Position numbers and translations under genes: made by a program. The notes beneath the pieces were generated by a model, which was not told the DNA's origin, did no database searches, and worked only from the letters and a program-made list of their open reading frames with translations. Below are positions 1 through 64,000 of a stretch of 64,000 nucleotides of DNA, one piece after another. Within the stretch, counting starts at the first letter, position 1. Each line of letters opens with the position of its first letter. The DNA lies in IMG/VR virus record IMGVR_UViG_3300042691_047309, positions 62,001-126,000 of that record; one strand, 5' to 3'. Source of the stretch: a virus.

Positions 1-1
1 A

Positions 2-238
2 GCTTGCACTCATTTTAATGTTTTAAAAAATATAATTAATAGAATAATACCAAGTATTGAAATTATTAGCCAAGATTCTCTTCTGAGTAACTATTTAAAA
101 ACTATAAAGATGAGTCCAAGTTATGGTGGTCAAGTGGAATATTATACAACTGGTGATAGTCATGAATTCTCAACCGAAACTATGAATATATTCGGAGAAT
201 CAATTTTAGCAAAATCAATTAGTTTAACAAATATATAA
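2..238 (+). CDS. 3' end of an unrecognised gene (partial)
   Basis: An open frame enters from the left edge and ends at TAA 236-238, giving 78 C-terminal residues that finish ESILAKSISLTNI. The frame has no internal stop. I recognise no domain. Its last codons contain the AT-rich motif (ATATATAA) that lies just upstream of the next gene, so the two are closely packed. Function unknown. Confidence 0.55.
   Translation, partial: ACTHFNVLKNIINRIIPSIEIISQDSLLSNYLKTIKMSPSYGGQVEYYTTGDSHEFSTETMNIFGESILAKSISLTNI
231..238 (+). promoter_or_regulatory. Putative late-promoter motif ATATATAA before the 242 gene
   Basis: ATATATAA ends 3 nt before ATG 242. It is a weaker form of the TTAATATATA motif found before many genes here. 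Confidence 0.35.
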
Positions 239-241
239 GTT

Positions 242-1012
242 ATGAGATATTTGAAGAAATATAAAGTATTTGAAAATTATAATAAATTTGGAACTAAAAC
301 TCTAACTGAAGTAGAGTTTGACCAAATCAGAAAAGAAAATTGTAAAAACTGGACTAAAGTTGAAACTGAACTTTATAGAGGTATGCCTGATTTAGGAGAC
401 TATTTGATTGTGGATCCCCTAAAAGGTGACTTCAGAAGTTCAATTGAAAATACTAACATTCACTTAGACTTACTTTCAAATTTACCAAGTTGGAAAGATT
501 ATCCTAAATATGAAAGATGTGTAATAGGAGGAACTCGTGGATCAGCGACTGGTACTTATGGAGAAACTGTCTATGAAATGATACCATTTGACGGTGTTAA
601 AATAGCAGTTTGTCCAGAATCAACCATCTGGGAATCATTCGGGAATGATGATGATGAATTTGGTGGTGATATTAATTTAGTTGATGGATTCTTATATATA
701 TATCCTATAGTTTCAGCTCCAGGTGAAACACTAGAAGAGAGATTAAAATCTTTAGGAAAAATTGTCGAAATACCTCATATAGATGGATATCCAGGTGTTA
801 ATGAATTTCTAATGAGACATGCCGAATTTAGTTGGAAAAAACCAAATGAAATTACTGGTGAAGATTGTTTTAATTTTATTAACAACAGTCTTTTTAATCC
901 AAAAGTTAGAGGTTTTCAATTATTAAACTATGACCAAAATTTCAAAACTCAAACTGGAAAACAAATTTGGACTGAAGGACCAGTTTTACTTATCAAATCA
1001 CATTTAGTTTAG
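242..1012 (+). CDS. Packaged-type protein, possible ADP-ribosyltransferase-like fold
   Basis: A 256-aa protein whose start, MRYLKKYKVFEN, matches the capsid-targeting-like N-terminus shared by many genes here. Residues 40-140 contain LYRGM, an R-S-S / N-T-N segment, SWKDYPKYERCVIGG, YGETVYEMIPFDG and KIAVCPESTIWESFG. The YRG arginine and the arrangement of later segments recall phage mono-ADP-ribosyltransferase-like proteins such as T4 Alt/Mod, but I cannot identify a convincing catalytic ExE, so enzymatic activity is inference. The stop overlaps the convergent 1009-1293 gene by 4 bp. Confidence 0.6.
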   Translation: MRYLKKYKVFENYNKFGTKTLTEVEFDQIRKENCKNWTKVETELYRGMPDLGDYLIVDPLKGDFRSSIENTNIHLDLLSNLPSWKDYPKYERCVIGGTRGSATGTYGETVYEMIPFDGVKIAVCPESTIWESFGNDDDEFGGDINLVDGFLYIYPIVSAPGETLEERLKSLGKIVEIPHIDGYPGVNEFLMRHAEFSWKKPNEITGEDCFNFINNSLFNPKVRGFQLLNYDQNFKTQTGKQIWTEGPVLLIKSHLV

Positions 1013-1293
1013 AAACTTCTAAAGTCTTTTACACCTCCAATATTCATTAACTTAGGTGCCATATTTTTAATTCCAGATTGTGGTGAAATAGAAGTTATAT
1101 TTTTAAAATCAATTTTATCATACATTAAATCAGGATTTTCTGTAAAATAGTTTGTTAAAAAATCCATATTTTCTTCTTCAGATTTATCTTTATCCCATAA
1201 ATGAAGTAATCTAGTTTTATTCTTTTCAATAAAATCTACAACATCTTTATTTAAAATAGGATTCCAATTTTCAAATTTTTTTAAAAATTTCAT
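1009..1293 (-). CDS. Small packaged-type protein, function unknown
   Basis: A 94-aa protein starting MKFLKKFENWNP, one of the shared capsid-targeting-like N-termini. The rest is charged and helical with no recognised domain. TATATATA lies 4 nt upstream of its ATG, as expected for the late class. It converges with the gene at 242 and overlaps it by 4 bp. Confidence 0.6.
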   Translation of the reverse strand: MKFLKKFENWNPILNKDVVDFIEKNKTRLLHLWDKDKSEEENMDFLTNYFTENPDLMYDKIDFKNITSISPQSGIKNMAPKLMNIGGVKDFRSF

Positions 1294-1296
1294 AAT

Positions 1297-1305
1297 GTAT
1301 ATATA
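1297..1305 (-). promoter_or_regulatory. Putative late-promoter motif before the 1293 gene
   Basis: On the minus strand TATATATAC is followed by ATT and then ATG, a 3-nt gap matching the other late-type sites. Confidence 0.45.
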
Positions 1306-1340
1306 AACTTTTTTGAATAGAATTGTATAAAATAAGTGTT

Positions 1341-1366
1341 TGTCATTAAGACTGTCATTCTGTCAG
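1341..1366 (+). promoter_or_regulatory. Three TGTCA repeats upstream of dnaK
   Basis: TGTCA occurs at 1341, 1353 and 1361, the last two forming the direct repeat CTGTCATT/CTGTCAGT. The cluster lies 55-80 bp upstream of dnaK and may be an operator or upstream promoter element. No clean TAnnTTTG promoter is visible here. Assignment is by position only. Confidence 0.3.
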
Positions 1367-1420
1367 TAAAAAACTAATGGCACACCATTTGACAAAGTAT
1401 AACTAAAAAATAAATAAAAT

Positions 1421-3304
1421 ATGGCAAAAGATGTAATTATAGGAATTGACTTAGGCACAACTAACTCTTGTGTTGCTGTGGTAGAAGGTGGAGAACCAAT
1501 CGTTATCACAAACGCTGAGGGTAAAAGAACAACACCATCAGTGGTTGGTTTTACCGACAAAGACAGAAAGATTGGTGATCCTGCTAAAAGACAAGCAGTA
1601 ACTAATCCAAACAAAACCGTTTATTCTATCAAAAGATTTATCGGTAAAGATTTTTCAGTTTGTAAGGATGAGGTAACTCGTGTTCCTTATGAAGTTACTA
1701 ACACTGGAACTAATGTTCCTGGTGTGAAAATCGATGATAGAGTTTATACTCCACAAGAAATTTCAGCAATGATCCTTCAGAAGATGAAAAAAACTGCTGA
1801 AGACTATTTAGGTTATGAAGTAAAAAGAGCAGTTATCACTGTCCCGGCTTACTTTGGAGATGCTGAAAGAACCGCTACTATTGAAGCTGGTGAAATCGCT
1901 GGTCTAAAAGTAGAGAGAATTATCAACGAACCAACAGCTGCGGCACTGGCTTATGGTTTAGATAAGAAAAACACAGACTCTAAAATCTTAGTATTTGACT
2001 GTGGTGGTGGAACTCATGACGTATCTGTTCTTGAAATCGGTGATGGCGTATTTGAAGTAAAATCTACCGATGGTGATACTCACTTAGGTGGTGACGACTT
2101 TGATAACGCAATTATCGAGTGGATGGTTAATGAATTTAAATCAGATAATTCAATTGACCTATCTAAAGACCCTATGGCTCTCCAGAGATTGAAAGAAGCA
2201 GCTGAGAAAGCAAAGATTGAATTATCTTCTACTTCTCAGTCTGAAATCAATCTACCTTACATTACTGCAAGAGATAACATGCCACTTCACTTTGTTAAGT
2301 CTTTAACAAAATCTCAGTTTGACCAAATGACCGCATCTTTGGTTGATAGAGCTGTGAAGTGTGCAAAAAGTGCCCTTAAAAATGCTGGTCTTAAACCATC
2401 TGACATTGATGAAGTAATCTTAGTCGGTGGTTCAACAAGAATTCCAGCAGTTCAGGAGGCAGTAGAAAAGTTCATTGGTAAGAAACCAAACAAATCAGTT
2501 AATCCTGATGAAGTAGTTGCTTTAGGAGCCGCTATTCAAGGAGCTGTTTTAAGTGGTGGAATTACTGATGTTCTTCTTTTAGATGTAACTCCTCTTTCAC
2601 TTGGTATTGAAACAATGGGTTCAGTTATGACTAAGTTAATCGAAGCTAATACAACAATTCCGACCCGTAAGTCAGAAACGTTCTCAACAGCTTCTGATAA
2701 TCAACCGTCTGTTGAAATTCACGTTTTACAAGGTGAAAGACCGATGGCTCGTGATAACCGCTCACTTGGTCGTTTTCACTTAGATGGAATCATGCCAGCT
2801 CCGAGAGGTATCCCTCAAGTTGAAGTAACATTAGACATTGATGCCAACGGTATACTTTCAGTTTCAGCTAAAGATAAAGCTACTGGTAAAGAAAATCAGA
2901 TTCGTATTGAAGGTGGTTCTCAATTATCTAAAGAAGAAATTGAAAGAATGAAAGCAGAGGCTGAAGCAAATGCTGAGGCTGATGCTAAAGAAAGAGAAAT
3001 GGTTGATAAGCTAAATGCAGCAGACTCAATGATTTTCCAAACGGAAAAACAAATTAAAGAGTTTGATGAGAAATTATCAGCTGAAGATAAGACAACTTTA
3101 AATGAGAAGTTGGCTAACTTGAAATCAGCTCATTCTGAGAAGAACTTAGAAAAGATTGACGAATCTACAGCTAGTTTAAACGAAGCTTGGTCTCAAATTT
3201 CTACTAAGTTATATCAGCAGTCACAGGAAGCCCCAACCAATTCAGATAACAATTCTGATCCTAGCGATGAAGTTCAGGATGCGGATTTTGAAGAAGTTCC
3301 TTAA
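1421..3304 (+). CDS. dnaK: Chaperone DnaK (Hsp70)
   Basis: A full-length Hsp70 of 627 aa. The nucleotide-binding domain begins with [17 protein letters not shown], has the phosphate-2 loop [14 protein letters not shown] (most DnaKs have FDLGGGTFDVS) and [11 protein letters not shown]. The linker [16 protein letters not shown] leads into the substrate-binding domain and lid, ending ADFEEVP, close to the usual EEVD/EEVK end. It refolds proteins with a J-protein and GrpE; neither partner gene is in the window, although the protein at 52119 carries DnaJ-like CxxCxGxG motifs. Strong terminator follows. A complete dnaK is unusual cargo for a phage and was probably taken from a Bacteroidota host. 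Confidence 0.97.
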
Positions 3305-3310
3305 AAATTA

Positions 3311-3337
3311 AAAGGGTCTCAATTGAGACCCTTTTTT
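3311..3337. terminator. Bidirectional terminator after dnaK
   Basis: AAAGGGTCTC and GAGACCCTTT form a 10-bp stem around an AATT loop, followed by a T run. The stop codon of the convergent endonuclease-like gene lies inside the stem. Confidence 0.9.
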
Positions 3338-4170
3338 ATTTCATCAATTATTTGATAATTTTTATCAATTATAAATGTGAATTCATATCCTTCATTTAAA
3401 CAAGTTTTCATTTTTACTAAATTTAAATCAATATATCTTTCATAATAGTATTTTGACTTTATCTCACAAATTAAATTATAATAAGGTAGGTAAAAGTCTG
3501 AGTGATACGTTCTATTTTTATTTTTATGATTATATTTTATAGATGGTCCATTTTCTATTAAAATATTATTTCTTTCACAATAAAGTATAAAATCTAACTC
3601 ATAACTACCTCGGTAGTAAAGATTATTGTGTTTTTTTAATTTATACCCAGATGTTTGTTGTTTATTGAAAAATTCTGACTTATGTTGAGAGTTTTCAACC
3701 CCATATTTGGAAATCATAGTTTCTTTTGCTTTACTTCTATTATTGTAACTCGCACTTCCATACTTTAGATATTTTGTATTTTTAACTTTTGATTGTGATA
3801 TTTTTGATATGTTATCAATTCCATATTTAGACTCTAACGTCGATATCCTTTTTAATTTAACATCTTCTAAAGATAAAGTGTGTTCGGTTCCATATTTTGA
3901 TAGATTTAATTTTTTTACTTTCTCATATGAACAATTTGAACAATAATAATTGCCATCAAAACTGATACACCTATTATAAATATAATATTTTAGATTTTTC
4001 TCATTAAAACAAATATCACATATAACCGAAACAACACTATGAGATCCTTTTGCTAAATCTTCTATTTTGACTTCAATTATTTCATTAACTTTACAATCAT
4101 ATCCCAAGTCTCTATATCTTTCAATATGATTACCTATCATTTTGACTTTAACACTTTTTGTTGTAATCAT
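3319..4170 (-). CDS. Homing-endonuclease-like protein with Vsr/PD-(D/E)xK-type domain
   Basis: A 283-aa protein with an N-terminal Cys pair set (CDIC about residue 51 and CSNC about residue 80, probably zinc-binding), then four tandem helical repeats built around SKYG or LKYG followed by N/S-rich stretches. The C-terminal third has YYRGSYELDFI, an HSDFYLP segment and ICEIKSKYY, the E-D-ExK layout of a Vsr-like nuclease. This architecture is typical of free-standing phage homing endonucleases. It is AT-rich and sits convergently behind dnaK, with its stop inside the terminator. Activity is inferred. Confidence 0.7.
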   Translation of the reverse strand: MITTKSVKVKMIGNHIERYRDLGYDCKVNEIIEVKIEDLAKGSHSVVSVICDICFNEKNLKYYIYNRCISFDGNYYCSNCSYEKVKKLNLSKYGTEHTLSLEDVKLKRISTLESKYGIDNISKISQSKVKNTKYLKYGSASYNNRSKAKETMISKYGVENSQHKSEFFNKQQTSGYKLKKHNNLYYRGSYELDFILYCERNNILIENGPSIKYNHKNKNRTYHSDFYLPYYNLICEIKSKYYYERYIDLNLVKMKTCLNEGYEFTFIIDKNYQIIDEIKKGLN

Positions 4171-4215
4171 AAACTTATTATAATTTTTACTATATATATT
4201 AAAAATAAAATACCT

Positions 4216-4242
4216 ATTTTAGACATTTTAGACATTTTAGAC
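4216..4242 (+). repeat. Triple 9-bp direct repeat abutting the RHH gene start
   Basis: ATTTTAGAC occurs three times head to tail and the third copy is immediately followed by the ATG at 4243. A repeat array at the start codon of a ribbon-helix-helix gene is a likely autoregulatory operator. Confidence 0.75.
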
Positions 4243-4389
4243 ATGAAGAAAAGAACAACAAGAACATATACAATTGATGATGAAATCTATAAAGATTTTG
4301 AAAAAATTATCAAAGAAAAATCACTAAACAGATCTCGATTGATAGAGTCTCTTATAATAAAATTCATAAAAGAGAATGATGTTAAGTAA
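4243..4389 (+). CDS. Ribbon-helix-helix DNA-binding protein
   Basis: A 48-aa protein starting MKKRTTRTYTIDDEIYKDFE, with a short beta strand (RTTRTYTID) and two helices (DEIYKDFEKIIKEK and NRSRLIESLIIKFIKEN), the CopG/Arc/MetJ pattern. Such proteins bind DNA as dimers through the strand. I chose the ATG at 4243 because it directly follows the triple repeat; a longer frame from 4126 would translate the repeat as ILDILDILD and has no independent support. Probably an autorepressor. Confidence 0.7.
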   Translation: MKKRTTRTYTIDDEIYKDFEKIIKEKSLNRSRLIESLIIKFIKENDVK

Positions 4390-4408
4390 TATCTACTTTT
4401 AGGTCGTA

Positions 4409-4484
4409 AGTCAGGAAAAGGAACGGAGACGAGTATGATTAAGTTGCATATAGTGAAAGATAGCCTGATGTTTTGACCCCGTTC
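4409..4484 (+). ncRNA. Candidate pseudoknotted non-coding RNA
   Basis: The gap between the RHH gene and the 4505 terminator is richer in G and C than its surroundings. GTCAGG (4410-4415) can pair with CCTGAT (4464-4469, including a G-U), and GAACGG (4421-4426) with CCGTTC (4479-4484). The strands interleave, so the two stems form an H-type pseudoknot, with a small TATG/CATA hairpin inside. It may be a free RNA or a structured 3' end of the RHH transcript. I match it to no known RNA family. Confidence 0.4.
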
Positions 4485-4504
4485 AAGTTAAGGATATGAA
4501 AAAC

Positions 4505-4534
4505 AAAAAACCCAGTCTAAGACTGGGTTTTTTT
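4505..4534. terminator. Bidirectional terminator
   Basis: AACCCAGTC and GACTGGGTT pair around TAA and are flanked by A and T runs, so it can end the plus-strand RHH/ncRNA transcript and the minus-strand gene at 4533. Confidence 0.85.
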
Positions 4535-4745
4535 ATTTTATTGAATCTAAAAATTTATCATAGTCAAATTTTATATCTTCTCTTTTAAATTGAGAAATCA
4601 TATCTTTTGCTATTTCCATTCTATTTTCTTTATCTTTTACTTTTTTAAGTATATCTATAATACCAGAAACCATTTGGTAGTCATTACCTTTTAACTCTGA
4701 TTTTATTTCCTTTTTTGATTCTGTTATGTTACTAAATTTTCTCAT
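4533..4745 (-). CDS. Small packaged-type protein, function unknown
   Basis: Starting at ATG 4745 the product is 70 aa and begins MRKFSNITESKK, matching the capsid-targeting-like N-terminus with an I-T-E site. In-frame ATGs at 4766 and 4787 overlap the upstream gene's end and are alternatives. The body is helical and charged with no recognised domain. It follows the 4756 gene on the same strand and probably shares its transcript. Confidence 0.55.
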   Translation of the reverse strand: MRKFSNITESKKEIKSELKGNDYQMVSGIIDILKKVKDKENRMEIAKDMISQFKREDIKFDYDKFLDSIK

Positions 4746-4755
4746 TCTAATTATT

Positions 4756-5238
4756 TTATTGTTCATCCATTCCTCTTGGAAATTCATCCGGGTCTTCTAC
4801 TTCCATATTTCTATCGTAAGGATTATCATCATTGTCCTGAATAGTATCATTGTGTTGAATATGACAAGAAATCTGAAATTGACTTTGATCATTAAAGTTG
4901 AATTCAATCTCATAACCAACTGTGTATTCCATACTATTCAAAGTTTCTTTAGCCGATTGTAAGGCATCTAAAACCTTACTTATATCTACTTTCATAGGTT
5001 CTAAATTAGAGACACCATAAGCATAATCATTTTCAATATAGTCATATTTACTATTAGCGGTTTTCTTTAAATCAATAAAATACTTAGCGCCTTTATCTTT
5101 ACTAGCTCGGTATCCATCAATAAATGTAAGTGTGAAATCCATATCAATTAAATCAATAAAAATATCATTGATAGTTTTCTCATCAATATATTCATTACTT
5201 TCTTTAATGAATTCTTGGTATGTCTTTTTTATCTTCAT
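4756..5238 (-). CDS. Packaged-type protein with the closest match to the T4 capsid-targeting sequence
   Basis: A 160-aa protein starting MKIKKTYQEFIKESNEY. The KTYQEFI segment is, as I recall, the same as in T4 internal protein III (MKTYQEFIAE), and I-K-E fits the [IL]-x-E cleavage rule of the T4 prohead protease. The body (residues 20-160) shows no recognised domain and ends with an acidic, Asp-rich stretch. It lies downstream of 5241-6482 on the same strand with a 2-bp gap. Confidence 0.65.
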   Translation of the reverse strand: MKIKKTYQEFIKESNEYIDEKTINDIFIDLIDMDFTLTFIDGYRASKDKGAKYFIDLKKTANSKYDYIENDYAYGVSNLEPMKVDISKVLDALQSAKETLNSMEYTVGYEIEFNFNDQSQFQISCHIQHNDTIQDNDDNPYDRNMEVEDPDEFPRGMDEQ

Positions 5239-5240
5239 AA

Positions 5241-6482
5241 TTAATAATCACTATACCATTCACCTTCAGTTGAGCGAAGGACTCTCATAGAACCGTCTTC
5301 ATCATCCTGTGTGTTTCTTAATTCATTAGAACCTGTATAACAAAAACACATAGTATCAACATAAGGATAATATTCACAATCAGAGTTATCGACTTTTACA
5401 ATAATTTCAGGCCTTGAAATAAGTGTCCCGTTTGTAATGTTTTCTCTTGGTGACATGGATTGAGAGTCTTTATAAAACCAACCATTCTTTTGAGCAAATT
5501 GTTTAAATAAATCTACATCAGAATCATAAGTAGTATAGATTCTATCCATAAACATTTCTTTTTGTCCATTTATTTCAGCATCCCAAAGAATAGCTCTACC
5601 TTTAATTTTAGTTGATGTGTATTTTTCCTCTTGAACTTGTCCATTATCATCATAAAGTATTACAAGAGATACTTGTTTGTTTGAAGTGTATATCTCAAAA
5701 TAATCTGAATCAACTTCAGCCATACAAGAGTTGTTAAGTGTTCCACCACCATCAACATATTTTCCATAGTCATACCAATAGGCAATAGTACTGCCTTTAA
5801 CAATATCAAATTGTTTTAAAACGTCTGCAGCGAAATCATATGTTGCTTTCCATTGATTGGTGAATTCTTCAACATCTCTGTCTGTTACAGTAACTCCAGC
5901 GGATCTGAGCAATGGTCTTACAAGTCTTCCGATTCTAATTGGGTTACGAGATGTTTTCCAAATTCCTGAATCATCAAAATCTGCTAATGTTAGGCAATCT
6001 TTATTTAAAACAGCATGTCTTTTTTCATCTTCATCGGTAAGTTCTTCAAAAAGAACAAAAACTTTTCCAGAAGTTGGACTAACAACTTCTGATTTAATTA
6101 ATCCTTTTTGTCCATCATTAGGTGTCCAGTATTCTTTAGACTTATCATATCCTAAAGCTTCGAATAATTTATCATTTGAATCACTATGTGTTAATTGACG
6201 ACGAGTTCCAACTTTATAAACTTCTGGTCTCCCAGCTGTTAATTCTTGTACTTTTCTATCAGGTGTAAAAGAAACTTCTTCTTTATTATCAGTAATATCA
6301 ATATAATTGTGTTGAATATTAAAATCTTTTGAGTAGATATTTAACAAATCAGAGGCTATTTTATTTGTTCTCATTCTATTTAGAAGATTCAAAAACTTTT
6401 TTGAAAAAATAACTTTGGATTCTAAAAGTAACTCTTCTATCTTACTTTCAGTTAAAAAATCGGAATATTTAAAAACTTTCAT
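5241..6482 (-). CDS. Packaged-type protein, function unknown
   Basis: I place the start at ATG 6482 rather than 6512 because MKVFKYSDFLTESK then fits the shared N-terminus (L-T-E site) and TTAATATATATAA lies directly upstream. The 413-aa product contains NNSCMAEVDSDYFEIY, a KIKGRAILWDAE segment and MFMDRIYTTYDSD in its C-terminal half, a pattern I associate with uncharacterised phage proteins. No catalytic motif is evident. The late motif and targeting peptide suggest a capsid-internal protein made late. Confidence 0.65.
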   Translation of the reverse strand: MKVFKYSDFLTESKIEELLLESKVIFSKKFLNLLNRMRTNKIASDLLNIYSKDFNIQHNYIDITDNKEEVSFTPDRKVQELTAGRPEVYKVGTRRQLTHSDSNDKLFEALGYDKSKEYWTPNDGQKGLIKSEVVSPTSGKVFVLFEELTDEDEKRHAVLNKDCLTLADFDDSGIWKTSRNPIRIGRLVRPLLRSAGVTVTDRDVEEFTNQWKATYDFAADVLKQFDIVKGSTIAYWYDYGKYVDGGGTLNNSCMAEVDSDYFEIYTSNKQVSLVILYDDNGQVQEEKYTSTKIKGRAILWDAEINGQKEMFMDRIYTTYDSDVDLFKQFAQKNGWFYKDSQSMSPRENITNGTLISRPEIIVKVDNSDCEYYPYVDTMCFCYTGSNELRNTQDDEDGSMRVLRSTEGEWYSDY

Positions 6483-6484
6483 AC

Positions 6485-6497
6485 TTATATATATTAA
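6485..6497 (-). promoter_or_regulatory. Putative late promoter TTAATATATATAA
   Basis: On the minus strand the motif ends a few nt before ATG 6482. Its position decides between the two possible starts of this gene. Confidence 0.5.
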
Positions 6498-6543
6498 TTT
6501 TAAAAAATTCAAATGTTATTTTTTTAATCATAAAAAAATAAAA

Positions 6544-6550
6544 ATATATA
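6544..6550 (+). promoter_or_regulatory. Putative late-promoter motif before 6558 gene
   Basis: AATATATAC sits 6-7 nt upstream of ATG 6558, a slightly longer gap than at other sites. Confidence 0.35.
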
Positions 6551-6557
6551 CTTAGTT

Positions 6558-6821
6558 ATGGATGTGATATTCAATAAAGTATTAAAGAATAAGATTATTA
6601 AATTGATTAAAATCTATTCAATTGATGTGGATGAATTAGTAATTGATTTTCCTTTATCTATTGGATTCTATCATACAATAGAATACGACAAAATCACAAA
6701 TGAAATAATACTACATATGTTTGATTTTGACTTTGATTATCCATATCTTTTTGAGGATTTGTCCGAAGACGATAAATTAAGAGTCTATCAAATTTTAAAG
6801 GGAATTGAGCATCTGGATTAA
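6558..6821 (+). CDS. Hypothetical protein
   Basis: An 87-aa acidic protein starting MDVIFNKVLKNKIIK, with a lysine-rich N-terminal helix and a C-terminal segment rich in Asp, Phe and Tyr. No family recognised. It is the only plus-strand gene between 4.4 and 8.9 kb and overlaps the 3' end of the convergent endolysin gene by 27 bp. Confidence 0.55.
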   Translation: MDVIFNKVLKNKIIKLIKIYSIDVDELVIDFPLSIGFYHTIEYDKITNEIILHMFDFDFDYPYLFEDLSEDDKLRVYQILKGIEHLD

Positions 6822-7796
6822 CTCTACTTGTGGAAAAAGGTCAAATTTATCTTTTCTCACTTGTGTGTGTGTTCTTAGACCACCTAAACTAAACCACTTA
6901 TCATCATACTCAAACCAATCTTCATTGTAGATTCCCTTTTCTATTTCTATGTTCCATCTGTCTTTCAAATAAAGAATTAGATTTCTTGTTGAGTTTAGTT
7001 GTAAATCTGTATATCTTTCCCAATATTTATATCCCCTAAAAGGATTCGATAACTCAACCACATCTGAATCATTAATTGGTTTATTAACATAGTTATAAAA
7101 TCTGCCGTCTTTTCCTTGAGTGAGTTGTCCGTAATTACAAATTTCTATTGAAATTGACTTCGAGTTAAGTTCTTGTGACTTTTTTGTTATTCCTAAGTGA
7201 TATGCCCAATTTCTATCATCTATAGCTCTTAACACTTTACCATCCCATATTGTTTCAAATGTGGATGATGATTTTCTACCAATAACAAAATGAGTTCCGA
7301 CTTTTAAAGGCTTAGGAGTTCCATTAGTATCTAATGTAGGATTTCCATCAGAGTCTTTTTGAAAGTCCTTTTCCCAGGAACCAATAGTCCAGTCTGGTCT
7401 TGATCCACCAGCAGTGTGATGTAACCATATTGTATTTTTTTGAGTCTCTGATTCGTAGTATTCTTCTTTAGATAAAAGATTGTCAAATATTCTTAACCCA
7501 CCTTCTCCAATGTAGAAAACATTTTGAGGAATTTCAACTACGTTACTTACCGGAATTGGATCCATATTTCTTGGTTTCCCGTCATATGCCATTAGTTGGT
7601 ACCAAGTTTGTGATCCAACGACTCCATCTGCTTTTATTCCAATTTTTCTTTGAAAAGTAGTAACCGCAACAAGAGTGTTTTGACCAAAATGTCCATCGAT
7701 TTTCTCTTTTAGAAATCCAAATTCCTTCAGTTTAATTTGTAACTGTCTAACGTCATCACCTGACATCTTTAAAGTTATAACTCTTTTTAGTTTCAT
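6795..7796 (-). CDS. Endolysin: peptidoglycan-binding domain plus N-acetylmuramoyl-L-alanine amidase
   Basis: A 333-aa protein. Residues 5-70 are a PG_binding_1 module (SGDDVRQLQIKLKEFGF, DGHFGQNTLVAV, GVVGSQTWYQLM). Residues about 120-325 are an Amidase_2 domain: the first zinc ligand lies in WLHHTAGG, followed by GTHFVIGR, a YHLG histidine, SISIEICNYG and a C-terminal RTHTQVRKDKFDLFPQ that replaces the usual GHxxxxxxKxDPGP. It would cut the bond between muramic acid and the stem peptide. No signal peptide is seen, so release would need a holin or similar, not recognised here. Its ATG overlaps the stop of the 7793 gene (ATGA). Confidence 0.92.
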   Translation of the reverse strand: MKLKRVITLKMSGDDVRQLQIKLKEFGFLKEKIDGHFGQNTLVAVTTFQRKIGIKADGVVGSQTWYQLMAYDGKPRNMDPIPVSNVVEIPQNVFYIGEGGLRIFDNLLSKEEYYESETQKNTIWLHHTAGGSRPDWTIGSWEKDFQKDSDGNPTLDTNGTPKPLKVGTHFVIGRKSSSTFETIWDGKVLRAIDDRNWAYHLGITKKSQELNSKSISIEICNYGQLTQGKDGRFYNYVNKPINDSDVVELSNPFRGYKYWERYTDLQLNSTRNLILYLKDRWNIEIEKGIYNEDWFEYDDKWFSLGGLRTHTQVRKDKFDLFPQVELIQMLNSL

Positions 7797-8311
7797 TGGT
7801 TCTCTAAATTTTTATATCTAAGTTGATTTTTTTGTTCCATATAAGCTTTTAAGTCTTCATATGTTACATTACCTGGATTTGCAAACAATTTTTGAGGATC
7901 AGCTGGTTTTTTATCTTCAATTTTCTTTAATTCATCATTCCTTTTCTTTTCATCATAAGCTTCTTCTGCTTGTTTCAAAAGATGACCAATATAGAATTCT
8001 ATTCCCTTTTCTTTAACTAAATCTCTGTCAAAAGTATTTATAAATTCTTCAAAGGTTTCACCAACATAGACACCAAAGTTATCATCTCTTACAAAATGGT
8101 CAATATAAAACTTTATATCACCGATTGATCCTTGTGCATAAATTGTTGTTTTATATTGAGAAGTGTAATAATATGAAAATCTATCTTTTTCATTTAGCAT
8201 CCTTTGACCATTCTTTTCAACTGTTGATACTAATCCTAAACTATGTCTGTAATGCCTACATTTTTTGAATTCATTACAGATTGAAGTGCTACAAACTATA
8301 TTTACTGACAT
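7793..8311 (-). CDS. Hypothetical protein upstream of the endolysin
   Basis: A 172-aa protein starting MSVNIVCSTSICNEFKKC. Three cysteines in the first 18 residues plus CRHYRH suggest a small metal site. The C-terminal half is charged and helical (QAEEAYDEKKRNDELKK). It is translationally coupled to the endolysin by a 4-bp overlap, so a link to lysis or virion enzymes is possible. No family recognised. Confidence 0.6.
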   Translation of the reverse strand: MSVNIVCSTSICNEFKKCRHYRHSLGLVSTVEKNGQRMLNEKDRFSYYYTSQYKTTIYAQGSIGDIKFYIDHFVRDDNFGVYVGETFEEFINTFDRDLVKEKGIEFYIGHLLKQAEEAYDEKKRNDELKKIEDKKPADPQKLFANPGNVTYEDLKAYMEQKNQLRYKNLENQ

Positions 8312-8344
8312 AAAACTATTTATTAAAAATCGCAGTCTCTGTTT

Positions 8345-8896
8345 CTATTCTGTTTCAATTTCAAATTCTTCTTCATCTGAACCAAACTCTTCATCTAGTT
8401 CTAATTTTAAATCAATAATAAATTCTTCGTCTAGTTTTTTAACTTCGACATTTTTAGAAATTTGACCAATAATATCAAAAGAGTTAATATCATATTTTTT
8501 GAATTTAACATAACATTTCTTTATATCGGAAATCTTAAAATCTTTTGTCGCGTCTTTAGGAAGAGCTTCTTTCAAATCGATCATAATAATTAAGGCATAT
8601 GTTGCTAACTCATCAGAAAATTTAACAGTAAGAGAATCATATAATTTAGAATATTTAGACAATTCATTACTCTCTAATCTTAATCCTAAGTCTTTAAAAC
8701 TCATTTTGGATTTGTCCTTAAAGTCTCTTTTTGCTTGTTGAGGTGTTTTTTCTTCTGTGGAATTTTCATCCGGAACCTCATAGTCAAACATCCTATCTAC
8801 ATCTCTTTTTAACTTTGTAAGAGCCATTGCGACATAATTTTCTGGAGTATCGTTTAACTCTTCGTTAATAAATTGAAAAAATTTTCTAATCTTCAT
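8345..8896 (-). CDS. Packaged-type acidic protein
   Basis: I set the start at ATG 8896 (183 aa) instead of 8917 because MKIRKFFQFINEELND fits the capsid-targeting-like N-terminus with an I-N-E site, and a late motif lies 3 nt upstream. The protein is strongly acidic at its C-terminus (EEFGSDEEEFEIETE). No domain recognised. Confidence 0.65.
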   Translation of the reverse strand: MKIRKFFQFINEELNDTPENYVAMALTKLKRDVDRMFDYEVPDENSTEEKTPQQAKRDFKDKSKMSFKDLGLRLESNELSKYSKLYDSLTVKFSDELATYALIIMIDLKEALPKDATKDFKISDIKKCYVKFKKYDINSFDIIGQISKNVEVKKLDEEFIIDLKLELDEEFGSDEEEFEIETE

Positions 8897-8899
8897 AAA

Positions 8900-8910
8900 G
8901 TATATATTAT
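8900..8910 (-). promoter_or_regulatory. Putative late promoter ATAATATATAC
   Basis: Minus-strand motif 3 nt upstream of ATG 8896. Supports that start. Confidence 0.5.
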
Positions 8911-8987
8911 TTTTCAATTTCCGTTATTTGGAAAATAGAATAAACAATATATAATTTGATAAGTATAATAAAAAAAAAGAAATTCAA

Positions 8988-10910
8988 ATGAGTCTATTAA
9001 ACACAATCAAAAAAGATTTCGTTCAAACTGAAAAAGATTTATCAATAAAGGATTATTTAGAACTTTGTAAAAATGATAAATCAATTTACACTTCACCTGC
9101 TGAAAGAATGCTTCAAGCAATTGGAGAGCCTGAAGTCATTGATACTAAATTCGACGAGAGATTAAGTCGTATTTATTCTAACCGAGTTATTAAAAGATAT
9201 CCAGCCTTTGCTGAGTTTTTTGGAATGGAAGATACAATCGAACAAATAGTATCTTTCTTCAAACACGCTGCACAGGGATTAGAAGAAAAGAAACAAATTA
9301 TTTATCTACTCGGTCCAGTTGGTGGTGGTAAATCATCTTTAGCAGAAAGGTTAAAACAATTAATGGAAAAAAGCTATATCTATGTTCTTATAGCTGACGG
9401 AGAGGTTTCTCCTGTTTGGGAAAATCCACTTGGACTTTTTTCAAATTATAGAACTGAACTAGAAGATGAATATGGTATTCATAGAAGATACGTTCCTTCT
9501 TGTCCTTCTCCTTGGGCTACAAAAAGATTAGCTGAATTTGAAGGTGACATTTCTAAGTTCAAAGTTCGTAGATTGAAATGTTCTATCTCATCACAAATAG
9601 GTATTTCTAAAGTAGAACCAGGAGATGAGAACAATCAGGATATCTCAGCGCTTGTTGGAAAAGTTGATATTAGAAAACTGGCTGAGTTTCCACAAAATGA
9701 CGCAGATGCTTACTCTTACTCAGGTTCTCTTTGTAAATCTAATCAAGGACTTATGGAATTTGTTGAGATGTTTAAAGCTCCGATTAAATTACTTCACCCA
9801 TTATTAACAGCTACTCAAGAAGGTAACTTTAATGGAACTGAAAACTTACCAGCTATTCCATTCCAGGGTATTCTTTTAGCTCACTCTAATGAGTCTGAGT
9901 GGGAAACCTTCTCTAATGATAAAAAGAATGAAGCTTTCTTAGACCGTGTTTATATTGTAAGAGTTCCTTACTGTTTGAGAATCGACGAAGAAGTAGAAAT
10001 TTATCAAAAACTTCTTAAAGGTTCTTCTCTTTCTCAAGCACCTTGCGCTCCTAAAACATTGGAAATGCTCGCTCAGTTTTGTGTAATGACAAGACTTAAA
10101 AGACCAGAAAATTCACTTATGTATTCTAAAATGAGAATTTATAATGGTGAGAACTTAAAAGAGTCTGATCCAAAGGCTAAATCATTACAGGAATATAAAG
10201 ACGATGCCGGAATTACTGAAGGAATGAACGGAATCTCTACCCGTTTTGCTTTTAAAGTTCTTTCTAAAGTATTCAACCATGATTCAGAAGAAGTTGCGGC
10301 AAATCCAGTTCATCTTTTCTATGTTTTAGAACAGGAAATCGTTAAAGCTCAAATGAATAAAGAAGTTGAAGAGTATTACTTAAATATTCTTAAATCAACA
10401 ATGACTAACAAATATGCTGAGTTCATCGGTGATGAAATTCAAAAAGCTTACGTTGATTCTTATCAAGAATATGGTCAAAACTTATTTGAGAGATATATTA
10501 CTTATGCTGATCATTGGTGTCAAGATAATGATTATAGAGATCCTGAAACTGGTCAGCAATTTGATAGAGGTGCTCTTAACGAAGAGTTAGAAAAAATTGA
10601 AAAGCCGGCTGGTATTGCAAATCCAAAAGATTTCAGAAATGATATAGTTCAATTTTATCTAAGACACAAAGCTAAGAATAGTAAATCTCCATCATGGGAT
10701 TCTTATGAGAAAATTAAGAATGTTATTGAAAAAAGAATATTCTCTAAAACTGAAGATCTTATACCAGTCATATCATTCACTGGTAAAACTTCTAAAGACG
10801 AAGAGAAGAAACATTCTGAATTTGTCAATAGAATGAAAGATAGAGGATATACTAATAAACAAATAAAACTTTTGACAGACTGGTACCTCAGAATTAGGAA
10901 ATCATCTTAA
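8988..10910 (+). CDS. prkA: PrkA (YeaG)-type serine protein kinase with AAA domain
   Basis: A 640-aa protein, the normal PrkA length. The N-terminal half is the PrkA AAA domain: YPAFAEFFGMEDTIEQIV leads to the Walker A motif LGPVGGGKSSLAERL at about residue 105, with ILLAHSNESEWETF around residue 300. The C-terminal half is the PrkA kinase-like region (YLNILKSTMTNKYAEFIGDEI, then FERYITYADHW and DPETGQQFD). In bacteria YeaG acts with YeaH and YcgB in starvation and stress adaptation. Here the YeaH and SpoVR homologues follow within 5 kb. Confidence 0.93.
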   Translation: MSLLNTIKKDFVQTEKDLSIKDYLELCKNDKSIYTSPAERMLQAIGEPEVIDTKFDERLSRIYSNRVIKRYPAFAEFFGMEDTIEQIVSFFKHAAQGLEEKKQIIYLLGPVGGGKSSLAERLKQLMEKSYIYVLIADGEVSPVWENPLGLFSNYRTELEDEYGIHRRYVPSCPSPWATKRLAEFEGDISKFKVRRLKCSISSQIGISKVEPGDENNQDISALVGKVDIRKLAEFPQNDADAYSYSGSLCKSNQGLMEFVEMFKAPIKLLHPLLTATQEGNFNGTENLPAIPFQGILLAHSNESEWETFSNDKKNEAFLDRVYIVRVPYCLRIDEEVEIYQKLLKGSSLSQAPCAPKTLEMLAQFCVMTRLKRPENSLMYSKMRIYNGENLKESDPKAKSLQEYKDDAGITEGMNGISTRFAFKVLSKVFNHDSEEVAANPVHLFYVLEQEIVKAQMNKEVEEYYLNILKSTMTNKYAEFIGDEIQKAYVDSYQEYGQNLFERYITYADHWCQDNDYRDPETGQQFDRGALNEELEKIEKPAGIANPKDFRNDIVQFYLRHKAKNSKSPSWDSYEKIKNVIEKRIFSKTEDLIPVISFTGKTSKDEEKKHSEFVNRMKDRGYTNKQIKLLTDWYLRIRKSS

Positions 10911-11029
10911 TGAGACCTGTTAAAGACTTATTTACAAAAGAATACTATCGTATTAATCGTATTAAAAGGGTAGTTGTGCGCAAACTAAAAATAGAAAGAA
11001 TATTCAATGTCAATAAACATAGTAGATAG
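10910..11029 (+). CDS. Possible 39-aa basic peptide between prkA and yeaH
   Basis: ATG at 10910 overlaps the prkA stop (TAATG) and the frame encodes MRPVKDLFTKEYYRINRIKR and 19 further residues, very rich in Arg and Lys. It overlaps the start of the yeaH-like gene by 23 bp in another frame. The coupled start and coding-like composition support it weakly. Confidence 0.35.
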   Translation: MRPVKDLFTKEYYRINRIKRVVVRKLKIERIFNVNKHSR

Positions 11030-12272
11030 AAGAAAAAATCCAAAAGGGAAATCCTCTGATAATCGTCAGAGGTTTCTAAAAAGGATCGAAGGTCAAATAA
11101 AAAAGGCCTTACCTGACATTGTTAAAGGTACTGGTATAAAAGATATCACATCATCAGGTGGTAAAGTAAAAGTTCCTGTTAAAGGAATATCTGAGCCACA
11201 ATTTACATATGATAAAGATTCTGGTGATAAAAAATATGTTCATCCAGGAAATAAAGAATATGTTCCCGGTGATAAAATAAAAAAACCTCAAGGTGGTCAA
11301 GGTAAAGGATCAGGTAAACAAGGATCAAACGATCCTTCAACCGGAGAAGATGAGTTCTCAGTTACAATTAGTAGAGATGAGTTCTTAGATTACTTTTTTT
11401 CTGATTTAGAACTTCCAGATATGGTTAAAAAACATCTTAACACTATTGTTGATTGGAAACAAAAAAGAGCTGGATTCTCTAATTATGGTAATCCAAGTAG
11501 GTTAAATGTTGTTAAATCATTTAAAAACTCAATGGCTCGTAGAATGGCTCTTGGATTCTTTTTTGATAAAAAAATCAAAGATGTTGAGGAGTTATTAAAA
11601 GATGATACTTTAACTAAAGAAAGAAGATTAGAGTTAGAATTTGAATTAGACAAACTTAAGAAAATGAAACTTAGTGTTTCATTTATGGAGGAAGTCGACC
11701 TTCAATATAATAACTTTGAAAAAGTTGCTGTTCCTACTACTTGTGCTGTTATGTTCTGTATAATGGATATCTCTGGTTCAATGGGTGAAAAGGAAAAGGA
11801 TATTTCAAAAAGATTCTTTATGTTACTTTATATGTTTCTTACAAAACAATATGAAAAAATTGAAATTGTTTTTATTAGACATCACACAGAAGCAAAGGAA
11901 GTTAGTGAAGAAGAATTCTTTAATAGTAAAGAAACAGGTGGAACAGTTGTTACTCCTGCACTTGAACTAATGAATAAGATTATAAAAGAAAGATACTCAA
12001 AAGATTGGAATATCTATGCTGCGCAAGCTTCAGATGGTGATGTTTGGAATCGTTCAGATGCTGATGATTGTTATAAAATATTAGACACTGATATATTAAA
12101 TAAAATTCAATATATGATTTATATTGAAGTTTGTAGAGATAATGATGGTGACCTTTGGAGTAATTATAAATTACTTTCTGAAAAGAGAAATAATTTCGAG
12201 ATTGGAAAAATTCACGAAGTAGGTGAGATATGGACTGTATTTCAAGACTTCTTTAAAAAGAAAACCGTCTAA
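11007..12272 (+). CDS. yeaH: YeaH/YhbH-like VWA-domain protein (DUF444 family)
   Basis: A 421-aa protein with the family's usual opening (INIVDRRKNPKGKSSDNRQRFLKR), a basic, Gly-rich linker around residues 90-115, and a C-terminal von Willebrand A domain. The MIDAS-type motif appears as MDISGSMGEKEKD near residue 255, followed by GGTVVTPALELM. Partner of PrkA/YeaG in the bacterial stress operon; biochemical role not established. It directly follows prkA on the same strand. Confidence 0.92.
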   Translation: MSINIVDRRKNPKGKSSDNRQRFLKRIEGQIKKALPDIVKGTGIKDITSSGGKVKVPVKGISEPQFTYDKDSGDKKYVHPGNKEYVPGDKIKKPQGGQGKGSGKQGSNDPSTGEDEFSVTISRDEFLDYFFSDLELPDMVKKHLNTIVDWKQKRAGFSNYGNPSRLNVVKSFKNSMARRMALGFFFDKKIKDVEELLKDDTLTKERRLELEFELDKLKKMKLSVSFMEEVDLQYNNFEKVAVPTTCAVMFCIMDISGSMGEKEKDISKRFFMLLYMFLTKQYEKIEIVFIRHHTEAKEVSEEEFFNSKETGGTVVTPALELMNKIIKERYSKDWNIYAAQASDGDVWNRSDADDCYKILDTDILNKIQYMIYIEVCRDNDGDLWSNYKLLSEKRNNFEIGKIHEVGEIWTVFQDFFKKKTV

Positions 12273-12276
12273 AATA

Positions 12277-13767
12277 TTACTGTGTTGTAAATTGATAAAC
12301 CTTTCCCGAACTACCATAGTCAACTATCTTAGCAGCTACAAACTTTGCACCTTCTGCTGCATATTGTGACCAAGATTCATCAGAATATTTATTTGTATTT
12401 TGCTCAACAAACGTCAACGCATTATTAGCAATTTTTACAGCTTGACTAGAATACTCAGAAACACTTTTTCCGTCTCTTAGATTAATCAAATAAACCATTA
12501 CTTCAGAAGTTAATTTGGATTTTTCAAAATCCATTTCTTCTGCAGCACTATCCGAAATAGCTTCCATTACTCCTATTGCTTTATTTATAGTTTCTGGTGA
12601 TGGTTTTCCTCCACTAGCCGCGGCAGAAGTAAGTACAAAAAGTATAACAAGTAGGACTATAGTTATAATTATAGTTCTGTATAATACTGGATGTTTTTCT
12701 TTAAAATTTTTAATCTTATCCAAAATCCATTTTATAAATTTCTCAACAATTGATGCTGACTTTACACCTAATTCATACATCTTAAGACTTATACTTTCTA
12801 AATTTTCATTGAATTTTTTAAAGAAACTTTCAATAGTATCTAAACCTTTACCAATTGTTGCTAATAACTCATTAAAATTGGCTCCGGTGACACCAAATTT
12901 ACCCAAGTGGTCCCAGATTGATCTGTATTCTTTCTGATCTATATCACTCATTTCACTATTGATATAATCTTTAAGATTTGGCTTACCTTTAGAAATTAAT
13001 AAATTATTTATCTGTGCAATTTCATTCTTACTCTTTATTCTCTTAATTATTTTTAAAGCTGATTCTTCATCCGTACCGTCATAATCACCTTTAAATGATT
13101 TAATTAAATCATCTACTATAGATTTTACCGAATTATCAACTTTGTCATTTTTTTTACTTTCTATATTATTCCAATCTATGTCATTGAAAACACTATCATC
13201 TAATTTATGACCTATCATAGTATAAAGACCTATTTCTTTTAATGCATCCGGATTTGTCTTTATTATTTTTTCTAATTGACGAACTTTACCATCAACTATT
13301 TTGATACCGAATTTTTTATCAGAATTATTTGTTAAATCTTCTAATCTTTTATTTAGTTCGATTTTATTTATTTTCTTTGATTTGTATGATGATATTAGTT
13401 CATACATTTTATCAAGTGGTAATCTCATTTGTACACTAAATTCATGTCCTGAGAATGGTACAATTTCATTTTTTGAGGATTTTAAAAACCATTTGGCTAG
13501 TGGTGTGTTTGTCACAACAATGTCATATCTTAAATACCAAACATTTTGTTTCTTACCTATAGAAATGTATGGATCATCTTCGACTTCGACTTCATCTTTG
13601 ATTTTTTCTGTTTGATAGTTCAATACAAAATCTAAAACTGGACTATCATCTTTATTTGGATCTGCAAAATAGTCAGAAAGATTTCCTTTTTCATATTCGT
13701 CTTTGTTCCAAAACCATTCCTCATTAATTGCACATCTAAAAGATTCGTATGTTTTGATATACTTCAT
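12277..13767 (-). CDS. Packaged-type protein with one transmembrane segment
   Basis: A 496-aa protein beginning MKYIKTYESFRCAINEEW, the shared targeting-like N-terminus with an I-N-E site. A strong hydrophobic helix (RTIIITIVLLVILFVL) lies around residues 365-385. The preceding part is helical (IESFFKKFNENLESISLKMY). No known domain. A capsid-targeted protein with a membrane helix could be ejected into the cell envelope with the DNA, which is inference. It is inserted, on the opposite strand, between the yeaH-like gene and spoVR. Confidence 0.6.
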   Translation of the reverse strand: MKYIKTYESFRCAINEEWFWNKDEYEKGNLSDYFADPNKDDSPVLDFVLNYQTEKIKDEVEVEDDPYISIGKKQNVWYLRYDIVVTNTPLAKWFLKSSKNEIVPFSGHEFSVQMRLPLDKMYELISSYKSKKINKIELNKRLEDLTNNSDKKFGIKIVDGKVRQLEKIIKTNPDALKEIGLYTMIGHKLDDSVFNDIDWNNIESKKNDKVDNSVKSIVDDLIKSFKGDYDGTDEESALKIIKRIKSKNEIAQINNLLISKGKPNLKDYINSEMSDIDQKEYRSIWDHLGKFGVTGANFNELLATIGKGLDTIESFFKKFNENLESISLKMYELGVKSASIVEKFIKWILDKIKNFKEKHPVLYRTIIITIVLLVILFVLTSAAASGGKPSPETINKAIGVMEAISDSAAEEMDFEKSKLTSEVMVYLINLRDGKSVSEYSSQAVKIANNALTFVEQNTNKYSDESWSQYAAEGAKFVAAKIVDYGSSGKVYQFTTQ

Positions 13768-13784
13768 GTTGAAAATAACTTTCT

Positions 13785-13796
13785 ATTATATATAAA
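13785..13796 (-). promoter_or_regulatory. Putative late promoter before the 13767 gene
   Basis: TTTATATATAAT on the minus strand, about 17 nt from ATG 13767, farther than at most sites, so this transcript would have a short leader. Confidence 0.35.
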
Positions 13797-13846
13797 TTAT
13801 TATAAACAATAAACTAAAAATAGACTAAAAATAAAAACAAAATTAT

Positions 13847-15343
13847 ATGAAGAAAAAAGATATCAAAAACTTATTCTCAAAATCAGATTGGAATGAAGAA
13901 ACTATTCAAGTTTTTTCTGAAATAATTGATAAAATGTCTATAGACTTACTTGGACTTGATGTTTATGTAAATCAATTTGAAATTGTATCTTCTGAACAAT
14001 TACTAGATGCTTACGCACTTATAGGACTTCCACTTTCATATAACCATTGGAAATTTGGAAAAGATTATGTAGTAAATACAAATAATTATAAAAAAGGAAG
14101 AATGGGTCTAAGCTACGAAATGGTAATTAACAGCTCGCCCTGCATCTCTTACAACTTAGAGGACAATGATACTTGTCTTATGTTATTAGTTTATGCACAT
14201 GTTCAGGGCCATAATCACTTCTTTAAGAACAATTATCTTTTTAAACAATGGACTCAAGCTGATTCCATTATCGATTATATGTTATTTGCTAAAAACTTTA
14301 TTGCCAAATGTGAAGAGAAGTATGGATATGAAGAAGTTGAAATGGTTTTAGATGCTTGTCACGCACTTATGAACTATGGTGTTGATAAATATAAAAAACC
14401 GGCTAAATTATCACCTAAAGAAGAGCATGACAGATTAAAAAAGAAGATTGAAGACGATAGAATTTTACTTGATGACATCTGGAGAACCCTTCCTAAGGAT
14501 GATCAGAAAAGAAAAAGAAAAGAAAGATTTCCGGCTCAACCTGAAGAAAATATTCTTTACTTTATCGAAAAAAATTCACCAAAACTAAAAGCTTGGCAAA
14601 GAGAAATTGTTAGAATTGTTAGAAAGGTATCTCAATACTTTTACCCACAGGGTCAAACTAAAGTTATCAATGAGGGATGTGCGACTTTTACACACTATGA
14701 GATAGTAAATAAAATGTTTGAAGAAGGATATTTAGATGATGGATTTATGTTAGAATTTATGCACCATCATTCTAATGTTATTTTTCAACCGGGATTTGAT
14801 TCTAAATTCTATTCAGGTTTGAATCCATATACTTTAGGCTTTAATATCTTTTCTGATTTAAAAAGAATGTCATTAGATCCAACTCCAGAGGATTTACAAT
14901 GGTTTCCTGAAATTGCTGGAAAAGGAGATTGGAAAGAACAATTTTTATATATTGTTGAAAATTTCAAAGATGAAACATTTGTTCTTCAATATCTTTCTCC
15001 AAAAGTTATGCGTGATATGAGATTATTTGAGATATCAGATGAATCAACTTCTAACTTTTATAAAGTTAGTTCAATTCATAATGAAAAGGGATATAAAAAA
15101 GTTAGACAATCACTTTCTGAATTTTATAACAGAAGTAGATATGTTCCAGATATTCAAGTTTATAATGTTGATGTTTATGGAAATAGAAGTCTTACTTTAG
15201 AATACACTCCTTTAGATGGTAGAGATTTAGATTCAAATGAAGTTGATAAGGTTCTTCCACATGTTAAATACTTATGGGGATTTCCAGTTAAGATGGTTCA
15301 AAGAGGTCAAGAAAAATTGACAGTTATTTCTTCTTTGGAATAA
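13847..15343 (+). CDS. spoVR: SpoVR family protein (YcgB-like)
   Basis: A 498-aa protein of normal SpoVR length. Family landmarks are EIVSSEQLLDAYALIGLPLSYNHW near the N-terminus, LVYAHVQGHNHFFKNN (His-rich), FYPQGQTKVINEGCATFTHYEI in the middle and SGLNPYTLGFNIFSDLKR. Molecular function is unknown; in enterobacteria it is co-regulated with yeaG and yeaH. Completes the trio in this phage. Confidence 0.93.
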   Translation: MKKKDIKNLFSKSDWNEETIQVFSEIIDKMSIDLLGLDVYVNQFEIVSSEQLLDAYALIGLPLSYNHWKFGKDYVVNTNNYKKGRMGLSYEMVINSSPCISYNLEDNDTCLMLLVYAHVQGHNHFFKNNYLFKQWTQADSIIDYMLFAKNFIAKCEEKYGYEEVEMVLDACHALMNYGVDKYKKPAKLSPKEEHDRLKKKIEDDRILLDDIWRTLPKDDQKRKRKERFPAQPEENILYFIEKNSPKLKAWQREIVRIVRKVSQYFYPQGQTKVINEGCATFTHYEIVNKMFEEGYLDDGFMLEFMHHHSNVIFQPGFDSKFYSGLNPYTLGFNIFSDLKRMSLDPTPEDLQWFPEIAGKGDWKEQFLYIVENFKDETFVLQYLSPKVMRDMRLFEISDESTSNFYKVSSIHNEKGYKKVRQSLSEFYNRSRYVPDIQVYNVDVYGNRSLTLEYTPLDGRDLDSNEVDKVLPHVKYLWGFPVKMVQRGQEKLTVISSLE

Positions 15344-15350
15344 TTTTCAC

Positions 15351-15358
15351 TATATTTG
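15351..15358 (+). promoter_or_regulatory. Bacteroidota-type -7 element TATATTTG for uvsE
   Basis: TATATTTG ends exactly 4 nt before ATG 15363, placing transcription start close to the A of the ATG. Confidence 0.6.
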
Positions 15359-15362
15359 TAAT

Positions 15363-16286
15363 ATGAAAAATATTGGATACTGTTGCATCCCAATGGGTTG
15401 TAATGTAGGTAAGAAAAAGAAAGAACATATTACCGTAAATAGAGGAATGGTTCGTAAAACATTTGATGATAAAGGATTGCCTTATGTATCTGAATTGGTT
15501 ATTGAAAATCTCAAAGACACACTTAAAGTATTAGACTATAATCTATCTGTTGGTATTTATATCTACAGATTATCATCCGACTCTTTTCCGTGGATGTCAG
15601 AGTATGAGTTCTCTGATTTACCAAACTTTGATATGATACAAAAGCTTATGGCTCAAATCGGTGATAAAATAAAATCTAATAACATTAGAGTGAGCTATCA
15701 TCCAGGACCATTCAACGTTTTGGCAAGTGAGAGCCCTTCTGTTGTAGAGAAAACAATCAAAGAGTTAAATAAACATGCAGAACTTATGGATTTAATGGGA
15801 TTGGATAAATCACATTATTATCCTATCAATATTCACATCAATACGACTAAGCCTACAAGAGAAGAAGCTGCTCAACGATTTGTTGATAATTTTTCACTTC
15901 TTTCTGAGTCTTGTAAGAGTAGATTAACATTAGAGAATGATGATAGTCCGAATCAATACTCTGTTAAAATATTACACGACTTTGTTTATACCAAAACTAA
16001 TATTCCAATTGTATTCGATCAACATCACTTCAACTATGGTGAACAAGACCAAACTATGGAAGAAGCATTGCGATTAGCACATTCTACTTGGAATGTTAGA
16101 CCAATGACTCATATGAGTTCACCAAAAACATTAGAAGATAATTCAGGTAAACAAACAGCACATGCAGATTACATTTATGAAGAAATTAAAACATTTGGTC
16201 TTGACTTTGATACAGAAATTGAAGCGAAAGCCAAAGATCTCGCTGTGTTAAAATACCGGAAACAGTTTCAATTAATTAAGTCATAA
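15363..16286 (+). CDS. uvsE: UV-damage endonuclease UvsE (UVDE)
   Basis: A 307-aa TIM-barrel nuclease that nicks DNA 5' to UV photoproducts. Landmarks: IGYCCIP start, IYRLSSDSFPW, RVSYHPGPFNVLAS, INIHINT, the LENDD metal-ligand motif, VFDQHHFNYG, THMSSP, a HADYI segment and the terminal EIEAKAKDLAVLKYR. All expected metal-binding His, Glu and Asp positions appear to be present. T4 uses DenV for this job; this phage has the UVDE solution instead. TATATTTG promoter directly upstream. Confidence 0.93.
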   Translation: MKNIGYCCIPMGCNVGKKKKEHITVNRGMVRKTFDDKGLPYVSELVIENLKDTLKVLDYNLSVGIYIYRLSSDSFPWMSEYEFSDLPNFDMIQKLMAQIGDKIKSNNIRVSYHPGPFNVLASESPSVVEKTIKELNKHAELMDLMGLDKSHYYPINIHINTTKPTREEAAQRFVDNFSLLSESCKSRLTLENDDSPNQYSVKILHDFVYTKTNIPIVFDQHHFNYGEQDQTMEEALRLAHSTWNVRPMTHMSSPKTLEDNSGKQTAHADYIYEEIKTFGLDFDTEIEAKAKDLAVLKYRKQFQLIKS

Positions 16287-16313
16287 ATATTTGGTAGATT
16301 TAAAATAAAGTAT

Positions 16314-16321
16314 TATCTTTG
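16314..16321 (+). promoter_or_regulatory. Bacteroidota-type promoter TATCTTTG
   Basis: A TTTG at 16290-16293 lies 20 bp upstream as the -33 element. The ATG at 16341 is 19 nt downstream, so this mRNA has a short leader containing GTAAAACAAAGG. Confidence 0.55.
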
Positions 16322-16340
16322 TAAAACAAAGGAAAACAAT

Positions 16341-16826
16341 ATGAAGATAGAGCTTAAAAATGTAAAGATTAACAAAATGTTTAGCGAAGAAACTACTTGT
16401 TTCATGGCTGATGTTTTTATAAATGGTAAAAAAACAGCATACGCTAAAAACGACGGACGTGGAGGTAATACAAATATCCAACCATATGCGGGTATGTCTT
16501 TAGATGAGGTTTATAACTATTGTAAAACTTTACCCAAAGAGTTTGGTTACCCACAAACACTTGATTCAGTTATTGATGATATTCTATTCGAGAAAGAAAA
16601 AGAAAAAGAGCAAAAGAAAATTGACAAGTTGTGTTTAACTAACATTGTTTGGGGTTTAGAAAATGGAACGTCTTATTCTAAGATTGGTTTTAAAGGTAGT
16701 CCTAAATTTGAGGACCTTAAAAAAACAACTGGAGGTAAGACTGCTTTGAAATCTTTGATTGAGAAAGTAAAAAATCAATACGTGAAAGAAGGTGAAATTA
16801 TTTTCAATAAAAATTTAGTAGGTTAA
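16341..16826 (+). CDS. Conserved-looking hypothetical protein
   Basis: A 161-aa protein starting MKIELKNVKINKMFSEETTC. The first 60 residues look like a compact beta domain (CFMADVFINGKKTAYAKNDGRGG), a pattern I associate with uncharacterised phage and mobile-element proteins. The rest is lysine-rich and helical. Own host-type promoter and terminator make it a single-gene transcript. Confidence 0.65.
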   Translation: MKIELKNVKINKMFSEETTCFMADVFINGKKTAYAKNDGRGGNTNIQPYAGMSLDEVYNYCKTLPKEFGYPQTLDSVIDDILFEKEKEKEQKKIDKLCLTNIVWGLENGTSYSKIGFKGSPKFEDLKKTTGGKTALKSLIEKVKNQYVKEGEIIFNKNLVG

Positions 16827-16831
16827 AATGT

Positions 16832-16858
16832 AAAGAGAGTCTAATGACTCTCTTTTTT
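16832..16858. terminator. Bidirectional terminator
   Basis: AAAGAGAGTC and GACTCTCTTT pair around TAAT, followed by a T run. The convergent thioesterase gene ends inside it. Confidence 0.85.
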
Positions 16859-17305
16859 CTTTTTCTTAACAACTGCTAACTCTTCTGGTGTCAATAATCC
16901 TCTACCATAAAGTTTTACTCTTTCATCATATCTCGTCTTAACTCTTTCAGATATCGGAACTGGTTGTCCTTCATCATCAATTCTAACAAAAACAACTTTT
17001 GTTGAACAAACGATTTTTTCTTCACCAGTATAAACACTGTGTTTTCTGGCTTCCATTTTAAGAGTGATGGAGGTTGTTCCAATTTTTTCTACTTCTCCAT
17101 AGATTTTGATAATGTTGCCAACTTTTACGGGATTATCAAAAACGACTTCTTCCATTTTTTTAGTTACCATTCTTGGTGTGTCGCATATTTGACAAGCGTA
17201 AGCCGCAGCTGCTTCGTCAATAAAACACATCATATTTCCTCCGAAGAGATTACCATGTACACCAATATCGAGTGCCATACAAATTTTTGTTGTTATTAGT
17301 TCCAT
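16841..17305 (-). CDS. Acyl-CoA thioesterase-like hotdog protein
   Basis: A 154-aa hotdog-fold protein similar in layout to YciA/BFIT-type thioesterases: HGNLFGGNMMCFIDEAAAAYA carries the central helix and catalytic region, followed by VFDNPVKVGNIIKIYGEVE and KVVFVRIDDEGQPVPIS. It would hydrolyse acyl-CoA thioesters in the cytoplasm. The substrate cannot be told. An auxiliary metabolic gene for a phage, perhaps acting on host lipid metabolism. Confidence 0.82.
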   Translation of the reverse strand: MELITTKICMALDIGVHGNLFGGNMMCFIDEAAAAYACQICDTPRMVTKKMEEVVFDNPVKVGNIIKIYGEVEKIGTTSITLKMEARKHSVYTGEEKIVCSTKVVFVRIDDEGQPVPISERVKTRYDERVKLYGRGLLTPEELAVVKKKKKESH

Positions 17306-17308
17306 AAT

Positions 17309-17917
17309 TTATCTTTTTTTATATATGAAAAAACTCATTTTTTTAAAATCAAACCAACTTACATCTAAAAAGATAGTTTCTATTACTTCGTCATTTGTTA
17401 CATAACATGAGATATAGTAGCAGTCTTTTGGAATTTTTTCTAATATTAAATTTCTTAAATCATCACTAAACATAATATCATCCATAAAAATAAAATTGGC
17501 ATCGGAGATATCAACATTTAAAATATCATCACAAATAAAAATAACTCTTTCTTGATTTAAAGTTTTATTTATTTCGATTGCATAATCGATTCTTGTTTTA
17601 GATATTTCCACTCCTACATATTTATCAAAATTGGAAATAAGTGAGAGATGTAATAATAATCTGCCATTACCACATCCAATATCATAAAATACTCCTTTAT
17701 AATTATTTAAGTAGTTTGATAATTCTTTAACCCCTTTTTTTGTGATTTCGCCATAAACTAAATTCTCAGGTAAATCAGTTGATTCTCTTAGATATTCTGA
17801 TTGTTGTTCATTGGTTAGATTATCCCATTTACCCAGATATTTTAAGATATCACTCTCAGACATTAAGTCGAACCTATAAACTTCTTCTATTTTTATTGCT
17901 TTTAGAAAATCATCCAT
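17309..17917 (-). CDS. DOT1-like SAM-dependent methyltransferase
   Basis: A 202-aa protein with a Rossmann-type SAM site: YGEITKKGVKELSNYL precedes motif I FYDIGCGNGRLLLHL, then YVGVEISKTRIDYAIEI (acidic loop) and FIFMDDIMF. The YGEI...D-G-G-G layout is that of DOT1-like protein lysine methylases. The substrate is unknown. It overlaps the start of the dCMP deaminase gene by 8 bp and probably shares its transcript. Confidence 0.75.
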   Translation of the reverse strand: MDDFLKAIKIEEVYRFDLMSESDILKYLGKWDNLTNEQQSEYLRESTDLPENLVYGEITKKGVKELSNYLNNYKGVFYDIGCGNGRLLLHLSLISNFDKYVGVEISKTRIDYAIEINKTLNQERVIFICDDILNVDISDANFIFMDDIMFSDDLRNLILEKIPKDCYYISCYVTNDEVIETIFLDVSWFDFKKMSFFIYKKR

Positions 17918-18548
17918 ATTTCACTATTTCAATTCCAGTAGTTTCTAAAAAATTAATACCCGACCCATCTCTATATTCATCTACATAGACCAATCTTTTT
18001 ATTCCTGATTGTAGAATCAGTTTTGAACAATCTTTACATGGTGAGTGAGTTAAATAAAGAGTAGCTCCATCGCAAGATTGACCTCTACGGGCACATTTAA
18101 GTATAGCGTTTGCTTCACCATGAATTACATACCAATGTGTGGTATCAGGATCCAATTCACATTGATTATCAAATCCAGTTGGTGTTCCGTTATATCCATC
18201 TGATATAATCATATCATCTTTTACAATTAAGGCCCCAACTTTCATTCTTGAGCAATGAGAAAGATTAGACCACTCTTTAGCCATATTTAAATATGTTTTA
18301 TCATATTTTTGTTGCTTGTATCTGGATTTAATCTCATCGATAAAATTTGTGATTTTATCAGGACCATCTATATTCTTTTCTTTACCGGACTTATCTTTGA
18401 TTATCATTCTTATCGCATTTTTATCTGATTTATCAAACACTTCCATTTTAATAACCATAGGACTCATATCATCATAAATATAATCCTGTGATTCAATCAT
18501 TTCTTTTGTAATTCCTTTTAAATATACAGTATCAAAATCACTCTTCAT
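17910..18548 (-). CDS. Deoxycytidylate deaminase
   Basis: A 212-aa cytidine/dCMP deaminase family protein. The catalytic zinc site is HGEANAIL and SPCKDCSKLI, preceded by SRMKVGALIVKDDMIISDGYNGTP. It would convert dCMP to dUMP for dTTP synthesis, as T4 CD does. The first 75 residues precede the deaminase core and are unrecognised. The start overlaps the small gene at 18538 by 11 bp. Confidence 0.88.
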   Translation of the reverse strand: MKSDFDTVYLKGITKEMIESQDYIYDDMSPMVIKMEVFDKSDKNAIRMIIKDKSGKEKNIDGPDKITNFIDEIKSRYKQQKYDKTYLNMAKEWSNLSHCSRMKVGALIVKDDMIISDGYNGTPTGFDNQCELDPDTTHWYVIHGEANAILKCARRGQSCDGATLYLTHSPCKDCSKLILQSGIKRLVYVDEYRDGSGINFLETTGIEIVKYG

Positions 18549-18693
18549 CCCTAAATAACTTATTTATTTTGGATTTTCTATATTCTGATTTCGTATCAAA
18601 TCCTAAAATATTTTTTAATGCCCAATTTACATCTAAATGACCTGTGATCATTAACTCTTTTAAAAGTTCATATTTTTTGTTTTTATCAGACAT
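18538..18693 (-). CDS. 51-aa protein with the shared C-terminal motif
   Basis: The frame from ATG 18693 to TGA 18538 encodes MSDKNKKYELLKELMITGHL and 31 further residues, ending YRKSKINKLFRDEE. The end matches the recurring R-x-x-K-[IL]-N-x-[IL] tail described in the findings. It overlaps the dCMP deaminase start by 11 bp and the 18686 gene end by 8 bp, as expected of a packed operon. Confidence 0.6.
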   Translation of the reverse strand: MSDKNKKYELLKELMITGHLDVNWALKNILGFDTKSEYRKSKINKLFRDEE

Positions 18694-18862
18694 TAAATAA
18701 TCTTTTGATTTTTTTCTTTCTAATCTTTGGTCTATCTATTTTATAGATAATGTCAGTAATAGTTGAATTGACTGTTATATAATTACCAGAACCTCTGGTT
18801 GATTTATTATTTATCAACGCAGAGGCTTGTAGTAATTTATCAACTAAACTTTTATTAGTCAT
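18686..18862 (-). CDS. 58-aa protein with the shared C-terminal motif
   Basis: I take ATG 18862 as start because it overlaps the NusG-like gene's stop by 8 bp. The product begins MTNKSLVDKLLQAS and ends RPKIRKKKIKRLFNV, fitting the R-x-x-K-I-x-x-L-F tail. Middle part is Thr/Ser-rich. Function unknown. Confidence 0.55.
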   Translation of the reverse strand: MTNKSLVDKLLQASALINNKSTRGSGNYITVNSTITDIIYKIDRPKIRKKKIKRLFNV

Positions 18863-19409
18863 TGTGTTTTTCAATCTGAAGAGCACTTAACTCAACAAGA
18901 TTTTTTCTACCAAAAATCATAACTTCAACCTTGACTTTTTGGTCTTTAATACTTTCTACTGTTCCTGTAAATCCTGTAAAAGGACCATCAAGAACTTTAA
19001 CAGATTCACCGGAAATGAAGTGGTCAAATTGTTCGGCTACTACTTCTTTTTCTTTTTGAATACCAAGCATTCTATCAACTTCTCCTTGTGTTAGAGACTG
19101 AATAGTTTTATCTCGTGATGTAAGAAATCCTGTAGCACCATTTACACCTTTTAAATAATATTTCAATTCACCAACAGCATTTGTTTCAACAAAAATATAT
19201 CCTGGATACATTACTTTTTCACGTTGAACTTTTTTACCATTCTTTAAATGAAAAGATTTTTCAGTTGGAACAATTACTCTACCTATTTTACCCATTAAGT
19301 CACCAGTTTCACCATCTTTGACAATTCTTTCCGAAACAGATCTTTCTCTGTTTGATTGCGCTCTAACGATATACCATTTCATTGTTTTAACATTTTCTAA
19401 AGTTTCCAT
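18855..19409 (-). CDS. NusG-like transcription factor
   Basis: A 184-aa protein with an NGN domain (MKWYIVRAQSNRERSVSERI, GRVIVPTEKS, VMYPGYIFVET) and a C-terminal KOW domain (SGESVKVLDGPFTGFTGTVESI), the order and length of bacterial NusG. It would bind RNA polymerase and affect elongation or termination. A phage copy may redirect host RNA polymerase. Translation may begin at the internal Met at 19382, since WYIVRA is normally very near the start. Confidence 0.9.
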   Translation of the reverse strand: METLENVKTMKWYIVRAQSNRERSVSERIVKDGETGDLMGKIGRVIVPTEKSFHLKNGKKVQREKVMYPGYIFVETNAVGELKYYLKGVNGATGFLTSRDKTIQSLTQGEVDRMLGIQKEKEVVAEQFDHFISGESVKVLDGPFTGFTGTVESIKDQKVKVEVMIFGRKNLVELSALQIEKHND

Positions 19410-19420
19410 ATTAATTTAAT

Positions 19421-19819
19421 TTATTGTTTTTCTAATTTTTTATAATAATTTAATTCTTCTTTTACAAAATCAAAGTGATTTTCTATTAAATAGTCTAAGT
19501 CAATATCTTTAATTTTTAATCTAAGTAAAAGAAGTTTGTAGTCATTATCGGGTATAAGTGGCTTTTCCTTTTCACTTTTTGACCAAATCCAACTAGGATA
19601 AGGTTTTGATTTCATAAAGTGATACCATAAATCTAAACCCGATACTTTATCTATTGCTTTAAGATTCAAAAGTTGAGCTTTATCAGGAAATCTTTTAGAA
19701 AGAATTCGGTTAATGATGAAAAAAAATTCACTTTTTTGTTCATCACTAACCCACTTCCAATTTTCTTTCTCTTTAAACATCGCATTTGTTAATGCAAGTA
19801 AGTGATTTTCAATTATCAT
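19421..19819 (-). CDS. Possible clamp-loader small-subunit-like protein
   Basis: A 132-aa protein with FFFIINRILSKRFPDKAQLLN, LDLWYHFMKSKPYPSWIWSK and a C-terminal LDYLIENHFDFVKEELNYY. The NRxLS and later layout recall gp62-like clamp-loader small subunits of T4-like phages, but it is shorter and I am not certain. Overlaps the FEN nuclease stop by 4 bp (ATGA), so it lies in a replication operon. Confidence 0.5.
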   Translation of the reverse strand: MIIENHLLALTNAMFKEKENWKWVSDEQKSEFFFIINRILSKRFPDKAQLLNLKAIDKVSGLDLWYHFMKSKPYPSWIWSKSEKEKPLIPDNDYKLLLLRLKIKDIDLDYLIENHFDFVKEELNYYKKLEKQ

Positions 19820-20787
19820 TTTCCTTCAAATTTGCTTTCCATTTTATCAATAATTTCTTGAGGTAAGTTTTCTAATCTCAAATCTATTAATTTAACATTA
19901 CCTTGAATGTTTTCTACAATAGTTTCAATTTGTGTTTTACTCAATTTCTTTTTCTCACAAATCAAATCAGCTATATTCTCATATAGATCAGGATCTTCTA
20001 AACTAATCTCACCAAATTCTAAAAGATAATTATCATAGATTGTTTTGGCACCTTTGGCTCCAATTCCTCTCTTTTTGCCGTTTTTAACTTGAGACCAAAC
20101 AGATCCAATATTATCAGATTGGTCTCCTGAAATTATCTTAACCACTAATGATTCCATAGGATCAATTTCAACAATTTCATATTTAGTTAAGAATCTATTA
20201 AGTAAAGTCAAATAATCAGAGTTATCATTTAGATTAAAAATATCATCATTTGGTAAATTTTTAACTTCTGAGATAAAAATCTGATAATTTTTTGGCATAA
20301 AAAGTTTTTCTTTATTATACATTTCATTTGTCATAATATTAATCCAAAGTGGATCGATTGAATACCCAACAATTTGTTTGATATCATGGTCATTAGAAAC
20401 AATAATTGTAGATCGACCTTCTTCATTTGCTTTAGTTGTTAAAAATGAAATCCAATCATCTCCTTCAACATGAGGTGCTTCTAAAATTTTCACTAATCCA
20501 GACATTGATTGTTTGAATTCATCATAAGCATTATAAACAAAAGACCAATCAATATCATTATCTTTTTTTCGATTAGCTTTATAAGCTTTTGTTAGTTGTT
20601 TTCTCCAAGATTTTTCTTTAGAGTCTGATACAAGATAAACATTAGCAAACGGATACCACTTTCTATAGTTGTTAATCGCGTTTTCTAATGATTTATGTAG
20701 TGCGCCGTACAGTAAGTTGTTTTTGTGAAGTGTGAAAACCAATCTTGACAAGATATAATTTCCATCTATTACTAAGTCACATATCAT
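19816..20787 (-). CDS. rnh: T4 RNase H-type 5'-3' exonuclease (FEN family)
   Basis: A 323-aa FEN/PIN-type nuclease. Acidic metal-site motifs: LVIDGNYIL at the start, EAPHVEGDDWIS, IIVSNDHDIKQIV and IISGDQSDNIGS, followed by a helix-hairpin-helix-like GIGAKGAKTIYDNY. It removes RNA primers and flaps during lagging-strand replication, as T4 RNase H does. First gene of a set with the clamp-loader-like and NusG-like genes. Confidence 0.88.
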   Translation of the reverse strand: MICDLVIDGNYILSRLVFTLHKNNLLYGALHKSLENAINNYRKWYPFANVYLVSDSKEKSWRKQLTKAYKANRKKDNDIDWSFVYNAYDEFKQSMSGLVKILEAPHVEGDDWISFLTTKANEEGRSTIIVSNDHDIKQIVGYSIDPLWINIMTNEMYNKEKLFMPKNYQIFISEVKNLPNDDIFNLNDNSDYLTLLNRFLTKYEIVEIDPMESLVVKIISGDQSDNIGSVWSQVKNGKKRGIGAKGAKTIYDNYLLEFGEISLEDPDLYENIADLICEKKKLSKTQIETIVENIQGNVKLIDLRLENLPQEIIDKMESKFEGK

Positions 20788-20828
20788 TAAAATATAATTA
20801 TTTTTTAATTATATCTATTAATCTGGAC

Positions 20829-21197
20829 TTAGTTTATAATATCATCTATCTTTTTGTCCCTTTCTAACCACTTAAACTTTTTCTCTAAATAGTCTTCAAT
20901 TTCAGATGGAAAGAAAGTATTATTTTTATGTAATTCATCTAAAAAAGGTTTTCCTAAAACATTAAGTATAGCAATATTAGTTATTAAATTCGAATCTCTA
21001 TAGTGACCGTTATTTGACACTTCAACATCTTCACCTAAAATATGATAAGTTATTTTTGAAGCTCCTATTGTAAATGATGAACCATTATAAACCAAACTTG
21101 TCCCAGAAACCGTAGTCGATGTATTTGAGGATGAGCCAGTAATTGCAAAGATACCGGGAGGTATTTGTAGATTGGTTTGTTTTTTAGCCATATCCAT
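20829..21197 (-). CDS. Hypothetical protein with the shared C-terminal motif
   Basis: A 122-aa protein. Residues 10-50 are Ser/Thr/Gly-rich (ITGSSSNTSTTVSGTSL), residues 55-122 are helical, ending WLERDKKIDDIIN, which fits the shared tail. ATGs at 21197 and 21191 are both possible. No family recognised. Confidence 0.6.
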   Translation of the reverse strand: MDMAKKQTNLQIPPGIFAITGSSSNTSTTVSGTSLVYNGSSFTIGASKITYHILGEDVEVSNNGHYRDSNLITNIAILNVLGKPFLDELHKNNTFFPSEIEDYLEKKFKWLERDKKIDDIIN

Positions 21198-21220
21198 TCT
21201 ATCTAAAATCAGATAAAAGT

Positions 21221-22825
21221 TTATTTAACTATTGTGTGTGGTGCTGACCAATCCGACTCTGATTTAGCAAATCTGATAATTGATGATACTATGTGATTTC
21301 TATCATCTTCTGGTAGTCTTTCTACAAAATCTGTAAAGAAAATAGCTTGAAGTCTTGAGTTTATAGCAGAATCTTTTTCTTTTGTGAGATCGTTATAGAA
21401 TATAGTCTTCAATTCAGCTTTAGTAAATTCATAGTTTTGATCCATATACTCTTTAAGATTTTCTAAGTCTTTTGATTTTCTAATATATGTCAGTATAGTA
21501 TATGGGTTTATTGAGACATCTTTTCCAGTTATTTGTATTGTGAAGTTTTTATTTAATTCAAATTTGATAAGAGCTCCTGCTTTTCCAGACATATGCTCTG
21601 CTTTTGAAGAACCTTTAACCTCTAAAGAAATGGCTTGCTCTAATCCAGTCACAAAAGTCCTAACATCAATTTCTCCAGCTCCTTTAATTTGTGGCTCAAC
21701 TTTTTCCTCAGCCCCGTCTTCAATTAATTGACCAAGCAAAGCATAGTCATAATAAATCTTAGTTCCAGTTGTATTAGGACTTGCTTTGTATTTATTATAC
21801 ATATGTACGAATTTAGAAGCAGTGTCTGTATTAACTGGGAAAAATCCTGATTGTCTTTTAGTTTGTTGTTTTAGTGATACACCAACAACTCCAGTTGCAT
21901 TCTTAATTGATTCTCCTAAAAAGTCATTTAGTTCCTGTAAAGAAGTCACACCTAATCTTTTAAATCTTTTTTCAACAGAATTTGTACTTAAATCTCTACA
22001 AGTCCATTCATACCCTTTAAATACTAACCAACAATCCGATGGATTCCATTTTGCAATATTTATTCTATCTGGAAGTGATGTGAATGATGAAATACCTTTT
22101 GATATTTTTTCTTTTTCTTCTTTAAGTGTATTTAAGAAAAAAGTATTAACAGAATATTTTGAAGAGTTTTTATAAATTCCAGATAAATCACTGATACTGT
22201 CTTTATAAACATCAATAATCGACTGACATTGTTTTAACATACCTTCAACAATATTTACATTATCTTCTTCGTATTTTTCAAATTTTTGTTTAATATCATT
22301 TCTGTATTTACCAATAGTCGCTTTTCTATAACCATCAATACCTTGACCAAATTCAATTGGTACTCTACCATCGTGATTGTAACATTCGATTGCAATTCCA
22401 TAATCTTCCCACAATTTGAAAGTAAAAAGTATAACAAATACAGTTTCTCTAAAGTAATCACCTCTGGCTGATGCTCCTTTTCTATCTAACTGTTTAATCA
22501 TAACAGTTTTGATTCCTTTTTTAGCTACAGCAAATGGAAATTTTAATGAAGTTGTTTTATAGATAAATAATTCAGACTTAGGATCTTTGATGTCATTTAT
22601 TTTAAGCACATCTGAAAAAGTAAGTATCTTTAAAGAAGCAGGTCTTATATTGATGACTTTTTCTTCTAAATTAGGTAATTCTTCAGTATAGAATAACTGA
22701 AGTTTTGTTGTTACTTCAACATCATCTTCTTTAACTTCGGTCTTACCATCTCTTGAAAGAGCATAGTTTATATTCCTTTTATTATCATCTAAAGTAGCCT
22801 CAAATAACGACTTAATATACTTCAT
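21221..22825 (-). CDS. Large packaged-type protein, function unknown
   Basis: A 534-aa protein starting MKYIKSLFEATLDDNKR, a targeting-like N-terminus, with a late motif 5 nt upstream. Visible landmarks are RGDYFRETVFVILFTFKLWED, KWNPSDCWLVFKG and GVVGVSLKQQTKRQ, a set I associate with uncharacterised virion-type proteins of marine T4-like phages. A nucleic-acid role is possible but no catalytic motif is clear. Confidence 0.65.
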   Translation of the reverse strand: MKYIKSLFEATLDDNKRNINYALSRDGKTEVKEDDVEVTTKLQLFYTEELPNLEEKVINIRPASLKILTFSDVLKINDIKDPKSELFIYKTTSLKFPFAVAKKGIKTVMIKQLDRKGASARGDYFRETVFVILFTFKLWEDYGIAIECYNHDGRVPIEFGQGIDGYRKATIGKYRNDIKQKFEKYEEDNVNIVEGMLKQCQSIIDVYKDSISDLSGIYKNSSKYSVNTFFLNTLKEEKEKISKGISSFTSLPDRINIAKWNPSDCWLVFKGYEWTCRDLSTNSVEKRFKRLGVTSLQELNDFLGESIKNATGVVGVSLKQQTKRQSGFFPVNTDTASKFVHMYNKYKASPNTTGTKIYYDYALLGQLIEDGAEEKVEPQIKGAGEIDVRTFVTGLEQAISLEVKGSSKAEHMSGKAGALIKFELNKNFTIQITGKDVSINPYTILTYIRKSKDLENLKEYMDQNYEFTKAELKTIFYNDLTKEKDSAINSRLQAIFFTDFVERLPEDDRNHIVSSIIRFAKSESDWSAPHTIVK

Positions 22826-22830
22826 ATAGA

Positions 22831-22841
22831 GTATATATTAA
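22831..22841 (-). promoter_or_regulatory. Putative late promoter TTAATATATAC
   Basis: Minus-strand motif ending 5 nt before ATG 22825. Confidence 0.5.
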
Positions 22842-22848
22842 TTTTTAC

Positions 22849-23370
22849 TTACAAAATCTTATTTATTTGGATTTCTCTCCAAAGAGTTCTAAATTCTTCT
22901 CTTATTTCAAAATCATAATCGTAGCAATCCTTTTGTTGATAATAATCGTAATAGCTTTTCTGAATTTTCTTATTTATCTCTTCGTACTTTGGTTTTACAA
23001 GATACCAAGCATCATTTTTCTCTGACCAATCTATTAGATTTTTAATTAAGTCAAAGTTTATTTTTTTAAATCCATTAAGGAATTTAGGATTAGCCCACGA
23101 ATAAAAGTAACTTCTTATTATCTCATTCTTGAAATCAAAAAATCCAGATGGATTGGTAGATAGTGGTGTAGTGAAGTAAAACTCTTCACAACTCCTCATA
23201 AGTATTTTAGTTAATTCTATTACTTTTTTAGGTAATTTATTTTCTAAAATAATATGAGGCACATCATCTATTAAAATACAAATTGGAATCTTTTGAATTT
23301 TTTTGAAATATATTATTCCTTTTGAAAAGGACCAATCTTCATTACTCGGTAGTATTTTATTTAAGTCCAT
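22849..23370 (-). CDS. Hypothetical protein with the shared C-terminal motif
   Basis: A 173-aa protein rich in aromatic residues and Lys, ending RTLWREIQINKIL, a variant of the shared tail with Q in place of K. No family recognised. It overlaps the stop of the 23357 gene by 14 bp and is probably cotranscribed with it. Confidence 0.6.
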   Translation of the reverse strand: MDLNKILPSNEDWSFSKGIIYFKKIQKIPICILIDDVPHIILENKLPKKVIELTKILMRSCEEFYFTTPLSTNPSGFFDFKNEIIRSYFYSWANPKFLNGFKKINFDLIKNLIDWSEKNDAWYLVKPKYEEINKKIQKSYYDYYQQKDCYDYDFEIREEFRTLWREIQINKIL

Positions 23371-23683
23371 TTTCTTTTAGTATTTTAAAAAACAAAACCT
23401 TATTATATTCTCTAAGCTCAAATTTTCTTTTTCCGTCTCTATAATATGGTTTATTCCTATTTGGTGAGTATTTCACTTTACTTTTTGAATCCCACATAGA
23501 TGTAGTAATTGTTTTAGAATGAAAATAATCTTGCTTTTCTAAAAAATCAACTATAAGAATTTTTTTAAAGTAATTTTTATTAGCATCTTCAGAATACCAA
23601 TATCTATAACCTTGTGTGTGTCTTTTTAAACGACTCACAATTACTCTTTCTTCTATATGTCTCCGCCAGGCACGACCTCTCAT
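23357..23683 (-). CDS. Basic hypothetical protein
   Basis: A 108-aa, very basic protein starting MRGRAWRRHIEERVIVSRLK, with many Arg, Lys and Tyr residues, suggestive of nucleic-acid binding but without a recognised domain. TATATTTG lies 5 nt upstream of its ATG, so it begins a host-type transcript that includes 22849-23370. Confidence 0.6.
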   Translation of the reverse strand: MRGRAWRRHIEERVIVSRLKRHTQGYRYWYSEDANKNYFKKILIVDFLEKQDYFHSKTITTSMWDSKSKVKYSPNRNKPYYRDGKRKFELREYNKVLFFKILKENGLK

Positions 23684-23688
23684 AATCG

Positions 23689-23696
23689 CAAATATA
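23689..23696 (-). promoter_or_regulatory. Bacteroidota-type -7 element TATATTTG
   Basis: Minus-strand site 5 nt upstream of ATG 23683. Confidence 0.55.
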
Positions 23697-23700
23697 AGAT

Positions 23701-23973
23701 TTATTTTAGAATTTCAGAAATCTTCTCATCTCTATCTATTGAATAAGTATCTATAATGAAAATTGGACTACCATCTATTCTTGACCTACTTATAAACTTA
23801 GCCCAGTATTTCTGACCAAAGTATTTTTTATCAATAAGGTTTTTTCTTACCGTTTCATCTTCAGAACTCCAATCGTATCGATGATTTAAGTCATCAATAA
23901 TTTCAAAAGATTTGTCGAAACAAATAAGTTGGTCTTTGGATTCTAAACCAATTTTTTTTATTAGAATTGTCAT
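23701..23973 (-). CDS. Hypothetical protein with the shared C-terminal motif
   Basis: Start taken at ATG 23973, which overlaps the topoisomerase stop as ATGA; the 24018 start would run 45 nt into that gene. The 90-aa product begins MTILIKKIGLESKDQL and ends SIDRDEKISEILK, a clear shared tail. The middle (YFGQKYWAKFISRSRIDGSP) is basic. Function unknown. Confidence 0.6.
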   Translation of the reverse strand: MTILIKKIGLESKDQLICFDKSFEIIDDLNHRYDWSSEDETVRKNLIDKKYFGQKYWAKFISRSRIDGSPIFIIDTYSIDRDEKISEILK

Positions 23974-25814
23974 TTCAGTAATTCTACTTTTCTTAAGTCT
24001 GAATTCTTTCCAAACCAAGTTTCAAGTGATGATTTTGAAGCCTCATCTTTTGTAATCATTGTCATTCTTGGCGAATTAATGATATCTTGATACTCATCAT
24101 CGACAAGAGCTGCCAAACCTTTCTTATACTTAATCTCGTATTGTTTTGGATCATTCTTACTTTCCCATTCATTGTATTCGGTCTGTGAGTAAAAAAGAAT
24201 TTTCTTTTTACCCTTTTGTTTTGGAATGGCAACAACAATCGGAGTTTCTACTTTCCAAATCATTTTCCTGTCAAACATATCTGGCCAATATTTATGAAAG
24301 AAGTTAATAAGAAGTCCCGCGATGGAATTCCCATCGACATCAGCATCTACATAAAAAAGTATTCGACCATATCTTAAAGATTTTAAATCAATTTCTTGAC
24401 CTAACTTCAGTCCAATTGCCGCCATCAAATTAACCACTTCATCATTTCCAACCAGTTTTTGATTAGTCATCTCAGATACATTAACAAACTTTCCTTTAAG
24501 TGCAAAAGCACCCATCGTCTCCGGAGTCCTGTATTTTCTAAAAGCTGAAATAGCGGAGTCTCCCTCGAATAATCCAATGGAACATTTCCAACGATCTTTT
24601 CCTTTAGCATCAATTAGTTTTTCAACTTTGATTTTAGATAACTTTTTATTTAATTCTCTTTGAAGTTTTGAGTCTTCAGCACTTTTCTTTTGTTGAATCC
24701 AGTCTAAAATAGAATTGACAATCTCAGATTTAAGAATAGATTGGATTAATTTATTTGGAACCTCATAAGTTGAACCAAAGTCTTTAACTTCTGTAATTAG
24801 TTTCTCTTTTGTTTGAGAAGAAAATGATGGATTAATTATAGTAGAATCTAAGAAAAGAAACATATGTTGTTTTAACTCTGAGGGTTTAACATCAACTTTG
24901 TGTTTTTTCATAAAGAATTCTCTTAGAGATACTACTATTTGATTCATAATATAATCAACGTGTGTTCCTCCATCATAAGTTTCTGTTGAGTTAGCAAAAC
25001 TAACTTGTTGAAATCCATTTTCGGAAAGAGCAATTGCAAATGACCAGTTTTTATCTTTTGATGTTTCATAGAAATAATCTTTGACATATAATTTTATGTA
25101 ATCTTCAAATGAATTGAAATTTATCAAATTCCCATTAAATGTGAATTTGATACTTGGGTTTGTTCCTGCTAAATCATAAACTCTTTTCTCTAACATTTTG
25201 AAATGATCATTATCTATTTTAGACAATCCAAACTGAGATAGGTCTGGTTTATATTTTATTTCTGTGTGATTTGACTTTGACTTTTTAACAATTGGATTAT
25301 TCCTATCTCTCATATTGTTTTTGAATGTTTGTGTAAAATGATTCTTACCATCACATGTAGAGATAGTGAATTCGACAGAGAAGACATTAGTAAGCTTTGC
25401 GCCTAGTCCATTTAAACCAGCTACTGTTCTCTCATCACTGTCATCATAATTACTACCCGACATTAAATTACCAAATATAACTTCTGGGACATATTGATCA
25501 TGTTCTTTGTGAATCACAACCGGTATCCCTCCATTATCTTTAACCGTTATCAAATTATTTTCAGTATCAACAACAACATCTATTTTATTTAAACTTTTGT
25601 TTCTTTTGTGTTCATCAACTGAATTTGTAACAACTTCGTCAAATATTTTAACAAATGATGGTATATATGTTATTTCTCTTTGTAAGATTTTATTATCATC
25701 TATTATGTTTTTAACAGAGGTATTGGGTTTATTCGAACCAACATATGTCTGTGGTCTGAGTAAGATATGTGTTATTTGATCTAATACTTTATACTTATCT
25801 TCTATTTTTTTCAC
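23970..25814 (-). CDS. DNA topoisomerase II large subunit (gp39/GyrB-like)
   Basis: A 614-aa ATPase and TOPRIM subunit. GHKL ATPase motifs: FDEVVTNSVDEH, VKDNGGIPV, VAGLNGLGAKLTNVFS. TOPRIM motifs: CSIGLFEGDSAISAF and LFYVDADVDGNSIAGLL. It hydrolyses ATP to drive strand passage with the subunit at 29581. T4 splits this protein into gp39 and gp60; here it is one chain. A homing-endonuclease-like gene overlaps its start by 20 bp. Confidence 0.94.
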   Translation of the reverse strand: MKKIEDKYKVLDQITHILLRPQTYVGSNKPNTSVKNIIDDNKILQREITYIPSFVKIFDEVVTNSVDEHKRNKSLNKIDVVVDTENNLITVKDNGGIPVVIHKEHDQYVPEVIFGNLMSGSNYDDSDERTVAGLNGLGAKLTNVFSVEFTISTCDGKNHFTQTFKNNMRDRNNPIVKKSKSNHTEIKYKPDLSQFGLSKIDNDHFKMLEKRVYDLAGTNPSIKFTFNGNLINFNSFEDYIKLYVKDYFYETSKDKNWSFAIALSENGFQQVSFANSTETYDGGTHVDYIMNQIVVSLREFFMKKHKVDVKPSELKQHMFLFLDSTIINPSFSSQTKEKLITEVKDFGSTYEVPNKLIQSILKSEIVNSILDWIQQKKSAEDSKLQRELNKKLSKIKVEKLIDAKGKDRWKCSIGLFEGDSAISAFRKYRTPETMGAFALKGKFVNVSEMTNQKLVGNDEVVNLMAAIGLKLGQEIDLKSLRYGRILFYVDADVDGNSIAGLLINFFHKYWPDMFDRKMIWKVETPIVVAIPKQKGKKKILFYSQTEYNEWESKNDPKQYEIKYKKGLAALVDDEYQDIINSPRMTMITKDEASKSSLETWFGKNSDLRKVELLK

Positions 25815-26949
25815 TTTTAAAAATTTCTTTTTTAATTATTTCTATTAATTCTGTTTGTTTTGTTTTTAAATCATCATCACTATATACATGAAAATATTTA
25901 AATCCAGCACTTTCCGCTATTTCTTTTTTTAATCTATCAATTTTTATTTTTTCATCATAACTCATACCATATGCACCCACCCAATCTAAATCATTTTCTT
26001 TAGGATGAAAAGAAATACCATGATATTCAATTATTATTTTTAATGGTTTGATAGTAAAGTCATAAAAAAATAAACATTTATCTAAGTTTATAAACCACTC
26101 TTTTGATGACCCAACTCCCCAATAAATATCATTTTTATCAATTCCATTATTTCTAATATATTTATATATCTCTTTTAAAAAATAGTATGCTTCTTTAGAT
26201 GATTTGTTTATACCAACAACTCTTTTTGATGTTATTTGATTAAATATCTTATTTCCTTCTTCTAATCCATATTTATCTATATAAAATTTTCTCGAAGAGG
26301 TATATGATAATTGATTTAATCTATTATTATATTTAATCAATCCTTCCTCATCACCATATCTATTCACAAAAGACTCCAATGAATTAGTATTTTGTCTTTC
26401 ATTTAGTTTTTTTATAGATTCTTCTTCGCTAAATCCTCTTTTTAACCAATATTGTAATTGTGTCTCGGTTCTATCAATATATTTTTCCGGATATTCTATT
26501 GCTTTTTTAATAAATTTTTCTGAGTTTTCTTTCTGAAATTCTTTTACTTTATTTTCAGAGTCTATATTATTATATCCTCTTTCTATCCAGTATTCTATAT
26601 TACATTTTCTAAAAGATCTTATTTTAAATAATGCCTCTTCTTCTGTATAAAAATTTCCAGTTTTTTCATTTATTTTATTTTTCCAATTTTCAACTTTCAT
26701 TGGAGATGATGGCATTTTTTTAACTACTCTTTTTAGATTTGTTTCTTCTTCTGACCATCCTCTTTTAATCCAATATATTTTTTTATCAGATCCCACTGGT
26801 GGTAAGTCAAGCATTTTTCTAACAAATTGTAAAATTTTATATTTACATTTGATATCAGTTTTTAAAATAGCATCTATAACTTTCTTCTCAACTTCTGGAT
26901 GGAGATTTTTAACTTTATTATCTATAACTTCTTTTACTTTATCAATCAC
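25795..26949 (-). CDS. Homing-endonuclease-like protein with Vsr-type nuclease domain
   Basis: A 384-aa protein with three repeats of a DNA-binding-like helix motif (YWIKRGWSEEET, YWIERGYNNIDSEN, YWLKRGFSEEES), a central region with RYGDEEG, and a C-terminal nuclease-like domain: FFYDF, IIIEYHGISFHP, then DRLKKEIAESAGFKYFHVYSDDD. The IEYHG..FHP segment is that of Vsr-like homing endonucleases. It abuts and overlaps the start of the topoisomerase gene, a type of gene that homing endonucleases often target. Confidence 0.75.
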   Translation of the reverse strand: MIDKVKEVIDNKVKNLHPEVEKKVIDAILKTDIKCKYKILQFVRKMLDLPPVGSDKKIYWIKRGWSEEETNLKRVVKKMPSSPMKVENWKNKINEKTGNFYTEEEALFKIRSFRKCNIEYWIERGYNNIDSENKVKEFQKENSEKFIKKAIEYPEKYIDRTETQLQYWLKRGFSEEESIKKLNERQNTNSLESFVNRYGDEEGLIKYNNRLNQLSYTSSRKFYIDKYGLEEGNKIFNQITSKRVVGINKSSKEAYYFLKEIYKYIRNNGIDKNDIYWGVGSSKEWFINLDKCLFFYDFTIKPLKIIIEYHGISFHPKENDLDWVGAYGMSYDEKIKIDRLKKEIAESAGFKYFHVYSDDDLKTKQTELIEIIKKEIFKSEKNRR

Positions 26950-27048
26950 AACTAATGGTTCCGTTTTTACTTATATATTAAATAAAAAAGATATAATTTA
27001 TCCATAGTAGATTTAGTTTGTGATTGAAAGAAAGTATTTGTTTATTTC

Positions 27049-27744
27049 CTACATTGATTCAACATCATCCCAATTATCTTCTCCTTTTAAAGGAATACGA
27101 GGATTTACATCAAAATTTTGATTTAAAAATTGCTTTAATTCATTTTCGATATAATTATCTGGAACAACCATATCTGGATTTTCCAAACTCATTTTTTTAG
27201 ACAATTCAAATGAGAATTGTTGAAGAACTTCTGGTCTAATTGCAGCTACTAATCTATCCGATACAACAAATGCTCTTGTGAATCTATCTTTAACAGGTAT
27301 TTCTCCTTCAGCCACTTTCATTGAGCTATCTATAAAGCTTTTTAGAAAACCCTCATAACTATGTGATGAATCTTGTAAAATAGGTGCTAATATTTTATTA
27401 AAAGCTCTTGTAGATCCAAAAATCATTCCAAATATTGCTGCTATTGGAAAGAATGGAGCAAGAGCCATTGGAACTATTCTATGAATAGCTTTAACTATTC
27501 CAACTTTCAAGTCTGTTCTCTTTTTAGCTGTTTGTGCATCTAGGAATAAAGCTCTTAGCATCCCAAATTTAATTTGTTTATCTTGTGTTTTTAAATAATC
27601 AGCCAAGTGACCTCTGTGTGCAAAATAAAGATGACGATTGATTTCATCTTCGTCAGTTATGCCAAGTCTTTGTAATTCGGCTTTGAAATTATCATCAAAT
27701 TTCTCTAATATAAGGAACTGATTATACCTATTAATTTTTTTCAT
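27049..27744 (-). CDS. Packaged-type protein with hydrophobic segment
   Basis: A 231-aa protein starting MKKINRYNQFLILEKFDD, targeting-like with I-L-E. A conserved-looking hydrophobic region (IVPMALAPFFPIAAIFGMIF, then GSTRAFNKI) spans about residues 88-120, followed by RFTRAFVVSDRLVAAI. I associate this pattern with uncharacterised proteins of cyanophages and other T4-like phages. Could be an internal protein that contacts membrane on ejection, which is inference. Confidence 0.65.
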   Translation of the reverse strand: MKKINRYNQFLILEKFDDNFKAELQRLGITDEDEINRHLYFAHRGHLADYLKTQDKQIKFGMLRALFLDAQTAKKRTDLKVGIVKAIHRIVPMALAPFFPIAAIFGMIFGSTRAFNKILAPILQDSSHSYEGFLKSFIDSSMKVAEGEIPVKDRFTRAFVVSDRLVAAIRPEVLQQFSFELSKKMSLENPDMVVPDNYIENELKQFLNQNFDVNPRIPLKGEDNWDDVESM

Positions 27745-27749
27745 TAATC

Positions 27750-27760
27750 TATATATTAAT
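27750..27760 (-). promoter_or_regulatory. Putative late promoter TTAATATATA
   Basis: Minus-strand motif about 5 nt upstream of ATG 27744. Confidence 0.5.
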
Positions 27761-27854
27761 TATTTAATATTAATTTAACATTTTAAAACCTTTTATAATT
27801 TGATTTTTTAATTGATTTTTAAACTAAGGTAATTTTTTATAGAATAAATAAGAT

Positions 27855-28820
27855 ATGAAAATTCTATATGGAATTCAACTTAACGGAAATGGTCATATAA
27901 CAAGATCTATAGAACTAATCAATAAATTAAAGTCAGTTGGATATGAGGTTGATGTTATATCTTCTGGTAATAACTCTAATTTAGAATTACCATTTGAACA
28001 TAATCATTTTGATGGGTTATCAATATTTTGTAATGACTCTGGATCAATTGATTGGAGAAAAACAATAAAACAAGCTAATATTATAAAATTAATAAAAGAT
28101 TCAATGCTAGATGTAAGTGGATATGACTTAGTTATATCTGACTTTGAGCCTATATCTGCTTGGTCTGCCAAAAGATGTGGTGTTAAATCATTAGGAATTG
28201 CTAATCAATATTCTTTAATGTCAAATAAGACACCTAAGATTAAAAGTTTATTCTCATTACAGTTTATAAGAAATTTTGCATCTTGTAGTGAATACATCGC
28301 ACTTAGTTATGAAAAATTTGATGATTTTATTTATCAGCCATTTATATCTGATTACTTTTTAAAAAGTGAAGTAAATGATAAGAAATTCTTTTTAATTTAT
28401 TTACCATCTTATAATTTAGATTATATACTAAACCAATTATCTGAATTTAAACAATATAAATGGAGAGTTTACTCCAATGAAGAACATTCAAATGAATTGA
28501 AAAATATAAAAGTTATAAAACTAAATAAAGATAAATTTCAAAAAGACTTAACTAATTGTAGTGGTGTTATAACCGCATCTGGTTTTTCAACAACATCAGA
28601 GGCTCTGATACTAAACAAAAAACTATGGTCAATTCCTATTCAAAGTCAGTATGAGCAATTATCTAATTCTTTACTATTGCAAAATATGGGTGTTTTTACT
28701 GATAATTTAAACAGTGATAACTTAAAAAATTGGCTAGATAATTATCAAAAAGTTGATTACAAATGGGAAAATCCAATAGAAGACATTCTATTAAAAATTA
28801 AAAACATATATGAAGGTTAA
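27855..28820 (+). CDS. Glycosyltransferase (GT-B, family 28/MJ1255-like)
   Basis: A 321-aa protein. N-terminal YGIQLNGNGHITRSIELINKL carries the GxGHxxR glycine/histidine motif of GT-B enzymes, then DLVISDFEPISAW, and the C-terminal donor-site region is VITASGFSTTSEALILNKKL followed by PIQSQYEQ. It would transfer a sugar from a nucleotide sugar. The acceptor is unknown: phage DNA and host surface glycan are both possible. It overlaps the phosphoesterase gene by 11 bp, so the two are likely cotranslated. Confidence 0.8.
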   Translation: MKILYGIQLNGNGHITRSIELINKLKSVGYEVDVISSGNNSNLELPFEHNHFDGLSIFCNDSGSIDWRKTIKQANIIKLIKDSMLDVSGYDLVISDFEPISAWSAKRCGVKSLGIANQYSLMSNKTPKIKSLFSLQFIRNFASCSEYIALSYEKFDDFIYQPFISDYFLKSEVNDKKFFLIYLPSYNLDYILNQLSEFKQYKWRVYSNEEHSNELKNIKVIKLNKDKFQKDLTNCSGVITASGFSTTSEALILNKKLWSIPIQSQYEQLSNSLLLQNMGVFTDNLNSDNLKNWLDNYQKVDYKWENPIEDILLKIKNIYEG

Positions 28821-29544
28821 AACATTATTTATATCTGATGTGCATTTAGGAACATCGAAATGTCAAGCAGATAAATTACTAAATGTACTTAGAGACTACG
28901 ATTATCAAGAATTAGTGATTGTTGGTGACTTTATAGATCTTACTTCACTTAAAAGAAAGTTTTACTGGAAAGCAGATCACTCAACTGTTATACAAAAGAT
29001 TTTGAGAGCATCCAGAAAAGGAACTAAAGTTACATATATCTTAGGAAATCACGATTACTTCTTAAGAGGTTTGATAAAAGAAGATAATATAAATTTAGGA
29101 GATATTCTTATTTGTGATGAGTATTTCTATAAAACATCAAAAGGTGAGACAATTTATATTTGCCACGGTGACCAATTTGATGGTTTTATTAGGCTACACC
29201 CTTTCTTATATGTTTTAGGTGACTGGGCTTATGAGATAAGTTTTAGAATTAATAAATGGTATAATAAAATCAGAAGATTTTTTGGATTAGAATATTGGTC
29301 TTTATCACAATATCTTAAATCAAAAGTTAAGAATGCTATTTCATTTATTAATGATTTTAAGATTTTATCAATGAAAAGACTGGAAGAAGTTGAATGTGAT
29401 TCAATTATGATAGGTCATATTCACACACCAGCAATTGAAAAAATAGGTGAAAAAACTTACTATAATACCGGTGACTTCTGTGAAAGTTGCTCATTTTTAT
29501 ATGAAGATTTAAGTGGTGATATCAAACTTGTTATATTGGATTAG
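28810..29544 (+). CDS. LpxH-like metallophosphoesterase
   Basis: A 244-aa calcineurin-like phosphoesterase with all five metal motifs: FISDVHLG, IVGDFIDL, LGNHDYF, CHGDQFD and GHIHTP. This spacing matches UDP-2,3-diacylglucosamine hydrolase-type enzymes. It may release phosphate or a nucleotide from a sugar or lipid intermediate in the same pathway as the overlapping glycosyltransferase. Confidence 0.85.
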   Translation: MKVKTLFISDVHLGTSKCQADKLLNVLRDYDYQELVIVGDFIDLTSLKRKFYWKADHSTVIQKILRASRKGTKVTYILGNHDYFLRGLIKEDNINLGDILICDEYFYKTSKGETIYICHGDQFDGFIRLHPFLYVLGDWAYEISFRINKWYNKIRRFFGLEYWSLSQYLKSKVKNAISFINDFKILSMKRLEEVECDSIMIGHIHTPAIEKIGEKTYYNTGDFCESCSFLYEDLSGDIKLVILD

Positions 29545-29580
29545 ATAAAAACAAAAATAAGTTTTTACTATATACGAGTT

Positions 29581-30924
29581 ATGATGACAGAAAAAAGTAT
29601 ATCACAGTTCTTATCCGATGAATATAAAGAGTTTGCAATGTATGTAATCGAAGGAAGAGCTATTCCTTCTGTAATTGACGGTTTTAAACCAACTCAAAGA
29701 AAGATTATTCATATTGCAAATCAAATCTGGAAAACAGGTAATGAAAAAACACTTAAAGTGTTTCAATTAAGTGGTAAAGTAGCCAGTGATTGTTTTTATC
29801 ATCATGGAGATGCCAGCCTTTCTAACGCCATCATTACGATGGCTCAAAGGTTTAAAAACAATGCACCTCTTTTAGAAGAAGAAGGTCAATTCGGATCACT
29901 TCGTTCTCCACAACCTGGAGCACCTCGTTATATTGGAACTAAATTGTCTGAAAATTTCAAATTAATTTATAAAGATTTTGACCTACTAAAATTTAAAGAA
30001 GAAGAAGGTGAAGTTATTGAACCACATTATTTCCTACCAATTGTTCCTACTGTTTTATTGAATGGATCATCTGGAATTGCGGTAGGATTTGCTTCAAATA
30101 TTCTTAACAGAGACATTAAAACTATAATTGATGCTTGTTTAAGAGTTATTAATGGAAAAGAACCAGGTGAAATTAGTCCTTCCCTTAATGGATTTACAGG
30201 TGAATATATTCAAGATACTGAAAACAAAAAAAGATGGATAATACGTGGAAAATTTGTAAGAGCCAATACATCAACTGTTAAAATAACAGAACTTCCTCCA
30301 TCAATGACATATGAGAAGTATGAGGACATCTTAGATAAGTTAGTTGATGATAAAGTTATTGTTTCTTATGATGATAATTGCAAAGATAATATCGATTATA
30401 CAATTAAATTTACAAGATCTGATTTGGAAAAGTTAGATGATGAAAAGTTAATTAAACTATTAAAGTTAGAGGAATCATCGACTGAAATATTTTCAACTTT
30501 AGATGAAGGTGGTAAGTTAATGATATTTGAATGCACACAAGAAATTATTAAATATTTTGTAAATTTCAGATTAGAATATTATCATAAACGAAAAGCTTAT
30601 TTACTTGAAAGAATGAATAGAGATTTAAAAATTCTTTCAAACAGAGGTAAGTTCATCAAAGCAATATTAGATGAAAAACTAAAAGTTAATAATGTTCTCA
30701 AAATTGAAATTATCAAAGGAATAGAAGAGATGGGATTGGAAAAGATTGATGATTCTTTTGATTATCTTTTAAGAATGCCAATCTACTCATTAACAAAAGA
30801 GGTATTTGATAAATTAAAAGCTGACTTTGTTGAGAAGAAAGCTGAAATCCAAAAGATGGAACAAACAGATCCAAAAGATATGTATGTTGATGATTTAAAT
30901 GAATTGAAGAAAAAGTTTAAATAA
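29581..30924 (+). CDS. DNA topoisomerase II medium subunit (gp52/GyrA-like)
   Basis: A 447-aa breakage-reunion subunit. VIEGRAIPSVIDGFKPTQRK begins the winged-helix region; catalytic Tyr is in GAPRYIGTKLSE, preceded by EEEGQFGSLRSPQPG, and NGSSGIAVGFASNI follows. C-terminal coiled coil ends at residue 447, and there is no GyrA beta-propeller, as in T4 gp52. Works with the large subunit encoded on the opposite strand 4 kb away. A weak late-like TATATAC lies 8 nt upstream of ATG. Confidence 0.94.
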   Translation: MMTEKSISQFLSDEYKEFAMYVIEGRAIPSVIDGFKPTQRKIIHIANQIWKTGNEKTLKVFQLSGKVASDCFYHHGDASLSNAIITMAQRFKNNAPLLEEEGQFGSLRSPQPGAPRYIGTKLSENFKLIYKDFDLLKFKEEEGEVIEPHYFLPIVPTVLLNGSSGIAVGFASNILNRDIKTIIDACLRVINGKEPGEISPSLNGFTGEYIQDTENKKRWIIRGKFVRANTSTVKITELPPSMTYEKYEDILDKLVDDKVIVSYDDNCKDNIDYTIKFTRSDLEKLDDEKLIKLLKLEESSTEIFSTLDEGGKLMIFECTQEIIKYFVNFRLEYYHKRKAYLLERMNRDLKILSNRGKFIKAILDEKLKVNNVLKIEIIKGIEEMGLEKIDDSFDYLLRMPIYSLTKEVFDKLKADFVEKKAEIQKMEQTDPKDMYVDDLNELKKKFK

Positions 30925-30938
30925 TCAGATTTTATTAT

Positions 30939-30946
30939 TATATTTG
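30939..30946 (+). promoter_or_regulatory. Bacteroidota-type -7 element TATATTTG
   Basis: Lies 16 nt upstream of ATG 30963 and would drive the 30963-34114 run of genes. Confidence 0.5.
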
Positions 30947-30962
30947 TCTAAAATATATTTTA

Positions 30963-31340
30963 ATGGTTACAAAAGAAATTAAACAATTTGTTATTACTCA
31001 GATGAAAGAGGCTGATTGGGAGGTTGAGAAATTCGATGGCTTAAATGAATACAAATCTAAACATATCAACATACAACAAGACACTACTATTAGTCAAAAG
31101 GTTACTTTTCTAATAAAGATACCCAATGGTCATGGTAGCTATCAAAATCTTAAATTAAACCGTAAGGAGTTAGGAATAAATTATCTACGATACAGATTTT
31201 TATTAAAAGGTGTAAAGAGGTCTTGTAAATTAGTTGATAATCGTAGAAGAGAAGCTGAGATTTCTCGCAATTGGAAAAAATTCTTAGAAAAAAATAAAGA
31301 TCTTAATAGGGATAATAAAATAAACCAAATTATAGATTAA
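30963..31340 (+). CDS. Hypothetical protein with the shared C-terminal motif
   Basis: A 125-aa basic protein starting MVTKEIKQFVITQMKEADW and ending LNRDNKINQIID, a clear shared tail. Middle part has HGSYQNLKLNRKELG. Its stop overlaps the ATG of the RlaP-like gene by 1 nt, indicating coupling. No family recognised. Confidence 0.6.
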   Translation: MVTKEIKQFVITQMKEADWEVEKFDGLNEYKSKHINIQQDTTISQKVTFLIKIPNGHGSYQNLKLNRKELGINYLRYRFLLKGVKRSCKLVDNRRREAEISRNWKKFLEKNKDLNRDNKINQIID

Positions 31341-32458
31341 TGAAACAGGAATTATTTAATCTTATTGAACAAAAATCACCAGGTGCTAAACCGCTATATC
31401 TTGTTGTTCGTGGTTCTCATGCTTATGGAACTAACATTGAAACTTCAGATACTGATTACGCTGGAGTTTTTATTCAGTCTCAAAATGATATTTTAGGAAA
31501 TACTTACAAAGAACAAATAAATGATGATAATAATGATATTGTTATTTATGAAATTCGTAGATTTTTAGAACTTTTAGGATCAAACAATCCAACTGTTTTA
31601 GAACTTCTTAATACACCAGAAGATTGTGTGGTTTATAAAGACCCTATCTTTGATATGGTTTTAGAAAACCGTGATAATTTCATCACTAAGATTTGTGCTA
31701 AGTCTTTTGGTGGTTATGCAAAACAACAGATAAGTAAGGCACGAGGTCAAGATAAAAAACAAAACTGGGAGAAAGATAAAGTTACTCGCAAAACTCCTTT
31801 AGATTTCTGCTATATTCACCGTGGTGAAAAATCAATTCCACTTGTGAGCTTTATGGAAGAAAAAGGCATGGATCAGAGATTTTGTGGTTTATCTAATGTT
31901 CCACATAGTAGAGATACTTATGCTCTTTTCTATGACTTTAAAGAAGAAGAAACTGATGGTGAAATTAAAAATTTAGGATTTAAAGGTATCGCATTTGAAG
32001 ATTCTAATCAAGTTAGATTATCATCCATTCCTATAGATACTCCTAAAAACTATTTTATCGGACACGTTTCTTATAACAAAGATGGATATTCACAACATTG
32101 TAAAGATTATAAATCTTATCAAGAATGGTTAGAAAATCGTAACTTATCACGTTGGGTAGATGTTCAATCTCATGGTCAAAAAATTGACGGTAAGAATATG
32201 ATGCACTGTAAACGTCTAATGGAAATGGCAAAAGAGATTGGACAAGGAAAAGGTATTATTGTAAGACGACCAAATGCACAAGAACTCATTGCAATTCGAA
32301 AAGGTGATGTTGATCTACAAACTTTAATTGATTCTGTTGAAGACGAAATAAAAGAAGTTGATAAAATTTTTGAAGACTCAAATCTTCCTGATAAAATTGA
32401 TGAAAATTTTATAAATAATCTGATTATTAAAATAAGAAAACAAATATATAAGATATGA
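31340..32458 (+). CDS. RlaP-like nucleotidyltransferase
   Basis: A 372-aa protein of the DNA polymerase beta-type nucleotidyltransferase superfamily. The active-site motif is VVRGSHAYGTNIETSDTDYA: G-S, then paired Asp residues in SDTD. VIYEIRRFLELLGSNNPTVLELL and TPLDFCYIHR follow. RlaP enzymes are found near RNA ligases and other RNA-repair genes in bacteria and phages. With the CCA-adding enzyme, 2H phosphoesterase and HAD protein of this window it suggests an RNA-repair set. Substrate not established. Confidence 0.82.
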   Translation: MKQELFNLIEQKSPGAKPLYLVVRGSHAYGTNIETSDTDYAGVFIQSQNDILGNTYKEQINDDNNDIVIYEIRRFLELLGSNNPTVLELLNTPEDCVVYKDPIFDMVLENRDNFITKICAKSFGGYAKQQISKARGQDKKQNWEKDKVTRKTPLDFCYIHRGEKSIPLVSFMEEKGMDQRFCGLSNVPHSRDTYALFYDFKEEETDGEIKNLGFKGIAFEDSNQVRLSSIPIDTPKNYFIGHVSYNKDGYSQHCKDYKSYQEWLENRNLSRWVDVQSHGQKIDGKNMMHCKRLMEMAKEIGQGKGIIVRRPNAQELIAIRKGDVDLQTLIDSVEDEIKEVDKIFEDSNLPDKIDENFINNLIIKIRKQIYKI

Positions 32459-33078
32459 TATTATACTTAATTTTAGTATTTTTAATTGGTGTGTCTGTTG
32501 GTGGATATTTATCAAAAAAACTAGCTATTAAAGCACTTAAGTTAGAAAATGAACGACACAACTTAGAGAAAAAAAATCAATTTTTAGAAGTTCTGTCTAA
32601 AATTAAAACTGGAAAATCTAAATTCAAAACTAGAGTTAATGATACAGTTTATATCGAAGTTGAATTAGAAAATTTAGGACAAATTGATGTAATTTATCTT
32701 ATGGATAAAAATGATATTGCTCTTTTTAAAGAAGCTAAGTGTTTAAATACGTCTGATAGCATTCAATCGGAAATTATTACAGAAATAATCGCAAATATTT
32801 ACAGAATTTATAATCAAAAAATTAATGACATTGTTGAAATACTTGGTTTTACTTTTTACAGAGAAGAGTTTGAAAGAACTTTTAGAGTGAAAGCTGATGA
32901 TCTAAAAAAAGTATTCGATCCAGTTATTGAATCCGAAGTTGATCAAATAAATATCGAAAACCAAAAGAAATTTGACATAGATGATATCTTAGATAAAATA
33001 TCAGCAACTGGAATTGCATCACTTACAATAGAAGAAAGAATTTTTCTAGATAATTACTCAAATGAAAAGAGAAATTAA
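32455..33078 (+). CDS. Membrane-anchored protein with DUF6576-like C-terminus
   Basis: A 207-aa protein. Residues 1-19 form a hydrophobic helix (MILYLILVFLIGVSVGGYL) followed by Lys residues, so the body is probably cytoplasmic. The C-terminus has FDIDDILDKISATGIASLT and a following EERIFLDNYS, which closely resembles the short tail (DUF6576) of Bacteroidota rhomboid proteases. A rhomboid gene lies 0.5 kb downstream and lacks that tail. Overlaps both neighbours. Confidence 0.65.
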   Translation: MILYLILVFLIGVSVGGYLSKKLAIKALKLENERHNLEKKNQFLEVLSKIKTGKSKFKTRVNDTVYIEVELENLGQIDVIYLMDKNDIALFKEAKCLNTSDSIQSEIITEIIANIYRIYNQKINDIVEILGFTFYREEFERTFRVKADDLKKVFDPVIESEVDQINIENQKKFDIDDILDKISATGIASLTIEERIFLDNYSNEKRN

Positions 33079-33391
33079 CGTTAGTCCCTGGAAACACATA
33101 ACCACTACTCATAAAATTGAACATCACACACTTGATGAAATATTCACCATTCTAATTGAAAAGGATGGTGAATATTCTTTTATTGTTGAGGAATGTCAAA
33201 AGGTGTTTGATGTTTCACAAATGCCAATTTATATTAAAGAAGATTGGATAAAATATAATAAAAAATCCGTATCTTTGTCATTACTTAATGAACAGATTAA
33301 AAAATTGACAAATGATTTTGATCAATTTGAAGAAGAGTTGAATTTGTTAAAATCGTTAAGAAGAGATTTAATAATTAAAGGAATAATATGA
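33062..33391 (+). CDS. Hypothetical protein
   Basis: A 109-aa protein starting MKREINVSPWKHITTTHK. The C-terminal half is a coiled coil (LNEQIKKLTNDFDQFEEELN). It ends RDLIIKGII, at best a distant variant of the shared tail. Overlaps its neighbours by 17 and 4 bp. Confidence 0.55.
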   Translation: MKREINVSPWKHITTTHKIEHHTLDEIFTILIEKDGEYSFIVEECQKVFDVSQMPIYIKEDWIKYNKKSVSLSLLNEQIKKLTNDFDQFEEELNLLKSLRRDLIIKGII

Positions 33392-33570
33392 AAGATTTAT
33401 TTAAAAGAAAACCACGTAAGATAGAAGATGATTTTGCTCCGGTTGGAACAAAGGATTGTGAAATGAAATGTGAGAGAGGTGTTATTATGACCAAAGAAGG
33501 ACACGTAATTGTATGTCATGGTTGTAAAAGAATTATTATGGACAATCGTGATAAAAATGAACTGTGTTAA
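33388..33570 (+). CDS. Small zinc-finger-like protein
   Basis: A 60-aa protein with CEMKC and, 17 residues on, CHGC, a likely four-cysteine zinc site. Basic N-terminus (MKDLFKRKPRK). ATG overlaps the previous stop (ATGA) and its end overlaps the rhomboid start by 14 bp. Function unknown. Confidence 0.6.
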   Translation: MKDLFKRKPRKIEDDFAPVGTKDCEMKCERGVIMTKEGHVIVCHGCKRIIMDNRDKNELC

Positions 33571-34114
33571 AAAAATAATAATTATTAATTTAGCGGTTTT
33601 TGGTGTATGTCATATCTTCAATTTTTGGGGATTACATTTGGAAAATCTGTTTGCTCTTTATCCTGTTAATACAGGATATTTTAGTTTTTATCAGTTAGTA
33701 ACGCATCTTTTTATACATGCAAATCCTGAACATCTATTTTTTAATATGTTGTTTTTTTTAATTGCTGGCATTGAAGTTGAAGAATATTTTGGTAAGAAAT
33801 TTTTAAGTTTTTATTTACTATCTGGGATTTTTAGTTCTGGTTTATATTGCTTAGGATCTAATGGTGGTATTATTGGGGCATCTGGTGCTGTTTTTTCAGT
33901 TTTAACAGTTTTTACTATTCTTACTATTAGAAATGAAAATTTCAAACATTCAATTCATTTAAAAATAAAATCATTTTTTTATATTTTTTTTATCTTAATT
34001 GAACTTTATAATGCTGTTTCATTTCCAAATGATAATATTGGTCACTGGTCTCATATATTTGGTGTTATATTTGGTACAATTTTCTACATACATCATAAAA
34101 AAAGTCTCTCTTAA
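33557..34114 (+). CDS. Rhomboid intramembrane serine protease
   Basis: Start at 33557 gives 185 aa. Six hydrophobic segments are visible. HLFIHANPEHLFFNMLFFL carries the conserved HxxxxH/N region, the catalytic serine is in GIIGASGAVFSV (GxSG), and the catalytic histidine in GHWSHIFGVIFG. It should cut membrane proteins within the bilayer. It ends at HKKSLS with no C-terminal cytoplasmic tail. An in-frame start at 33509 is less likely. Confidence 0.9.
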   Translation: MNCVKKIIIINLAVFGVCHIFNFWGLHLENLFALYPVNTGYFSFYQLVTHLFIHANPEHLFFNMLFFLIAGIEVEEYFGKKFLSFYLLSGIFSSGLYCLGSNGGIIGASGAVFSVLTVFTILTIRNENFKHSIHLKIKSFFYIFFILIELYNAVSFPNDNIGHWSHIFGVIFGTIFYIHHKKSLS

Positions 34115-34128
34115 AAAAGAGAGACTTT
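34101..34128. terminator. Terminator after rhomboid gene
   Basis: AAAGTCTCTC and GAGAGACTTT pair around TTAAAAAA; A and T runs flank both sides. It forms the left border of the T9SS cassette. Confidence 0.85.
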
Positions 34129-34159
34129 AAAAAATACTATTAAGGGTGTTAAGTATTTT

Positions 34160-34261
34160 TTACCATGGTCTAACTAAACTGTAACCAATCATCGTAAAAG
34201 CTAAAGTGGTTATTATTATCAGACTGATTAATATTAAATCGATTTTTATATTTTTTTGCAT
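34160..34261 (-). CDS. 33-aa single-span membrane peptide
   Basis: ATG 34261 to TAA 34160 encodes MQKNIKIDLILISLIIITTL and 13 further residues ending SLVRPW. A charged start, one hydrophobic helix and a positive end look like a small membrane protein. It starts 3 bp after the stop of the subtilase gene on the same strand, so may share its transcript. No homologue recognised. Confidence 0.45.
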   Translation of the reverse strand: MQKNIKIDLILISLIIITTLAFTMIGYSLVRPW

Positions 34262-34263
34262 TT

Positions 34264-35826
34264 TTATTGAATTATTATTTTTATAGTTTTATTTTGATTT
34301 ATTAAGTAATACTGACCCGGAGTACTGATACTAACAATTATATCATTTGATCTAATTTCTGTAACTAAACTTCCGACACTATCAAATATTTTTGAATCTG
34401 ATGGTAAATTTGCTATATTAAAAATGCCATTGTTAGGATTCGGATATACACTAAATTCAGAGTCACTTAAAGTATTAAAATGATTACCGTTATTACCCTG
34501 TCCATTGCCATTATTAGAATTAGAATTATTATTGATTACTCCGTTTTGACTTCCTAATTGTGAATTGTCATACCCTGGATTAGAAGGATCGAATCCGTCG
34601 CTATTTCCGTGTCCATTATTATTGTCATTATCTATAACCAAAGTCATTTCATAAGCAATTCTTACTGCTTCTGCTGAGTTTAATCTACCAGAACCCAACT
34701 TTCCTAAATATTGTGGATTTATTGAATAAATATCCACAGCTGTTATTCTAAGAATAGAATCAATTTCTGAATTTGTAATATTTGGATTCACTGATAACAT
34801 AAGAGCAATTGTACCAGATACATAAGGAGCAGCAAAAGAGGTTCCGGATGAATATGAATACCAACCCGGTGCAGCACTTAGTGGAACATTGTAACCAGGT
34901 GCGCAAATATCCACAGTTGAATTATGTTGATGTGTTGATCCATTTTGAGAAATATGACTATCATTTTGACCAACACTAGTAACTGAAAAAACGTGGTTGT
35001 AAGCGGCTGGATAAACTAAGTTATCAGGTCCACCACAAGTTGAGCCATTGCCAGCAGATGCTACTATAAATGTTCCGTTATTCCATACTTCGTCTATTGC
35101 TAATTGAGCGTAATAGTTATATGTGCAACCAGAAGCCCAACTCAGATTTATTACTTTATAACCATTATAAGATGCTTTTAACATATCATTATAATTCATT
35201 CTAAAAAGACCAAGTGAAGAATTATATCCAATTGAACTTATTCCTGTTGAGTTATTAGTATTCCCAGCAGCTGTAATTGCAACAGCTGTTCCGTGTGTTT
35301 TTGTAGATGTATTTGTAACATCATAGTATTTTACTTTTCCTACTAATTCTTCGTGATTTTGATAGAAGTTTTGGTCTGAAATAGCTATTCTAACAGATGT
35401 ATCACCGGTAGTATAAGACCAGGCGCCTTCGGCATTTATTAAACTAAGTGCCCAGTTATTAGAGAAAGAAGATGTGTAATCGTTAGGAAGTTCTAAAGTC
35501 TCAAATTTAGGAGCGATTTCAACCTTAGAGACTACAGTCGATTTGTTTGTAAGATTTTGTAATAATTCTACTTCATTACAGTTACAATCTATTTGATAAA
35601 CATTTTGTAATTTTTGATTTTTAGAGTCAGGAAATACTTTTTGAACATTTGTAATTTGGTATGTTTCTAAAACAGAGTTTAATTCTTGATTTTGAGAATA
35701 CAATTTATCACCTCTCATTTGTGGTACATTTTGGGACTCATTAATTGTCATCCAAACTGAATTTTGAGCCATTAAGTTTACACTTACTATTAAGATTGAT
35801 GTGATAAGTAGAATTAATTTTTTCAT
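34264..35826 (-). CDS. Secreted subtilisin-like serine protease with T9SS sorting domain
   Basis: A 520-aa protein. Signal peptide MKKLILLITSILIVSVNLMA (cleaved before QNS), then an S8 catalytic domain with the triad in VRIAISDQNF (Asp), TKTHGTAVAIT (His) and SYSSGTSFAAPYVSG (Ser). An Asn/Gly-rich linker (residues about 400-440) leads to a C-terminal domain beginning SVYPNPNNGIFNIANL, the type A T9SS sorting signal, ending QNKTIKIIIQ. It would cross the outer membrane by the host T9SS and act at or outside the cell surface. Confidence 0.92.
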   Translation of the reverse strand: MKKLILLITSILIVSVNLMAQNSVWMTINESQNVPQMRGDKLYSQNQELNSVLETYQITNVQKVFPDSKNQKLQNVYQIDCNCNEVELLQNLTNKSTVVSKVEIAPKFETLELPNDYTSSFSNNWALSLINAEGAWSYTTGDTSVRIAISDQNFYQNHEELVGKVKYYDVTNTSTKTHGTAVAITAAGNTNNSTGISSIGYNSSLGLFRMNYNDMLKASYNGYKVINLSWASGCTYNYYAQLAIDEVWNNGTFIVASAGNGSTCGGPDNLVYPAAYNHVFSVTSVGQNDSHISQNGSTHQHNSTVDICAPGYNVPLSAAPGWYSYSSGTSFAAPYVSGTIALMLSVNPNITNSEIDSILRITAVDIYSINPQYLGKLGSGRLNSAEAVRIAYEMTLVIDNDNNNGHGNSDGFDPSNPGYDNSQLGSQNGVINNNSNSNNGNGQGNNGNHFNTLSDSEFSVYPNPNNGIFNIANLPSDSKIFDSVGSLVTEIRSNDIIVSISTPGQYYLINQNKTIKIIIQ

Positions 35827-36086
35827 AACATTTTTTGTTTTTTTGTTTTATAATTTATATAGTTAGATACTACTGAAAAAGACACTGATTTTGACAGTTC
35901 CGAATGTAATTTACACATTCACTTATAGTAAGACATACATATAGATACTTACTAATATAAGTAATACTACTTAGTTAAATTTTTTTGATCATTGGATATA
36001 CTAAAATGCTCAAATCATTAGGTTTTACTGAATCTTTGTATTAAATATAAATATATACTATAGGGATTAAAAATTATTTTTCAATT
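35827..36086. other. Divergent intergenic region with inverted half-sites
   Basis: Between the divergent subtilase and adhesin genes. TACTTA (35946-35951), TAAGTA (35958-35963) and TACTTA (35968-35973) form two back-to-back inverted repeats, and GAATGT...ACATTC (35912-35930) can form a hairpin. Likely regulatory. No TAnnTTTG promoter is obvious; ATATATA lies at about 36050. Confidence 0.5.
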
Positions 36087-38246
36087 ATGATAAAGTTTTA
36101 TTTATTTTTATTATCAACCATTTTATTGGTCACAAATTCGTTATCACAAATAAATGAGGGTTTTGAGAGTGGTCTACCCGCTAGCTATACAACTACGACA
36201 TCTTATACACTAAGTTCCGGAACTTGGACTGGTCAAGCAAGTGGTGTTATTGGAAACACAACTGCAACTTGGATTAAAAGTGGCACTAGATCCTGCCAGC
36301 TTAGGTCACAGGTTGGATCACAGATAACCACTCCGACTATTACTCAAACAGTTGGCACAGTAACGTTTTGGGCATCAAGAACATCAGGTAGTGGAAGTTC
36401 TTTACAAGTAAATTACTCTACAGATGGTGGGACTACTTGGGTAGCTGCTACCGGATCACCCTTTAGTCTAAACACAACAGTAAGTCAATACACAGCTACT
36501 GTAAATACGACGAGTGTGAATGTCAAATTACAGTTTTATAGAACAGCAGGAACCGTTAATATAGACGATGTTGTTATTAATAAAAATAATAATTCCGTAT
36601 GTTCAACAGTAACAACACTTTCTTTACCATCAACCGTTGGATCAACGACGACTACAGGAACACAGACAACTTGTGGAAAAGTAAATGATTTTCCGGCTGG
36701 TTCTTTTGGATCCTCACTTTACGGTGATGGTCAAGATGCTGTTTGGCAAATTGATGTTCCGGTTAGTGGAGGTAATTATAAATTCGATATAGGAGGTGCT
36801 GGAACTTATAAAATATTATCTTTACACTCTTCTTGTTCCCCAACAAGTGGAAACGCTTTAAATTGGATCACAACTTCATCAGGAACAACTGGTAATTTCT
36901 CACAAAATCTTACAACGGGAACATACTATCTATGGGTAGATACGTGGCCATCTCCTGATTGTGGTCAGTACTCCATAACCATTACAAGATTAGCAAATCC
37001 ACCAGCTCCAAGTTGTATTTCATCACCGACATCTCCAACTAACGGTCAAACAGATGTCAGTACAGCCCCAACGTTATCATGGCCAACCGCATCTAACGCT
37101 ACAAGTTATGATGTATATTTTGGGTCTACTTTACCGATCACACCAACGATTAACGTTACTACAACATCTTATACTCCAAGTTCATTATCAATCACTACAA
37201 CATATTATTGGAAAATAGTACCTAAAAATTCTTCGGGTGAGCCTACAGGGTGTTCAACATGGTCTTTTACTACTTTAACACCAATTACTAATGACGACCC
37301 TTCAGGATCAACAACTTTAATTGTTAATGATCCTTTAGGTTATAAAACTTTTACGAATGTTGGATCATCAAATACGACAACAGAATCTTCACCTACATGT
37401 GCATCATATAATGGTGAGGATGTTTGGTTTAAGGTAGTTGTACCGAATGGGATAACAACGCTTGATTTTGATACTCAAACAGGTGGTATAACTGATGGTG
37501 GTATGTCTATTTACAGAGGAACTATTGGTTCTTTAACTCAAATTGAATGTGATGATGATGATGCATTAGATGGTCTAATGTCTTGGATATATCGAGAAGA
37601 TTTTACTCCCGGTGAAACAATTTATATCAGATTTTGGGAATATGGTGGTGGTACAGGAACATTTAAGATTTATGTTAGTACTCCTCAAGCACTACCAGTT
37701 GAACTAATTAGTTTTAATGCAACTTGTTCCGATGAAGGTATATTAATTAACTGGAAAACCGCTTCTGAACATAATAGTTCCCACTTTACACTTGAGAAGT
37801 CAAGAGATGGCGAAGATTGGTCTCAAATTTATACCGAACAAGCAGCTGGTAATAGCAATCAAATTATTACTTATAGTTTCACAGATAAAAACACTATTAA
37901 CGGTATTAATTACTATAGATTGAACCAATATGATATAGATGGTGTTTATGAACAATACGGACCTATTTCTGCAAATTGTTTAGAAAAAACAAAAGGATAT
38001 TTTTCTACTTTTCCGAATCCAAGTTTTTCAACATTTAATATTACTGTCAATAATGAAAGTATTATCGGTGAATCTATTATAGAAATAGTAGATGATATTG
38101 GTAGAAAAATAACAAATAAAAATGTCACTGTAAGTCCTGGAATAAACCTTTTCAACTTAAATATAGATATCGAACCAGGTATTTATTACATAAACATTCA
38201 TAATGATTATTTTTCTACCGATGTAATAAAACAAATTATAAGGTAA
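36087..38246 (+). CDS. Secreted multi-domain surface protein with T9SS sorting domain
   Basis: A 719-aa protein. Signal peptide MIKFYLFLLSTILLVTNSLS, then a jelly-roll-like region (residues 22-170, INEGFESGLPASY), a region resembling pre-peptidase beta domains (residues about 190-300), a fibronectin-like repeat (SPTSPTNGQTDVSTAPTLSW), another beta domain (GEDVWFKVVVPNG) and the common Bacteroidota PVELISFNA stretch. The C-terminus has PNPSFSTFNITVNN, a type A T9SS signal, ending DVIKQIIR. Higher G+C than its neighbours. Probably host-derived surface adhesin. Confidence 0.9.
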   Translation: MIKFYLFLLSTILLVTNSLSQINEGFESGLPASYTTTTSYTLSSGTWTGQASGVIGNTTATWIKSGTRSCQLRSQVGSQITTPTITQTVGTVTFWASRTSGSGSSLQVNYSTDGGTTWVAATGSPFSLNTTVSQYTATVNTTSVNVKLQFYRTAGTVNIDDVVINKNNNSVCSTVTTLSLPSTVGSTTTTGTQTTCGKVNDFPAGSFGSSLYGDGQDAVWQIDVPVSGGNYKFDIGGAGTYKILSLHSSCSPTSGNALNWITTSSGTTGNFSQNLTTGTYYLWVDTWPSPDCGQYSITITRLANPPAPSCISSPTSPTNGQTDVSTAPTLSWPTASNATSYDVYFGSTLPITPTINVTTTSYTPSSLSITTTYYWKIVPKNSSGEPTGCSTWSFTTLTPITNDDPSGSTTLIVNDPLGYKTFTNVGSSNTTTESSPTCASYNGEDVWFKVVVPNGITTLDFDTQTGGITDGGMSIYRGTIGSLTQIECDDDDALDGLMSWIYREDFTPGETIYIRFWEYGGGTGTFKIYVSTPQALPVELISFNATCSDEGILINWKTASEHNSSHFTLEKSRDGEDWSQIYTEQAAGNSNQIITYSFTDKNTINGINYYRLNQYDIDGVYEQYGPISANCLEKTKGYFSTFPNPSFSTFNITVNNESIIGESIIEIVDDIGRKITNKNVTVSPGINLFNLNIDIEPGIYYINIHNDYFSTDVIKQIIR

Positions 38247-38250
38247 TTAA

Positions 38251-38284
38251 AAAAACGAGTTATTTAAATAACTCGTTTTTTTTG
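38251..38284. terminator. Terminator after the 36087 gene
   Basis: AAAAACGAGTTATTT and AAATAACTCGTTTTT form a long perfect stem followed by T residues. Confidence 0.9.
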
Positions 38285-38359
38285 CTCATTAGTCTGTATA
38301 TAATGCTCAATTTGTATTTTTTATAGCTAAACTTGATTGACTAAATTGATATATAGGGT

Positions 38360-40258
38360 ATGAGAATTATATTTAAACATAATTTATTATTTCTATTTTG
38401 TTTATTGACAAACTTTTTACTTGCACAACCAGCAAATGATAATTGTTCTGGTGCTCAAAATTTAGGAAATTTACCAACACCTGCATCTTGCCCAAGTGGT
38501 ATTGGAACATCAGTAAATGTCACAGGAACCACAGTTGGAGCAACACCTACAAATCCATATAACTACCTTTTAGGTTGTCAAACTGGTGGAAATCAACCAG
38601 CACCAGCTAATGACGTTTGGTATAGATTTGTCGCAACCGGAAATCAAGTAAATATAAATATAACAGCAGGATCTCCGGTATTAGCAAATCCAGCAATAAC
38701 ACTTTGGACAGGAACTTGCGGTAATCTAACCGGAGTTGGATGTGATAATAATGGAACAAATGCTGGTGCTAATTCTGCAATTTTTGAGCCTTTAACATCT
38801 GGTCAAACTTATTATATTCAAGTATCTGGCTCTACATCAACGGCTACTGGTAACTTTAACCTTTCTGTAAATTCACAAAATGATTGTTCAGATTGTCTTC
38901 AAGGTTCTTATATAACTGCTACTCCTGCTCCAACAAATGGAACTTATCCACCAAATACTCAAGTGACTTTTTGTTATACAATCACTTCTTTTAATCAGGT
39001 AAGTGCAAACTGGATACATGGAGTGATACCTTCTTTTGGTGCTGGTTGGAATCCAACAACTTTACAATCAGTGAGTGCTCCAAATGCTTCCGCGGGATAT
39101 GTTTGGACTTGGACTAATGGACCACTGGGTTTAGGTTGGTATGTTGATTATGATCCAGTAGGACCAACCGGTCCAGATGGAAATGTCACTAATAACTATG
39201 GAACTTCTAATATAAATGGAACGGGAACTTGGACTTTTTGTTGGAGAATTACAACTGATCCAAATTGCACCGGTGGAACTGACCTTTCGGTAGATGTCAA
39301 TACAACGTCTGATGGGGAGACCGGTAACTGGACTTCTGTTGCTTGTCAAGACGACCCAGTTTATCAATTTTCATCCACATTAATATGTTGCACAAATCCA
39401 ACTGTAACATTATCCAATCAAACTATTTGTCAGGGTCAAAGCGTGACTCTAACTCCTACGGTTAGTCCTGGTGGTGGAACTTACTCTTGGTCATCTGGTC
39501 AAATAACTTCTTCTATTACGGTTACACCTTCAACAACTACATCCTATACCGTTACATATGCGACCGGTTCTTGTTTTTCAACTGCGACTGCTACGGTAAC
39601 TGTTAATACACAAACTACACCAACATTTACACAATTAGGACCTTTCTGTTCAGGAACTTCATTTACCTTACCAACAACATCAAATAATGGAATCACCGGT
39701 TCTTGGTCACCTGCTATTAACAATACATCAACAACAACTTATACATTCACTCCAACTGCTGGTCAATGTGCTTCAACTGCAACAATGACAGTTACAATAA
39801 ATCCACAAACAGTTCCAACATTTACGCAAGTAGGACCTTTTTGTTCTGGAACTTCATTTACTTTACCAACAACATCAAATAATGGAATAACAGGAACTTG
39901 GTCTCCTGTAATCAATAATACCTCAACAACAACTTATACATTTACACCAACTGTCGGTCAATGTGCTCAATCAACTACGATTACAATAACAATAAGCCCT
40001 CAAGTTACTGCTACTGTCACCGGAACAAATCCAACTTGCGACAACGCCTGTGATGGAACAGCAACTACCACACCACTTACCGGAACTCCCCCTTACACTT
40101 ATGTATGGACTCCTTCTGGTGGTACACAAACCATCACAAATTTATGTGAAGGAACTTATAATGTAACTATCACTGACTCTTTTGGATGTCAAACAACAGG
40201 AAGTGTAACCCTAACAGACCCGGTTGCACCAGTGTTGGGTCCAATTAGTCATGACTAA
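38360..40258 (+). CDS. Secreted repeat-containing surface protein
   Basis: A 632-aa protein with signal peptide [20 protein letters not shown], a [13 protein letters not shown] domain of Bacteroidota surface proteins, and Ig/PKD-like repeats. Two repeats of 65 residues (starting [15 protein letters not shown] at about 422 and 487) are nearly identical. There is no type A sorting domain; it ends VLGPISHD. The next gene ends in the similar LSPIQHD. First gene of a three-gene set to 41447. Confidence 0.85.
39621..40010 (+). repeat. Two tandem 195-bp repeats
   Basis: The copies begin at 39621 and 39816 and are in frame, encoding two 65-residue modules. Differences are mostly synonymous or conservative, so the duplication is not fresh or is under selection. 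Confidence 0.85.
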
Positions 40259-40275
40259 AAATAAAAAAAAGAAAA

Positions 40276-40863
40276 ATGAAAAAACTATTAACTTCTCTAG
40301 TTGTTTTGTTTGTGAGTGTTGTTTCCTACTCTCAAACTTTTACAACTACTCAACCAGACACGGTGTGTTTTGGTTCGACAACTCCTTCAACTTATCAAGT
40401 TGCTAACATTGGTTCAGGAACTTATACTTGGACCATTCCTGCTTGCGCATCTATTGTATCTGGGCAAGGAACAAATCAAATTCAAGTCAATTGGTCTAAC
40501 TGTCCAGCTGGTTTAATTCCTAATGCTGTTTCTGTTACATATGCATCTCCAGCTCCAGCTAACTGTCCCGCTCTTCCAGTTGATATGGATGTTTTAATTT
40601 ATCAAGTTGTACCGACAATCACAGCTTTAGGTCCATTTTGTGAATCTGATCCTTGTGTGACTTTAGTTGGAACTCCAGCGGGTGGAACATGGACTGGATT
40701 AGGTGTTTCAGGAAACCAATTCTGTCCTGATAACGTAGCTAATGGAACTAACGCTACATCAACAGTTACTTATACACTTACAAATGGTGGATGTACATTT
40801 ACTACATCGGTAGTTGTTCCGGTTTATGGAACTCCTACACTTTCACCTATACAACACGATTAA
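40276..40863 (+). CDS. Secreted small surface protein
   Basis: A 195-aa protein with signal peptide MKKLLTSLVVLFVSVVSYS, a PKD-like region (TYTWTIPACASIVSGQGTN) and a module starting PTITALGPFCESDPC that is related to the 65-residue repeats of the preceding protein. Ends TLSPIQHD. It begins 17 bp after the previous gene and belongs to the same transcript. Confidence 0.85.
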   Translation: MKKLLTSLVVLFVSVVSYSQTFTTTQPDTVCFGSTTPSTYQVANIGSGTYTWTIPACASIVSGQGTNQIQVNWSNCPAGLIPNAVSVTYASPAPANCPALPVDMDVLIYQVVPTITALGPFCESDPCVTLVGTPAGGTWTGLGVSGNQFCPDNVANGTNATSTVTYTLTNGGCTFTTSVVVPVYGTPTLSPIQHD

Positions 40864-40880
40864 AAATAATATAAAGTAAA

Positions 40881-41447
40881 ATGTTGAGATTATTAAGTTT
40901 CATATTTATAATGATGTGTTTTGGTTTGTTTTCACAACAAACTTTACAAATATGCCCTGGTGAAAGCGAGACAGTTACTTATTGGACTGAAACTACAACA
41001 CCGGGAGAGATAGTGTGGTCTGTAAATGGAACATCTTATTATAGTGATCAACTTGTTATGAACTGGACACAACCTGGAACTTATAATATATCAGTCACTC
41101 AAACAAATGGAATTTGTGAAGATAGTAAATACTTTACAGTTATTATAAGTTCTTGTGATGATTTAATTTATTATGTTCCTAATTCATTCACACCGGATGA
41201 TGATAATTTTAACAACATATTTCAACCTGTATTCACAGAAGGATTTGATCCATTTGATTTTCATTTAACTATATTTGATAGATGGGGTGAGATTATATTT
41301 GAGTCATATGATGCCTCAAAAGGATGGAATGGATATTATGGAAACAAAAAGTGTCAAGATGGGGTATATACCTGGAAAATCGAATTTGGAAGACCTGGTA
41401 TAGATGATAGAGAAGTTATAGTAGGACACGTAGTTTTAATAAGATAA
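40881..41447 (+). CDS. Secreted protein with type B T9SS (gliding-motility-associated) C-terminal domain
   Basis: A 188-aa protein. Signal peptide MLRLLSFIFIMMCFGLFS, a PKD-like middle (GEIVWSVNGTSYYSDQLV), and a C-terminal type B domain: YYVPNSFTPDDDNFNNIF, FHLTIFDRWGEIIFES and GWNGYYGNKKCQDGVYTWKI, ending VGHVVLIR. In Bacteroidota, such domains send proteins through the T9SS. It may anchor or co-assemble with the two preceding proteins, which lack their own sorting domain. Confidence 0.9.
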   Translation: MLRLLSFIFIMMCFGLFSQQTLQICPGESETVTYWTETTTPGEIVWSVNGTSYYSDQLVMNWTQPGTYNISVTQTNGICEDSKYFTVIISSCDDLIYYVPNSFTPDDDNFNNIFQPVFTEGFDPFDFHLTIFDRWGEIIFESYDASKGWNGYYGNKKCQDGVYTWKIEFGRPGIDDREVIVGHVVLIR

Positions 41448-41448
41448 A

Positions 41449-41477
41449 AAAATCCATCAGAAATGATGGATTTTTTG
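41449..41477. terminator. Terminator after the T9SS set
   Basis: AAATCCATCA and TGATGGATTT pair around GAAA and are followed by a T run. Right border of the cassette. Confidence 0.85.
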
Positions 41478-41487
41478 TTTTTATCCT

Positions 41488-41495
41488 TATATTTG
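41488..41495 (+). promoter_or_regulatory. Bacteroidota-type -7 element TATATTTG
   Basis: Ends exactly 4 nt before ATG 41500. Directly follows the terminator. Confidence 0.6.
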
Positions 41496-41499
41496 CATT

Positions 41500-41865
41500 A
41501 TGGATAAGTCGAGAATTAATGATATGGTTGATAGAAAAATAATACAGTCTTTTCAAGAAGGATTTTCTATTGGTTCTATTCAATCAGATCTTAAAGTCAG
41601 AATAAGAAATTTCACTAACACTATTGGAAAGGATAGTAGTGTGAATTATATGCAGTTATATGATACTAAATTTGAAGATATTCCAAACATTCGTCATAGA
41701 TATGGTATAACCTACATAAAACAGTGTCAAAAAAGATTACAGGATTTAGATTGGATTATTGAGAAGAAATCAAAATTTAGTAATATGACTTATTCTAAGG
41801 TATTTAAATTAATTCAGTTTAGAGAAAAACTCGAATCTACTGCAAAAATTTATCCATTCAAATAG
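41500..41865 (+). CDS. Hypothetical protein
   Basis: A 121-aa basic protein starting MDKSRINDMVDRKIIQSF, mainly helical. No recognised family. Own host-type promoter; monocistronic because another promoter lies before the next gene. Confidence 0.6.
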   Translation: MDKSRINDMVDRKIIQSFQEGFSIGSIQSDLKVRIRNFTNTIGKDSSVNYMQLYDTKFEDIPNIRHRYGITYIKQCQKRLQDLDWIIEKKSKFSNMTYSKVFKLIQFREKLESTAKIYPFK

Positions 41866-41888
41866 TTTGTAAATTTTAATATTTTCCT

Positions 41889-41896
41889 TATATTTG
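41889..41896 (+). promoter_or_regulatory. Bacteroidota-type promoter TTTG-N19-TATATTTG
   Basis: TTTG at 41866-41869 is 19 bp upstream. The element ends 4 nt before ATG 41901. Confidence 0.7.
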
Positions 41897-41900
41897 TTGT

Positions 41901-42122
41901 ATGAAAATCAATAAAGGAAACCTCTGGACAATTCTTGAAAAATATGACTCAAAAGACTACGATGGTCTTTGTAATGGTCTTTCTCGTATAATTCAAGGTA
42001 AATCTACTTCTGGTGATCTGCTTGATGTTTTCACTTACATGGAAAAAATTCAAAAAGAAGATAGAGACATTATCGAAAACGAAATCGGAAACGATATCAC
42101 GAATGTACTTTTCTGTATCTAA
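41901..42122 (+). CDS. Hypothetical protein
   Basis: A 73-aa protein starting MKINKGNLWTILEKYDSKDY. No family recognised. Strong host-type promoter suggests early expression. Confidence 0.6.
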   Translation: MKINKGNLWTILEKYDSKDYDGLCNGLSRIIQGKSTSGDLLDVFTYMEKIQKEDRDIIENEIGNDITNVLFCI

Positions 42123-42196
42123 TTTTCATGTAACATCATGATGATATAACTATATTATATGTTATGGTTTTTTAAAGTTTAATGATAGTGGATTTT

Positions 42197-42937
42197 TTAT
42201 AGTCTAATCCATTCTTTAAACCTCAATAAAGATTCTTTTAATGTTTCTACAAAATCAAAATCAATCAAGAATTGACCGAACTCTTCAACATATTTTTCTT
42301 TTGACTCATCGTTGGGGTTTTTTAGAAACTGCCAATTAAATGATAATTGAGTAGGTGTTTTAAATCCAAAGAAACTAAGAACTTCTTTTTCTAATTTGAC
42401 AGCTTCTGAACCATTCCAGTTATGACCAACTGCAATTACTCCGGCTTCTTTATTTTTAAGTAGATTACTTTCACCAAGTGTTGTGTGTCTGTTTTCAAGC
42501 CAAGTCAATCTTTCAATAAGTGATGTATAAATAGCATTCATTTTACCCCATCTTATTGATCCAAAAAAGATAACTATATCAGCGTCAAAAATAGCATTTG
42601 CTACTTTATACATTTCATCTGATTTGTTGTTAAGTGATGCCCAACATCTTATATGACCTGTTGGATTCTTTTCTTTATCTTTAAGAATGGCATCTTTTAA
42701 TCCACAAGTATTTCCTCTTTTAGTTGAAACATTACCTTCACAAGAAAATATTTTAAGCTTTGCAACATTTATTATTTGACATCTATCGCTTCCTAATTTT
42801 TTCATAATCTCCTCAGCAATGATAGAAGACTTCGGAAGCTCTTTATCACCAGACCATCTATTCGATGTGGTTAAGAAAAGAATTTTCTTTTTGTTATTCT
42901 TCTTTAGATAATTGTAAAGTCTTTTTAACTCGGTCAT
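42197..42937 (-). CDS. NADPH-dependent FMN reductase-like flavoprotein
   Basis: A 246-aa flavodoxin-fold protein. The FMN phosphate-binding region is LFLTTSNRWSGDKELPKSS, followed by ADIVIFFGSIRWGKMNA and a VIAVGHNWNGSEA loop. It may reduce a quinone, azo compound or flavin; partner unknown. Late motif 3 nt upstream. Unusual metabolic gene for a phage. Confidence 0.8.
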   Translation of the reverse strand: MTELKRLYNYLKKNNKKKILFLTTSNRWSGDKELPKSSIIAEEIMKKLGSDRCQIINVAKLKIFSCEGNVSTKRGNTCGLKDAILKDKEKNPTGHIRCWASLNNKSDEMYKVANAIFDADIVIFFGSIRWGKMNAIYTSLIERLTWLENRHTTLGESNLLKNKEAGVIAVGHNWNGSEAVKLEKEVLSFFGFKTPTQLSFNWQFLKNPNDESKEKYVEEFGQFLIDFDFVETLKESLLRFKEWIRL

Positions 42938-42940
42938 GTT

Positions 42941-42951
42941 TTATATATTAA
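42941..42951 (-). promoter_or_regulatory. Putative late promoter TTAATATATAA
   Basis: Exact consensus copy on the minus strand, 3 nt upstream of ATG 42937. Confidence 0.55.
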
Positions 42952-43007
42952 AAGTTTTGAATACAATTTTTTATTAAATATAAAATTACTTAAAAGTCTT
43001 TGATAAA

Positions 43008-43032
43008 AAAAAGGACTCTAAGTCCTTTTTTT
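43008..43032. terminator. Terminator between 42937 and 43032 genes
   Basis: AAGGACT and AGTCCTT pair around CTA with A and T runs on the two sides; it ends the minus-strand coiled-coil gene. Confidence 0.8.
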
Positions 43033-43982
43033 TATCCGTGTCTTAACGTCTCTATACCAGGAAACTTAGCTTTTAAATCTTCACTAACAGTTTCAGTAAT
43101 TACTGATGGAGGAAGTGTATTTCTTTGAAACTTCCAATGTAGTGCTTCCCAATCTTTAATTTCTTGGTCTAATTTCATTAAAGATGATTCTTCTAAATTA
43201 ACTTCTTCTATTTTTATTTGAATAATTTTTTCAGCTTCTTCTACATCAGATTCTCTTTGTAAAAGTTCTTCTTCTTTTCTTTTCAACTCTTTTGAAAGTA
43301 CTTCTAAATCTTTTTCTTTTTCAGTGACTAATCTCAAATCTTTGTCAATTTTTGTTTGAAGATCGGCATATTTAACATCTAAATCTTTTGCTGATTCTAA
43401 AATACTTCTATCAAAGTTTCTTTCCTTTTCATTAAGGTCTTGAATTTTATCTTCTAAATCAATTTGTTTTTCAGTAAGGTCTCTAGATCTTTGTCTTAAC
43501 TCATCTTCTTTTTTATCAAGCGATTTGAGCTCCAGTTTATGATCTTCTTCTCTTTTTTCAACTCTCTTTAAACGAATATCAATCTCTTCTTCTTTATCTT
43601 TAATTCTTCTTTCTCTATTGTTTAGGTCAATTTCTTTCCATTCAACTTCTCTTATTTTACTCTCATCAATATTAGAAACTGGTCCAGAATTATGTTGAAT
43701 TGAAGAAAGTACCATTTCTTCAATAAAGGGAATTAGTTTTTTATGAAATTGAGAAGGAGTTGGAAACTTTTGAGCTTTCATGTGAGTCAGTAACTCGCTT
43801 TTCCAGTCAATGACTTCAAAAAATTCTGGATTATTATCAATGATATCTTTATCAATTGGTATTATCTCTGATTTAACAGTGTAGTTATACTCTTGTAAGA
43901 TAGTTCCAACTTTAAGTATAAAGATTTTTTTATCAGGGCTTAAATACTGAAACTCCTTAATAACCTTATGCTTAATTTTCAT
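43032..43982 (-). CDS. Coiled-coil protein
   Basis: A 316-aa protein. Residues 1-70 form a compact beta/alpha region (FQYLSPDKKIFILKVGTIL), residues 110-265 are a continuous Glu/Lys-rich coiled coil, and the end has WKFQRNTLPPSV. Resembles structural or scaffold components but no family recognised. Late-like motif lies about 20 nt upstream. Confidence 0.6.
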   Translation of the reverse strand: MKIKHKVIKEFQYLSPDKKIFILKVGTILQEYNYTVKSEIIPIDKDIIDNNPEFFEVIDWKSELLTHMKAQKFPTPSQFHKKLIPFIEEMVLSSIQHNSGPVSNIDESKIREVEWKEIDLNNRERRIKDKEEEIDIRLKRVEKREEDHKLELKSLDKKEDELRQRSRDLTEKQIDLEDKIQDLNEKERNFDRSILESAKDLDVKYADLQTKIDKDLRLVTEKEKDLEVLSKELKRKEEELLQRESDVEEAEKIIQIKIEEVNLEESSLMKLDQEIKDWEALHWKFQRNTLPPSVITETVSEDLKAKFPGIETLRHG

Positions 43983-44002
43983 TTTAAAAAATATATTTTA
44001 AG

Positions 44003-44012
44003 TTATATATAA
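44003..44012 (-). promoter_or_regulatory. Putative late-promoter motif before 43982 gene
   Basis: TTATATATAA on the minus strand, 20 nt upstream of ATG 43982, with another AT-rich ATATATT nearer to the gene. Confidence 0.35.
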
Positions 44013-44030
44013 AAAACCAGTTTTTTAGTT

Positions 44031-44038
44031 TATATTTG
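44031..44038 (+). promoter_or_regulatory. Bacteroidota-type -7 element TATATTTG
   Basis: Ends 4 nt before ATG 44043. Confidence 0.6.
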
Positions 44039-44042
44039 TGAA

Positions 44043-44516
44043 ATGGAATCTTTAGATAGGGAGTATAATCAAATTGTTAATCTTACTAAATTCAATGTTA
44101 ATTTCAGTAAGTATGTGGATAGCTGCGATCTTTTAAAACAAAGTCCTGACTATATTCTTGAGAAATATAATCACTGGATTGGTTTTGGACCAACAGTTGA
44201 AAAGAAGTTATATACACCAGGTGATATGACAGATTTTTTCAATAAATATTGTAAAATTTGGAAAATAGACACAGAGAGTTACCATAAATTAAAAAATATA
44301 CTGATGTATTTACATTATACTCAAAATTTGAACATCTTAAGGATGTCTGAAAAATTTGAAGAATATATCGGACCAATGACGATGATATCAGATACCTCAG
44401 ATAAACCAGGATTACATCATAAAACAAATGATTTCGTTAATAATATTTTAGAAGGAAATAAAAACAATATTAAAGTTATTTTAAGAAATATGAAAATTGA
44501 TAATATAGTGCGATGA
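44043..44516 (+). CDS. Hypothetical protein with the shared C-terminal motif
   Basis: A 157-aa protein starting MESLDREYNQIVNLTKFN. Ends VILRNMKIDNIVR, fitting the shared tail. Stop overlaps the next ATG by 4 bp. No family recognised. Confidence 0.6.
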   Translation: MESLDREYNQIVNLTKFNVNFSKYVDSCDLLKQSPDYILEKYNHWIGFGPTVEKKLYTPGDMTDFFNKYCKIWKIDTESYHKLKNILMYLHYTQNLNILRMSEKFEEYIGPMTMISDTSDKPGLHHKTNDFVNNILEGNKNNIKVILRNMKIDNIVR

Positions 44517-44884
44517 AATATAAAGACAAATCATTTTTAAAGTATCAAGAAAAACAACGTGATGGTGAAGTTGGGTATTGGTCTAATAGGTCTGAAAGAC
44601 AAATTCGTAGAGAAAGAGAACACAGATTTTCAACTTTTTATCAAAAGTTTCTTATTGGAAAAATTGACAAGTATTGGTGGAAAAACCTAAGAGATTCTGA
44701 TAAAGAAAAAATTATATCACTTCACTATATACAAGTAGATGCTATTTCATCGAAAGATTTAGATAGATGGTATTCTGATCCTGTATTTGATACTTGGTCT
44801 GAGTGGTTTGATTATATCAAGACAACTTTTAAACCAAATAAAATATCATTAAGAGAGGATAAACTCAAAGTTTTGGGTATATAA
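44513..44884 (+). CDS. Hypothetical protein with the shared C-terminal motif
   Basis: A 123-aa basic, aromatic-rich protein (EVGYWSNRSERQIRRERE near residue 20). Ends SLREDKLKVLGI, a shared-tail variant. Coupled to the previous gene. Confidence 0.6.
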   Translation: MKYKDKSFLKYQEKQRDGEVGYWSNRSERQIRREREHRFSTFYQKFLIGKIDKYWWKNLRDSDKEKIISLHYIQVDAISSKDLDRWYSDPVFDTWSEWFDYIKTTFKPNKISLREDKLKVLGI

Positions 44885-44911
44885 TAAGTAACAATAAAAA
44901 ACAAAATAAAA

Positions 44912-45391
44912 ATGAAAACAATTAAATTTATCTTTTTGGCCATAGTAGCCGCAATTTCAATGACTTCTTGTACTGAGAATTACTCTAATGGTGAGCGTAT
45001 CGGTATGATTACAAAATTCTCTCAAAAAGGACTTGTATGGAATTCTTGGGAAGGAACACTCAACACAACTCAAACTGGTATGAACAGTGCAACTCCTTTC
45101 GAATTCTCTGTTGATAATGATGTGAACGATCCTAAAGTTATCGCTACTTTAGATTCGGCTGCAACAAATGGTTGGAAAGTCAAAATCAAATATCACGAAA
45201 CTTTTGGAAAGAATTGGCTCTCTAACAGAGGTGAAACTAACTACTTTGTTAAAGAGGTTCAAGTCTTAGATAGAGATCCAATTGGTAATCTTTTCGGTGA
45301 CTCTTCAAAAAATAACAAATCAAATTGTGATTGTAAAACCGGTGGAAAAGTCATTGATACTATTTATGTTGTAATTGATAGAACTAAATAA
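44912..45391 (+). CDS. Lipoprotein, phage type
   Basis: A 159-aa protein with a lipoprotein signal peptide (MKTIKFIFLAIVAAISMTSC, lipobox Cys 20). The mature part begins TENYSNGERIGMITKFSQKG and has LVWNSWEGTLNTTQTG, a pattern of an uncharacterised phage lipoprotein family. Likely in the periplasmic face of inner or outer membrane; role could be superinfection exclusion, which is inference. Confidence 0.75.
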   Translation: MKTIKFIFLAIVAAISMTSCTENYSNGERIGMITKFSQKGLVWNSWEGTLNTTQTGMNSATPFEFSVDNDVNDPKVIATLDSAATNGWKVKIKYHETFGKNWLSNRGETNYFVKEVQVLDRDPIGNLFGDSSKNNKSNCDCKTGGKVIDTIYVVIDRTK

Positions 45392-45393
45392 CT

Positions 45394-45603
45394 ATGAGAA
45401 AGGGAGACAAACTTATTTGCAGAGAGACAGTTAATAATGTCTTTGGAATGCCTCTTTTTGAAAAGGGTAAAGAATATGAAGTTCTTTACATTGATAATGA
45501 AAAAACAGAGGTCATGGTTATATTAAACCACAACCTTTATGCAAACGAATATATGGAATATCCATTAGTATGGGTTAGTAAAAAATTTAAATCAAAATGT
45601 TAA
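45394..45603 (+). CDS. Small hypothetical protein
   Basis: A 69-aa protein starting MRKGDKLICRETVNNVFGM, containing FEKGKEYEVLYID, a small SH3-like beta pattern also seen in the proteins at 47702 and 49241. It lacks the shared tail. Confidence 0.55.
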   Translation: MRKGDKLICRETVNNVFGMPLFEKGKEYEVLYIDNEKTEVMVILNHNLYANEYMEYPLVWVSKKFKSKC

Positions 45604-46025
45604 AAGATAGAATTATAGAAATCGTTAAGACACTAACAGAAGTGACTAATTCAAATATTTTGAAGTGGAACGAAGATGATCCTAAGTCAGTATCAAGAAA
45701 TTATAGAAGAAAAATGATTTCCAATGGAGAGGATGGTACAAAGTATGAAATGGAAATAAAATTCATACTTAAAAATGATAATTGGCAAATTGAAGAGGAT
45801 GCAAGCCTTTGGTTAAGAAATAAATTACTACCAGATGGTATATTTTATATAACAAGTTTTAAATCAGACGGTGAGACTTCACATCTTAGAGATTCAATTT
45901 TAAATAATTTTTGTAAAGATATGAATCCGTCTATAGAAGATATTGAAAATACATTGAGCGATATCGCTCGTGGAATTAGTATCTCTGAGTTCAGAGAAGG
46001 AAGACTAAATAAAATTTTAAACTAA
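45597..46025 (+). CDS. Hypothetical protein with the shared C-terminal motif
   Basis: A 142-aa protein. C-terminus EFREGRLNKILN fits the shared tail. The body (WQIEEDASLWLRNKLLPDG) is unrecognised. Overlaps the preceding gene by 7 bp. Confidence 0.6.
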   Translation: MLKDRIIEIVKTLTEVTNSNILKWNEDDPKSVSRNYRRKMISNGEDGTKYEMEIKFILKNDNWQIEEDASLWLRNKLLPDGIFYITSFKSDGETSHLRDSILNNFCKDMNPSIEDIENTLSDIARGISISEFREGRLNKILN

Positions 46026-46031
46026 AAAGAT

Positions 46032-46598
46032 ATGTATATTATTAACACTAACTTAGAAGAAGTAACTAAAGAATTTGATTTTATAAATAGCTGGATTGAC
46101 ACACTTTGTGATAACATTCTACATAAAGACAGGAAAAATTGCAAAATAACAATGTTTTATAATTATGGATATTTTGTACCAAAAGGTAAAGGTGTAAATC
46201 CTGAACAATTTGATATGTTTTTTGAAGATAGATTAAAATATGAGTTATCAAAAGTCAGAGTCAATGTTACTATAAAAATCAATGAACTGATGATAACAAA
46301 TCGTTTAAAGAAAGGAATGGTACCGGATGTAATTAAATCAATGGTTACTGAAATAACTAAGTATAAAATGTCAATTGAGTGTGAGTTTCATCAAAATGAA
46401 GATATCAAAAATTCTATTCCTGAATTTGATGAGTCAGTTGTATCAATTGAAGTTATTAAACAAGAAATCGGAACTGATAAAATTGAAGAAGATTATTTTG
46501 ATTTAGATGATATCTTAGATAAAATTGCAAAAAGTGGAATAGATTCTCTAACAGATGGAGAGAAGTCATTTTTAGATAAAAAAAGTAAAGAAATGTAA
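46032..46598 (+). CDS. Protein with DUF6576-like C-terminus
   Basis: A 188-aa protein with no transmembrane helix. The C-terminus, FDLDDILDKIAKSGIDSLT followed by DGEKSFLDKKS, closely resembles the tail of Bacteroidota rhomboids and of the 32455 protein. The rest is unrecognised. Stop and next ATG overlap by 1 nt. Confidence 0.6.
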   Translation: MYIINTNLEEVTKEFDFINSWIDTLCDNILHKDRKNCKITMFYNYGYFVPKGKGVNPEQFDMFFEDRLKYELSKVRVNVTIKINELMITNRLKKGMVPDVIKSMVTEITKYKMSIECEFHQNEDIKNSIPEFDESVVSIEVIKQEIGTDKIEEDYFDLDDILDKIAKSGIDSLTDGEKSFLDKKSKEM

Positions 46599-47413
46599 TG
46601 GATATAAATCAAATATATCAAGGTGATTGTTTAGATTTACTCAAACAGTTAGATGATAACTCTATTGACTTGGTTATCACAAGTCCACCATATGCGGATT
46701 TGAAGGTTTATATTGATAATCCTGGAATACTTGCTGGTGATTATGTTGAATGGTTTTTACCAATATGTAATGAAATCTGTCGAGTTATAAAACCGACAGG
46801 TTCTTTTATTTTAAATATAAATGATAAAGTAGAAGAAGGATTTAGACATCCTTATGTTTATGATCTTATTTCCGAAATTCATAAAAGAACGGAATTAAAA
46901 ATGTTTGAGCGTCTTTTTTGGAATAAGATGAAAGGTCTTCCCAATAGAAGTAGATTTGGGGATAGAGTTGAATATTTATTTTGGTTCGCAAAAGAAAAAG
47001 GTTTCAAGTTTAACATAGATGAAATGAGAACTGAATATTCTGAAAAATCCATTAAGAGAATGAAGAATCCCCTTAAAAAAAGATTTGCTCGAACAGAGGA
47101 AAATCAAAATGAAAGTGAGTATAAAGAATGGAAACCAAATCCATTAGGTGCCTTACCTACAACACTTGTTAGTATATCATCAGAATCAAAAAGAATTGCA
47201 GATAATCATGTTGCAGTTTATCCAGTTGAACTTGTTGATTACTTTATCAAAGGTTCAACTCAAGAAGGTGATTTAGTTTTGGATCCATTTATAGGAACAG
47301 GAACAACAGCGGTCTCTGCTAAAAAAATGGGTAGAAACTTTATAGGTTTTGAAAGACAATCAGAATATATCAAAGTTGCGAATAAAAGAATTTTAGATGT
47401 TGAGAATAACTAA
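46598..47413 (+). CDS. DNA methyltransferase (N4-cytosine or N6-adenine type)
   Basis: A 271-aa protein of beta-class order: catalytic motif IV (DLVITSPPYAD) precedes motif I (VLDPFIGTGTTAVSA). SPPY is more common in N4-cytosine and some N6-adenine enzymes, so base cannot be fixed. Begins MDINQIYQGDCLDLLKQLDD. No restriction partner is nearby, so it probably protects phage DNA from host restriction. Confidence 0.9.
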   Translation: MDINQIYQGDCLDLLKQLDDNSIDLVITSPPYADLKVYIDNPGILAGDYVEWFLPICNEICRVIKPTGSFILNINDKVEEGFRHPYVYDLISEIHKRTELKMFERLFWNKMKGLPNRSRFGDRVEYLFWFAKEKGFKFNIDEMRTEYSEKSIKRMKNPLKKRFARTEENQNESEYKEWKPNPLGALPTTLVSISSESKRIADNHVAVYPVELVDYFIKGSTQEGDLVLDPFIGTGTTAVSAKKMGRNFIGFERQSEYIKVANKRILDVENN

Positions 47414-47696
47414 AACACCTAAAATAGTAAGTGTTAAATGGTACACAAAAGGAGAAATGGATCCAAGTTATAACGGTACTGATGTAGATAGTTTTGTAAT
47501 TATTCCAGGTGTTACACACTACCAACATATTTACTCTTCTCAAAAATATTTAATCTTTGATAGTAAAACAAGTTATATGGCAGTTGAATTTACATCAGAG
47601 GCTGATTTAGAAAGATACTTTATACAACTAATGAGGGAAATTAAACTTAATCAAATCACAAATGTTAATGTTGATGTTGATAAAAAAACAAAGTAA
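47397..47696 (+). CDS. Hypothetical protein with shared motif near C-terminus
   Basis: A 99-aa protein overlapping the methyltransferase end by 17 bp. It contains LMREIKLNQITN near residue 80, the shared motif, but here about 11 further residues follow (ending VDKKTK). Confidence 0.55.
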   Translation: MLRITKTPKIVSVKWYTKGEMDPSYNGTDVDSFVIIPGVTHYQHIYSSQKYLIFDSKTSYMAVEFTSEADLERYFIQLMREIKLNQITNVNVDVDKKTK

Positions 47697-47701
47697 TATG
47701 A

Positions 47702-47938
47702 GTGAATATTTATTGCAAAAGAACAATGTTTAATCCAGATGATAATTCGGTGATATGTGCTAAAGGTAAAATATATCAAACCGTACCATCTTCTGAATTT
47801 GAAGCAAAAACAGGTTTGGTTTTTTGGGTTTCTTCTGAAATTGAAGAAAACATACCACTAACATTAAAACTTTATGATAAATATTTCACAACTATTGATG
47901 AAATGAGGAATAATAAAATAAACGAAATACTAAAATGA
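47702..47938 (+). CDS. Small hypothetical protein with the shared C-terminal motif
   Basis: A 78-aa frame that begins with GTG 47702 (NIYCKRTMFNPDD). A nearby ATG (47698) is in another frame and would stop after 11 codons. The internal Met at residue 9 is an alternative start. Contains CAKGKIYQTV and ends EMRNNKINEILK, an exemplary shared tail. Confidence 0.55.
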   Translation: MNIYCKRTMFNPDDNSVICAKGKIYQTVPSSEFEAKTGLVFWVSSEIEENIPLTLKLYDKYFTTIDEMRNNKINEILK

Positions 47939-48696
47939 AAATTGTAAAATATCTTTCTGATACTGAAATAATGAATTGGAATAATAGACTTGAGAATACA
48001 CCTTATATTGTTATTCCAAGATATCACACTCATTCATCTTTTCCTACAATAGTTTTTAAACAAAAAACAACAACTGGTTTAGGAAATTTTCTAAATGATC
48101 CACAATCAGAAGTAATAACACTGGATCCACATATGAAATTTCAGTTTTCATTTTCAGTTGCTAAAAATCGTGTAGATAATTTTTTTAATATATTCAACAA
48201 ATGGTTTTCTAAAATAGAAACCAAAACTTATTTTCAAGATAGAAGTAATCGAGAGAAAATAGATGATATAGAAGTATCTGATTCTATTATTAAATCAAAG
48301 AAGCAAATTGAACACAAAGTAAAAGAAAAAGAATATACTAAATTCATTTACTATTTTGAAGGACATCTTTCTTCAATTATGGCTTATGTGATGTTCTTAG
48401 AAGACTCTATTGATATTTTCTCTTCTATATGGGGATATGATGAGTCAGGATCAGAACACCTACTGACTAAATTTAATATTGGTGATTGTGTAACAAAAGT
48501 TGGTGACCAATCAGAAGATTATCTCATTTTAGATTTCGAGCCAATAAAAAGTGGTAAAGATTTTTCTTTAGATTATGAAATTTGTAAAATGATTACAAAA
48601 GGACAGATTATAAAATATGGAAATTCAGAAGTAGTCAAAGAAAAAGATATAACCTGGTCTCGTAATAATAGAATTGATGATATTTTAGATAATTGA
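47935..48696 (+). CDS. Hypothetical protein with the shared C-terminal motif
   Basis: A 253-aa protein starting MKIVKYLSDTEIMNWNNRL, ATG overlapping the previous stop (ATGA). Ends WSRNNRIDDILDN, which bridges the shared tail and the DUF6576-like IDDILDK motif. No other domain recognised. Confidence 0.6.
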   Translation: MKIVKYLSDTEIMNWNNRLENTPYIVIPRYHTHSSFPTIVFKQKTTTGLGNFLNDPQSEVITLDPHMKFQFSFSVAKNRVDNFFNIFNKWFSKIETKTYFQDRSNREKIDDIEVSDSIIKSKKQIEHKVKEKEYTKFIYYFEGHLSSIMAYVMFLEDSIDIFSSIWGYDESGSEHLLTKFNIGDCVTKVGDQSEDYLILDFEPIKSGKDFSLDYEICKMITKGQIIKYGNSEVVKEKDITWSRNNRIDDILDN

Positions 48697-48719
48697 TTTG
48701 ATATTCTAAAAATTAGTAT

Positions 48720-48727
48720 TATATTTG
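48720..48727 (+). promoter_or_regulatory. Bacteroidota-type promoter TTTG-N19-TATATTTG
   Basis: TTTG at 48697-48700; the -7 element ends 4 nt before ATG 48732. Confidence 0.7.
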
Positions 48728-48731
48728 TAAA

Positions 48732-49241
48732 ATGGATAAGTGGAGTAATCTACAATTTAAAGATTTTCTCGAAGGTGAAAGACTGAATTGTTATTGGTTC
48801 TGGTATAAAGGTAAAATCACAAGAAGAAAGAATTTAGATGGAGAAATTTACGAACAAAACCTTTCTGGTAAATGTGAATGGAATGGAATAAGATTGCAAA
48901 ATGGATTTAATCATTGTTTTAATATTTTAACTAATAAATATATGAGAGGATTAAAAGAAGGAAAATACAACGGTCAAACTAAAGCAGAGTTTGAAAAGAA
49001 CAAAGTTAGAGTTAGTGATATTTGGATAAAATCCGGTGCTGATATTGAGAAGGCTAAGTCTTTATCAACAACACAAGCAAATCGAATTACTGACGAGTGG
49101 AAGGCTCTAAATAGAGCTTTTGCTGCTAAAGAAATGGGTTACGAAGAAATATTTGAGATTTTCTTTCATCGTGCTTATGAATTAGGTTCAGTTTCTAAAT
49201 TAGAATACCGAGAATATAAATTAGATAAGCTTGGTATCTAA
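48732..49241 (+). CDS. Hypothetical protein with the shared C-terminal motif
   Basis: A 169-aa protein starting MDKWSNLQFKDFLEGERLN. Ends EYREYKLDKLGI. No family recognised. Its stop overlaps the next ATG by 1 nt. Confidence 0.6.
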   Translation: MDKWSNLQFKDFLEGERLNCYWFWYKGKITRRKNLDGEIYEQNLSGKCEWNGIRLQNGFNHCFNILTNKYMRGLKEGKYNGQTKAEFEKNKVRVSDIWIKSGADIEKAKSLSTTQANRITDEWKALNRAFAAKEMGYEEIFEIFFHRAYELGSVSKLEYREYKLDKLGI

Positions 49242-49528
49242 TGAAAATAATTAAAACTAAATTTCTTTGCAAGAATAGTAGTCAAACTGTTACGAAAGGA
49301 CTTCCTATGTATGTTAAAGATAGGTTTATTGAAGGAAAATGGTATGATGGTGAATATGAAGCCTGGAACTTCCATGATAGTTACAGACTAAATGGTGGAT
49401 GGCGTAGATACTGGGTTATAAATGAAAAAGGTGAAAAAGAAGAAATTCACAGAGCTCACATGAATGCAATTTTTGAAACAGATATAGAAAAGTTAAGAGA
49501 TAATAAAATAAATGAAATACTAAAATAA
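49241..49528 (+). CDS. Small hypothetical protein with the shared C-terminal motif
   Basis: A 95-aa protein with aromatic middle (YEAWNFHDSYRLNGGWRRYW) and end KLRDNKINEILK, nearly identical to the tail of the 47702 protein. The surrounding DNA of the two tails is also almost the same. Confidence 0.6.
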   Translation: MKIIKTKFLCKNSSQTVTKGLPMYVKDRFIEGKWYDGEYEAWNFHDSYRLNGGWRRYWVINEKGEKEEIHRAHMNAIFETDIEKLRDNKINEILK

Positions 49529-49529
49529 A

Positions 49530-49928
49530 ATGAGCGAAGAAACAAAACAACTAAAAGTATCCAATGAGTTTGTTGATATTTTTAAAAACTTCAATGTTGT
49601 AAATAAAGTTGAAGAAATGAAAGCACTTTCTAAGAAAGAACTATATTTATTATTAACACTCTGCTTGGATAAGCACGATGATGAACAACCAACTGTTGTT
49701 TATAACTTTCAACCGTTTAGAGAACAAGTGATGGAGTTATTTGAAATTCAGGATGATAAAGAAACTCTCAATCCGGTTCTAAAAGAGCTTATTGAAGAAA
49801 GCGGTGATAAATACATTGAAACTGATAATATTGTTGATGAAACAGGAAATAAACTTCCAGAGCCTTTAACAAAAGAGGAAGTGAGAGATGTAAAAATTAA
49901 TATCATCAATAGTGATGATTCAAAATAA
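49530..49928 (+). CDS. Hypothetical acidic protein
   Basis: A 132-aa protein starting MSEETKQLKVSNEFVDIFKN. Mainly helical and acidic, no shared tail, no family recognised. Starts 1 nt after the previous stop. Confidence 0.55.
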   Translation: MSEETKQLKVSNEFVDIFKNFNVVNKVEEMKALSKKELYLLLTLCLDKHDDEQPTVVYNFQPFREQVMELFEIQDDKETLNPVLKELIEESGDKYIETDNIVDETGNKLPEPLTKEEVRDVKINIINSDDSK

Positions 49929-49933
49929 TTTCC

Positions 49934-49941
49934 TAAATTTG
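49934..49941 (+). promoter_or_regulatory. Bacteroidota-type -7 element TAAATTTG
   Basis: 13 nt upstream of ATG 49955. Confidence 0.5.
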
Positions 49942-49954
49942 TAAAAAAATAATT

Positions 49955-51202
49955 ATGCAAGAAGATATTCAAAATCCAGTAACTGAAGAAGTAAGAACTG
50001 AACCAATCATTGGTGAGTTTAAACCAAAACGTAAATTCTTAAACTTTGTTTCTGCTGTAAATGGTGCTCGTGTTCGTTTCATTCGTGATGTTGCCTTTCT
50101 TAAAGGTGAAAAACTATCTGGTGTTTTAGAAGGGGCTATATTTAAAATAACTATTTGTGATGAAGGTACAATTAACATTGAAGAACAGGAAGGAACTAAT
50201 CTTTCTGATAAATCAATGATCCAAAGACTTCTTAATGAAATCGATGAAATCGATGTTACTGGTTATGCTCAAAAGTTTGTTGTCGCTGGATTAGAGTTCG
50301 CTGATGTAAAAGGTGACCGTTGTTACTTAGAAGTAGAACATCAAAAACCAATTGATAAATTAAAATCACTTTTTGATGAAGAGGAAAAAGTTGAGGTTTC
50401 TGAAAAGAGTTTGAGTTTACTTGATGATTTATTTGGGAGTGATGAAGAAGAGTGGGATGAGGATCATGCACTTTCAGAAGTGATGAATTCTATGTTAGAT
50501 GATCTATCAGAAGAAGATGTTAAGACAATTATTGAAGCAAATGAAAATCCAGCTGAACCTAATGATAAATTAAAAGAGGCTGCTGAGTCATATATGGAAA
50601 AACAATTCCGTAAAATGCATGAAGCAAAAATCATTGAGTTAGAATACCGTATTGAAGAAACTCAGAGAGAAATCATTCGATATAAAAATGATGCTAAACA
50701 AGCTGAGTCAAAGGCTGAAGAAAAAGTTGAAGCACTTGGTATTTTAGAAACTCGATTAGAAACAATGAAACCAGGTGACGAACCTAATGGTTATGTATTT
50801 TTTGTATCTGAGGAAATGAAAGATATGGAAGAACTTGATGAAACCGAAGCTAAAGTAGCTGCTAAGATTGCAGATATTATGAAGTTGAAGAAAGACGTTT
50901 TGGTTAAGATGTTGACAGAAGGCTACTACAAAATCAAAATTGCTAAGTCCGATGATATTTCAAATCAAGACTTTGAATTAGACAAAGAAATCTATAATAA
51001 GATTATGACTTTAGATATTGATGGTAAGATGTCACTTACTGATAGTGAGTTTCGATACCGTGGTAAATTAAACTGGCATCAACTTGTCTCTAAAATGATT
51101 AAATCTGGATTTGCTCAAGATGAAGAGTTTGATAAACTTTGCAACTCTAATTCTTATGAAAGTCACGAAGAAGAAAAAGAATCTGATAAAACTGAAGAGT
51201 AA
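49955..51202 (+). CDS. Large acidic coiled-coil protein
   Basis: A 415-aa protein. Residues 25-60 have a beta region (FVSAVNGARVRFIRDVAFLKG); residues 140-230 are highly acidic; 215-265 form a coiled coil (EETQREIIRYKNDAKQAES). C-terminal part helical, ends SDKTEE. No family recognised. Confidence 0.6.
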   Translation: MQEDIQNPVTEEVRTEPIIGEFKPKRKFLNFVSAVNGARVRFIRDVAFLKGEKLSGVLEGAIFKITICDEGTINIEEQEGTNLSDKSMIQRLLNEIDEIDVTGYAQKFVVAGLEFADVKGDRCYLEVEHQKPIDKLKSLFDEEEKVEVSEKSLSLLDDLFGSDEEEWDEDHALSEVMNSMLDDLSEEDVKTIIEANENPAEPNDKLKEAAESYMEKQFRKMHEAKIIELEYRIEETQREIIRYKNDAKQAESKAEEKVEALGILETRLETMKPGDEPNGYVFFVSEEMKDMEELDETEAKVAAKIADIMKLKKDVLVKMLTEGYYKIKIAKSDDISNQDFELDKEIYNKIMTLDIDGKMSLTDSEFRYRGKLNWHQLVSKMIKSGFAQDEEFDKLCNSNSYESHEEEKESDKTEE

Positions 51203-51204
51203 AA

Positions 51205-51591
51205 ATGAATATGGGGTTTACAAGATATTGGGAATTTGAGAGATTAAATAGTGAGAAGTTTAAAGAGTTCTCTAATATCTGTCAGTTACTTATAGATAAT
51301 ATGGATATTCCACTTGATGATGTCACCGTTAATGAAGCACAAGTAAGATTCAATGGAGTTGATGATGATGGTCATGAAACATTCAATTTCTCTTTAAATA
51401 AAGATGGATTTAACTTTTGTAAAACAGCTACTAAACCTTACGATGAAGTTGTGTATGGTTGTCTTTATATTGCTAAGTTAATATTCGAAGATAGTGTAAA
51501 GATAAATCAAGATTGTAAAGAAGACGAACCTTATGTAAAAAAAGTAATATCTATTCTAAGAGAAAATAAACTTAATCAACTATTAAAATAA
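51205..51591 (+). CDS. Hypothetical protein with the shared C-terminal motif
   Basis: A 128-aa protein starting MNMGFTRYWEFERLNSEKF. Ends ILRENKLNQLLK. A second in-frame ATG is at 51211. No family recognised. Confidence 0.6.
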   Translation: MNMGFTRYWEFERLNSEKFKEFSNICQLLIDNMDIPLDDVTVNEAQVRFNGVDDDGHETFNFSLNKDGFNFCKTATKPYDEVVYGCLYIAKLIFEDSVKINQDCKEDEPYVKKVISILRENKLNQLLK

Positions 51592-51598
51592 AAAAAAT

Positions 51599-52069
51599 AT
51601 GATAACTAAAGAAAACCTGAAAATAAAACTTACTAGATTAAGAAGAATAATTAAAGTTTTTTATTTAAAAACATTTAAAACTCTTGGTAAAGAAAAGAGG
51701 CTTAAAAAACCAAAAAAACTTACCGAGTCTGAAGATACTGCTTGTGAGATATTTTTAACAATATTACACAATAAGGATAGTAAATTACATTATGATATTC
51801 AAACACAGGAATGTTATATAAGTTCTTCAGATAAAACACTTTTTGTCTTTTTAGAAGCTGGTAATGTTAAGATTATTAATTCTGTTTTTGGGTATGATGT
51901 GCATATACGTCAAGACTTAGAGGCTTATCTACTTGACAAATTTATTAGAGAAATGAGTATTAGAAGAAATGCTTTCAAAAAAGAAGTTCTTTCTAAAATA
52001 AATCACTCTTTAGACAGCACTCTTGATAGAATTAAAGACTGGGATAAAGAATCAAAAAGTAAAAAATAA
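51599..52069 (+). CDS. Basic hypothetical protein
   Basis: A 156-aa lysine-rich protein starting MITKENLKIKLTRLRRI, ending KESKSKK. No shared tail, no recognised family. Confidence 0.5.
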   Translation: MITKENLKIKLTRLRRIIKVFYLKTFKTLGKEKRLKKPKKLTESEDTACEIFLTILHNKDSKLHYDIQTQECYISSSDKTLFVFLEAGNVKIINSVFGYDVHIRQDLEAYLLDKFIREMSIRRNAFKKEVLSKINHSLDSTLDRIKDWDKESKSKK

Positions 52070-52093
52070 TTAGGTTTATCAATTAATAAATAC

Positions 52094-52101
52094 TATATTT
52101 G
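52094..52101 (+). promoter_or_regulatory. Bacteroidota-type -7 element TATATTTG
   Basis: 17 nt upstream of ATG 52119. Confidence 0.55.
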
Positions 52102-52118
52102 TAAAAAATATTCTAAAA

Positions 52119-53612
52119 ATGATAATTAAGAACATTCACGAAAAATTACTTAACGGTATCCAAACGATGCTTATTGATACTAAAATCAATTTGCCTTACT
52201 ACGGAGAATTCAACCTACACGTTTCATTTCATGAGCAAGATTCAATTGGAACCTGTGCTGTAAATGTTACCTCAAAAGGTATGAACTTCTTTTATTCTCC
52301 AAAGTTTTTGGAAAATATGTCTCAGAAAGAAGTGAACTTCATCACATTACATGAAGATTTTCACTTACTTTTTAATCATCCTCGTAGAACAATCACTGGT
52401 CAATACGATCACAAATTGTCCAACATCGCTCAAGATATGATTATTAATCACGTTATCTGGGAAGATATCCCACACGCTTTTGTTGAAATTCCAAAGTCTC
52501 CAGATGGTAAGAATATGGCACTTTTTGTTCCGAAAGAATATGAAGGTAAACTTATCTTTGAAGAGCTTTACGAATGGTTGAAAGAAGAAAAAGAAAAATG
52601 GCAGAAAGAACAAAAACAAAACTCTCAATGTCAGTCTTGTGGTGGATCTGGAAAGAAACAAGATGGTCAATGTCAGCAACCTCAAAAAAGTGATGACCAA
52701 AAACAAGATGGTAAGGGAAAAGGTGAAAAACAAAATGGTGAAGGAGACCAACCAGAGGATGGTCAAAGTCAATCAGAAGGTCAGGGTCAAGGAGAATCTT
52801 GTACAGATTGTCAAGGAACTGGTAATGAAGAAGGAAAAGACTCTTCCGGAAAACCTTCTTATGGACCCTATGGTAAAAATCCATCTAAAGATGGTGAGTC
52901 ACTTGATACTTGGTCCAAAGAGCAAATCTTCCAAGATATGGAGAATGGGAATGGAGAGTATCTTGACAAACACATCGGTGATGATGTACCTGAAGAATTG
53001 AGAGATGCGATGGTTAAGGATGTTATGGAGAGATTAGCCGCTCGTGGTTTATCAGCGGGTAATGTTGAACAAACACTAAACAAACTTCGTAAGAAACGAA
53101 AAGATTATCTTCGTGAAATCAAAAGAGCAGTTTCTAATATGATTTTTGGAACTGTTAAAGAACGAACAATTGTTAAACCTAATCGAAAAGGTATATCTGG
53201 TTTAAAAGGTAATCGTAAAGTTAAAACCAAAATTAATTGTATCTTAGACACATCAGGTTCAATGGGTGGAACTTTTGAGAGAGTTTTGAACTATGTTTAT
53301 CGTAATGATATTGAAATCAATTTGATTGAGGCTGATACTGAGGTTAAATGGATTGAAAATATTAAAAATGCGAAAAAACTTGAAACTCTTAAAATCAAAG
53401 GTCTTGGAGGAACAATTCTTCAACCTGCGATTGACTTAGTTGCTGACCAATACAATGAGTTTAACACTGTTGTATTGACTGATGGTTACTGCGACTCTCT
53501 TGACTTATCTAAGATTAAAGGTAGAGTCTTAATGGTATCGATTGGTGTAAAAGTTCCGATTTCTCGTTCTAATGGAAAAGTCAAGCAGATTATGGTTGAG
53601 AAAGAAAACTAA
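52119..53612 (+). CDS. Metallopeptidase-like / VWA protein (DUF2201-like) with DnaJ-type zinc motifs
   Basis: A 497-aa protein. The N-terminal domain has a zinc-peptidase HExxH motif in FITLHEDFHLLFNHPRR (about residue 87). A low-complexity Gln/Gly/Lys linker (residues 165-255) carries CQSCGGSG and CTDCQGTG, two CxxCxGxG motifs as in the DnaJ zinc finger. The C-terminus is a VWA-like domain with MIDAS motif CILDTSGSMGG and GLGGTILQPAID. This is the layout of DUF2201-type proteins with an extra cysteine-rich insert. Possible protein-remodelling role, perhaps with the phage DnaK. Confidence 0.85.
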   Translation: MIIKNIHEKLLNGIQTMLIDTKINLPYYGEFNLHVSFHEQDSIGTCAVNVTSKGMNFFYSPKFLENMSQKEVNFITLHEDFHLLFNHPRRTITGQYDHKLSNIAQDMIINHVIWEDIPHAFVEIPKSPDGKNMALFVPKEYEGKLIFEELYEWLKEEKEKWQKEQKQNSQCQSCGGSGKKQDGQCQQPQKSDDQKQDGKGKGEKQNGEGDQPEDGQSQSEGQGQGESCTDCQGTGNEEGKDSSGKPSYGPYGKNPSKDGESLDTWSKEQIFQDMENGNGEYLDKHIGDDVPEELRDAMVKDVMERLAARGLSAGNVEQTLNKLRKKRKDYLREIKRAVSNMIFGTVKERTIVKPNRKGISGLKGNRKVKTKINCILDTSGSMGGTFERVLNYVYRNDIEINLIEADTEVKWIENIKNAKKLETLKIKGLGGTILQPAIDLVADQYNEFNTVVLTDGYCDSLDLSKIKGRVLMVSIGVKVPISRSNGKVKQIMVEKEN

Positions 53613-53615
53613 TCA

Positions 53616-53643
53616 AAAAGACCAACCTATAGTTGGTCTTTTT
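53616..53643. terminator. Terminator after 52119 gene
   Basis: AAAAAGACCAAC and GTTGGTCTTTTT pair around a 4-5 nt loop. Confidence 0.85.
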
Positions 53644-53654
53644 ATTTTAATAAA

Positions 53655-53662
53655 TATATTTG
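53655..53662 (+). promoter_or_regulatory. Bacteroidota-type promoter TTG-N19-TATATTTG
   Basis: TTG at 53633-53635 (inside the terminator stem) lies 19 bp upstream; the -7 element ends 4 nt before ATG 53667. Confidence 0.65.
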
Positions 53663-53666
53663 TAAT

Positions 53667-54233
53667 ATGAAAGTAATTTTTTTGGATTTTGATGGTGTTA
53701 TGTGTCTCTCTGAGCAATGGGGTGGACGAGCTAAAAAAATGCTAAAGTTTCAAAGAGAATTTCCGGGTTCAACTGAAGATGATATGCCAGCTTGGATTAA
53801 GCTAGATAATTTTGATTTTAAGGCAACTAAAGTTCTTAACTCTATTTTATTACATCACGATGTTGAGATAGTTTGCTCTTCAGATTGGAAATTATTTGCT
53901 ACTTTAGATCAACTTCAAGATATGTTTGATAAATACGGTGTGATTAAATCACCAATAGATGTCACACCAACTCTTGTTAAGTATGAGTCTAAATCTCAAT
54001 TCACACAAAGTGAATTAGAGCAATGGAGAGTTAAAGAAATTAAAACGTGGTTAGATTTACATCCAGAAGTAACACACTGGGTTGCTGTTGATGATATGGA
54101 CTTAGGTGAGAAGTTTGGTCCTATTTCTGGAAATTCCAATGGTGGTCTAACTAACTTCATATTAACTAAGCAGTATATTGGAATTAAACAATCCGGAATA
54201 AAAGAAAAAATCATTAAGTTCTTAAATGATTAA
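53667..54233 (+). CDS. HAD-family protein like the HAD domain of RNA-repair (Swiss army knife) proteins
   Basis: A 188-aa protein with HAD motif I FLDFDGVMCL, motif II-like VCSSDWKLFAT and motif IV-like WVAVDDMDLGE. The small, cap-poor layout recalls the HAD_SAK domain found with RNA-repair enzymes. It would remove a phosphate; an RNA end is one possible substrate. Possible partner of the CCA-adding and RlaP-like enzymes. Confidence 0.75.
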   Translation: MKVIFLDFDGVMCLSEQWGGRAKKMLKFQREFPGSTEDDMPAWIKLDNFDFKATKVLNSILLHHDVEIVCSSDWKLFATLDQLQDMFDKYGVIKSPIDVTPTLVKYESKSQFTQSELEQWRVKEIKTWLDLHPEVTHWVAVDDMDLGEKFGPISGNSNGGLTNFILTKQYIGIKQSGIKEKIIKFLND

Positions 54234-54723
54234 TGTTTTAGAAATGGACATGAGTATTGAATACAAGTTCGCGTGGAATGTAGCTGCTCGAGCTTGTTTC
54301 AGTATTTTCTATATCCTACCAGACTGTATGTTACTTTATAGACATCAAGTGTCGGAACCATATATCTGGACTAAATTCGGATGTAATCACCCTGATAAAA
54401 TAGATTTAGTAAAACTAGATGGTAAAAATCTAATGTTATTTCATGTTGATGTTTATAAAGAAAAAACTCATAAATTTAAAGACCTAATTGATTATTGTCA
54501 GTCTAATAACATTGATATCTGGATTCCTTTTCCACTTAAAAACCTTTGGAGAACTGAAGAGCCTCATCTTCAGATTATGAAAGATATACTAGATAATTAT
54601 CAATACAGCACTTACGATTTAACTGGAATGAACTACAGGAGTGAAAATGAAATAAGTAGATTGGTTAAAGAAAAAACGAAACCTATATTAAGAGATATAA
54701 AATTAAGAAACTTATTTGATTAA
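54226..54723 (+). CDS. Hypothetical protein with the shared C-terminal motif
   Basis: A 165-aa protein overlapping the HAD gene by 8 bp. Contains FSIFYILPDCMLLYRHQ and WIPFPLKNLW. Ends ILRDIKLRNLFD. The next gene is convergent, so this tail cannot be a ribosome-binding region for a downstream gene. Confidence 0.6.
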   Translation: MINVLEMDMSIEYKFAWNVAARACFSIFYILPDCMLLYRHQVSEPYIWTKFGCNHPDKIDLVKLDGKNLMLFHVDVYKEKTHKFKDLIDYCQSNNIDIWIPFPLKNLWRTEEPHLQIMKDILDNYQYSTYDLTGMNYRSENEISRLVKEKTKPILRDIKLRNLFD

Positions 54724-54974
54724 TATTCTATTTTCTCAACATCATCTAAATCAACATAGTATTCATTACCATCGATTTCTACTGTTATTAAACCATCTTC
54801 ATCTATATCGACCGGAGTAATTGGATCTTTTGGATCATTATCAGGATATTCTTTAACAATTGTAGAATAGATAACTCCTCTTTTCTTAATACATTTTATT
54901 ATATCATCAATTGTGATAAGAGTTCCTTCTTCATTATTCTGTTTGAAATCCTCAAATAATTTTATCCATTTCAT
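54720..54974 (-). CDS. Small packaged-type protein
   Basis: An 84-aa acidic protein starting MKWIKLFEDFKQNNEEG, targeting-like. No domain recognised. Late promoter 3 nt upstream. Confidence 0.6.
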   Translation of the reverse strand: MKWIKLFEDFKQNNEEGTLITIDDIIKCIKKRGVIYSTIVKEYPDNDPKDPITPVDIDEDGLITVEIDGNEYYVDLDDVEKIEY

Positions 54975-54977
54975 AAA

Positions 54978-55003
54978 TTATATATTAAAAACTTAATATA
55001 TAA
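54978..55003. promoter_or_regulatory. Back-to-back late promoters forming a perfect inverted repeat
   Basis: TTATATATTAA (54978-54988) and TTAATATATAA (54993-55003) are perfect reverse complements separated by AAAC. Each copy lies 3-5 nt upstream of an ATG, one for 54974 minus and one for 55009 plus. This is the clearest view of the late consensus. Confidence 0.65.
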
Positions 55004-55008
55004 AAAGT

Positions 55009-55821
55009 ATGAAGTATATTAAAAGATTCAACGAAGAGCTTAAACCAGAAACTTATATTAGTGCTGGTTATAGATTAAAAAATTTACCAGGTGGTGGAAA
55101 AAGAAGATCTTCACCTCTTATTGATTATGGTTTTGGGAAAAAGTATGGTTTCTATAAAATGCACTGGGCTAATGGTTCATCTCTTTTAGGAAAAGATTTA
55201 ACATTTACTAATCTAATATGTGAGAGTTACTTTGGGAGACCTGACTCTTCAAAAATTGAGACTTTTAGGTATTCAGCAGAAGATGCTGTGGAACTGTGGA
55301 AACAAGGTAATCATCCTCTTTGTATGACTTTTAATTTTGTTTTTCAATCTACTGAAGAAACAAAAGATAAATTAAATAGTAGTAGTGAACTTAATACCAA
55401 CTGTCCAATGTTCTCATTTGAGATTTGGTTTAGTAACTGGGAAGAAGGTTTAGATTCTTATAATTGGGATTATGATACTGAAGAGCCAATGACTGGAGAT
55501 ACCGTAGTTGATTTAAATGGTATGTATAAATGGACTAATGAACTTACAATCTATAAGAAGAAACCTGTTAAAATGTATTACTCAAAATCATATCCTTTCT
55601 GTGGTATATTTTCAGATAGAGCTTCTGCTTTGAAATTCAAAAAAGAATTAAACAGTTTAATGGATCCACATAAAGAAAAAGTTATGGAACTTTTAAGCTG
55701 TGTTAATGCTTCTGCTGACGACATAGAAGATTTTGAAGATAGAATCAATAAAATAAGTTTAAATCATCTTTTCTCAGTTGATGAAAAAACAACCAATTGG
55801 TTCACATACAATGAATTGTAA
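55009..55821 (+). CDS. Packaged-type protein, first of a tandem paralogous family
   Basis: A 270-aa protein starting MKYIKRFNEELKPETYISAG. The first 30 residues (FNEELKPxTYxSAxxKL) and the end region (ASALKFKKELNSL) are shared with the next three genes. The middle is beta-rich and aromatic. A late-produced internal capsid protein is likely from the N-terminus. Confidence 0.65.
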   Translation: MKYIKRFNEELKPETYISAGYRLKNLPGGGKRRSSPLIDYGFGKKYGFYKMHWANGSSLLGKDLTFTNLICESYFGRPDSSKIETFRYSAEDAVELWKQGNHPLCMTFNFVFQSTEETKDKLNSSSELNTNCPMFSFEIWFSNWEEGLDSYNWDYDTEEPMTGDTVVDLNGMYKWTNELTIYKKKPVKMYYSKSYPFCGIFSDRASALKFKKELNSLMDPHKEKVMELLSCVNASADDIEDFEDRINKISLNHLFSVDEKTTNWFTYNEL

Positions 55822-55834
55822 ATAAATTAATAAT

Positions 55835-56560
55835 ATGAAACACTTAAAGAAATTTAACGAAGAACTTAGACCACAGACTTATATGTCTGCTGCTAGAAAA
55901 TTAGATAAATTAGGTCACCACGATAGAGCAAATGCTTTAAAAGACTGGGCTAAAGAAACTGAGAAAAAAGAAGAAATGATTAAGTGGCAAGACCGCATAC
56001 AAGATTATGCTCAGTTTGGAACATTTAAATTGACTATAAAAAATCCAGAAACTAATGAAACATTAACTGGTGATTTTCATTTAGATGTTAATTTTGATGA
56101 TTTATCATTTAGTGATGAGCCTGAAAGTGGTATAACTTTCTTCTTAGGTTTAATTCCAACTTCTGAAGATTTAATCTATCAGTATATGGAACTTTGTCCA
56201 GATTATGATTTCGGAAACGGTTTCTTCTGGGGTAAAATCTTTAATTTACAATATGAATTAGGAGATACTGTTGTATTTACTAAGTGGAATATGTGGGACT
56301 ATGATGATGAAATGAATGGTAAAATAAATTTTGCTGACAGAGCATCTGCTAACAAGTTCAAGAATTTAATTATACAAATATTTAGTAATCCACAATTAGG
56401 TTATCCATCTGGATATACCGACGCTGATGACTTATATGAAAAATTAACTAATACTATCTTAGCAGAGAACTCATTCTCTTCTGATTATGGATTTAAATTA
56501 GAAGATGCTGCTGAATACATGAGAACAATTAGTCCAAATTTACTTTCTTCTACACTATGA
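55835..56560 (+). CDS. Packaged-type protein, second of the tandem family
   Basis: A 241-aa paralogue starting MKHLKKFNEELRPQTYMSAA, then LDKLGHHDRANALKDWA, and a RASANKFKNLI stretch near residue 170 that matches its neighbours. No visible own promoter. Confidence 0.65.
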   Translation: MKHLKKFNEELRPQTYMSAARKLDKLGHHDRANALKDWAKETEKKEEMIKWQDRIQDYAQFGTFKLTIKNPETNETLTGDFHLDVNFDDLSFSDEPESGITFFLGLIPTSEDLIYQYMELCPDYDFGNGFFWGKIFNLQYELGDTVVFTKWNMWDYDDEMNGKINFADRASANKFKNLIIQIFSNPQLGYPSGYTDADDLYEKLTNTILAENSFSSDYGFKLEDAAEYMRTISPNLLSSTL

Positions 56561-57417
56561 GATACTTAAAAAGATTTAATGAAGAGTTAAAAGCATCTAC
56601 TTACAAAAAAGCAGGTGAGAAATTCACTCAGATGGGTCACAAAAGAAGAGGATCTGAATTATTAGATTATGCAACTCAAGTTGAATTAAAAGAAAAATAT
56701 CAAAAATTAAGACAGGCTCAGGATGAAAATAAGGAGTATGGTTTATTTGATATTACGATGACAAGAGGTTATGGGTCAAATAAGAAAGATGTATTTTCTG
56801 GTAAATTTTATCTACAAATGTGTTTAGAATCTGATTGGTTCAAAGACCAATTATGGGATTGGTTTTATGAAGGTATGGATTGGCATATGGGAATTGCTAT
56901 GGAGTTTGCCATTATACCAGCTGATGACGAAACACTTAGAATGTTGGAAACAAGTGAAGACGGAGATATAGTGTATTTTAGAAATAATACTATGTGGGGA
57001 GATGACTATAGATACTGGACAAATAGACTTTGGCTTACACTCTGTGATAAAAATGCAGTTCCTCTTTATATAGCAGGTGCTGGTGGATTTGAAGATAGAG
57101 ATTCTTTTACATTCCATTTTAATTCAAGATCAGAAGCTATGAAATTTAGAAACTTATTGGCTAATACATTAGAAGGAAAATCTGATTGGGGTTCTTATAA
57201 TGGTAGAACGATTTCTGACCAATTAAAATCAACAATTATTATGGATGAAGAAGACTGGAGATCAAAACTAATGGATAAGTTTTTACCGGGTAGAGAAGAT
57301 GAATATGATATTAATAATCCAGATACTTGGCCAAAAAATACTTTTACAGAAGATACTTACAAAGGAGCTATCGAGGCGGTTAAGAGAATGTCAGTAAATG
57401 GTTTATATAGAGATTAA
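56557..57417 (+). CDS. Packaged-type protein, third of the tandem family
   Basis: A 286-aa paralogue starting MRYLKRFNEELKASTYKKAG, with FTQMGHKRRGSELLDYATQ, SRSEAMKFRNLLANT and end AVKRMSVNGLYRD. ATG overlaps the previous stop by 4 bp. Confidence 0.65.
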   Translation: MRYLKRFNEELKASTYKKAGEKFTQMGHKRRGSELLDYATQVELKEKYQKLRQAQDENKEYGLFDITMTRGYGSNKKDVFSGKFYLQMCLESDWFKDQLWDWFYEGMDWHMGIAMEFAIIPADDETLRMLETSEDGDIVYFRNNTMWGDDYRYWTNRLWLTLCDKNAVPLYIAGAGGFEDRDSFTFHFNSRSEAMKFRNLLANTLEGKSDWGSYNGRTISDQLKSTIIMDEEDWRSKLMDKFLPGREDEYDINNPDTWPKNTFTEDTYKGAIEAVKRMSVNGLYRD

Positions 57418-57420
57418 GAG

Positions 57421-58692
57421 ATGAAGTATTTAAAAAGATATGAAGAAGCTGTCGGTGTTAGATTGAAATCAGAATTGAAATCAACAGTTGAAGATTTGCT
57501 TATTGATTTAAGAGATGATGAATTTGAAACTAAAGTATCTGAAATAGATTATCATTCTCAAAAAGTAAAGGTCAAAGTCAATATACAAAGAGATAGAGAA
57601 TTTACTTATGAAGATATAAAACCTCAAATTGAATCTATTTGGTCTTATTTAAATGAAGAAGGATTTACAATTGAAAACTTCACTAGTGTAGAAGACTGGG
57701 AAAACTTTGAAGAACCAGAAGACGAATTTACAATTCATCAAAAAGATAAAGGTTATGTGTGGTCCACTGGTGAAGATGGTGAGATTAAATCTATTGACAA
57801 AGAATTTCAAAGAAGACCAAATGTCATGATTTCACCAATATATAATCCAGAAAACTTTGATAGAATTCAAAAGTGGATATTTGAGATTTCATTTACTAAA
57901 GATAAAATTGTAGTTGATAGAAAGAGAGGTCATCTTACAACTAATGAAGAGTTAAAACCACAAACATATATAAGTGCTGCTGATAAACTAACTAAGTTAG
58001 GTCATATTAAAAGACCTGAGCAATTAAAATCTTGGGCTGAAACTATTAAGCAAAGAGAAATAGATACTAAACACAAAATGGCTTTAGAAGAAGCAAAAAA
58101 ATTAGGACAATTTCAATTAAGATTTGTTGGTAGAGGAAGTGAAATAAGGTTTGCAAACTGTTACATTCAACTTTATTTTAATTCCGATTATTACCTAAGT
58201 GAGATGTTACCAGAGTGGTTAGATGGTGAGAGAAACACACTTTGGTCACAGTTTATGTTTGGGATTCATCCGGTTTCTTCAGAAGATTTAGAAGTTTTAA
58301 ATTGGTTTTCTGGTGATATTAAAGGTTATACAAATAGAGCGAATGGTATAATCTGGTTACAAGATGTTTATATCAATCTGACAAATCAAAACTGCAAAGA
58401 TGAAGATGGTGTGACTTTACCTATGACCCCTTCAGGTGTAGTTTCAATCGAATGCTCTGAATTTAGTGAAGTTTATTTTGCAAATAGAAGAGAAGCTATT
58501 AAGTTTAGAAATTTATTAGTCGATCTTTTCGAGGGAGATATAGATTACATACAACCGAATGGTAAAGACTTTAAAGAAGATATAATTGAAACTTGGTGTG
58601 ATCATGAAGAAAGACCAGTTGAACTTTCAGAGTTAGAAGATTTTATTGATAAACTTAGAGTAATGAGATTAAATTCATTATATAGAGATTAA
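57421..58692 (+). CDS. Packaged-type protein, fourth of the family, apparently a fusion
   Basis: A 423-aa protein. It starts MKYLKRYEEAVGVRLKSEL with a separate N-terminal domain of about 170 residues, then at about residue 177 NEELKPQTYISAADKLTKLG restarts the family sequence, including a remnant of the targeting peptide. The C-terminal part aligns with the other members (RREAIKFRNLLVDL, end KLRVMRLNSLYRD). Looks like a fusion of two packaged-protein genes. Confidence 0.65.
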   Translation: MKYLKRYEEAVGVRLKSELKSTVEDLLIDLRDDEFETKVSEIDYHSQKVKVKVNIQRDREFTYEDIKPQIESIWSYLNEEGFTIENFTSVEDWENFEEPEDEFTIHQKDKGYVWSTGEDGEIKSIDKEFQRRPNVMISPIYNPENFDRIQKWIFEISFTKDKIVVDRKRGHLTTNEELKPQTYISAADKLTKLGHIKRPEQLKSWAETIKQREIDTKHKMALEEAKKLGQFQLRFVGRGSEIRFANCYIQLYFNSDYYLSEMLPEWLDGERNTLWSQFMFGIHPVSSEDLEVLNWFSGDIKGYTNRANGIIWLQDVYINLTNQNCKDEDGVTLPMTPSGVVSIECSEFSEVYFANRREAIKFRNLLVDLFEGDIDYIQPNGKDFKEDIIETWCDHEERPVELSELEDFIDKLRVMRLNSLYRD

Positions 58693-58696
58693 TTAT

Positions 58697-58704
58697 TATA
58701 TTTA
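58697..58704 (+). promoter_or_regulatory. Bacteroidota-like -7 element TATATTTA
   Basis: One mismatch to TAnnTTTG; ends exactly 4 nt before ATG 58709. Confidence 0.45.
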
Positions 58705-58708
58705 CAAA

Positions 58709-59881
58709 ATGAAAATAAAAAGATATAGACAATTCTTAGAATCAAACTCTAATGATATGTGGAACATTATTCCACAGTCAGTGAAAGATTTGCAACAACT
58801 TTTTAAATCAAAAGAAAAAAAATTATATGTTGTTGGAGGTGCCGTTAGAGACTTTCTAACAGGAGATACACCAAAAGACTTTGACTTAGCAACTGATGCA
58901 CTTCCAGATGAAGTATTAGAAATATTAGGAAGTAAATATAAAACTAACCTACAAGGTAAAGCATTTGGAGTGGTCGTGGTTTTCACCAATGATCAACCAG
59001 AAGGAATGGAGATTGCAACATTCCGAGAAGATGTTTCAAAAGGTAGAAACCCTGAAGTTAAATTAGGAGTTACCATTGAAGATGATGTTAAAAGAAGAGA
59101 TTTAACTTATAACGCACTTTTCTATGATTTAGATACTAAAGAGATTGTTGATTTAACTGGAGGACGTGAGCATTTAGCAAAAGGAATAACTCAAATGGTT
59201 GGTGATCCTATTGAAAGATTTGATGAAGATTCTTTAAGAATTTTGAGAGCTTTTAGATTTGCTTCAAGATATGGACACCCTTTACATAAAGATACTGAAG
59301 CGGCAATTGAAAAAAGAAAACAATTAGAAAATATAGATCCTGAAACCGGTGAAATGAAAAGAATTTCACAAGAAAGAGTTTGGGAAGAGATGAACAAGGC
59401 GTGGAAACAAGCAAAAGACTATAGAAACTATTTACAATTCTTTACTAAGTTTGATATGTGGTCTGAAGTTTTTCCAGGCTCTGAAATCAATACCGATCTG
59501 GTTGATAGTAAAGACTTTGTGGTTGTTATTGCTAACTTATTTAAGAATGAAAACACGGATGGTTTAGAAAAGAGATTGGTTCAAGACTACAGAATAGATT
59601 CTCAAATGGCATCAAAAATAGTTTTCTTAATTAGATTATTAGAATTGACACCAGATACAGCATTTGATTTACATAAGTCAAAATTACAATGTCATATTGA
59701 AGATAAAACTATTTTAGAATGGTTTAGAGTTTTGGGTGTAAATGATACTGTTAAAATTAAATTTGTAGAATACAAACCAACTACTTCTGCTCAGGAATTG
59801 ATGTTACAGGGTTTTAAAGGAAAGGCTTTAGGTGATGAGTTAAAAAGACTTGAAATTGAAAATTTCAAGAAGATTTTATAA
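58709..59881 (+). CDS. cca: CCA-adding enzyme (tRNA nucleotidyltransferase) with packaging-type N-terminus
   Basis: A 390-aa class II nucleotidyltransferase. The head domain has VVGGAVRDFLTGD, then DFDLATD with the catalytic Asp pair, RRDLTYNALFYD, and the neck RILRAFRFASRYGHPL. It would add or repair the 3' CCA of tRNA. The first 20 residues, MKIKRYRQFLESNSNDMWNI, precede the normal head and match the capsid-targeting-like peptide. C-terminal domain is shorter than in cellular enzymes. Followed by a 2H phosphoesterase. Confidence 0.9.
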   Translation: MKIKRYRQFLESNSNDMWNIIPQSVKDLQQLFKSKEKKLYVVGGAVRDFLTGDTPKDFDLATDALPDEVLEILGSKYKTNLQGKAFGVVVVFTNDQPEGMEIATFREDVSKGRNPEVKLGVTIEDDVKRRDLTYNALFYDLDTKEIVDLTGGREHLAKGITQMVGDPIERFDEDSLRILRAFRFASRYGHPLHKDTEAAIEKRKQLENIDPETGEMKRISQERVWEEMNKAWKQAKDYRNYLQFFTKFDMWSEVFPGSEINTDLVDSKDFVVVIANLFKNENTDGLEKRLVQDYRIDSQMASKIVFLIRLLELTPDTAFDLHKSKLQCHIEDKTILEWFRVLGVNDTVKIKFVEYKPTTSAQELMLQGFKGKALGDELKRLEIENFKKIL

Positions 59882-59901
59882 TTTTCTCATTTTAAAAATA
59901 G

Positions 59902-59909
59902 ATATATAC
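59902..59909 (+). promoter_or_regulatory. Putative late-promoter motif before the 2H gene
   Basis: ATATATAC lies 4 nt upstream of ATG 59914. Confidence 0.4.
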
Positions 59910-59913
59910 TGCT

Positions 59914-60378
59914 ATGATTTACCACTTATCGTATTTAAGAGACCGTTTAGGAAATAACTATTTAGGAATTAATATTCCAGTCGATTTAATTGAACCCTAT
60001 TTAAATGAATTAAAAAATCACTTAACTACTGAAGAATACTCAACTTATGTCCAAAATCATCAAAATAGAGATTCTGGTCATTATCACATTACGGTTATAA
60101 ATGTTATGGATTATAATAAGTTAGCGGAAGAATGGGGAATGGATAAATTTATTAATTCTTTAGAACCGGTTTTTCACTATGAAATCGATGACTTAGAAAT
60201 GTTAGGAGTTGGAAAGGCCATAAAAGAACCAAACGTGGCTTATTTTATCGTCTGTAATTCGGATAAATTAGATGCTGTAAGAACTAGATTTGATTTACCA
60301 AAACAAGATTTTCATGTTACAATAGGTTTCAAAGATAAAGATGTTTTTGGTGTAAGAAAAAATGAATTACTAAATTAA
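59914..60378 (+). CDS. 2H phosphoesterase (LigT/2'-5' RNA ligase-like)
   Basis: A 154-aa protein with two HxT-type motifs: GHYHITVINV (about residue 50) and DFHVTIGFKD (about residue 130). This is the 2H superfamily, which opens 2',3'-cyclic phosphates or cuts 2'-5' linkages in RNA. It directly follows the CCA-adding enzyme gene; both could act in repair of damaged tRNA. Confidence 0.85.
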   Translation: MIYHLSYLRDRLGNNYLGINIPVDLIEPYLNELKNHLTTEEYSTYVQNHQNRDSGHYHITVINVMDYNKLAEEWGMDKFINSLEPVFHYEIDDLEMLGVGKAIKEPNVAYFIVCNSDKLDAVRTRFDLPKQDFHVTIGFKDKDVFGVRKNELLN

Positions 60379-60429
60379 ACTTTTAGTCTAATTATAGATA
60401 TAGGAATCTATAATAAAAAAATAAAATAT

Positions 60430-60702
60430 ATGGAAAAAATGGAACTTTATGATTACTACAATCTTGATGAATGTGTTGATAGAAAAAAAGTAATTACTAC
60501 ATTAAAGAAGTTTAAAAAAGACGGAAAGATCGATTATTCTTTAGATGGTGAGGAACTTCATATTGAAGATATAGATTTAGATGATACTGAAATCGAGTAT
60601 TTGTCTGAACTACTTGACGAAAATGATGTTTTTCCAAATCCTGATAAGGAAGAAGGTGATGATGATTATTCAGACTTTGATGACTACGATGATGATTATT
60701 AA
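60430..60702 (+). CDS. Small acidic protein
   Basis: A 90-aa protein with YYNLDECVDRKKVITTLK and a very acidic C-terminus (EEGDDDYSDFDDYDDDY). An in-frame Met follows 3 codons later. Possible nucleic-acid mimic, but no family recognised. Confidence 0.6.
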   Translation: MEKMELYDYYNLDECVDRKKVITTLKKFKKDGKIDYSLDGEELHIEDIDLDDTEIEYLSELLDENDVFPNPDKEEGDDDYSDFDDYDDDY

Positions 60703-60703
60703 T

Positions 60704-60736
60704 AAAAAAGAGTTAGATTTTTCTAACTCTTTTTTG
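60704..60736. terminator. Bidirectional terminator
   Basis: AAAAAAGAGTTAGA and TCTAACTCTTTTTT pair around TTTT. The convergent lipoprotein gene ends inside it. Confidence 0.9.
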
Positions 60737-61568
60737 TTTTCTTTCTTTTACGGTTCCAAAAATAAAGAAATATTGGAATAATTATAGTAGTCATTAACCA
60801 TTGCCAGTATTTCTCAAAAAAACCTTCAACTACAATCGGAAGATTTGATTTGATTTTAATATTTTTATTGAATACAATAATGTCTTTATTTAAATCTTTC
60901 AACTTAATAACTAACTTTAAAGGAGTTTCACCACTTTTTTTAGGTGTCACAATCCATTCCCATTCTGTGTAACTTTCATTATCTATGTTTTGAACAGGAG
61001 TTGAAAGTGCAACAATGTTGAAAGCTTCTGAGTCACCTCTTAAATCAGCCGACATCTCACCAGAAACTTTGATATCATCAATTGTTGCGACGCTCTCATA
61101 TTGAGGATTGTTTATAAAATCATCATTTCCTAATATCAAAACTGATTTATTTTGACCATTTGTCTTTTTAGATATTCTTACTTTTATTGAGTAGTTTTTA
61201 GATACCTTCATGCTTTCAGGTACTGAATAAGCTATCCATCCTTTTGCAGTATCAACTATATTTTCAGAGATATTTTGAATTGACCTATCCACCACTTTTA
61301 AATTTGTATTTTTTTCGTGTTTTTCAACTAGTCTTATTTGATGAATCACATCAATTTTATTGATGTCGTCTTTTTTTATTACTTTCATTTCTTCAACTAA
61401 TTCTTGTCTAATTAAAGTGTCTTTTATCGGCTCAACATTTAATTCATCTTTAATAACCGAGACAGTATCTAGTTTTAAAGACTCTAAATTCGTATCTGAT
61501 TGGGTTACTTTTTGTGTTGCACATGAGACTAACCAAAATGCACTAATAAAAATAAAAATAAATCTCAT
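60723..61568 (-). CDS. Lipoprotein with C-terminal transmembrane helix, candidate unimolecular spanin
   Basis: A 281-aa protein. N-terminal lipoprotein signal (MRFIFIFISAFWLVSC, lipobox Cys 16) and C-terminal hydrophobic helix (WLMTTIIIPIFLYFW) followed by basic NRKRKKTKKS. A lipid anchor at one end and an inner-membrane helix at the other is the topology of u-spanins. The body has helical and beta parts, including GWIAYSVPESMKVSK and TEWEWIVTPKKSGETP, also known from Bacteroidota proteins, so another envelope role is possible. Confidence 0.75.
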   Translation of the reverse strand: MRFIFIFISAFWLVSCATQKVTQSDTNLESLKLDTVSVIKDELNVEPIKDTLIRQELVEEMKVIKKDDINKIDVIHQIRLVEKHEKNTNLKVVDRSIQNISENIVDTAKGWIAYSVPESMKVSKNYSIKVRISKKTNGQNKSVLILGNDDFINNPQYESVATIDDIKVSGEMSADLRGDSEAFNIVALSTPVQNIDNESYTEWEWIVTPKKSGETPLKLVIKLKDLNKDIIVFNKNIKIKSNLPIVVEGFFEKYWQWLMTTIIIPIFLYFWNRKRKKTKKS

Positions 61569-61571
61569 ATG

Positions 61572-61583
61572 TTATATATTTAA
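61572..61583 (-). promoter_or_regulatory. Putative late promoter TTAAATATATAA
   Basis: Minus strand, 3 nt upstream of ATG 61568. Divergent to the next site. Confidence 0.5.
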
Positions 61584-61597
61584 TATGAAAACTAAAA

Positions 61598-61608
61598 TTA
61601 ATATATAG
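61598..61608 (+). promoter_or_regulatory. Putative late promoter TTAATATATAG
   Basis: 4 nt upstream of ATG 61613. Confidence 0.5.
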
Positions 61609-61612
61609 TTTT

Positions 61613-62866
61613 ATGGATATTATTAAATTTTCTCAGTTTCTAAATGAAAATGTTATGATAACAGTTCTTGACTGTGTAATTGATGAATTCGGAAATTTAT
61701 ACAATGGAACTAACAATCGATATCCGCTAATGAAAGGATATATTGAAAAAGAGAAACTTCCAAAAATTTCAGTTGGTAGAATTTTAGGTGATGATAAAAG
61801 GACTTATTTAGCTGGTATAGACAAAAACGGTGTTTTAGTAGCAGCTGAAAAAAACAAATCATTAGATGGATATCTAATAGATAATATCGGAAATAGAGTA
61901 AAAGTTCCGGCTTGGTTAAAAGGTACAAAATCAAGATATTGGAAGTTCTTTGACTTAACAAAGGATGCAAACGGAAATGATGTTCAAAGTTTTAATTATG
62001 ATTACACAAGACTTGTTCCAACTGTTGCAACTGGTTGGGTAAATACTAAAGTTGATATGGAAGTCATCAAAAAAGTTCGTAGATATTCAAGAGGTTTAGG
62101 TCAAGGTTCCGGTAGAGAAGGATTCGTTAGTAAATTGTCTGACTTGCAAAGAATATCTTCTGAAGGACTCCAAAAAAGAAAAAGATCAAGAAATACAATA
62201 CAGAAAGAAATGTCTGTAATTATGTTACTTCACTACATTAATGAAATTAAAAACTTTTTTACTCCGTCAGCATCTGGATTCCTTTTTGAATCATTCTTAG
62301 GTGGTTTAATTAAAAACTCAAAAGTGGTTGAAGATAATTCCAAAGCAGATGTAAGAGCTGACGGTGAAACTTGGCAAATAAAACTTTACGATGCTGTTTC
62401 ATCCTCTTCGATATCAGTAGCCTATATGGACGAAAGGTCAGTGCCAAAAATTCCGGTAGATCACTTTGTAATTTGTTTGAAATATGCTGATAAGATTGAT
62501 ATCGTTGTATTAAGAGGTATTGAAGACACAACAGATCCTCTTTGTTATACTAACTTCATAACCGGTGGTGGTAATTTTTCTGTAGCTAAAATCAAAAACA
62601 CACCATTCAAATATACAATAGAGCTTTTAGGTATTGAAGAAAAAATTAAATCTATTGCATCTGGACTTAAAGAATCAATAGATGATATTTATTCTGATTT
62701 AAGCACTTTTCAATATAATATAGAATCAATAATCACTGGAGTAGATGAGAAAGGAAAATTGTTAAACGAGTCTAAGTTTGACCAGACTTACAATGAATCA
62801 GTTAATATTGCACAAGGACTTGATGTCAAAATAACATCTCTTTACAAGACTATTAAACAAGAATAA
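61613..62866 (+). CDS. Packaged-type protein with possible PD-(D/E)xK nuclease-like core
   Basis: A 417-aa protein starting MDIIKFSQFLNENVMITV, targeting-like with an L-N-E site. Residues about 220-265 have SGFLFESFLGGLIKNSK, then KADVRADGETWQIKLYDA: E, D and QIK placed as in PD-(D/E)xK nucleases. Function not proven; might process host DNA early if injected. C-terminal region helical. Confidence 0.6.
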   Translation: MDIIKFSQFLNENVMITVLDCVIDEFGNLYNGTNNRYPLMKGYIEKEKLPKISVGRILGDDKRTYLAGIDKNGVLVAAEKNKSLDGYLIDNIGNRVKVPAWLKGTKSRYWKFFDLTKDANGNDVQSFNYDYTRLVPTVATGWVNTKVDMEVIKKVRRYSRGLGQGSGREGFVSKLSDLQRISSEGLQKRKRSRNTIQKEMSVIMLLHYINEIKNFFTPSASGFLFESFLGGLIKNSKVVEDNSKADVRADGETWQIKLYDAVSSSSISVAYMDERSVPKIPVDHFVICLKYADKIDIVVLRGIEDTTDPLCYTNFITGGGNFSVAKIKNTPFKYTIELLGIEEKIKSIASGLKESIDDIYSDLSTFQYNIESIITGVDEKGKLLNESKFDQTYNESVNIAQGLDVKITSLYKTIKQE

Positions 62867-62889
62867 TTTGACTTTTATAAACATTGTAT

Positions 62890-62897
62890 TATATTTG
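62890..62897 (+). promoter_or_regulatory. Bacteroidota-type promoter TTTG-N19-TATATTTG
   Basis: TTTG at 62867-62870 lies 19 bp upstream. ATG 62912 is 14 nt downstream. Confidence 0.65.
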
Positions 62898-62911
62898 TAA
62901 TAAAATATATT

Positions 62912-63559
62912 ATGATAGATATAAAAGAAGTAGTTGATTACCTAAACACATTTAATAATTATCAACTTTCAAACTCAAGTGATGATGGAAGAGTTAATTC
63001 ACTCACTTCTGAAGATTTACTTGTCTCAACTATTGAAAAAAATCTAAGTCACTACTCTAACATAAAAGTAGAACCTAAAACCAGCAACCGACAGGAGCAT
63101 GATTTTGTTTTATCACTAATTGATAACTCTGGTGAATCAATTTTCACCGAAGGGCATGATATAAAGATTGTTGAACCTTCTAACTTCACAAATACTGTTA
63201 GCTTTGTGAAACTATCTAAAATGTTAAATTTAGATGGGATGTCCTATGAGACAGTTATCAAATCTTATGAAAAGAAATCTAAAGCATGTGATATTAAATT
63301 AACACAAGATTATTCAATTTTGTTTTTTAACAAATCAACGATGAAGTTTTTTCATTGCTATCTTTCTGAAATGCCTAATAATGATGTCACTACAAATCCA
63401 TCGAATTGTATTCAAACAAAACTTCCAACTGAACTAGTTACAAGAACTGAAGAAGAAAAGTTCAACTTCATACATTCATTGTGGAAAGGATATATTTATA
63501 AAAGAGTTGTAGCACCTGCTAAATTATGTGAGTCGATTGACTTTTCAGATATGTTTTAA
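62912..63559 (+). CDS. Hypothetical protein
   Basis: A 215-aa protein starting MIDIKEVVDYLNTFNNYQL. Residues 50-85 (KVEPKTSNRQEHDFVLSLID) could belong to a nuclease-like fold, but no motif is convincing. Host-type promoter suggests early expression. Its end overlaps the convergent 63556 gene by 4 bp. Confidence 0.55.
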   Translation: MIDIKEVVDYLNTFNNYQLSNSSDDGRVNSLTSEDLLVSTIEKNLSHYSNIKVEPKTSNRQEHDFVLSLIDNSGESIFTEGHDIKIVEPSNFTNTVSFVKLSKMLNLDGMSYETVIKSYEKKSKACDIKLTQDYSILFFNKSTMKFFHCYLSEMPNNDVTTNPSNCIQTKLPTELVTRTEEEKFNFIHSLWKGYIYKRVVAPAKLCESIDFSDMF

Positions 63560-63999
63560 ACATCTATTGTTATATTTGATAAAGTTTTCTGAGAAAAAAC
63601 AAATCTTCCACCAACTTTAAATCCTAAACTTTTCCAGTCAGTCAAATTAAGTTTTGATAAGTAGAAGTCTATGTTATTTTCAACCTCGTCTGACTTTGGA
63701 ATAAGAGCTAATACTGAACCATCGTAGTTCTTACATTCGTGTGTAAAGAATGGATTTTGATTTCTGGTTTTAGCATTAACATAGATTCTTCTTCTATCTG
63801 ATTTATAGAAATCACGACCCCACATCCACCAATTAGTTTCGTTGAATTTTTTGATTTTACGTTTAATTATTACATCTTTCTTAGATGTGATATAATCATT
63901 GATGATATTATAGTGAAAGGTTTTAAGTTGTCCAGTCTGTGCTGTATAAGAACAAACGAATTGCTCATTACCGGTTTCTTCTGCAAAAACTTCATCCAT
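63556..63999 (-). CDS. C-terminal part of a possible DNA methyltransferase (runs off the window)
   Basis: 147 aa are visible. NWWMWGRDFYKSDRRRIYVN, AKTRNQNPFFTHECK and YDGSVLALIPK resemble an N6-adenine DNA methyltransferase C-terminus seen in some phages; no SAM-binding motif is in the visible part. The Met at 63999 may be internal, so the gene probably continues past the right edge. Confidence 0.45.
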   Translation of the reverse strand: MDEVFAEETGNEQFVCSYTAQTGQLKTFHYNIINDYITSKKDVIIKRKIKKFNETNWWMWGRDFYKSDRRRIYVNAKTRNQNPFFTHECKNYDGSVLALIPKSDEVENNIDFYLSKLNLTDWKSLGFKVGGRFVFSQKTLSNITIDV

Positions 64000-64000
64000 T

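Follow-up and report, generated by a model that had tools for sequence, protein, structure and literature searches.

Why does a virus carry what looks like a bacterial stress operon, and what might its products do in an infected cell? PrkA (YeaG), YeaH and SpoVR (YcgB) are found together in many bacteria and haloarchaea. Here, we describe the three genes in a window of 64,000 nt (the whole stretch of DNA analysed) from a 175.9-kb IMG/VR fragment (IMGVR_UViG_3300042691_047309). Open reading frames and Pfam matches agree with the initial annotation that full-length PrkA, YeaH and SpoVR lie in order on the + strand, and confirm that a single opposite-strand gene splits them, between YeaH and SpoVR:

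8988..10910, + strand: PrkA/YeaG, AAA+ ATPase with PrkA C-terminal domain, 640 aa (PF08298, PF06798, NF011999)
11007..12272, + strand: YeaH/DUF444, VWA-domain partner, 421 aa (PF04285, MIDAS, VWA fold model)
12277..13767, - strand: inserted gene between YeaH and SpoVR, 496 aa, not counted in the module (no family or relative matched)
13847..15343, + strand: SpoVR/YcgB, gluzincin-like by prediction, 498 aa (PF04293, PF24755)
15363..16286, + strand: UvdE-type UV endonuclease, downstream neighbour, linked to the trio and outside it (PF03851, E 3.1e-51)

Gene content and co-occurrence

The phage carries a complete, bacterial-type PrkA-YeaH-SpoVR cassette, and all three proteins score above an NCBIfam equivalog cut-off. 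PrkA matches AAA_PrkA (PF08298, E 1.5e-169, residues 19-376) and the PrkA C-terminal domain (PF06798, E 2.3e-65, residues 379-629), in order and spanning its full length, and reaches 1120.6 bits against NF011999 (cut-off 576). YeaH matches DUF444 (PF04285, E 1.3e-148) over residues 5-419 of 421 and profile positions 2-418 of 418, while SpoVR matches PF04293 (E 7.2e-152, residues 14-429) and SpoVR_C (PF24755, E 2.9e-20, residues 434-485) and reaches 711.6 bits against NF008737 (cut-off 679). Nowhere in the window did Rfam give a structured-RNA match at the gathering score, and sigma-70-like promoter sites (51, compared with 45.3, sd 6.9, in shuffles) show no excess. A defence role was considered and set aside, PADLOC giving no match for the five proteins scanned.

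The inserted gene (12277-13767) has no match in Pfam, PHROGs, NCBIfam, PADLOC, the phage collection or IMG/VR, and nothing matches it at any of the 21 related loci compared. The stop of YeaH and the start of SpoVR abut in the sister locus L012 (95% identical), about 1.06 kb of different DNA separates the two genes in L024, and the spacer in L005 and L254 is about 1.96 kb and unlike that of the window, holding two methyltransferase-like ORFs and one small ORF in L005. The 'packaged-type' label once given to the inserted gene has as its sole basis an N-terminus, MKYIKTYESF..., that is loosely common to other ORFs of the window.

The ordered trio is present at 55 of the 57 viral PrkA loci in IMG/VR with at least 4.5 kb downstream of PrkA, some of which are near-duplicates; the two exceptions include L028. 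Since very divergent phages keep the three genes together, the trio appears to be one functional unit. Tight linkage is not universal, because LR756502 has all three genes among other neighbours with SpoVR about 245 kb away from PrkA-YeaH, and L025, just outside the huge-phage clade, has no SpoVR downstream. L007 (Enterobacter phage LAU1) and L028, which look like prophages with host flank, have YeaG-YeaH at or near an edge without SpoVR, and the Thermus phages TMA and YS40_Isch gave matches for PrkA and the VWA gene only.

SpoVR as a putative degenerate gluzincin

The new element here is that SpoVR resembles an M1-like gluzincin peptidase. H118, H122 and E276, putative metal ligands, are invariant in 163 of 163 rows, and among the 162 rows whose motif could be read (the pattern missed L226) none has the catalytic Glu of HExxH: the first His is followed by A or V in each. 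Alignment column 119 contains A, V or a single C. The spacing in the window protein is H-x3-H; bacterial SpoVR has H-x4-H. Against the M1 profile, an alignment of 70 SpoVR rows gave a probability of 28.2% (60 shuffles of those rows reach at most 6.7%) and the full-length set of 163 rows, which has no shuffle control, gave 76.9%; in the uncut alignment HExxH falls on another helix, not on H118-H122. With residues 130-271 removed, a cut chosen once the motifs had been seen, the probability rises to 96% (at most 3.1% in 100 shuffles of the cut columns), and HxxGH is placed on HExxH, NEGxA on the third-ligand motif and NPYxxG on YxKG. A scan of 30 equal-length deletions also peaked at residues 130-271. 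Profiles of M3 and M32 peptidases gave no match, the M32 set consisting of one row and the M3 set including a wrong ORF (L292).

Comparison of the predicted SpoVR fold places M1 aminopeptidases at the top (best Z 10.8, rmsd 3.7, 181 aligned residues), a Z of about 11 for a helical protein being, by the tool's own note, not decisive. All 50 rows among the matches listed are gluzincins, counting ACE2 and oligoendopeptidase F, which we take to belong to that group. Foldseek found nothing in the PDB at E <= 0.001 (best E 0.26) and one match among viral models, a 617-residue protein (E 8.7e-11) of the same length as the phiLo SpoVR; a PDB sequence search with SpoVR found none. Profiles and predicted fold together support SpoVR as a candidate degenerate gluzincin that keeps three putative metal ligands without the catalytic Glu. 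The SpoVR proteins of LR756504 and L254 may contain an intein, as judged from a sequence pattern; a Pfam intein search of the L254 protein gave no match.

PrkA, YeaH and a proposed mechanism

The family motifs that had been reported, including the Walker A of PrkA, are retained: G112, K115 and S116 are present with the other AAA+ residues inspected, among them E257 beside E260. K115, S116, E260, N301, R320 and R419 are invariant in 165 of 165 rows, and the five residues of the YeaH MIDAS (DxSxS...T...D; D254, S256, S258, T313 and D343) are intact and equally invariant (165/165), in comparisons that take in five phage rows only 23-30% identical. By alignment the AAA+ nucleotide site and the sensor/finger residues of PrkA are intact, where the roles of E257/E260, N301, R320 and R419 (all but Walker A) are those that we presume. 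The YeaH model (pLDDT 79.8, pTM 0.62) has a predicted VWA fold (best Z 16.8), with NorD of NorQD among its matches at rank 27. PDB sequence searches matched one distinct sequence for PrkA (9xip) and, for YeaH, syntaxins only, at chance level.

An AAA+ protein and a VWA partner are encoded together here, as PrkA-YeaH, and by analogy with NorQ-NorD we infer an AAA+/VWA-client relation to SpoVR. PrkA would form an ATP-driven AAA+ ring on which YeaH would dock through its VWA domain, and the MIDAS metal site would grip the client, SpoVR, a putative gluzincin-like protein with its three ligands kept and its peptidase Glu gone. ATP hydrolysis would then remodel or metallate SpoVR, much as NorQ-NorD acts on nitric oxide reductase; mutation of the NorD MIDAS abolishes activity of the target, according to the available text of PMC9976466. 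We propose that the phage brings all three genes because no single part would be useful alone, and that the active product may help an infected cell that is slow or starved to stay productive, a benefit to the phage that is speculative. Taken as a whole, this explanation (a captured cassette, a PrkA-YeaH remodelling machine with SpoVR as its client, and a benefit in a slow or starved host) is tentative, with a likelihood a little short of even. A more specific version is possible and rather doubtful: SpoVR would be a re-tooled, metal-binding non-peptidase that is loaded or switched by PrkA-YeaH, carried as a unit by the huge-phage clade of the window, other jumbo phages and Thermus phages, some of which would have changed H-x4-H to H-x3-H.

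Alternative explanations

The AAA+/VWA pair might instead serve the virion, remodelling phage proteins as heads are assembled or DNA is packaged, with SpoVR in the role of adaptor. In Lalka27b and phiYS40, portal, minor head or terminase genes lie next to the trio or no more than 3 kb away, whereas the stretches of phiLo and MN1 shown have no annotated head gene beside it. Around the window trio, the recognised genes encode an endolysin-like protein, the UV endonuclease, DnaK and a topoisomerase II, and the proteins scanned included none recognisable as the product of a head gene. The three proteins still pass bacterial equivalog cut-offs, and therefore their function has probably shifted little; overall, a role in the virion is unlikely.

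The initial annotation held that the phage may impose or maintain a stress state, which, if imposed, would make PrkA a Ser/Thr kinase driving the host into a starvation-type state. The family names and the match to the PrkA C-terminal domain favour this, as does the tie between E. coli YeaG and nitrogen starvation given in the available part of PMC4664914. However, as far as the accessible text of PMC13001217 goes, a Bacillus PrkA (not a phage protein), placed in AAA+ clade III, had negligible kinase and protease activity when assayed, and its kinase domain is without a P-loop. A kinase would also leave the retention of YeaH and SpoVR and the invariant AAA+ residues unexplained. We consider it distinctly unlikely, and imposition of stress through a PrkA kinase is not supported; support of an already stressed host ('maintaining') by the trio is possible. 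The kept AAA+ and MIDAS residues appear more in line with a remodelling pair than with a signalling kinase. Action of PrkA as a protease is improbable: the same partial source recounts an earlier report of limited protease activity for B. subtilis PrkA, yet detected no such activity in a purified Bacillus PrkA, and raises contamination as a possible cause of the earlier result.

Phage embedding and origin

LR745206 (634.8 kb) and six IMG/VR contigs (L012, L013, L015, L018, L019 and L024) have the trio with flanking genes on both sides in the same order. UvdE was matched at 9 of the 13 closest IMG/VR loci (L012-L024) and not at L014, L021, L022, L023 or L002, of which L014 and L022 end too early. 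Terminase and tail sheath gave no match within the 175.9-kb record, which is taken to be phage on the basis of IMG/VR, synteny and PHROG matches. Across a wider set, 17 of 39 records contain a terminase (13 IMG/VR records and 4 huge-phage genomes, none of them close IMG/VR fragments) and 9 of 26 match tail sheath at E <= 0.001, two of these above the cut-off. ABC-transporter ATPases were above the cut-off in 5 of 26 virus records (about 7.15 Mb in total) and weaker (E <= 0.001) in 14 more, compared with 69 matches in one bacterial genome of 7.6 Mb. The neighbours in L043 are of phage type. That most of the 60-65%-identical IMG/VR matches are bacterial contigs was mostly rejected for the larger ones, to which this check was confined.

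Across the huge-phage clade, base composition of the trio differs by no more than 2 points from that of the phage DNA around it (by 3.6 points in L025, outside the clade) and gives no sign of recent acquisition. Trees of the three genes were built from hand-picked rows and their root is unsettled. Huge-phage, sister-phage and Bacteroidota rows fall on one side of a branch with SH-aLRT of 100 for PrkA, 99 for YeaH and 100 for SpoVR, so that in the phylogeny proposed by the initial annotation one main split is common to the three genes, but one PrkA tree points elsewhere: with Thermus phages included, a branch of 98 separates huge-phage PrkA from Bacteroidota and groups it with other phages and Gammaproteobacteria. 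Cytophagales are nearest by identity for YeaH and SpoVR; PrkA is 66-69% identical to its best bacterial matches, by which Bacteroidota and Gammaproteobacteria are not told apart, and sits in a phage-only clade of 12 rows. dN/dS is 0.03-0.16 in the 26 of 27 trio comparisons in which it is defined, with dS saturated in most, and the trio appears to be kept under purifying selection in the huge-phage clade. This clade has long carried the cassette, which it most likely acquired from a bacterium in one block, a transfer whose donor and direction are provisional.

A bacterial operon fused to a phage contig through assembly error, an idea to which the 66-69% identity of PrkA to its best bacterial matches and the record without terminase or sheath match would lend themselves, is hardly credible: a host-contig join is ruled out by relatives in which the trio has the same neighbourhood, by the phage-only PrkA clade and by the base composition; the absence from related phages that might have refuted the locus was looked for and was not what LR745206 and the six contigs revealed.

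The phages described here bring a physiology module and not a lone auxiliary gene, and conservation of the trio across them pinpoints a small set of residues retained in every case. The likeness of SpoVR to gluzincins turns the operon's function into a question that can be tested in the laboratory. If SpoVR is a metal-binding non-peptidase that PrkA-YeaH loads or switches, a stress operon widespread in bacteria, with no function known so far, would gain its first mechanism.

Comparison with known systems

NorQ-NorD and other MoxR pairs likewise consist of an AAA+ ATPase and a MIDAS VWA protein, and theirs is a metalloprotein client (available text of PMC13036017 and PMC9976466); in contrast, PrkA has its own C-terminal domain, and PrkA-YeaH, paired here by gene content, is a candidate MoxR pair, against which counts the placement of a Bacillus PrkA in AAA+ clade III (PMC13001217). 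M1 aminopeptidases and other gluzincins may share the predicted fold and three motifs of SpoVR, which differs in the missing HExxH glutamate and in an insertion of about 140 residues between the motifs.

Among phages, the Ralstonia jumbo phage RsoM2USA encodes SpoVR (ORF28) and PrkA (ORF30) 1.36 kb apart, a YeaH-sized gap; in the portion of PMC8504454 available, the two are filed under separate functions and ORF29 is without a name in the main text. The Thermus phages phiYS40, phiLo, MN1, Lalka8, Lalka27a and Lalka27b have the three families clustered and annotated as SpoVR, serine kinase and DUF444, about 23-31% identical and in the order VWA-SpoVR-PrkA, some beside portal or terminase genes. 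Compared with the bacterial yeaG-yeaH-ycgB operon, the window trio is phage-borne, with PrkA in a phage-only clade, an opposite-strand gene splitting it and H-x3-H in place of H-x4-H in SpoVR; its proteins exceed the NCBIfam equivalog cut-offs, and among the best 80 bacterial matches all 74 loci that extend far enough have these families in this order.

Description

The window, bases 62001-126000 of an IMG/VR virus record of 175,894 bases, contains the complete PrkA/YeaH/SpoVR trio proposed in the initial annotation, as full-length open reading frames on the same strand that all pass NCBIfam equivalog cut-offs:

8988-10910, + strand: PrkA, full-length family member
11007-12272, + strand: YeaH/DUF444, full-length family member
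12277-13767, - strand: middle ORF, opposite to the trio, between YeaH and SpoVR
13847-15343, + strand: SpoVR, full-length family member
15363-16286: UvdE, next gene after SpoVR

The middle gene had no match among 21 compared loci, and the same holds for six further ORFs of the 33 tested, so the region is rich in private genes. The YeaH stop abuts the SpoVR start in a 95%-identical sister contig (L012), which makes the middle gene an insertion at a gene junction. About 13-15 otherwise unrelated window ORFs, counted by eye, begin with a short peptide of similar type, MK-[YHF]-[IL]-K-x-[FY] (e.g. 55009-55821, 55835-56560, 56557-57417, 57421-58692, 12277-13767 and 4756-5238), and a coded pattern flagged only 6 of them; we take this peptide to be reminiscent of a capsid-targeting leader.

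PrkA matched 16 records in a phage collection: the huge-phage genomes LR745206 (85.9% identity) and LR756502 (85.5%), Enterobacter phage LAU1 (66.5%), LR756504 (65.1%), 11 Thermus phage records and LR756511. From IMG/VR, 120 relatives were obtained and 80 retained, 13 of them at 81-95% identity. Gene order on both flanks of the trio is common to LR745206 and six IMG/VR contigs (L012, L013, L015, L018, L019, L024), establishing the trio as phage DNA and ruling out the host-contig join that was named initially as a refutation. LR756502 had no match to any gene upstream of PrkA in the neighbourhood comparison, and its SpoVR lies ~245 kb from PrkA-YeaH. Judged by sequence identity, the trio ranks with the best-conserved genes of the region: within the huge-phage clade (the window and its close relatives) PrkA retains 81-95% identity, the topoisomerase (23970-25814) 72-96%, DnaK (1421-3304) 64-86% and the two genes directly upstream of PrkA (8345-8917, 7793-8311) 37-66%. 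The DnaK gene encodes a full-length, host-type Hsp70 chaperone (PF00012, E 5.3e-250), and several close relatives likewise carry it upstream of their trio.

At least 4.5 kb of downstream sequence was available for 57 of the 80 viral PrkA loci, near-duplicates from related samples included, and 55 of these 57 carry YeaH then SpoVR in order; the two exceptions (L025, L028) have no SpoVR. The ordered trio is present in all 74 bacterial loci with room, a set biased to Cytophagales and Gammaproteobacteria because it was drawn from the 80 best matches. All three families occur in Thermus phages in the order VWA, SpoVR, PrkA (Pfam-checked for four SpoVR and two DUF444). The 595-kb phage LR756511.1 has a strongly divergent trio (25-27% identity) in the order PrkA-YeaH-SpoVR and a single strong ABC-transporter ATPase match. 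The families are likewise kept together in haloarchaea (PMC3102087), and the SpoVR and PrkA ORFs of the cultured Ralstonia jumbo phage RsoM2USA are separated by 1.36 kb (PMC8504454). Annotations of the single genes already exist for Thermus phages and RsoM2USA; among the open-licence papers listed on SpoVR, PrkA and Thermus/jumbo phages, none described the three genes together as a phage module.

In a 136-row PrkA tree, all 12 huge-phage rows cluster together, free of bacteria (SH-aLRT 100), and a branch supported at 98 joins them to LR756504, Gammaproteobacteria and other phages, with Bacteroidota apart and Thermus phages and LR756511 as distant rows. A different split appears in unrooted trees built from fewer, hand-picked rows: huge phages, sister phages and Bacteroidota share one side of a branch (SH-aLRT 100 for PrkA, 99 for YeaH, 100 for SpoVR), opposite Gammaproteobacteria and other phages, and none of these three trees has a branch that sets all phages apart. 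Both PrkA splits fit one unrooted tree with huge phages between the two groups, and thus fix neither source nor direction of transfer. YeaH is 53-57% identical to four Bacteroidota rows versus at most 49% to Gammaproteobacteria, and SpoVR 57-60% versus at most 54%; PrkA, at 66-69%, is undecided. The agreement of the three gene trees favours putative transfer of the trio as a block, and the simplest account would be that phages took it up more than once, independently. Of 27 comparisons of the trio genes with nine relatives, 26 gave dN/dS of 0.03-0.16 and one was undefined, with most dS >1. A probably secreted protein cluster (34264-41447) comprises a subtilase, T9SS-type domains below their cut-offs (a sorting tail and a T9SS-associated domain; genes 36087-38246 and 38360-40258) and, in gene 40276-40863, a PKD-like domain above cut-off; the T9SS-type and PKD-like domains hint at a Bacteroidota host.

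SpoVR residues E91, H118, G121, H122, F126, W250, E276 and A279 are identical in 163/163 rows. Foldseek of its AlphaFold2 model (mean pLDDT 83.5, pTM 0.84) against PDB returned nothing significant; on re-alignment of 762 of the 767 top chains, M1 aminopeptidases ranked top (Z 10.8, rmsd 3.7, 181 residues). The 50 rows listed were without exception M1, M2, M3 or M32 gluzincins, ACE2 forming the majority. In single-pair comparisons with a profile of 19 M1 domains, a 70-row SpoVR alignment scored 28.2% probability (60 column shuffles of the same rows, at most 6.7%; 60 reversals, at most 0.3%) and the 163-row alignment 76.9% (YeaH 0.2%, PrkA 0.1%). The uncut alignment placed NEGxA and NPYxxG on M1 motifs but HExxH on a different SpoVR helix; removing residues 130-271, a deletion picked after the motifs had been seen, gave 96%, with HxxGH then also on HExxH. 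Scanning 30 equal-length deletions put the maximum at the same place (score 62.4 versus at most 44.2 elsewhere), and 100 column shuffles of the cut profile reached at most 22.7 (real, 64.4). Probability was 95.9% without five divergent rows and 89.2% with those five alone. The two histidines are spaced H-x4-H in 152 rows; the other 10 readable rows, exclusively viral and including the window, have H-x3-H.

In locus L005 of LR756504.1 (21516-23423) and in contig L254, a 129-residue insert splits SpoVR exactly inside its NEG-x-ATF motif and has intein-like ends (first residue Cys, last His-Asn, then Cys); a Pfam scan of the L254 protein gave no intein match. At residue 278, ten of the 12 huge-phage rows have Cys and the other two Thr; four other viral rows also have Cys, and 78/78 bacterial rows have W, F or H. 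Because an intein requires C, S or T just after its exit point, residue 278 may mark the site of an intein since lost.

As to what the phage would gain, we favour support of a slow or starved host. Virion building is the main rival because of the trio gene order in some Thermus phages. The reading of PrkA as a kinase, on which the initial annotation partly relied, is weakened by a Bacillus PrkA study that reports negligible kinase activity (PMC13001217). The nucleotide-site motif itself is kept, as initially described: AAA+ residues K115, S116, E260, N301, R320 and R419 are identical in 165/165 PrkA rows, as are MIDAS residues D254, S256, S258, T313 and D343 in 165/165 YeaH rows, both alignments including five phage rows at ~23-30% identity. 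Position G114 carries A or S in 14/165 rows, and E257 and E315 each differ in one.

The bolder part of what is new is the gluzincin idea: SpoVR appears to resemble M1 gluzincins in aligned motifs and predicted fold, but the HExxH glutamate is missing in 162/162 readable rows, so SpoVR is not to be filed as a peptidase. No paper joining SpoVR with a zincin was found in open-licence literature. PrkA (AAA+) and YeaH (VWA) would form a pair resembling NorQ-NorD, with SpoVR as their natural client within the trio. In NorQ-NorD, MIDAS mutations retain the complex and abolish target activity (PMC9976466), and work on NorQD supports metal insertion through twisting (PMC13036017).

Follow-up and report, generated by a model that had tools for sequence, protein, structure and literature searches.

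The window analyzed here is a stretch of 64,000 nt from IMG/VR virus record IMGVR_UViG_3300042691_047309, and all positions refer to the whole of it. A short peptide tag recurs at or near the C-termini of proteins encoded on both of its strands. A preliminary description had listed about 17 such tails; all 17 C-termini were recovered, each at the coordinates and on the strand given there, and 16 of the 17 match the pattern R-x-x-[KRI]-[IL]-x-x-[ILV]. The exception is the tail at 22849, which ends REIQINKIL, with Q in fourth place.

On the minus strand, the tag cores are RKSKINKLF (18553..18579) in a 51-aa protein (18541-18693), RKKKIKRLF (18695..18721) in a 66-aa protein (18689-18886), RDKKIDDII (20835..20861) in a 122-aa protein whose LR745206 and LR756502 orthologues keep it, the exceptional REIQINKIL (22852..22878), with which a 173-aa protein ends, and RDEKISEIL (23707..23733) in a 105-aa protein. 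The plus strand begins with RDNKINQII (31308..31334; 125 aa) and RDLIIKGII (33362..33388), flush with the end of a 109-aa protein. The latter, with its tail at 33391, was absent from the first list, and a related contig has the tail RELIIKGII. Next are RNMKIDNIV (44484..44510; 157 aa), the LGI variant REDKLKVLG(I) (44852..44878; 123 aa) and REGRLNKIL (45993..46019; 142 aa), which is kept in homologues. REIKLNQIT (47634..47660) lies 12 residues before the end of a 99-aa protein and is also kept in homologues; this is the copy that had been placed 11 residues before the end of the gene ending at 47696, and it does lie inside the last ~20 residues. RNNKINEIL (47906..47932; 78 aa) is followed by RNNRIDDIL (48661..48687) in a 253-aa protein, where most homologues retain the family tail SR[NT]xRIDxIL, and by a second LGI variant, REYKLDKLG(I) (49209..49235; 169 aa), strongly kept in homologues. 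Beyond RDNKINEIL (49496..49522; 95 aa), a further tail that was missing from the first list, at 49928, has RDVKINIIN (49884..49910) 6 residues before the end of a 132-aa protein, again kept in homologues. RENKLNQLL (51559..51585) belongs to a 128-aa protein, and RDIKLRNLF (54691..54717) to a 165-aa protein whose next gene is convergent. The listed tails are real, except that membership is doubtful for the 423-aa protein ending at 58692 (RVMRLNSLYRD; tag-like RVMRLNSLY at 58657..58683), because its tail is specific to its own paralogue family: these paralogues all end in [IL]-N-x-[IL]-[YF]-[RK] and usually have K at the place of the tag's R.

In the window, the motif lies within six residues of the end in 17 of 84 genes, where its internal rate predicts 0.16 (binomial p about 1e-29, for a pattern picked after the fact). 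Since that pattern is post hoc, independent genomes carry more weight. The motif is concentrated at C-termini. Over the first four data sets, a tail profile picks out 217 of 1,558 proteins as tagged where 3-5 are expected; with the last 22 residues shuffled, it identifies none. Phages of the same composition contain 0-1 tagged proteins, and about 0.3% are tagged in other AT-rich phages. An enumeration of all three-position patterns, made without the motif of the preliminary description, places R-x3-[ILVM]-x2-[ILVM] and close variants at the top, ranking it first in G000, LR745206, LR756502 and LR756504 (z 15-37); the same enumeration gives nothing comparable in LR756511, PAU, PTm1 and Lak-A1. 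A degenerate DNA pattern for R-D-x-K-h-x-x-h-h-x-stop has 5, 12 and 10 matches in G000, LR745206 and LR756502, respectively, and the reversed pattern has 0. The tail is kept in 463 of 608 homologue pairs. Restriction to C-termini, shuffled AT-rich tails and loss in homologues were the checks proposed with the original claim, and none of them speaks against it.

The signal had been ascribed to the protein level, and this is borne out. Codon choice in the tag equals genome usage. In LR745206, a convergent gene follows 24 of the 111 tagged genes. Where body identity is 40-60%, identity reaches 76-78% at the five core positions of the tag, whereas the x positions are body-like at 48-54%. Judged from these alignments, the tag core is under protein-level selection. 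With a GC content of 26-32% and with many tagged genes reaching past the next start, one could suspect a nucleotide-level signal at the ends of genes (an A-rich site for translation initiation, a promoter or a repeat) or mere chance in AT-rich DNA, but such an artefact is refuted by empty controls of the same composition, by the ordinary codons and convergent neighbors and by the selected core. A relative with 47% GC also holds one tag copy. We give this explanation practically no chance.

The source contig, 175,894 bp long, is related to the huge phages of 634, 636 and 642 kb (Mahaphage), in which 111 of 748, 76 of 691 and 94 of 717 proteins are tagged, a share of 10-15%, or about one in seven to ten. 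The core consensus is K-x-[ED]-x-R-D-x-K-[IL]-N-x-[IL]-[LG], and a tag peptide for use with LR745206 is TKSEIRDKKINEILK. G000, LR745206 and LR756502 share the dialect R-D-x-K-[IL]-N-x-[IL]-[LG]; its counterpart is R-K-x-[KR]-I-[EN]-x-L in LR756504 and R-T-x-L-[IM]-D-x-[IM]-L in the 735-kb phage LR756501, where 16 of 17 copies are C-terminal and nearly all bodies unrelated. Dialect changes occur in concert over many unrelated proteins of a lineage, and in one pair the same body has switched dialect (RNDKIDQIL in W01_361, RKRRIQRFL in W03_504). LR756504 has a homologue for 3 of the 111 tagged proteins of LR745206, compared with 48 of the 336 small untagged ones; by this measure, bodies turn over while the tag persists. 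The 735-kb phage also has a second, independent tag, DPYGEExW, in 98 copies. The literature, searched for a C-terminal motif of this type in phages and for DPYGEE, yielded nothing relevant, and the tag seems to be without earlier description.

The bodies are unrelated, as had been claimed: 299 tagged proteins form 238 families, and the 111 of LR745206 form 109. Carriers are small, poorly conserved and almost unannotated. Among 110 tagged proteins, Pfam matches 6 families, versus 26 among 110 size-matched untagged proteins, and Pfam, PHROGs, NCBIfam and PADLOC searches of the 110 yield almost no annotation. The tag-cluster protein family (alignment A6) has no member in bacterial genomes. The core is followed by 0-13 residues, most often 2-3, and internal and N-terminal copies also exist. 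The internal copies lie in helicase loops, within inserted segments of a UvsW-like and a DinG-like helicase of LR745206 and LR756502 that are missing from LR756504. Other carriers include an acyl-carrier-like protein and capsid-protein pieces, and one tag sits on an extension missing from an orthologue. Adjacency of tagged genes exceeds the random frequency two- to threefold, and some tagged neighbors are paralogues, chiefly in LR756504. AlphaFold leaves residues 126-142 of the 142-aa protein (tag at 45993..46019) unplaced and models the body of the 253-aa protein (tag at 48661..48687) confidently; on both of these different, confident bodies the tag is modeled as detached and stays below pLDDT 50. 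The two differ in the order of their secondary structure, and Foldseek finds no match to either in the PDB at E <= 0.001.

The exact late promoter TAATATATA, which stands before the portal and gp25 genes, is found upstream of 2 of 111, 2 of 94 and 2 of 76 tagged genes, as against 22%, 22% and 13% of other genes (p 1e-8, 2e-7 and 0.005). Tagged genes are nearly absent from the late-promoter class. Early promoters of the host type show enrichment before tagged genes in LR745206 alone; there is none in LR756502 and a slight depletion in LR756504, so that "early" is a weaker description than "not late".

The preliminary description proposed a docking tag for a common partner, and the analysis supports it. 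We think it probable, with some reserve, that the tag is a short linear docking motif by which non-late accessory proteins bind one common, co-evolving and probably phage-encoded hub. It has the generic features of such motifs, being short and flexible with few fixed positions on 238 unrelated body families. The tag would probably form an amphipathic helix with R at position 0, small hydrophobics at +4, +7 and often +8, lysine commonly at -4 and +3, and T/S/D at -5 resembling a helix cap. Dozens to >100 unrelated, small, non-late proteins per huge phage of one clade would bear it at a flexible C-terminal end, in some cases in a surface loop or close to the N-terminus, and bind one putative partner. 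The partner may co-evolve with the tag within each phage lineage and is for this reason most likely phage-encoded. Such a hub could collect accessory proteins of the host-takeover type in one complex or place during early or middle infection. A phylogenetic profile leaves 58 shared proteins as candidate partners; a charge-switch search for covariation with dialect among 114 shared proteins gave no clear winner and nothing above multiple-testing noise.

The partner could instead belong to the host, the tag docking on its ribosome, RNA polymerase or protease and the dialects mirroring different Bacteroidota hosts. The predicted hosts are Bacteroidetes and may differ between phages, the tagged genes are not late, and phage genes for EF-G-like, bS21-like and NusG-like products (recognized by eye) imply interference with translation and transcription. 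But position +1, which is D, K or T depending on the dialect, varies more than a conserved host receptor would lead us to expect, and the tag is missing from other Bacteroidota phages of the same composition (PAU, PTm1 and, in part, Lak-A1); a host hub is therefore unlikely. Proteolysis, in which the tag is a degron or handle for phage ClpC-ClpP that removes early proteins or lets small adaptors deliver targets, draws on gene content and context. LR745206, LR756502 and LR756504 have 2-3 ClpP, all four genomes have ClpC without an N-domain, a tag is found on the gene preceding ClpC (G000, LR745206, LR756502 and several contigs) and on the gene following a ClpP (LR745206 and LR756504), and W01_331, itself tagged, is similar to the middle domain of ClpC. 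Against this, N-domain-less ClpC also occurs in about 70 other viral contigs that are untagged (about 4 in 1,257 genes), so ClpC is rejected as the specific receptor. Helicases and relatives of capsid protein carry the tag too, and C-terminal Clp degrons need a free end, whereas the tag lies 0-13 residues from the end or internally. A Clp degron is possible, with no finding pointing to it specifically, and we rate proteolysis as improbable. A tmRNA-encoded tag was also rejected: ARAGORN finds no tmRNA in G000, LR745206 and the scanned part of LR756502.

Packaging into the virion is disfavored. Large heads could take many proteins loaded by a tag, and two tagged or tag-bearing proteins are related to pieces of the major capsid protein, but the late promoter is rare in front of tagged genes, the tag has no cleavage motif ahead of it, and what the small late proteins have in common with the major capsid protein is another segment. 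We give little credence either to common descent, in which the bodies are remnants of one family diverged beyond recognition and the tail is thus an inherited C-terminus. The adjacency of tagged genes and the paralogous neighbors would fit, but the two modeled bodies have different secondary-structure orders, and the tag also occurs on the acyl-carrier-like protein, capsid-protein pieces and helicase loops and on an extension that an orthologue is without.

Returning to a phage-encoded hub, we tentatively extend it to a proteome-wide sorting code of the Mahaphage clade, which may have a putative receptor hub or compartment of its own. Newcomer proteins would grow a ~12-residue tag in the dialect of each lineage, and the 735-kb phage would use two codes (RTxLIDxML and DPYGEExW). 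Most genes of huge phages are dark, and the tag offers a way into them, as one putative physical interaction would link 10-15% of the proteins of the 634-642-kb phages, nearly all of them unannotated. The receptor, once found, would show what the gathering is for and might bring to light a compartment made by the phage, a protease pathway of its own or a complex for takeover, and the dialects provide built-in specificity controls.

PIP and the bacterial and T4 clamp-binding peptides are short, often C-terminal or in loops, occur on many unrelated proteins and have the spacing hydrophobic-x-x-hydrophobic-hydrophobic. The tag resembles them in all these respects and differs in its invariant Arg, conserved Lys and aliphatic rather than aromatic end. 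Among the T4 peptides, SLDFL[FY] stands at or close to the ends of gp43 and gp55. The logo of the tag has aliphatic I/L at +7, L/G/I at +8 and no Gln, with no aromatic pair or Q-x-x-h-x-x-a-a. Clamp-binding peptides would be expected on clients such as DNA polymerase, clamp loader, helicase and primase; clamp binding is rejected for the tag, the homologues of gp41, gp43, gp44, gp46, gp47, gp61 and UvsX being untagged. Like Clp degrons and adaptor tags (ssrA, MuA-type C-motifs), the tag is a C-terminal peptide in phages that encode an AAA+ protease; unlike them, it is not tied to a free C-terminus, and Clp-encoding phages outside the clade are untagged. Encapsulin cargo-loading peptides and T4 capsid-targeting sequences likewise use one short terminal peptide to send unrelated proteins to one assembly, but here the genes are non-late, there is no maturation cleavage site and carriers are far more numerous. 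The ankyrin proteins of poxviruses, with their C-terminal F-box-like PRANC domain, are a viral adaptor arsenal with a common handle for one machine. PRANC is a domain on homologous proteins, whereas the handle described here is a motif of ~12 residues on unrelated ones.

All 17 protein C-termini that the preliminary description listed as ending in the tag, R-x-x-[KR]-[IL]-x-x-[IL]-[LIF], exist when translated. The one ending at 58692 is a doubtful member, as its paralogues share a family tail. Each phage has several members of this paralogous family (window 55009-58692), whose common C-terminus, [IL]-N-x-[IL]-[YF]-[RK]-[DN], is tag-like but has K in place of the invariant R. Two unlisted proteins of the window, ending at 33391 and 49928, also belong to the tagged set. 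In 17/84 window genes the motif lies within six residues of the end; its internal rate predicts 0.16.

The window comes from a viral contig of 175,894 bp. Its PrkA is 86% identical to those of LR745206.1 (634,780 bp) and LR756502.1 (642,428 bp) and 65% identical to that of LR756504.1 (636,363 bp). These and LR756501.1 (735,411 bp) match, as putative counterparts, the 634-, 642-, 636- and 735-kb genomes of the Mahaphage clade, for which Bacteroidetes hosts are predicted (Al-Shayeb et al. 2020, PMC7162821). PrkA occurs with DUF444 and SpoVR families (8988-15340), a cellular trio in a phage; the partner genes are probably 11007-12269 and 13847-15340, judging by size.

We called genes in each genome and built a tail profile, which finds 19 tagged proteins among 199 in the 175,894-bp contig, 111/748 in LR745206, 94/717 in LR756502 and 76/691 in LR756504. 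Among control phages it finds 0/464 in LR756511, 0/220 in Sphingomonas phage PAU, 0/194 in Tenacibaculum phage PTm1 (180 kb) and 1/220 in Prevotella phage Lak-A1 (250 kb), and 72 AT-rich viral contigs outside the clade have 3-4 in about 1,257 genes. Shuffled tails score none. When all three-position patterns were enumerated without the motif, R-x3-hydrophobic-x2-hydrophobic or close variants came top in every tagged genome and in no control phage. Fifteen IMG/VR contigs share the tag-dense neighborhood (5-14 tagged among 19-40 genes), and scanning IMG/VR with a DNA pattern turned up 35 stretches with at least two tags, some on contigs already counted.

The logo reads T/S/D(-5), K(-4), S/Q(-3), E(-2), I/L(-1), R(0), D/E/N(1), x, K(3), I/L(4), N/D/K(5), x, I/L(7) and L/G/I(8), followed by 0-13 residues (mostly 2-3), with an LGI ending on many copies. 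Internal copies score equal to terminal ones; those of LR745206 and LR756502 are in stretches of a UvsW-like and a DinG-like helicase that the LR756504 homologues do not have. The 299 tagged proteins fall into 238 body families. They are short, with a median of 116 aa in LR745206, and have nearly no family matches. AlphaFold models of two have confident, differing bodies, neither matching the PDB, and tags with pLDDT <50.

As first proposed, the signal is at protein level: the conserved R, K, D, I and L use codons as the genome generally does, the next gene is convergent at 24/111 (LR745206), 15/94 (LR756502) and 18/76 (LR756504) tagged genes, and the core is conserved above the body. Pairs whose bodies are 40-60% identical have 76-78% identity at the five core positions and 48-54% at the x positions. 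Nor do homologues generally lose the tail, which is retained in 463 of 608 homologous pairs.

Lineages have their own versions, or dialects: R-K-x-[KR]-I-[EN]-x-L in LR756504 and, in LR756501, K-N-[WF]-[KR]-R-T-x-L-[IM]-D-x-[IM]-L, which is C-terminal in 16/17 copies and has just two related pairs among its carriers' bodies. One pair with the same body shows the switch of dialect: RNDKIDQIL (W01_361, LR745206) and RKRRIQRFL (W03_504, LR756504). Only 3/111 tagged LR745206 proteins have an LR756504 homologue versus 48/336 small untagged ones; the code thus outlasts its carriers, which turn over. A single co-evolving partner would be expected to produce such a joint shift across many unrelated proteins.

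LR756501.1 also has an independent second tag, D-P-Y-G-E-E-x-W, with 98 occurrences across the genome (loci L343-L369). These are C-terminal, close to the N-terminus or internal, and a protein has as many as four. The carriers of this second tag form 65 families among 67 bodies tested, and codons vary. It was absent from the other phages examined, a few IMG/VR contigs have many copies, and we found no literature on it.

Upstream k-mers in LR745206.1, LR756502.1 and LR756504.1 gave two promoter classes, usable for gene timing in uncultured phages. TAATATATA stands upstream of the portal gene (three genomes), of gp25 (two genomes) and, in LR756504, of the gp13, gp18 and uvsW homologues, and is therefore assigned as the late element. 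TAnnTTTG, the Bacteroidota-type -7 element, is for that reason probably early. The late element occurs on 2/111, 2/94 and 2/76 tagged genes versus 22%, 22% and 13% of others (LR745206, LR756502, LR756504). Of the 44 tagged LR745206 genes that have an upstream gap to themselves, 21 carry TAnnTTTG, versus 62/346 (p 4e-5), an enrichment not repeated in LR756502 or LR756504.

First partner candidates are 58 proteins that the tagged genomes have in common and that do not occur in the controls as sampled. The replisome homologues examined have no tag. Tagged phages encode ClpP and a ClpC without N-domain, and tagged genes adjoin them; against this ClpC as the partner, the same protein is common in untagged phages. 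LR745206.1 and relatives encode 2-3 ClpP, the N-domain-less ClpC, SmpB, peptide deformylase, GrpE and HSP70 and, by eye, EF-G-like, bS21-like and aminoacyl-tRNA synthetase-like proteins. A tagged 99-aa protein (LR745206.1 296085-296384), two genes ahead of a bS21-like gene, is a copy of the UVR-like middle domain that this phage has in its ClpC (QKYEKAAELRDSERQL).

Two small proteins are related to the C- and N-terminal parts of the gp23-like major capsid protein (LR745206.1 207176-207907 and 291407-291880; LR756502.1 near 234416 and 315772). The C-part relative is tagged in both genomes; the N-part relative in LR745206 has the tag within an inserted loop. Speculatively, the proteins related to capsid pieces and to the ClpC middle domain would be adaptors, with a handle for one machine on the body and a handle for the hub on the tail. 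Five other small proteins (G000, the window's contig, 170798; LR745206.1 93265 and 554783; LR756502.1 80293 and 542907) have a GMGxVxxAQP-type segment that also occurs at the N-terminus of the capsid protein. The late-promoter motif is on four, and the ends of three are alike, with a [DN]F-containing IKK tail; these shared sequences may be a distinct capsid-targeting signal. Downstream of a NusG-like gene, the window (18541-19409) and LR745206.1 (485539-486200) both have a 51-aa tagged mini-gene, its product little beyond the tag itself, directly next to it in LR745206.1 and after a tagged 66-aa gene in the window.

The tag is of the short linear docking motif kind, real, clade-wide and apparently undescribed, and would bind a common partner. 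What is new is the scale of such a motif in a virus, together with its dialects and the 735-kb phage's second tag.

Follow-up and report, generated by a model that had tools for sequence, protein, structure and literature searches.

Phage-encoded cargo of the type IX secretion system (T9SS) is, as a kind, already known from two reports. In Cryophage, type A tails are borne by an endoglucanase and by GH39 and PA14 proteins, and superinfection exclusion was proposed (Bellas et al. 2020, PMC7468147), and in the crAss-BACON phages T9SS tails are carried by ORFs near head genes (PMC6949934). Cargo with type B tails is held by PorP/SprF proteins (PMC9143113); where tested, PorP/SprF is required for secretion of such cargo, and orphan type B cargo is also known (PMC12618676).

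Here, a window of 64,000 nucleotides, corresponding to bases 62001-126000 of an IMG/VR virus record of 175,894 bases, was analyzed around five genes for putative T9SS-related proteins. With moderate confidence, we favor the view that a huge phage makes its own T9SS cargo and that three of these genes, referred to as A, B, and C, specify a three-part surface fiber that would be exported by the host.

Phage origin of the window

The window encodes the large and medium subunits of a T4-type topoisomerase II, indicating phage DNA, and a baseplate wedge protein is encoded on the same contig outside the window. The records nearest to the topoisomerase are LR745206 (79%; an uncultured phage of 634,780 bases) and LR756502 (76%; 642,428 bases). 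About 40 window genes are collinear with LR745206, the core genes and their order being common to both. Because of this tie, the IMG/VR record is probably a piece of a much larger genome. Neither of the markers whose phylogeny would decide membership in the Mahaphage clade, terminase and major capsid, turned up in the fragment, and a possible placement there draws on topoisomerase identity and synteny. Judging by size, the two relatives are probably the curated 634- and 642-kb genomes of Al-Shayeb et al. 2020, in which Bacteroidetes hosts were predicted for the five largest phages (PMC7162821).

Other genes of the contig deserve mention. An operon outside the window (contig 140217-144565, minus strand; see also L009:16217-19006 and L010:3003-4565) pairs a 520-aa protein, whose type A T9SS tail scores 44 bits, with a TonB-dependent receptor of 929 aa (94 bits). 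LR745206 and LR756502 also each contain a TonB-dependent receptor-like barrel, dissimilar by BLAST and followed on the 3' side by a gene that resembles a PnuC transporter on inspection. About a dozen otherwise unrelated proteins (contig ORFs 32068, 41808, 57699, 58121, 62242, 154016, and others) share an N-terminal motif like MKxxKxFxxFxES, perhaps a capsid-targeting peptide.

Organization of the locus

The original prediction described one cassette of five genes between two terminators. All five ORFs are present, as are terminator-like hairpins at both ends (Table 1), but the genes do not form one cassette; instead, a divergent subtilase/adhesin pair lies beside a separate A-B-C operon, which is set apart from the adhesin by a further hairpin and preceded by a promoter-like motif. 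This motif, ATATATAG, has 14 copies in the contig, 13 of them no more than 80 bp 5' of an ORF, a distribution that suggests a phage promoter element. A search for sigma-70 promoters was uninformative (44 found, 44 expected). Taken over the whole contig, and with the copy at 38349-38356 included, the motif reads TTAATATATAG and stands at -10 to -12 relative to the start codon, nearly confined to upstream regions; it is also found at -11/-12 in several relatives, and its distance to the start is so short that leaders would be very short.

Table 1. Coordinates of the locus and its borders, numbered from the first base of the window
Feature	Position	Strand	Basis or remark
Rhomboid protease gene, 5' slot border	33509..34114	+	PF01694, 87 bits; listed start TTG, internal ATG likelier
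Terminator-like hairpin, left border	34101..34128	n/a	12 pairs
Secreted subtilase, 520 aa	34264..35826	-	Peptidase_S8, 101 bits; S8 domain ~34711-35394; weak type A T9SS tail ~34267-34449
Adhesin, 719 aa	36087..38246	+	PF18962; putative type A T9SS tail ~38010-38216
Further hairpin and T run, 3' of adhesin	38250..38285	n/a	By inspection; unlisted by scan
Promoter-like motif ATATATAG, -11 of gene A	38349..38356	+	
Gene A, 632 aa	38360..40258	+	Domain matches
Codons of A's conserved terminal peptide PISHD	40241..40255	+	
Gene B, 195 aa	40276..40863	+	PF19408
Codons of B's conserved terminal peptide PIQHD	40846..40860	+	PIQH unchanged across 18 aligned B sequences
Gene C, 188 aa	40881..41447	+	CHU_C, TIGR04131; T9SS type B tail ~41175-41444
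Bidirectional terminator-like hairpin, right border	41447..41476	n/a	13 pairs
Small phage gene, 3' slot border	41500..41865	+	Homologues in relatives

The subtilase belongs to family S8, and its Asp-His-Ser catalytic residues are kept in relatives. Type A tails had been predicted on both members of the divergent pair. That of the adhesin lies near the PF18962 cut-off of 27 (27.6 bits when the genome was searched and 22 bits for the protein by itself), and that of the subtilase falls below both cut-offs (TIGR04183, 18.7 bits against 23; PF18962, 25.2 against 27), with most of the tail lost in the relatives L014, L015, and L118. Relatives of the adhesin were found in L017, L117, and L118. At L015:7992-13667, a subtilase/adhesin pair directly follows the gene for a gp23-type major capsid protein (PF07068, 246 bits).

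A recurrent slot in related phages

The locus occupies a slot between the rhomboid gene and gene 41500. Homologues of the former mark the same border in L022, L023, L024, L026, L032, and L033, and in L026, L027, L032, and L033 a homologue of the latter directly follows a type B T9SS gene. Between the two, a type B T9SS gene encoding 734 aa is present in L026, one of 126 aa in LR745206, and one of 1670 aa in LR756502; in L027, a 125-aa type B T9SS gene directly precedes the gene 41500 homologue, and the rhomboid gene is absent. The slot holds no T9SS gene in L022, L023, L024, L025, or L030. Since it is empty in several close relatives, the cassette genes are dispensable for this group of phages. 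The contig that includes L016, L017, and L022 carries the full cassette in the same gene order elsewhere, beside homologues of genes 1421 and 41901. A gene resembling HAD/NIF-type phosphatases on inspection adjoins the slot's type B T9SS gene at L032:25272-25832, L033:23148-23714, and L027:14508-15080.

All of these data come from metagenome assemblies, so that an assembly chimera or bacterial contamination has to be weighed. Continuity across both borders, which the original prediction had singled out for checking, is borne out by independent contigs and by LR745206 and LR756502, in which this slot contains type B T9SS genes. The third-position G+C content (GC3) of the cassette also equals that of the phage, and a chimeric or contaminant origin can be regarded as exceedingly improbable; on synteny and GC3, the assembly chimera was rejected.

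The overall G+C content is indeed raised, as predicted (z up to +3.3), together with a richness in Thr, Ser, and Gly. Because GC3 is level with the phage average or a little under it (z -0.8 to -0.1), the rise is explained by the amino-acid composition of Thr/Ser/Gly-rich proteins. A recently acquired foreign island was rejected on the same grounds.

The A-B-C module

Gene A encodes a signal peptide, a galactose-binding-like domain, a tip domain, and PKD/SprB-type repeats, and ends in PISHD. B consists of a signal peptide and two Ig/PKD-like domains and terminates in PIQHD; C combines a signal peptide and a small Ig-like domain with a type B tail. This tail exceeds the cut-offs of both models, with 48-51 bits for CHU_C/PF13585 (cut-off 27) and 45.3 bits for TIGR04131 (cut-off 35). 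In a profile search that included TIGR04131 and PF13585, A and B gave no match to T9SS tail models. An AF2 model of B (pLDDT 86) displays two confident beta domains and an extended C-terminal tail. The model of A's tip domain is weak (pLDDT 68); this domain has no solved relative by sequence and no fold match at E <= 0.001. Compared with L017, dN/dS is 0.22 for the subtilase, about 0.12 for B, and 0.08 for C, with dS near saturation in the comparison of C; the subtilase, B, and C are under purifying selection.

A search of viral contigs with B yielded 27 contigs with 41-84% identity. With the window counted in and one truncated contig and repeats set aside, a whole B accompanies C in 27 contigs, and A lies directly 5' in 26 of these; the exception is L105, in which A is placed after C. 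The B and C genes touch or overlap in most contigs. Searches with B, C, or the tip domain gave no match in cultured phages; the matches were confined to uncultured huge phages, apart from a faecal fragment that C matched weakly.

A varies from 189 to 632 aa among the contigs. Its N-terminal part is unrelated between the groups window/L096, L017/L092, and L018/L019, and its end is kept. The C-termini of A and B read I-x-H-[D/N], with F/Y only rarely, in the most distant members. In at least four relatives, A, B, and C are fused as one protein from which the inner signal peptides are absent, as read from joined BLAST pieces: L021, L026, LR745206 (26-28 kb), and G005 (5-6 kb). These fused polypeptides indicate an association of A, B, and C in that order. 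They also suggest that the three proteins act as one chain, with the terminal peptides as candidate joints. The prediction of a three-gene set ending in a type B domain stands as regards C, whose tail is clear; A and B are without a T9SS tail and form one polypeptide with C in some relatives.

Signal peptides on A and B without any match to tail models would also fit a simpler arrangement, in which C alone is displayed at the surface and A and B, each exported separately by Sec, either function in the periplasm or exit by a different path. Periplasmic retention of A and B could indeed occur. Against this arrangement stand the fused proteins of relatives, the order kept in 26 of 27 contigs, the adhesin-type domains that make up A, and the conserved free C-terminal peptide on both A and B, and we think it unlikely. 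The three-part fiber is preferred to it. A more specific proposal, advanced tentatively, is that the terminal I-x-H-[D/N] constitutes a new docking and co-export tag with which tail-less proteins might cross the outer membrane together with a tailed partner, which would give phages a modular, tip-swappable fiber of three chains exported separately.

Searches of bacterial genomes

A scan of 84,980 genomes with inner and N-terminal peptides of B as patterns, the terminal tail excluded, returned only 22 partial matches, and those inspected lie inside large adhesins. In ten of the genomes with such matches, every B-like match falls in an open frame of at least 437 aa. At E <= 1e-20, none of 396 Bacteroidota genomes contained a stand-alone B; as a positive control, ten virus records were tested and all gave E <= 2e-42 for B. 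A host copy of A-B-C was rejected, stand-alone B not being found in the bacterial genomes scanned. The idea that the terminal peptide is a motif widespread in bacteria was likewise rejected. In 61 Bacteroidota genomes, a search for PI-x-H-[D/N] followed by a stop, limited to TAA stops and D/N ends, gave 27 matches. The reversed control gave at least as many, and not one of the matches ended an ORF.

The domains concerned are common in large Bacteroidota adhesins, and some close relatives have an empty slot, as would be expected if the phage had acquired common host cargo genes by chance and gained no lasting benefit from them. Such an origin appears quite improbable in view of the purifying selection on the subtilase, B, and C, a codon usage equal to that of the phage, and the contrast between the 396 Bacteroidota genomes and the ten virus records.

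Export signals and the host secretion system

The signal peptides predicted on all five cassette proteins were confirmed by pattern and a hydrophobicity check, and in each case (5/5) Gln directly follows the cleavage motif. The same holds for all 24 distinct proteins examined for each of A, B, and C. Gln as the first residue after signal peptide cleavage is the Q-rule of Bacteroidetes (PMC5837995).

Could these proteins be parts of the virion, such as tail fibers or capsid decoration? Ig-like domains are common on virions, and the subtilase/adhesin pair of L015 adjoins a capsid gene. All five signal peptides, however, would direct export from the cytoplasm, the site of T4-type virion assembly, and C bears a T9SS tail; a virion role is therefore very unlikely. 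Export to the surface of the infected cell is the reading adopted here.

No PorP/SprF gene was detected in 18 virus records, compared with 5-22 copies in each of four Bacteroidota genomes. Phages without PorP/SprF would use that of the host, and a host shuttle could serve phage type B cargo that comes without its own.

Proposed mechanism and implications

The tails and signal peptides argue for the original view that these phage genes are built for use of the host T9SS and would thereby change the cell surface; on this sequence evidence, the virus probably decorates the infected cell through the host secretion system. The phage would infect a T9SS-bearing Bacteroidota host, whose machinery would place the phage's own cargo on the surface of the infected cell. 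All five proteins would pass through the host Sec system, and the tailed ones would then move outward via the host T9SS, the subtilase and the 719-aa adhesin by means of their putative type A tails. C may serve as the base of the fiber, exported through its type B tail and held at the outer membrane by a PorP/SprF-like protein of the host. B, with its two Ig-like domains, would be the connector and A an exchangeable adhesive tip, with A docking on B and B on C through their C-terminal I-x-H-[D/N] peptides. The tail-less A and B would either travel with C or be captured by it.

The likeliest use of such a structure would be altered binding by the infected cell, through receptors masked or clipped against competing phages or through adhesion of the cell to surfaces or to other cells. 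Superinfection exclusion and adhesion or aggregation may be considered the leading options, and in our judgement they are roughly equal. Under the proposed mechanism, a whole group of giant phages, rather than one odd genome, would use the host T9SS during infection. These phages would also maintain their own adhesin module, which did not turn up in bacterial genomes. Should A and B be carried along by C, tail-less partners can pass through the T9SS, and the prediction of its cargo would have to change. The exchanged tip of A would offer a direct handle on the purpose of the altered surface.

Comparison with known systems

As far as the open-access literature was searched, two aspects appear to be new: a slot that recurs among huge phages and is occupied by type B cargo, and a split A-B-C module with a terminal peptide. 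As in the phages described here, the T9SS-tailed genes of Cryophage are thought to use the host system and vary between variants, but they are not known to include a type B tail, a three-gene set, or a terminal I-x-H peptide (PMC7468147). The crAss-BACON phages also have T9SS tails on phage ORFs, but they are different phages with BACON domains and are not known to carry an A-B-C set (PMC6949934).

Among bacterial systems, SprB/SprF of Flavobacterium johnsoniae resembles A-B-C in providing a secreted adhesin with SprB/PKD-type repeats and a type B tail. SprB, however, is one very large chain with a host PorP/SprF partner, in contrast to three short chains from a phage without PorP/SprF. PKD/SprB-type giant adhesins of Bacteroidota also contain B-like domains, in the ten genomes always within the long frames noted above and never as a stand-alone B. 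The nearest solved relative of the C tail is the C-terminus of GhpA, the grappling-hook protein of Aureispira (E 1e-10), and the best fold match of B is the GhpA base, at a low TM-score. GhpA is a single bacterial chain of 5898 aa, whereas A-B-C is split, small, and phage-encoded.
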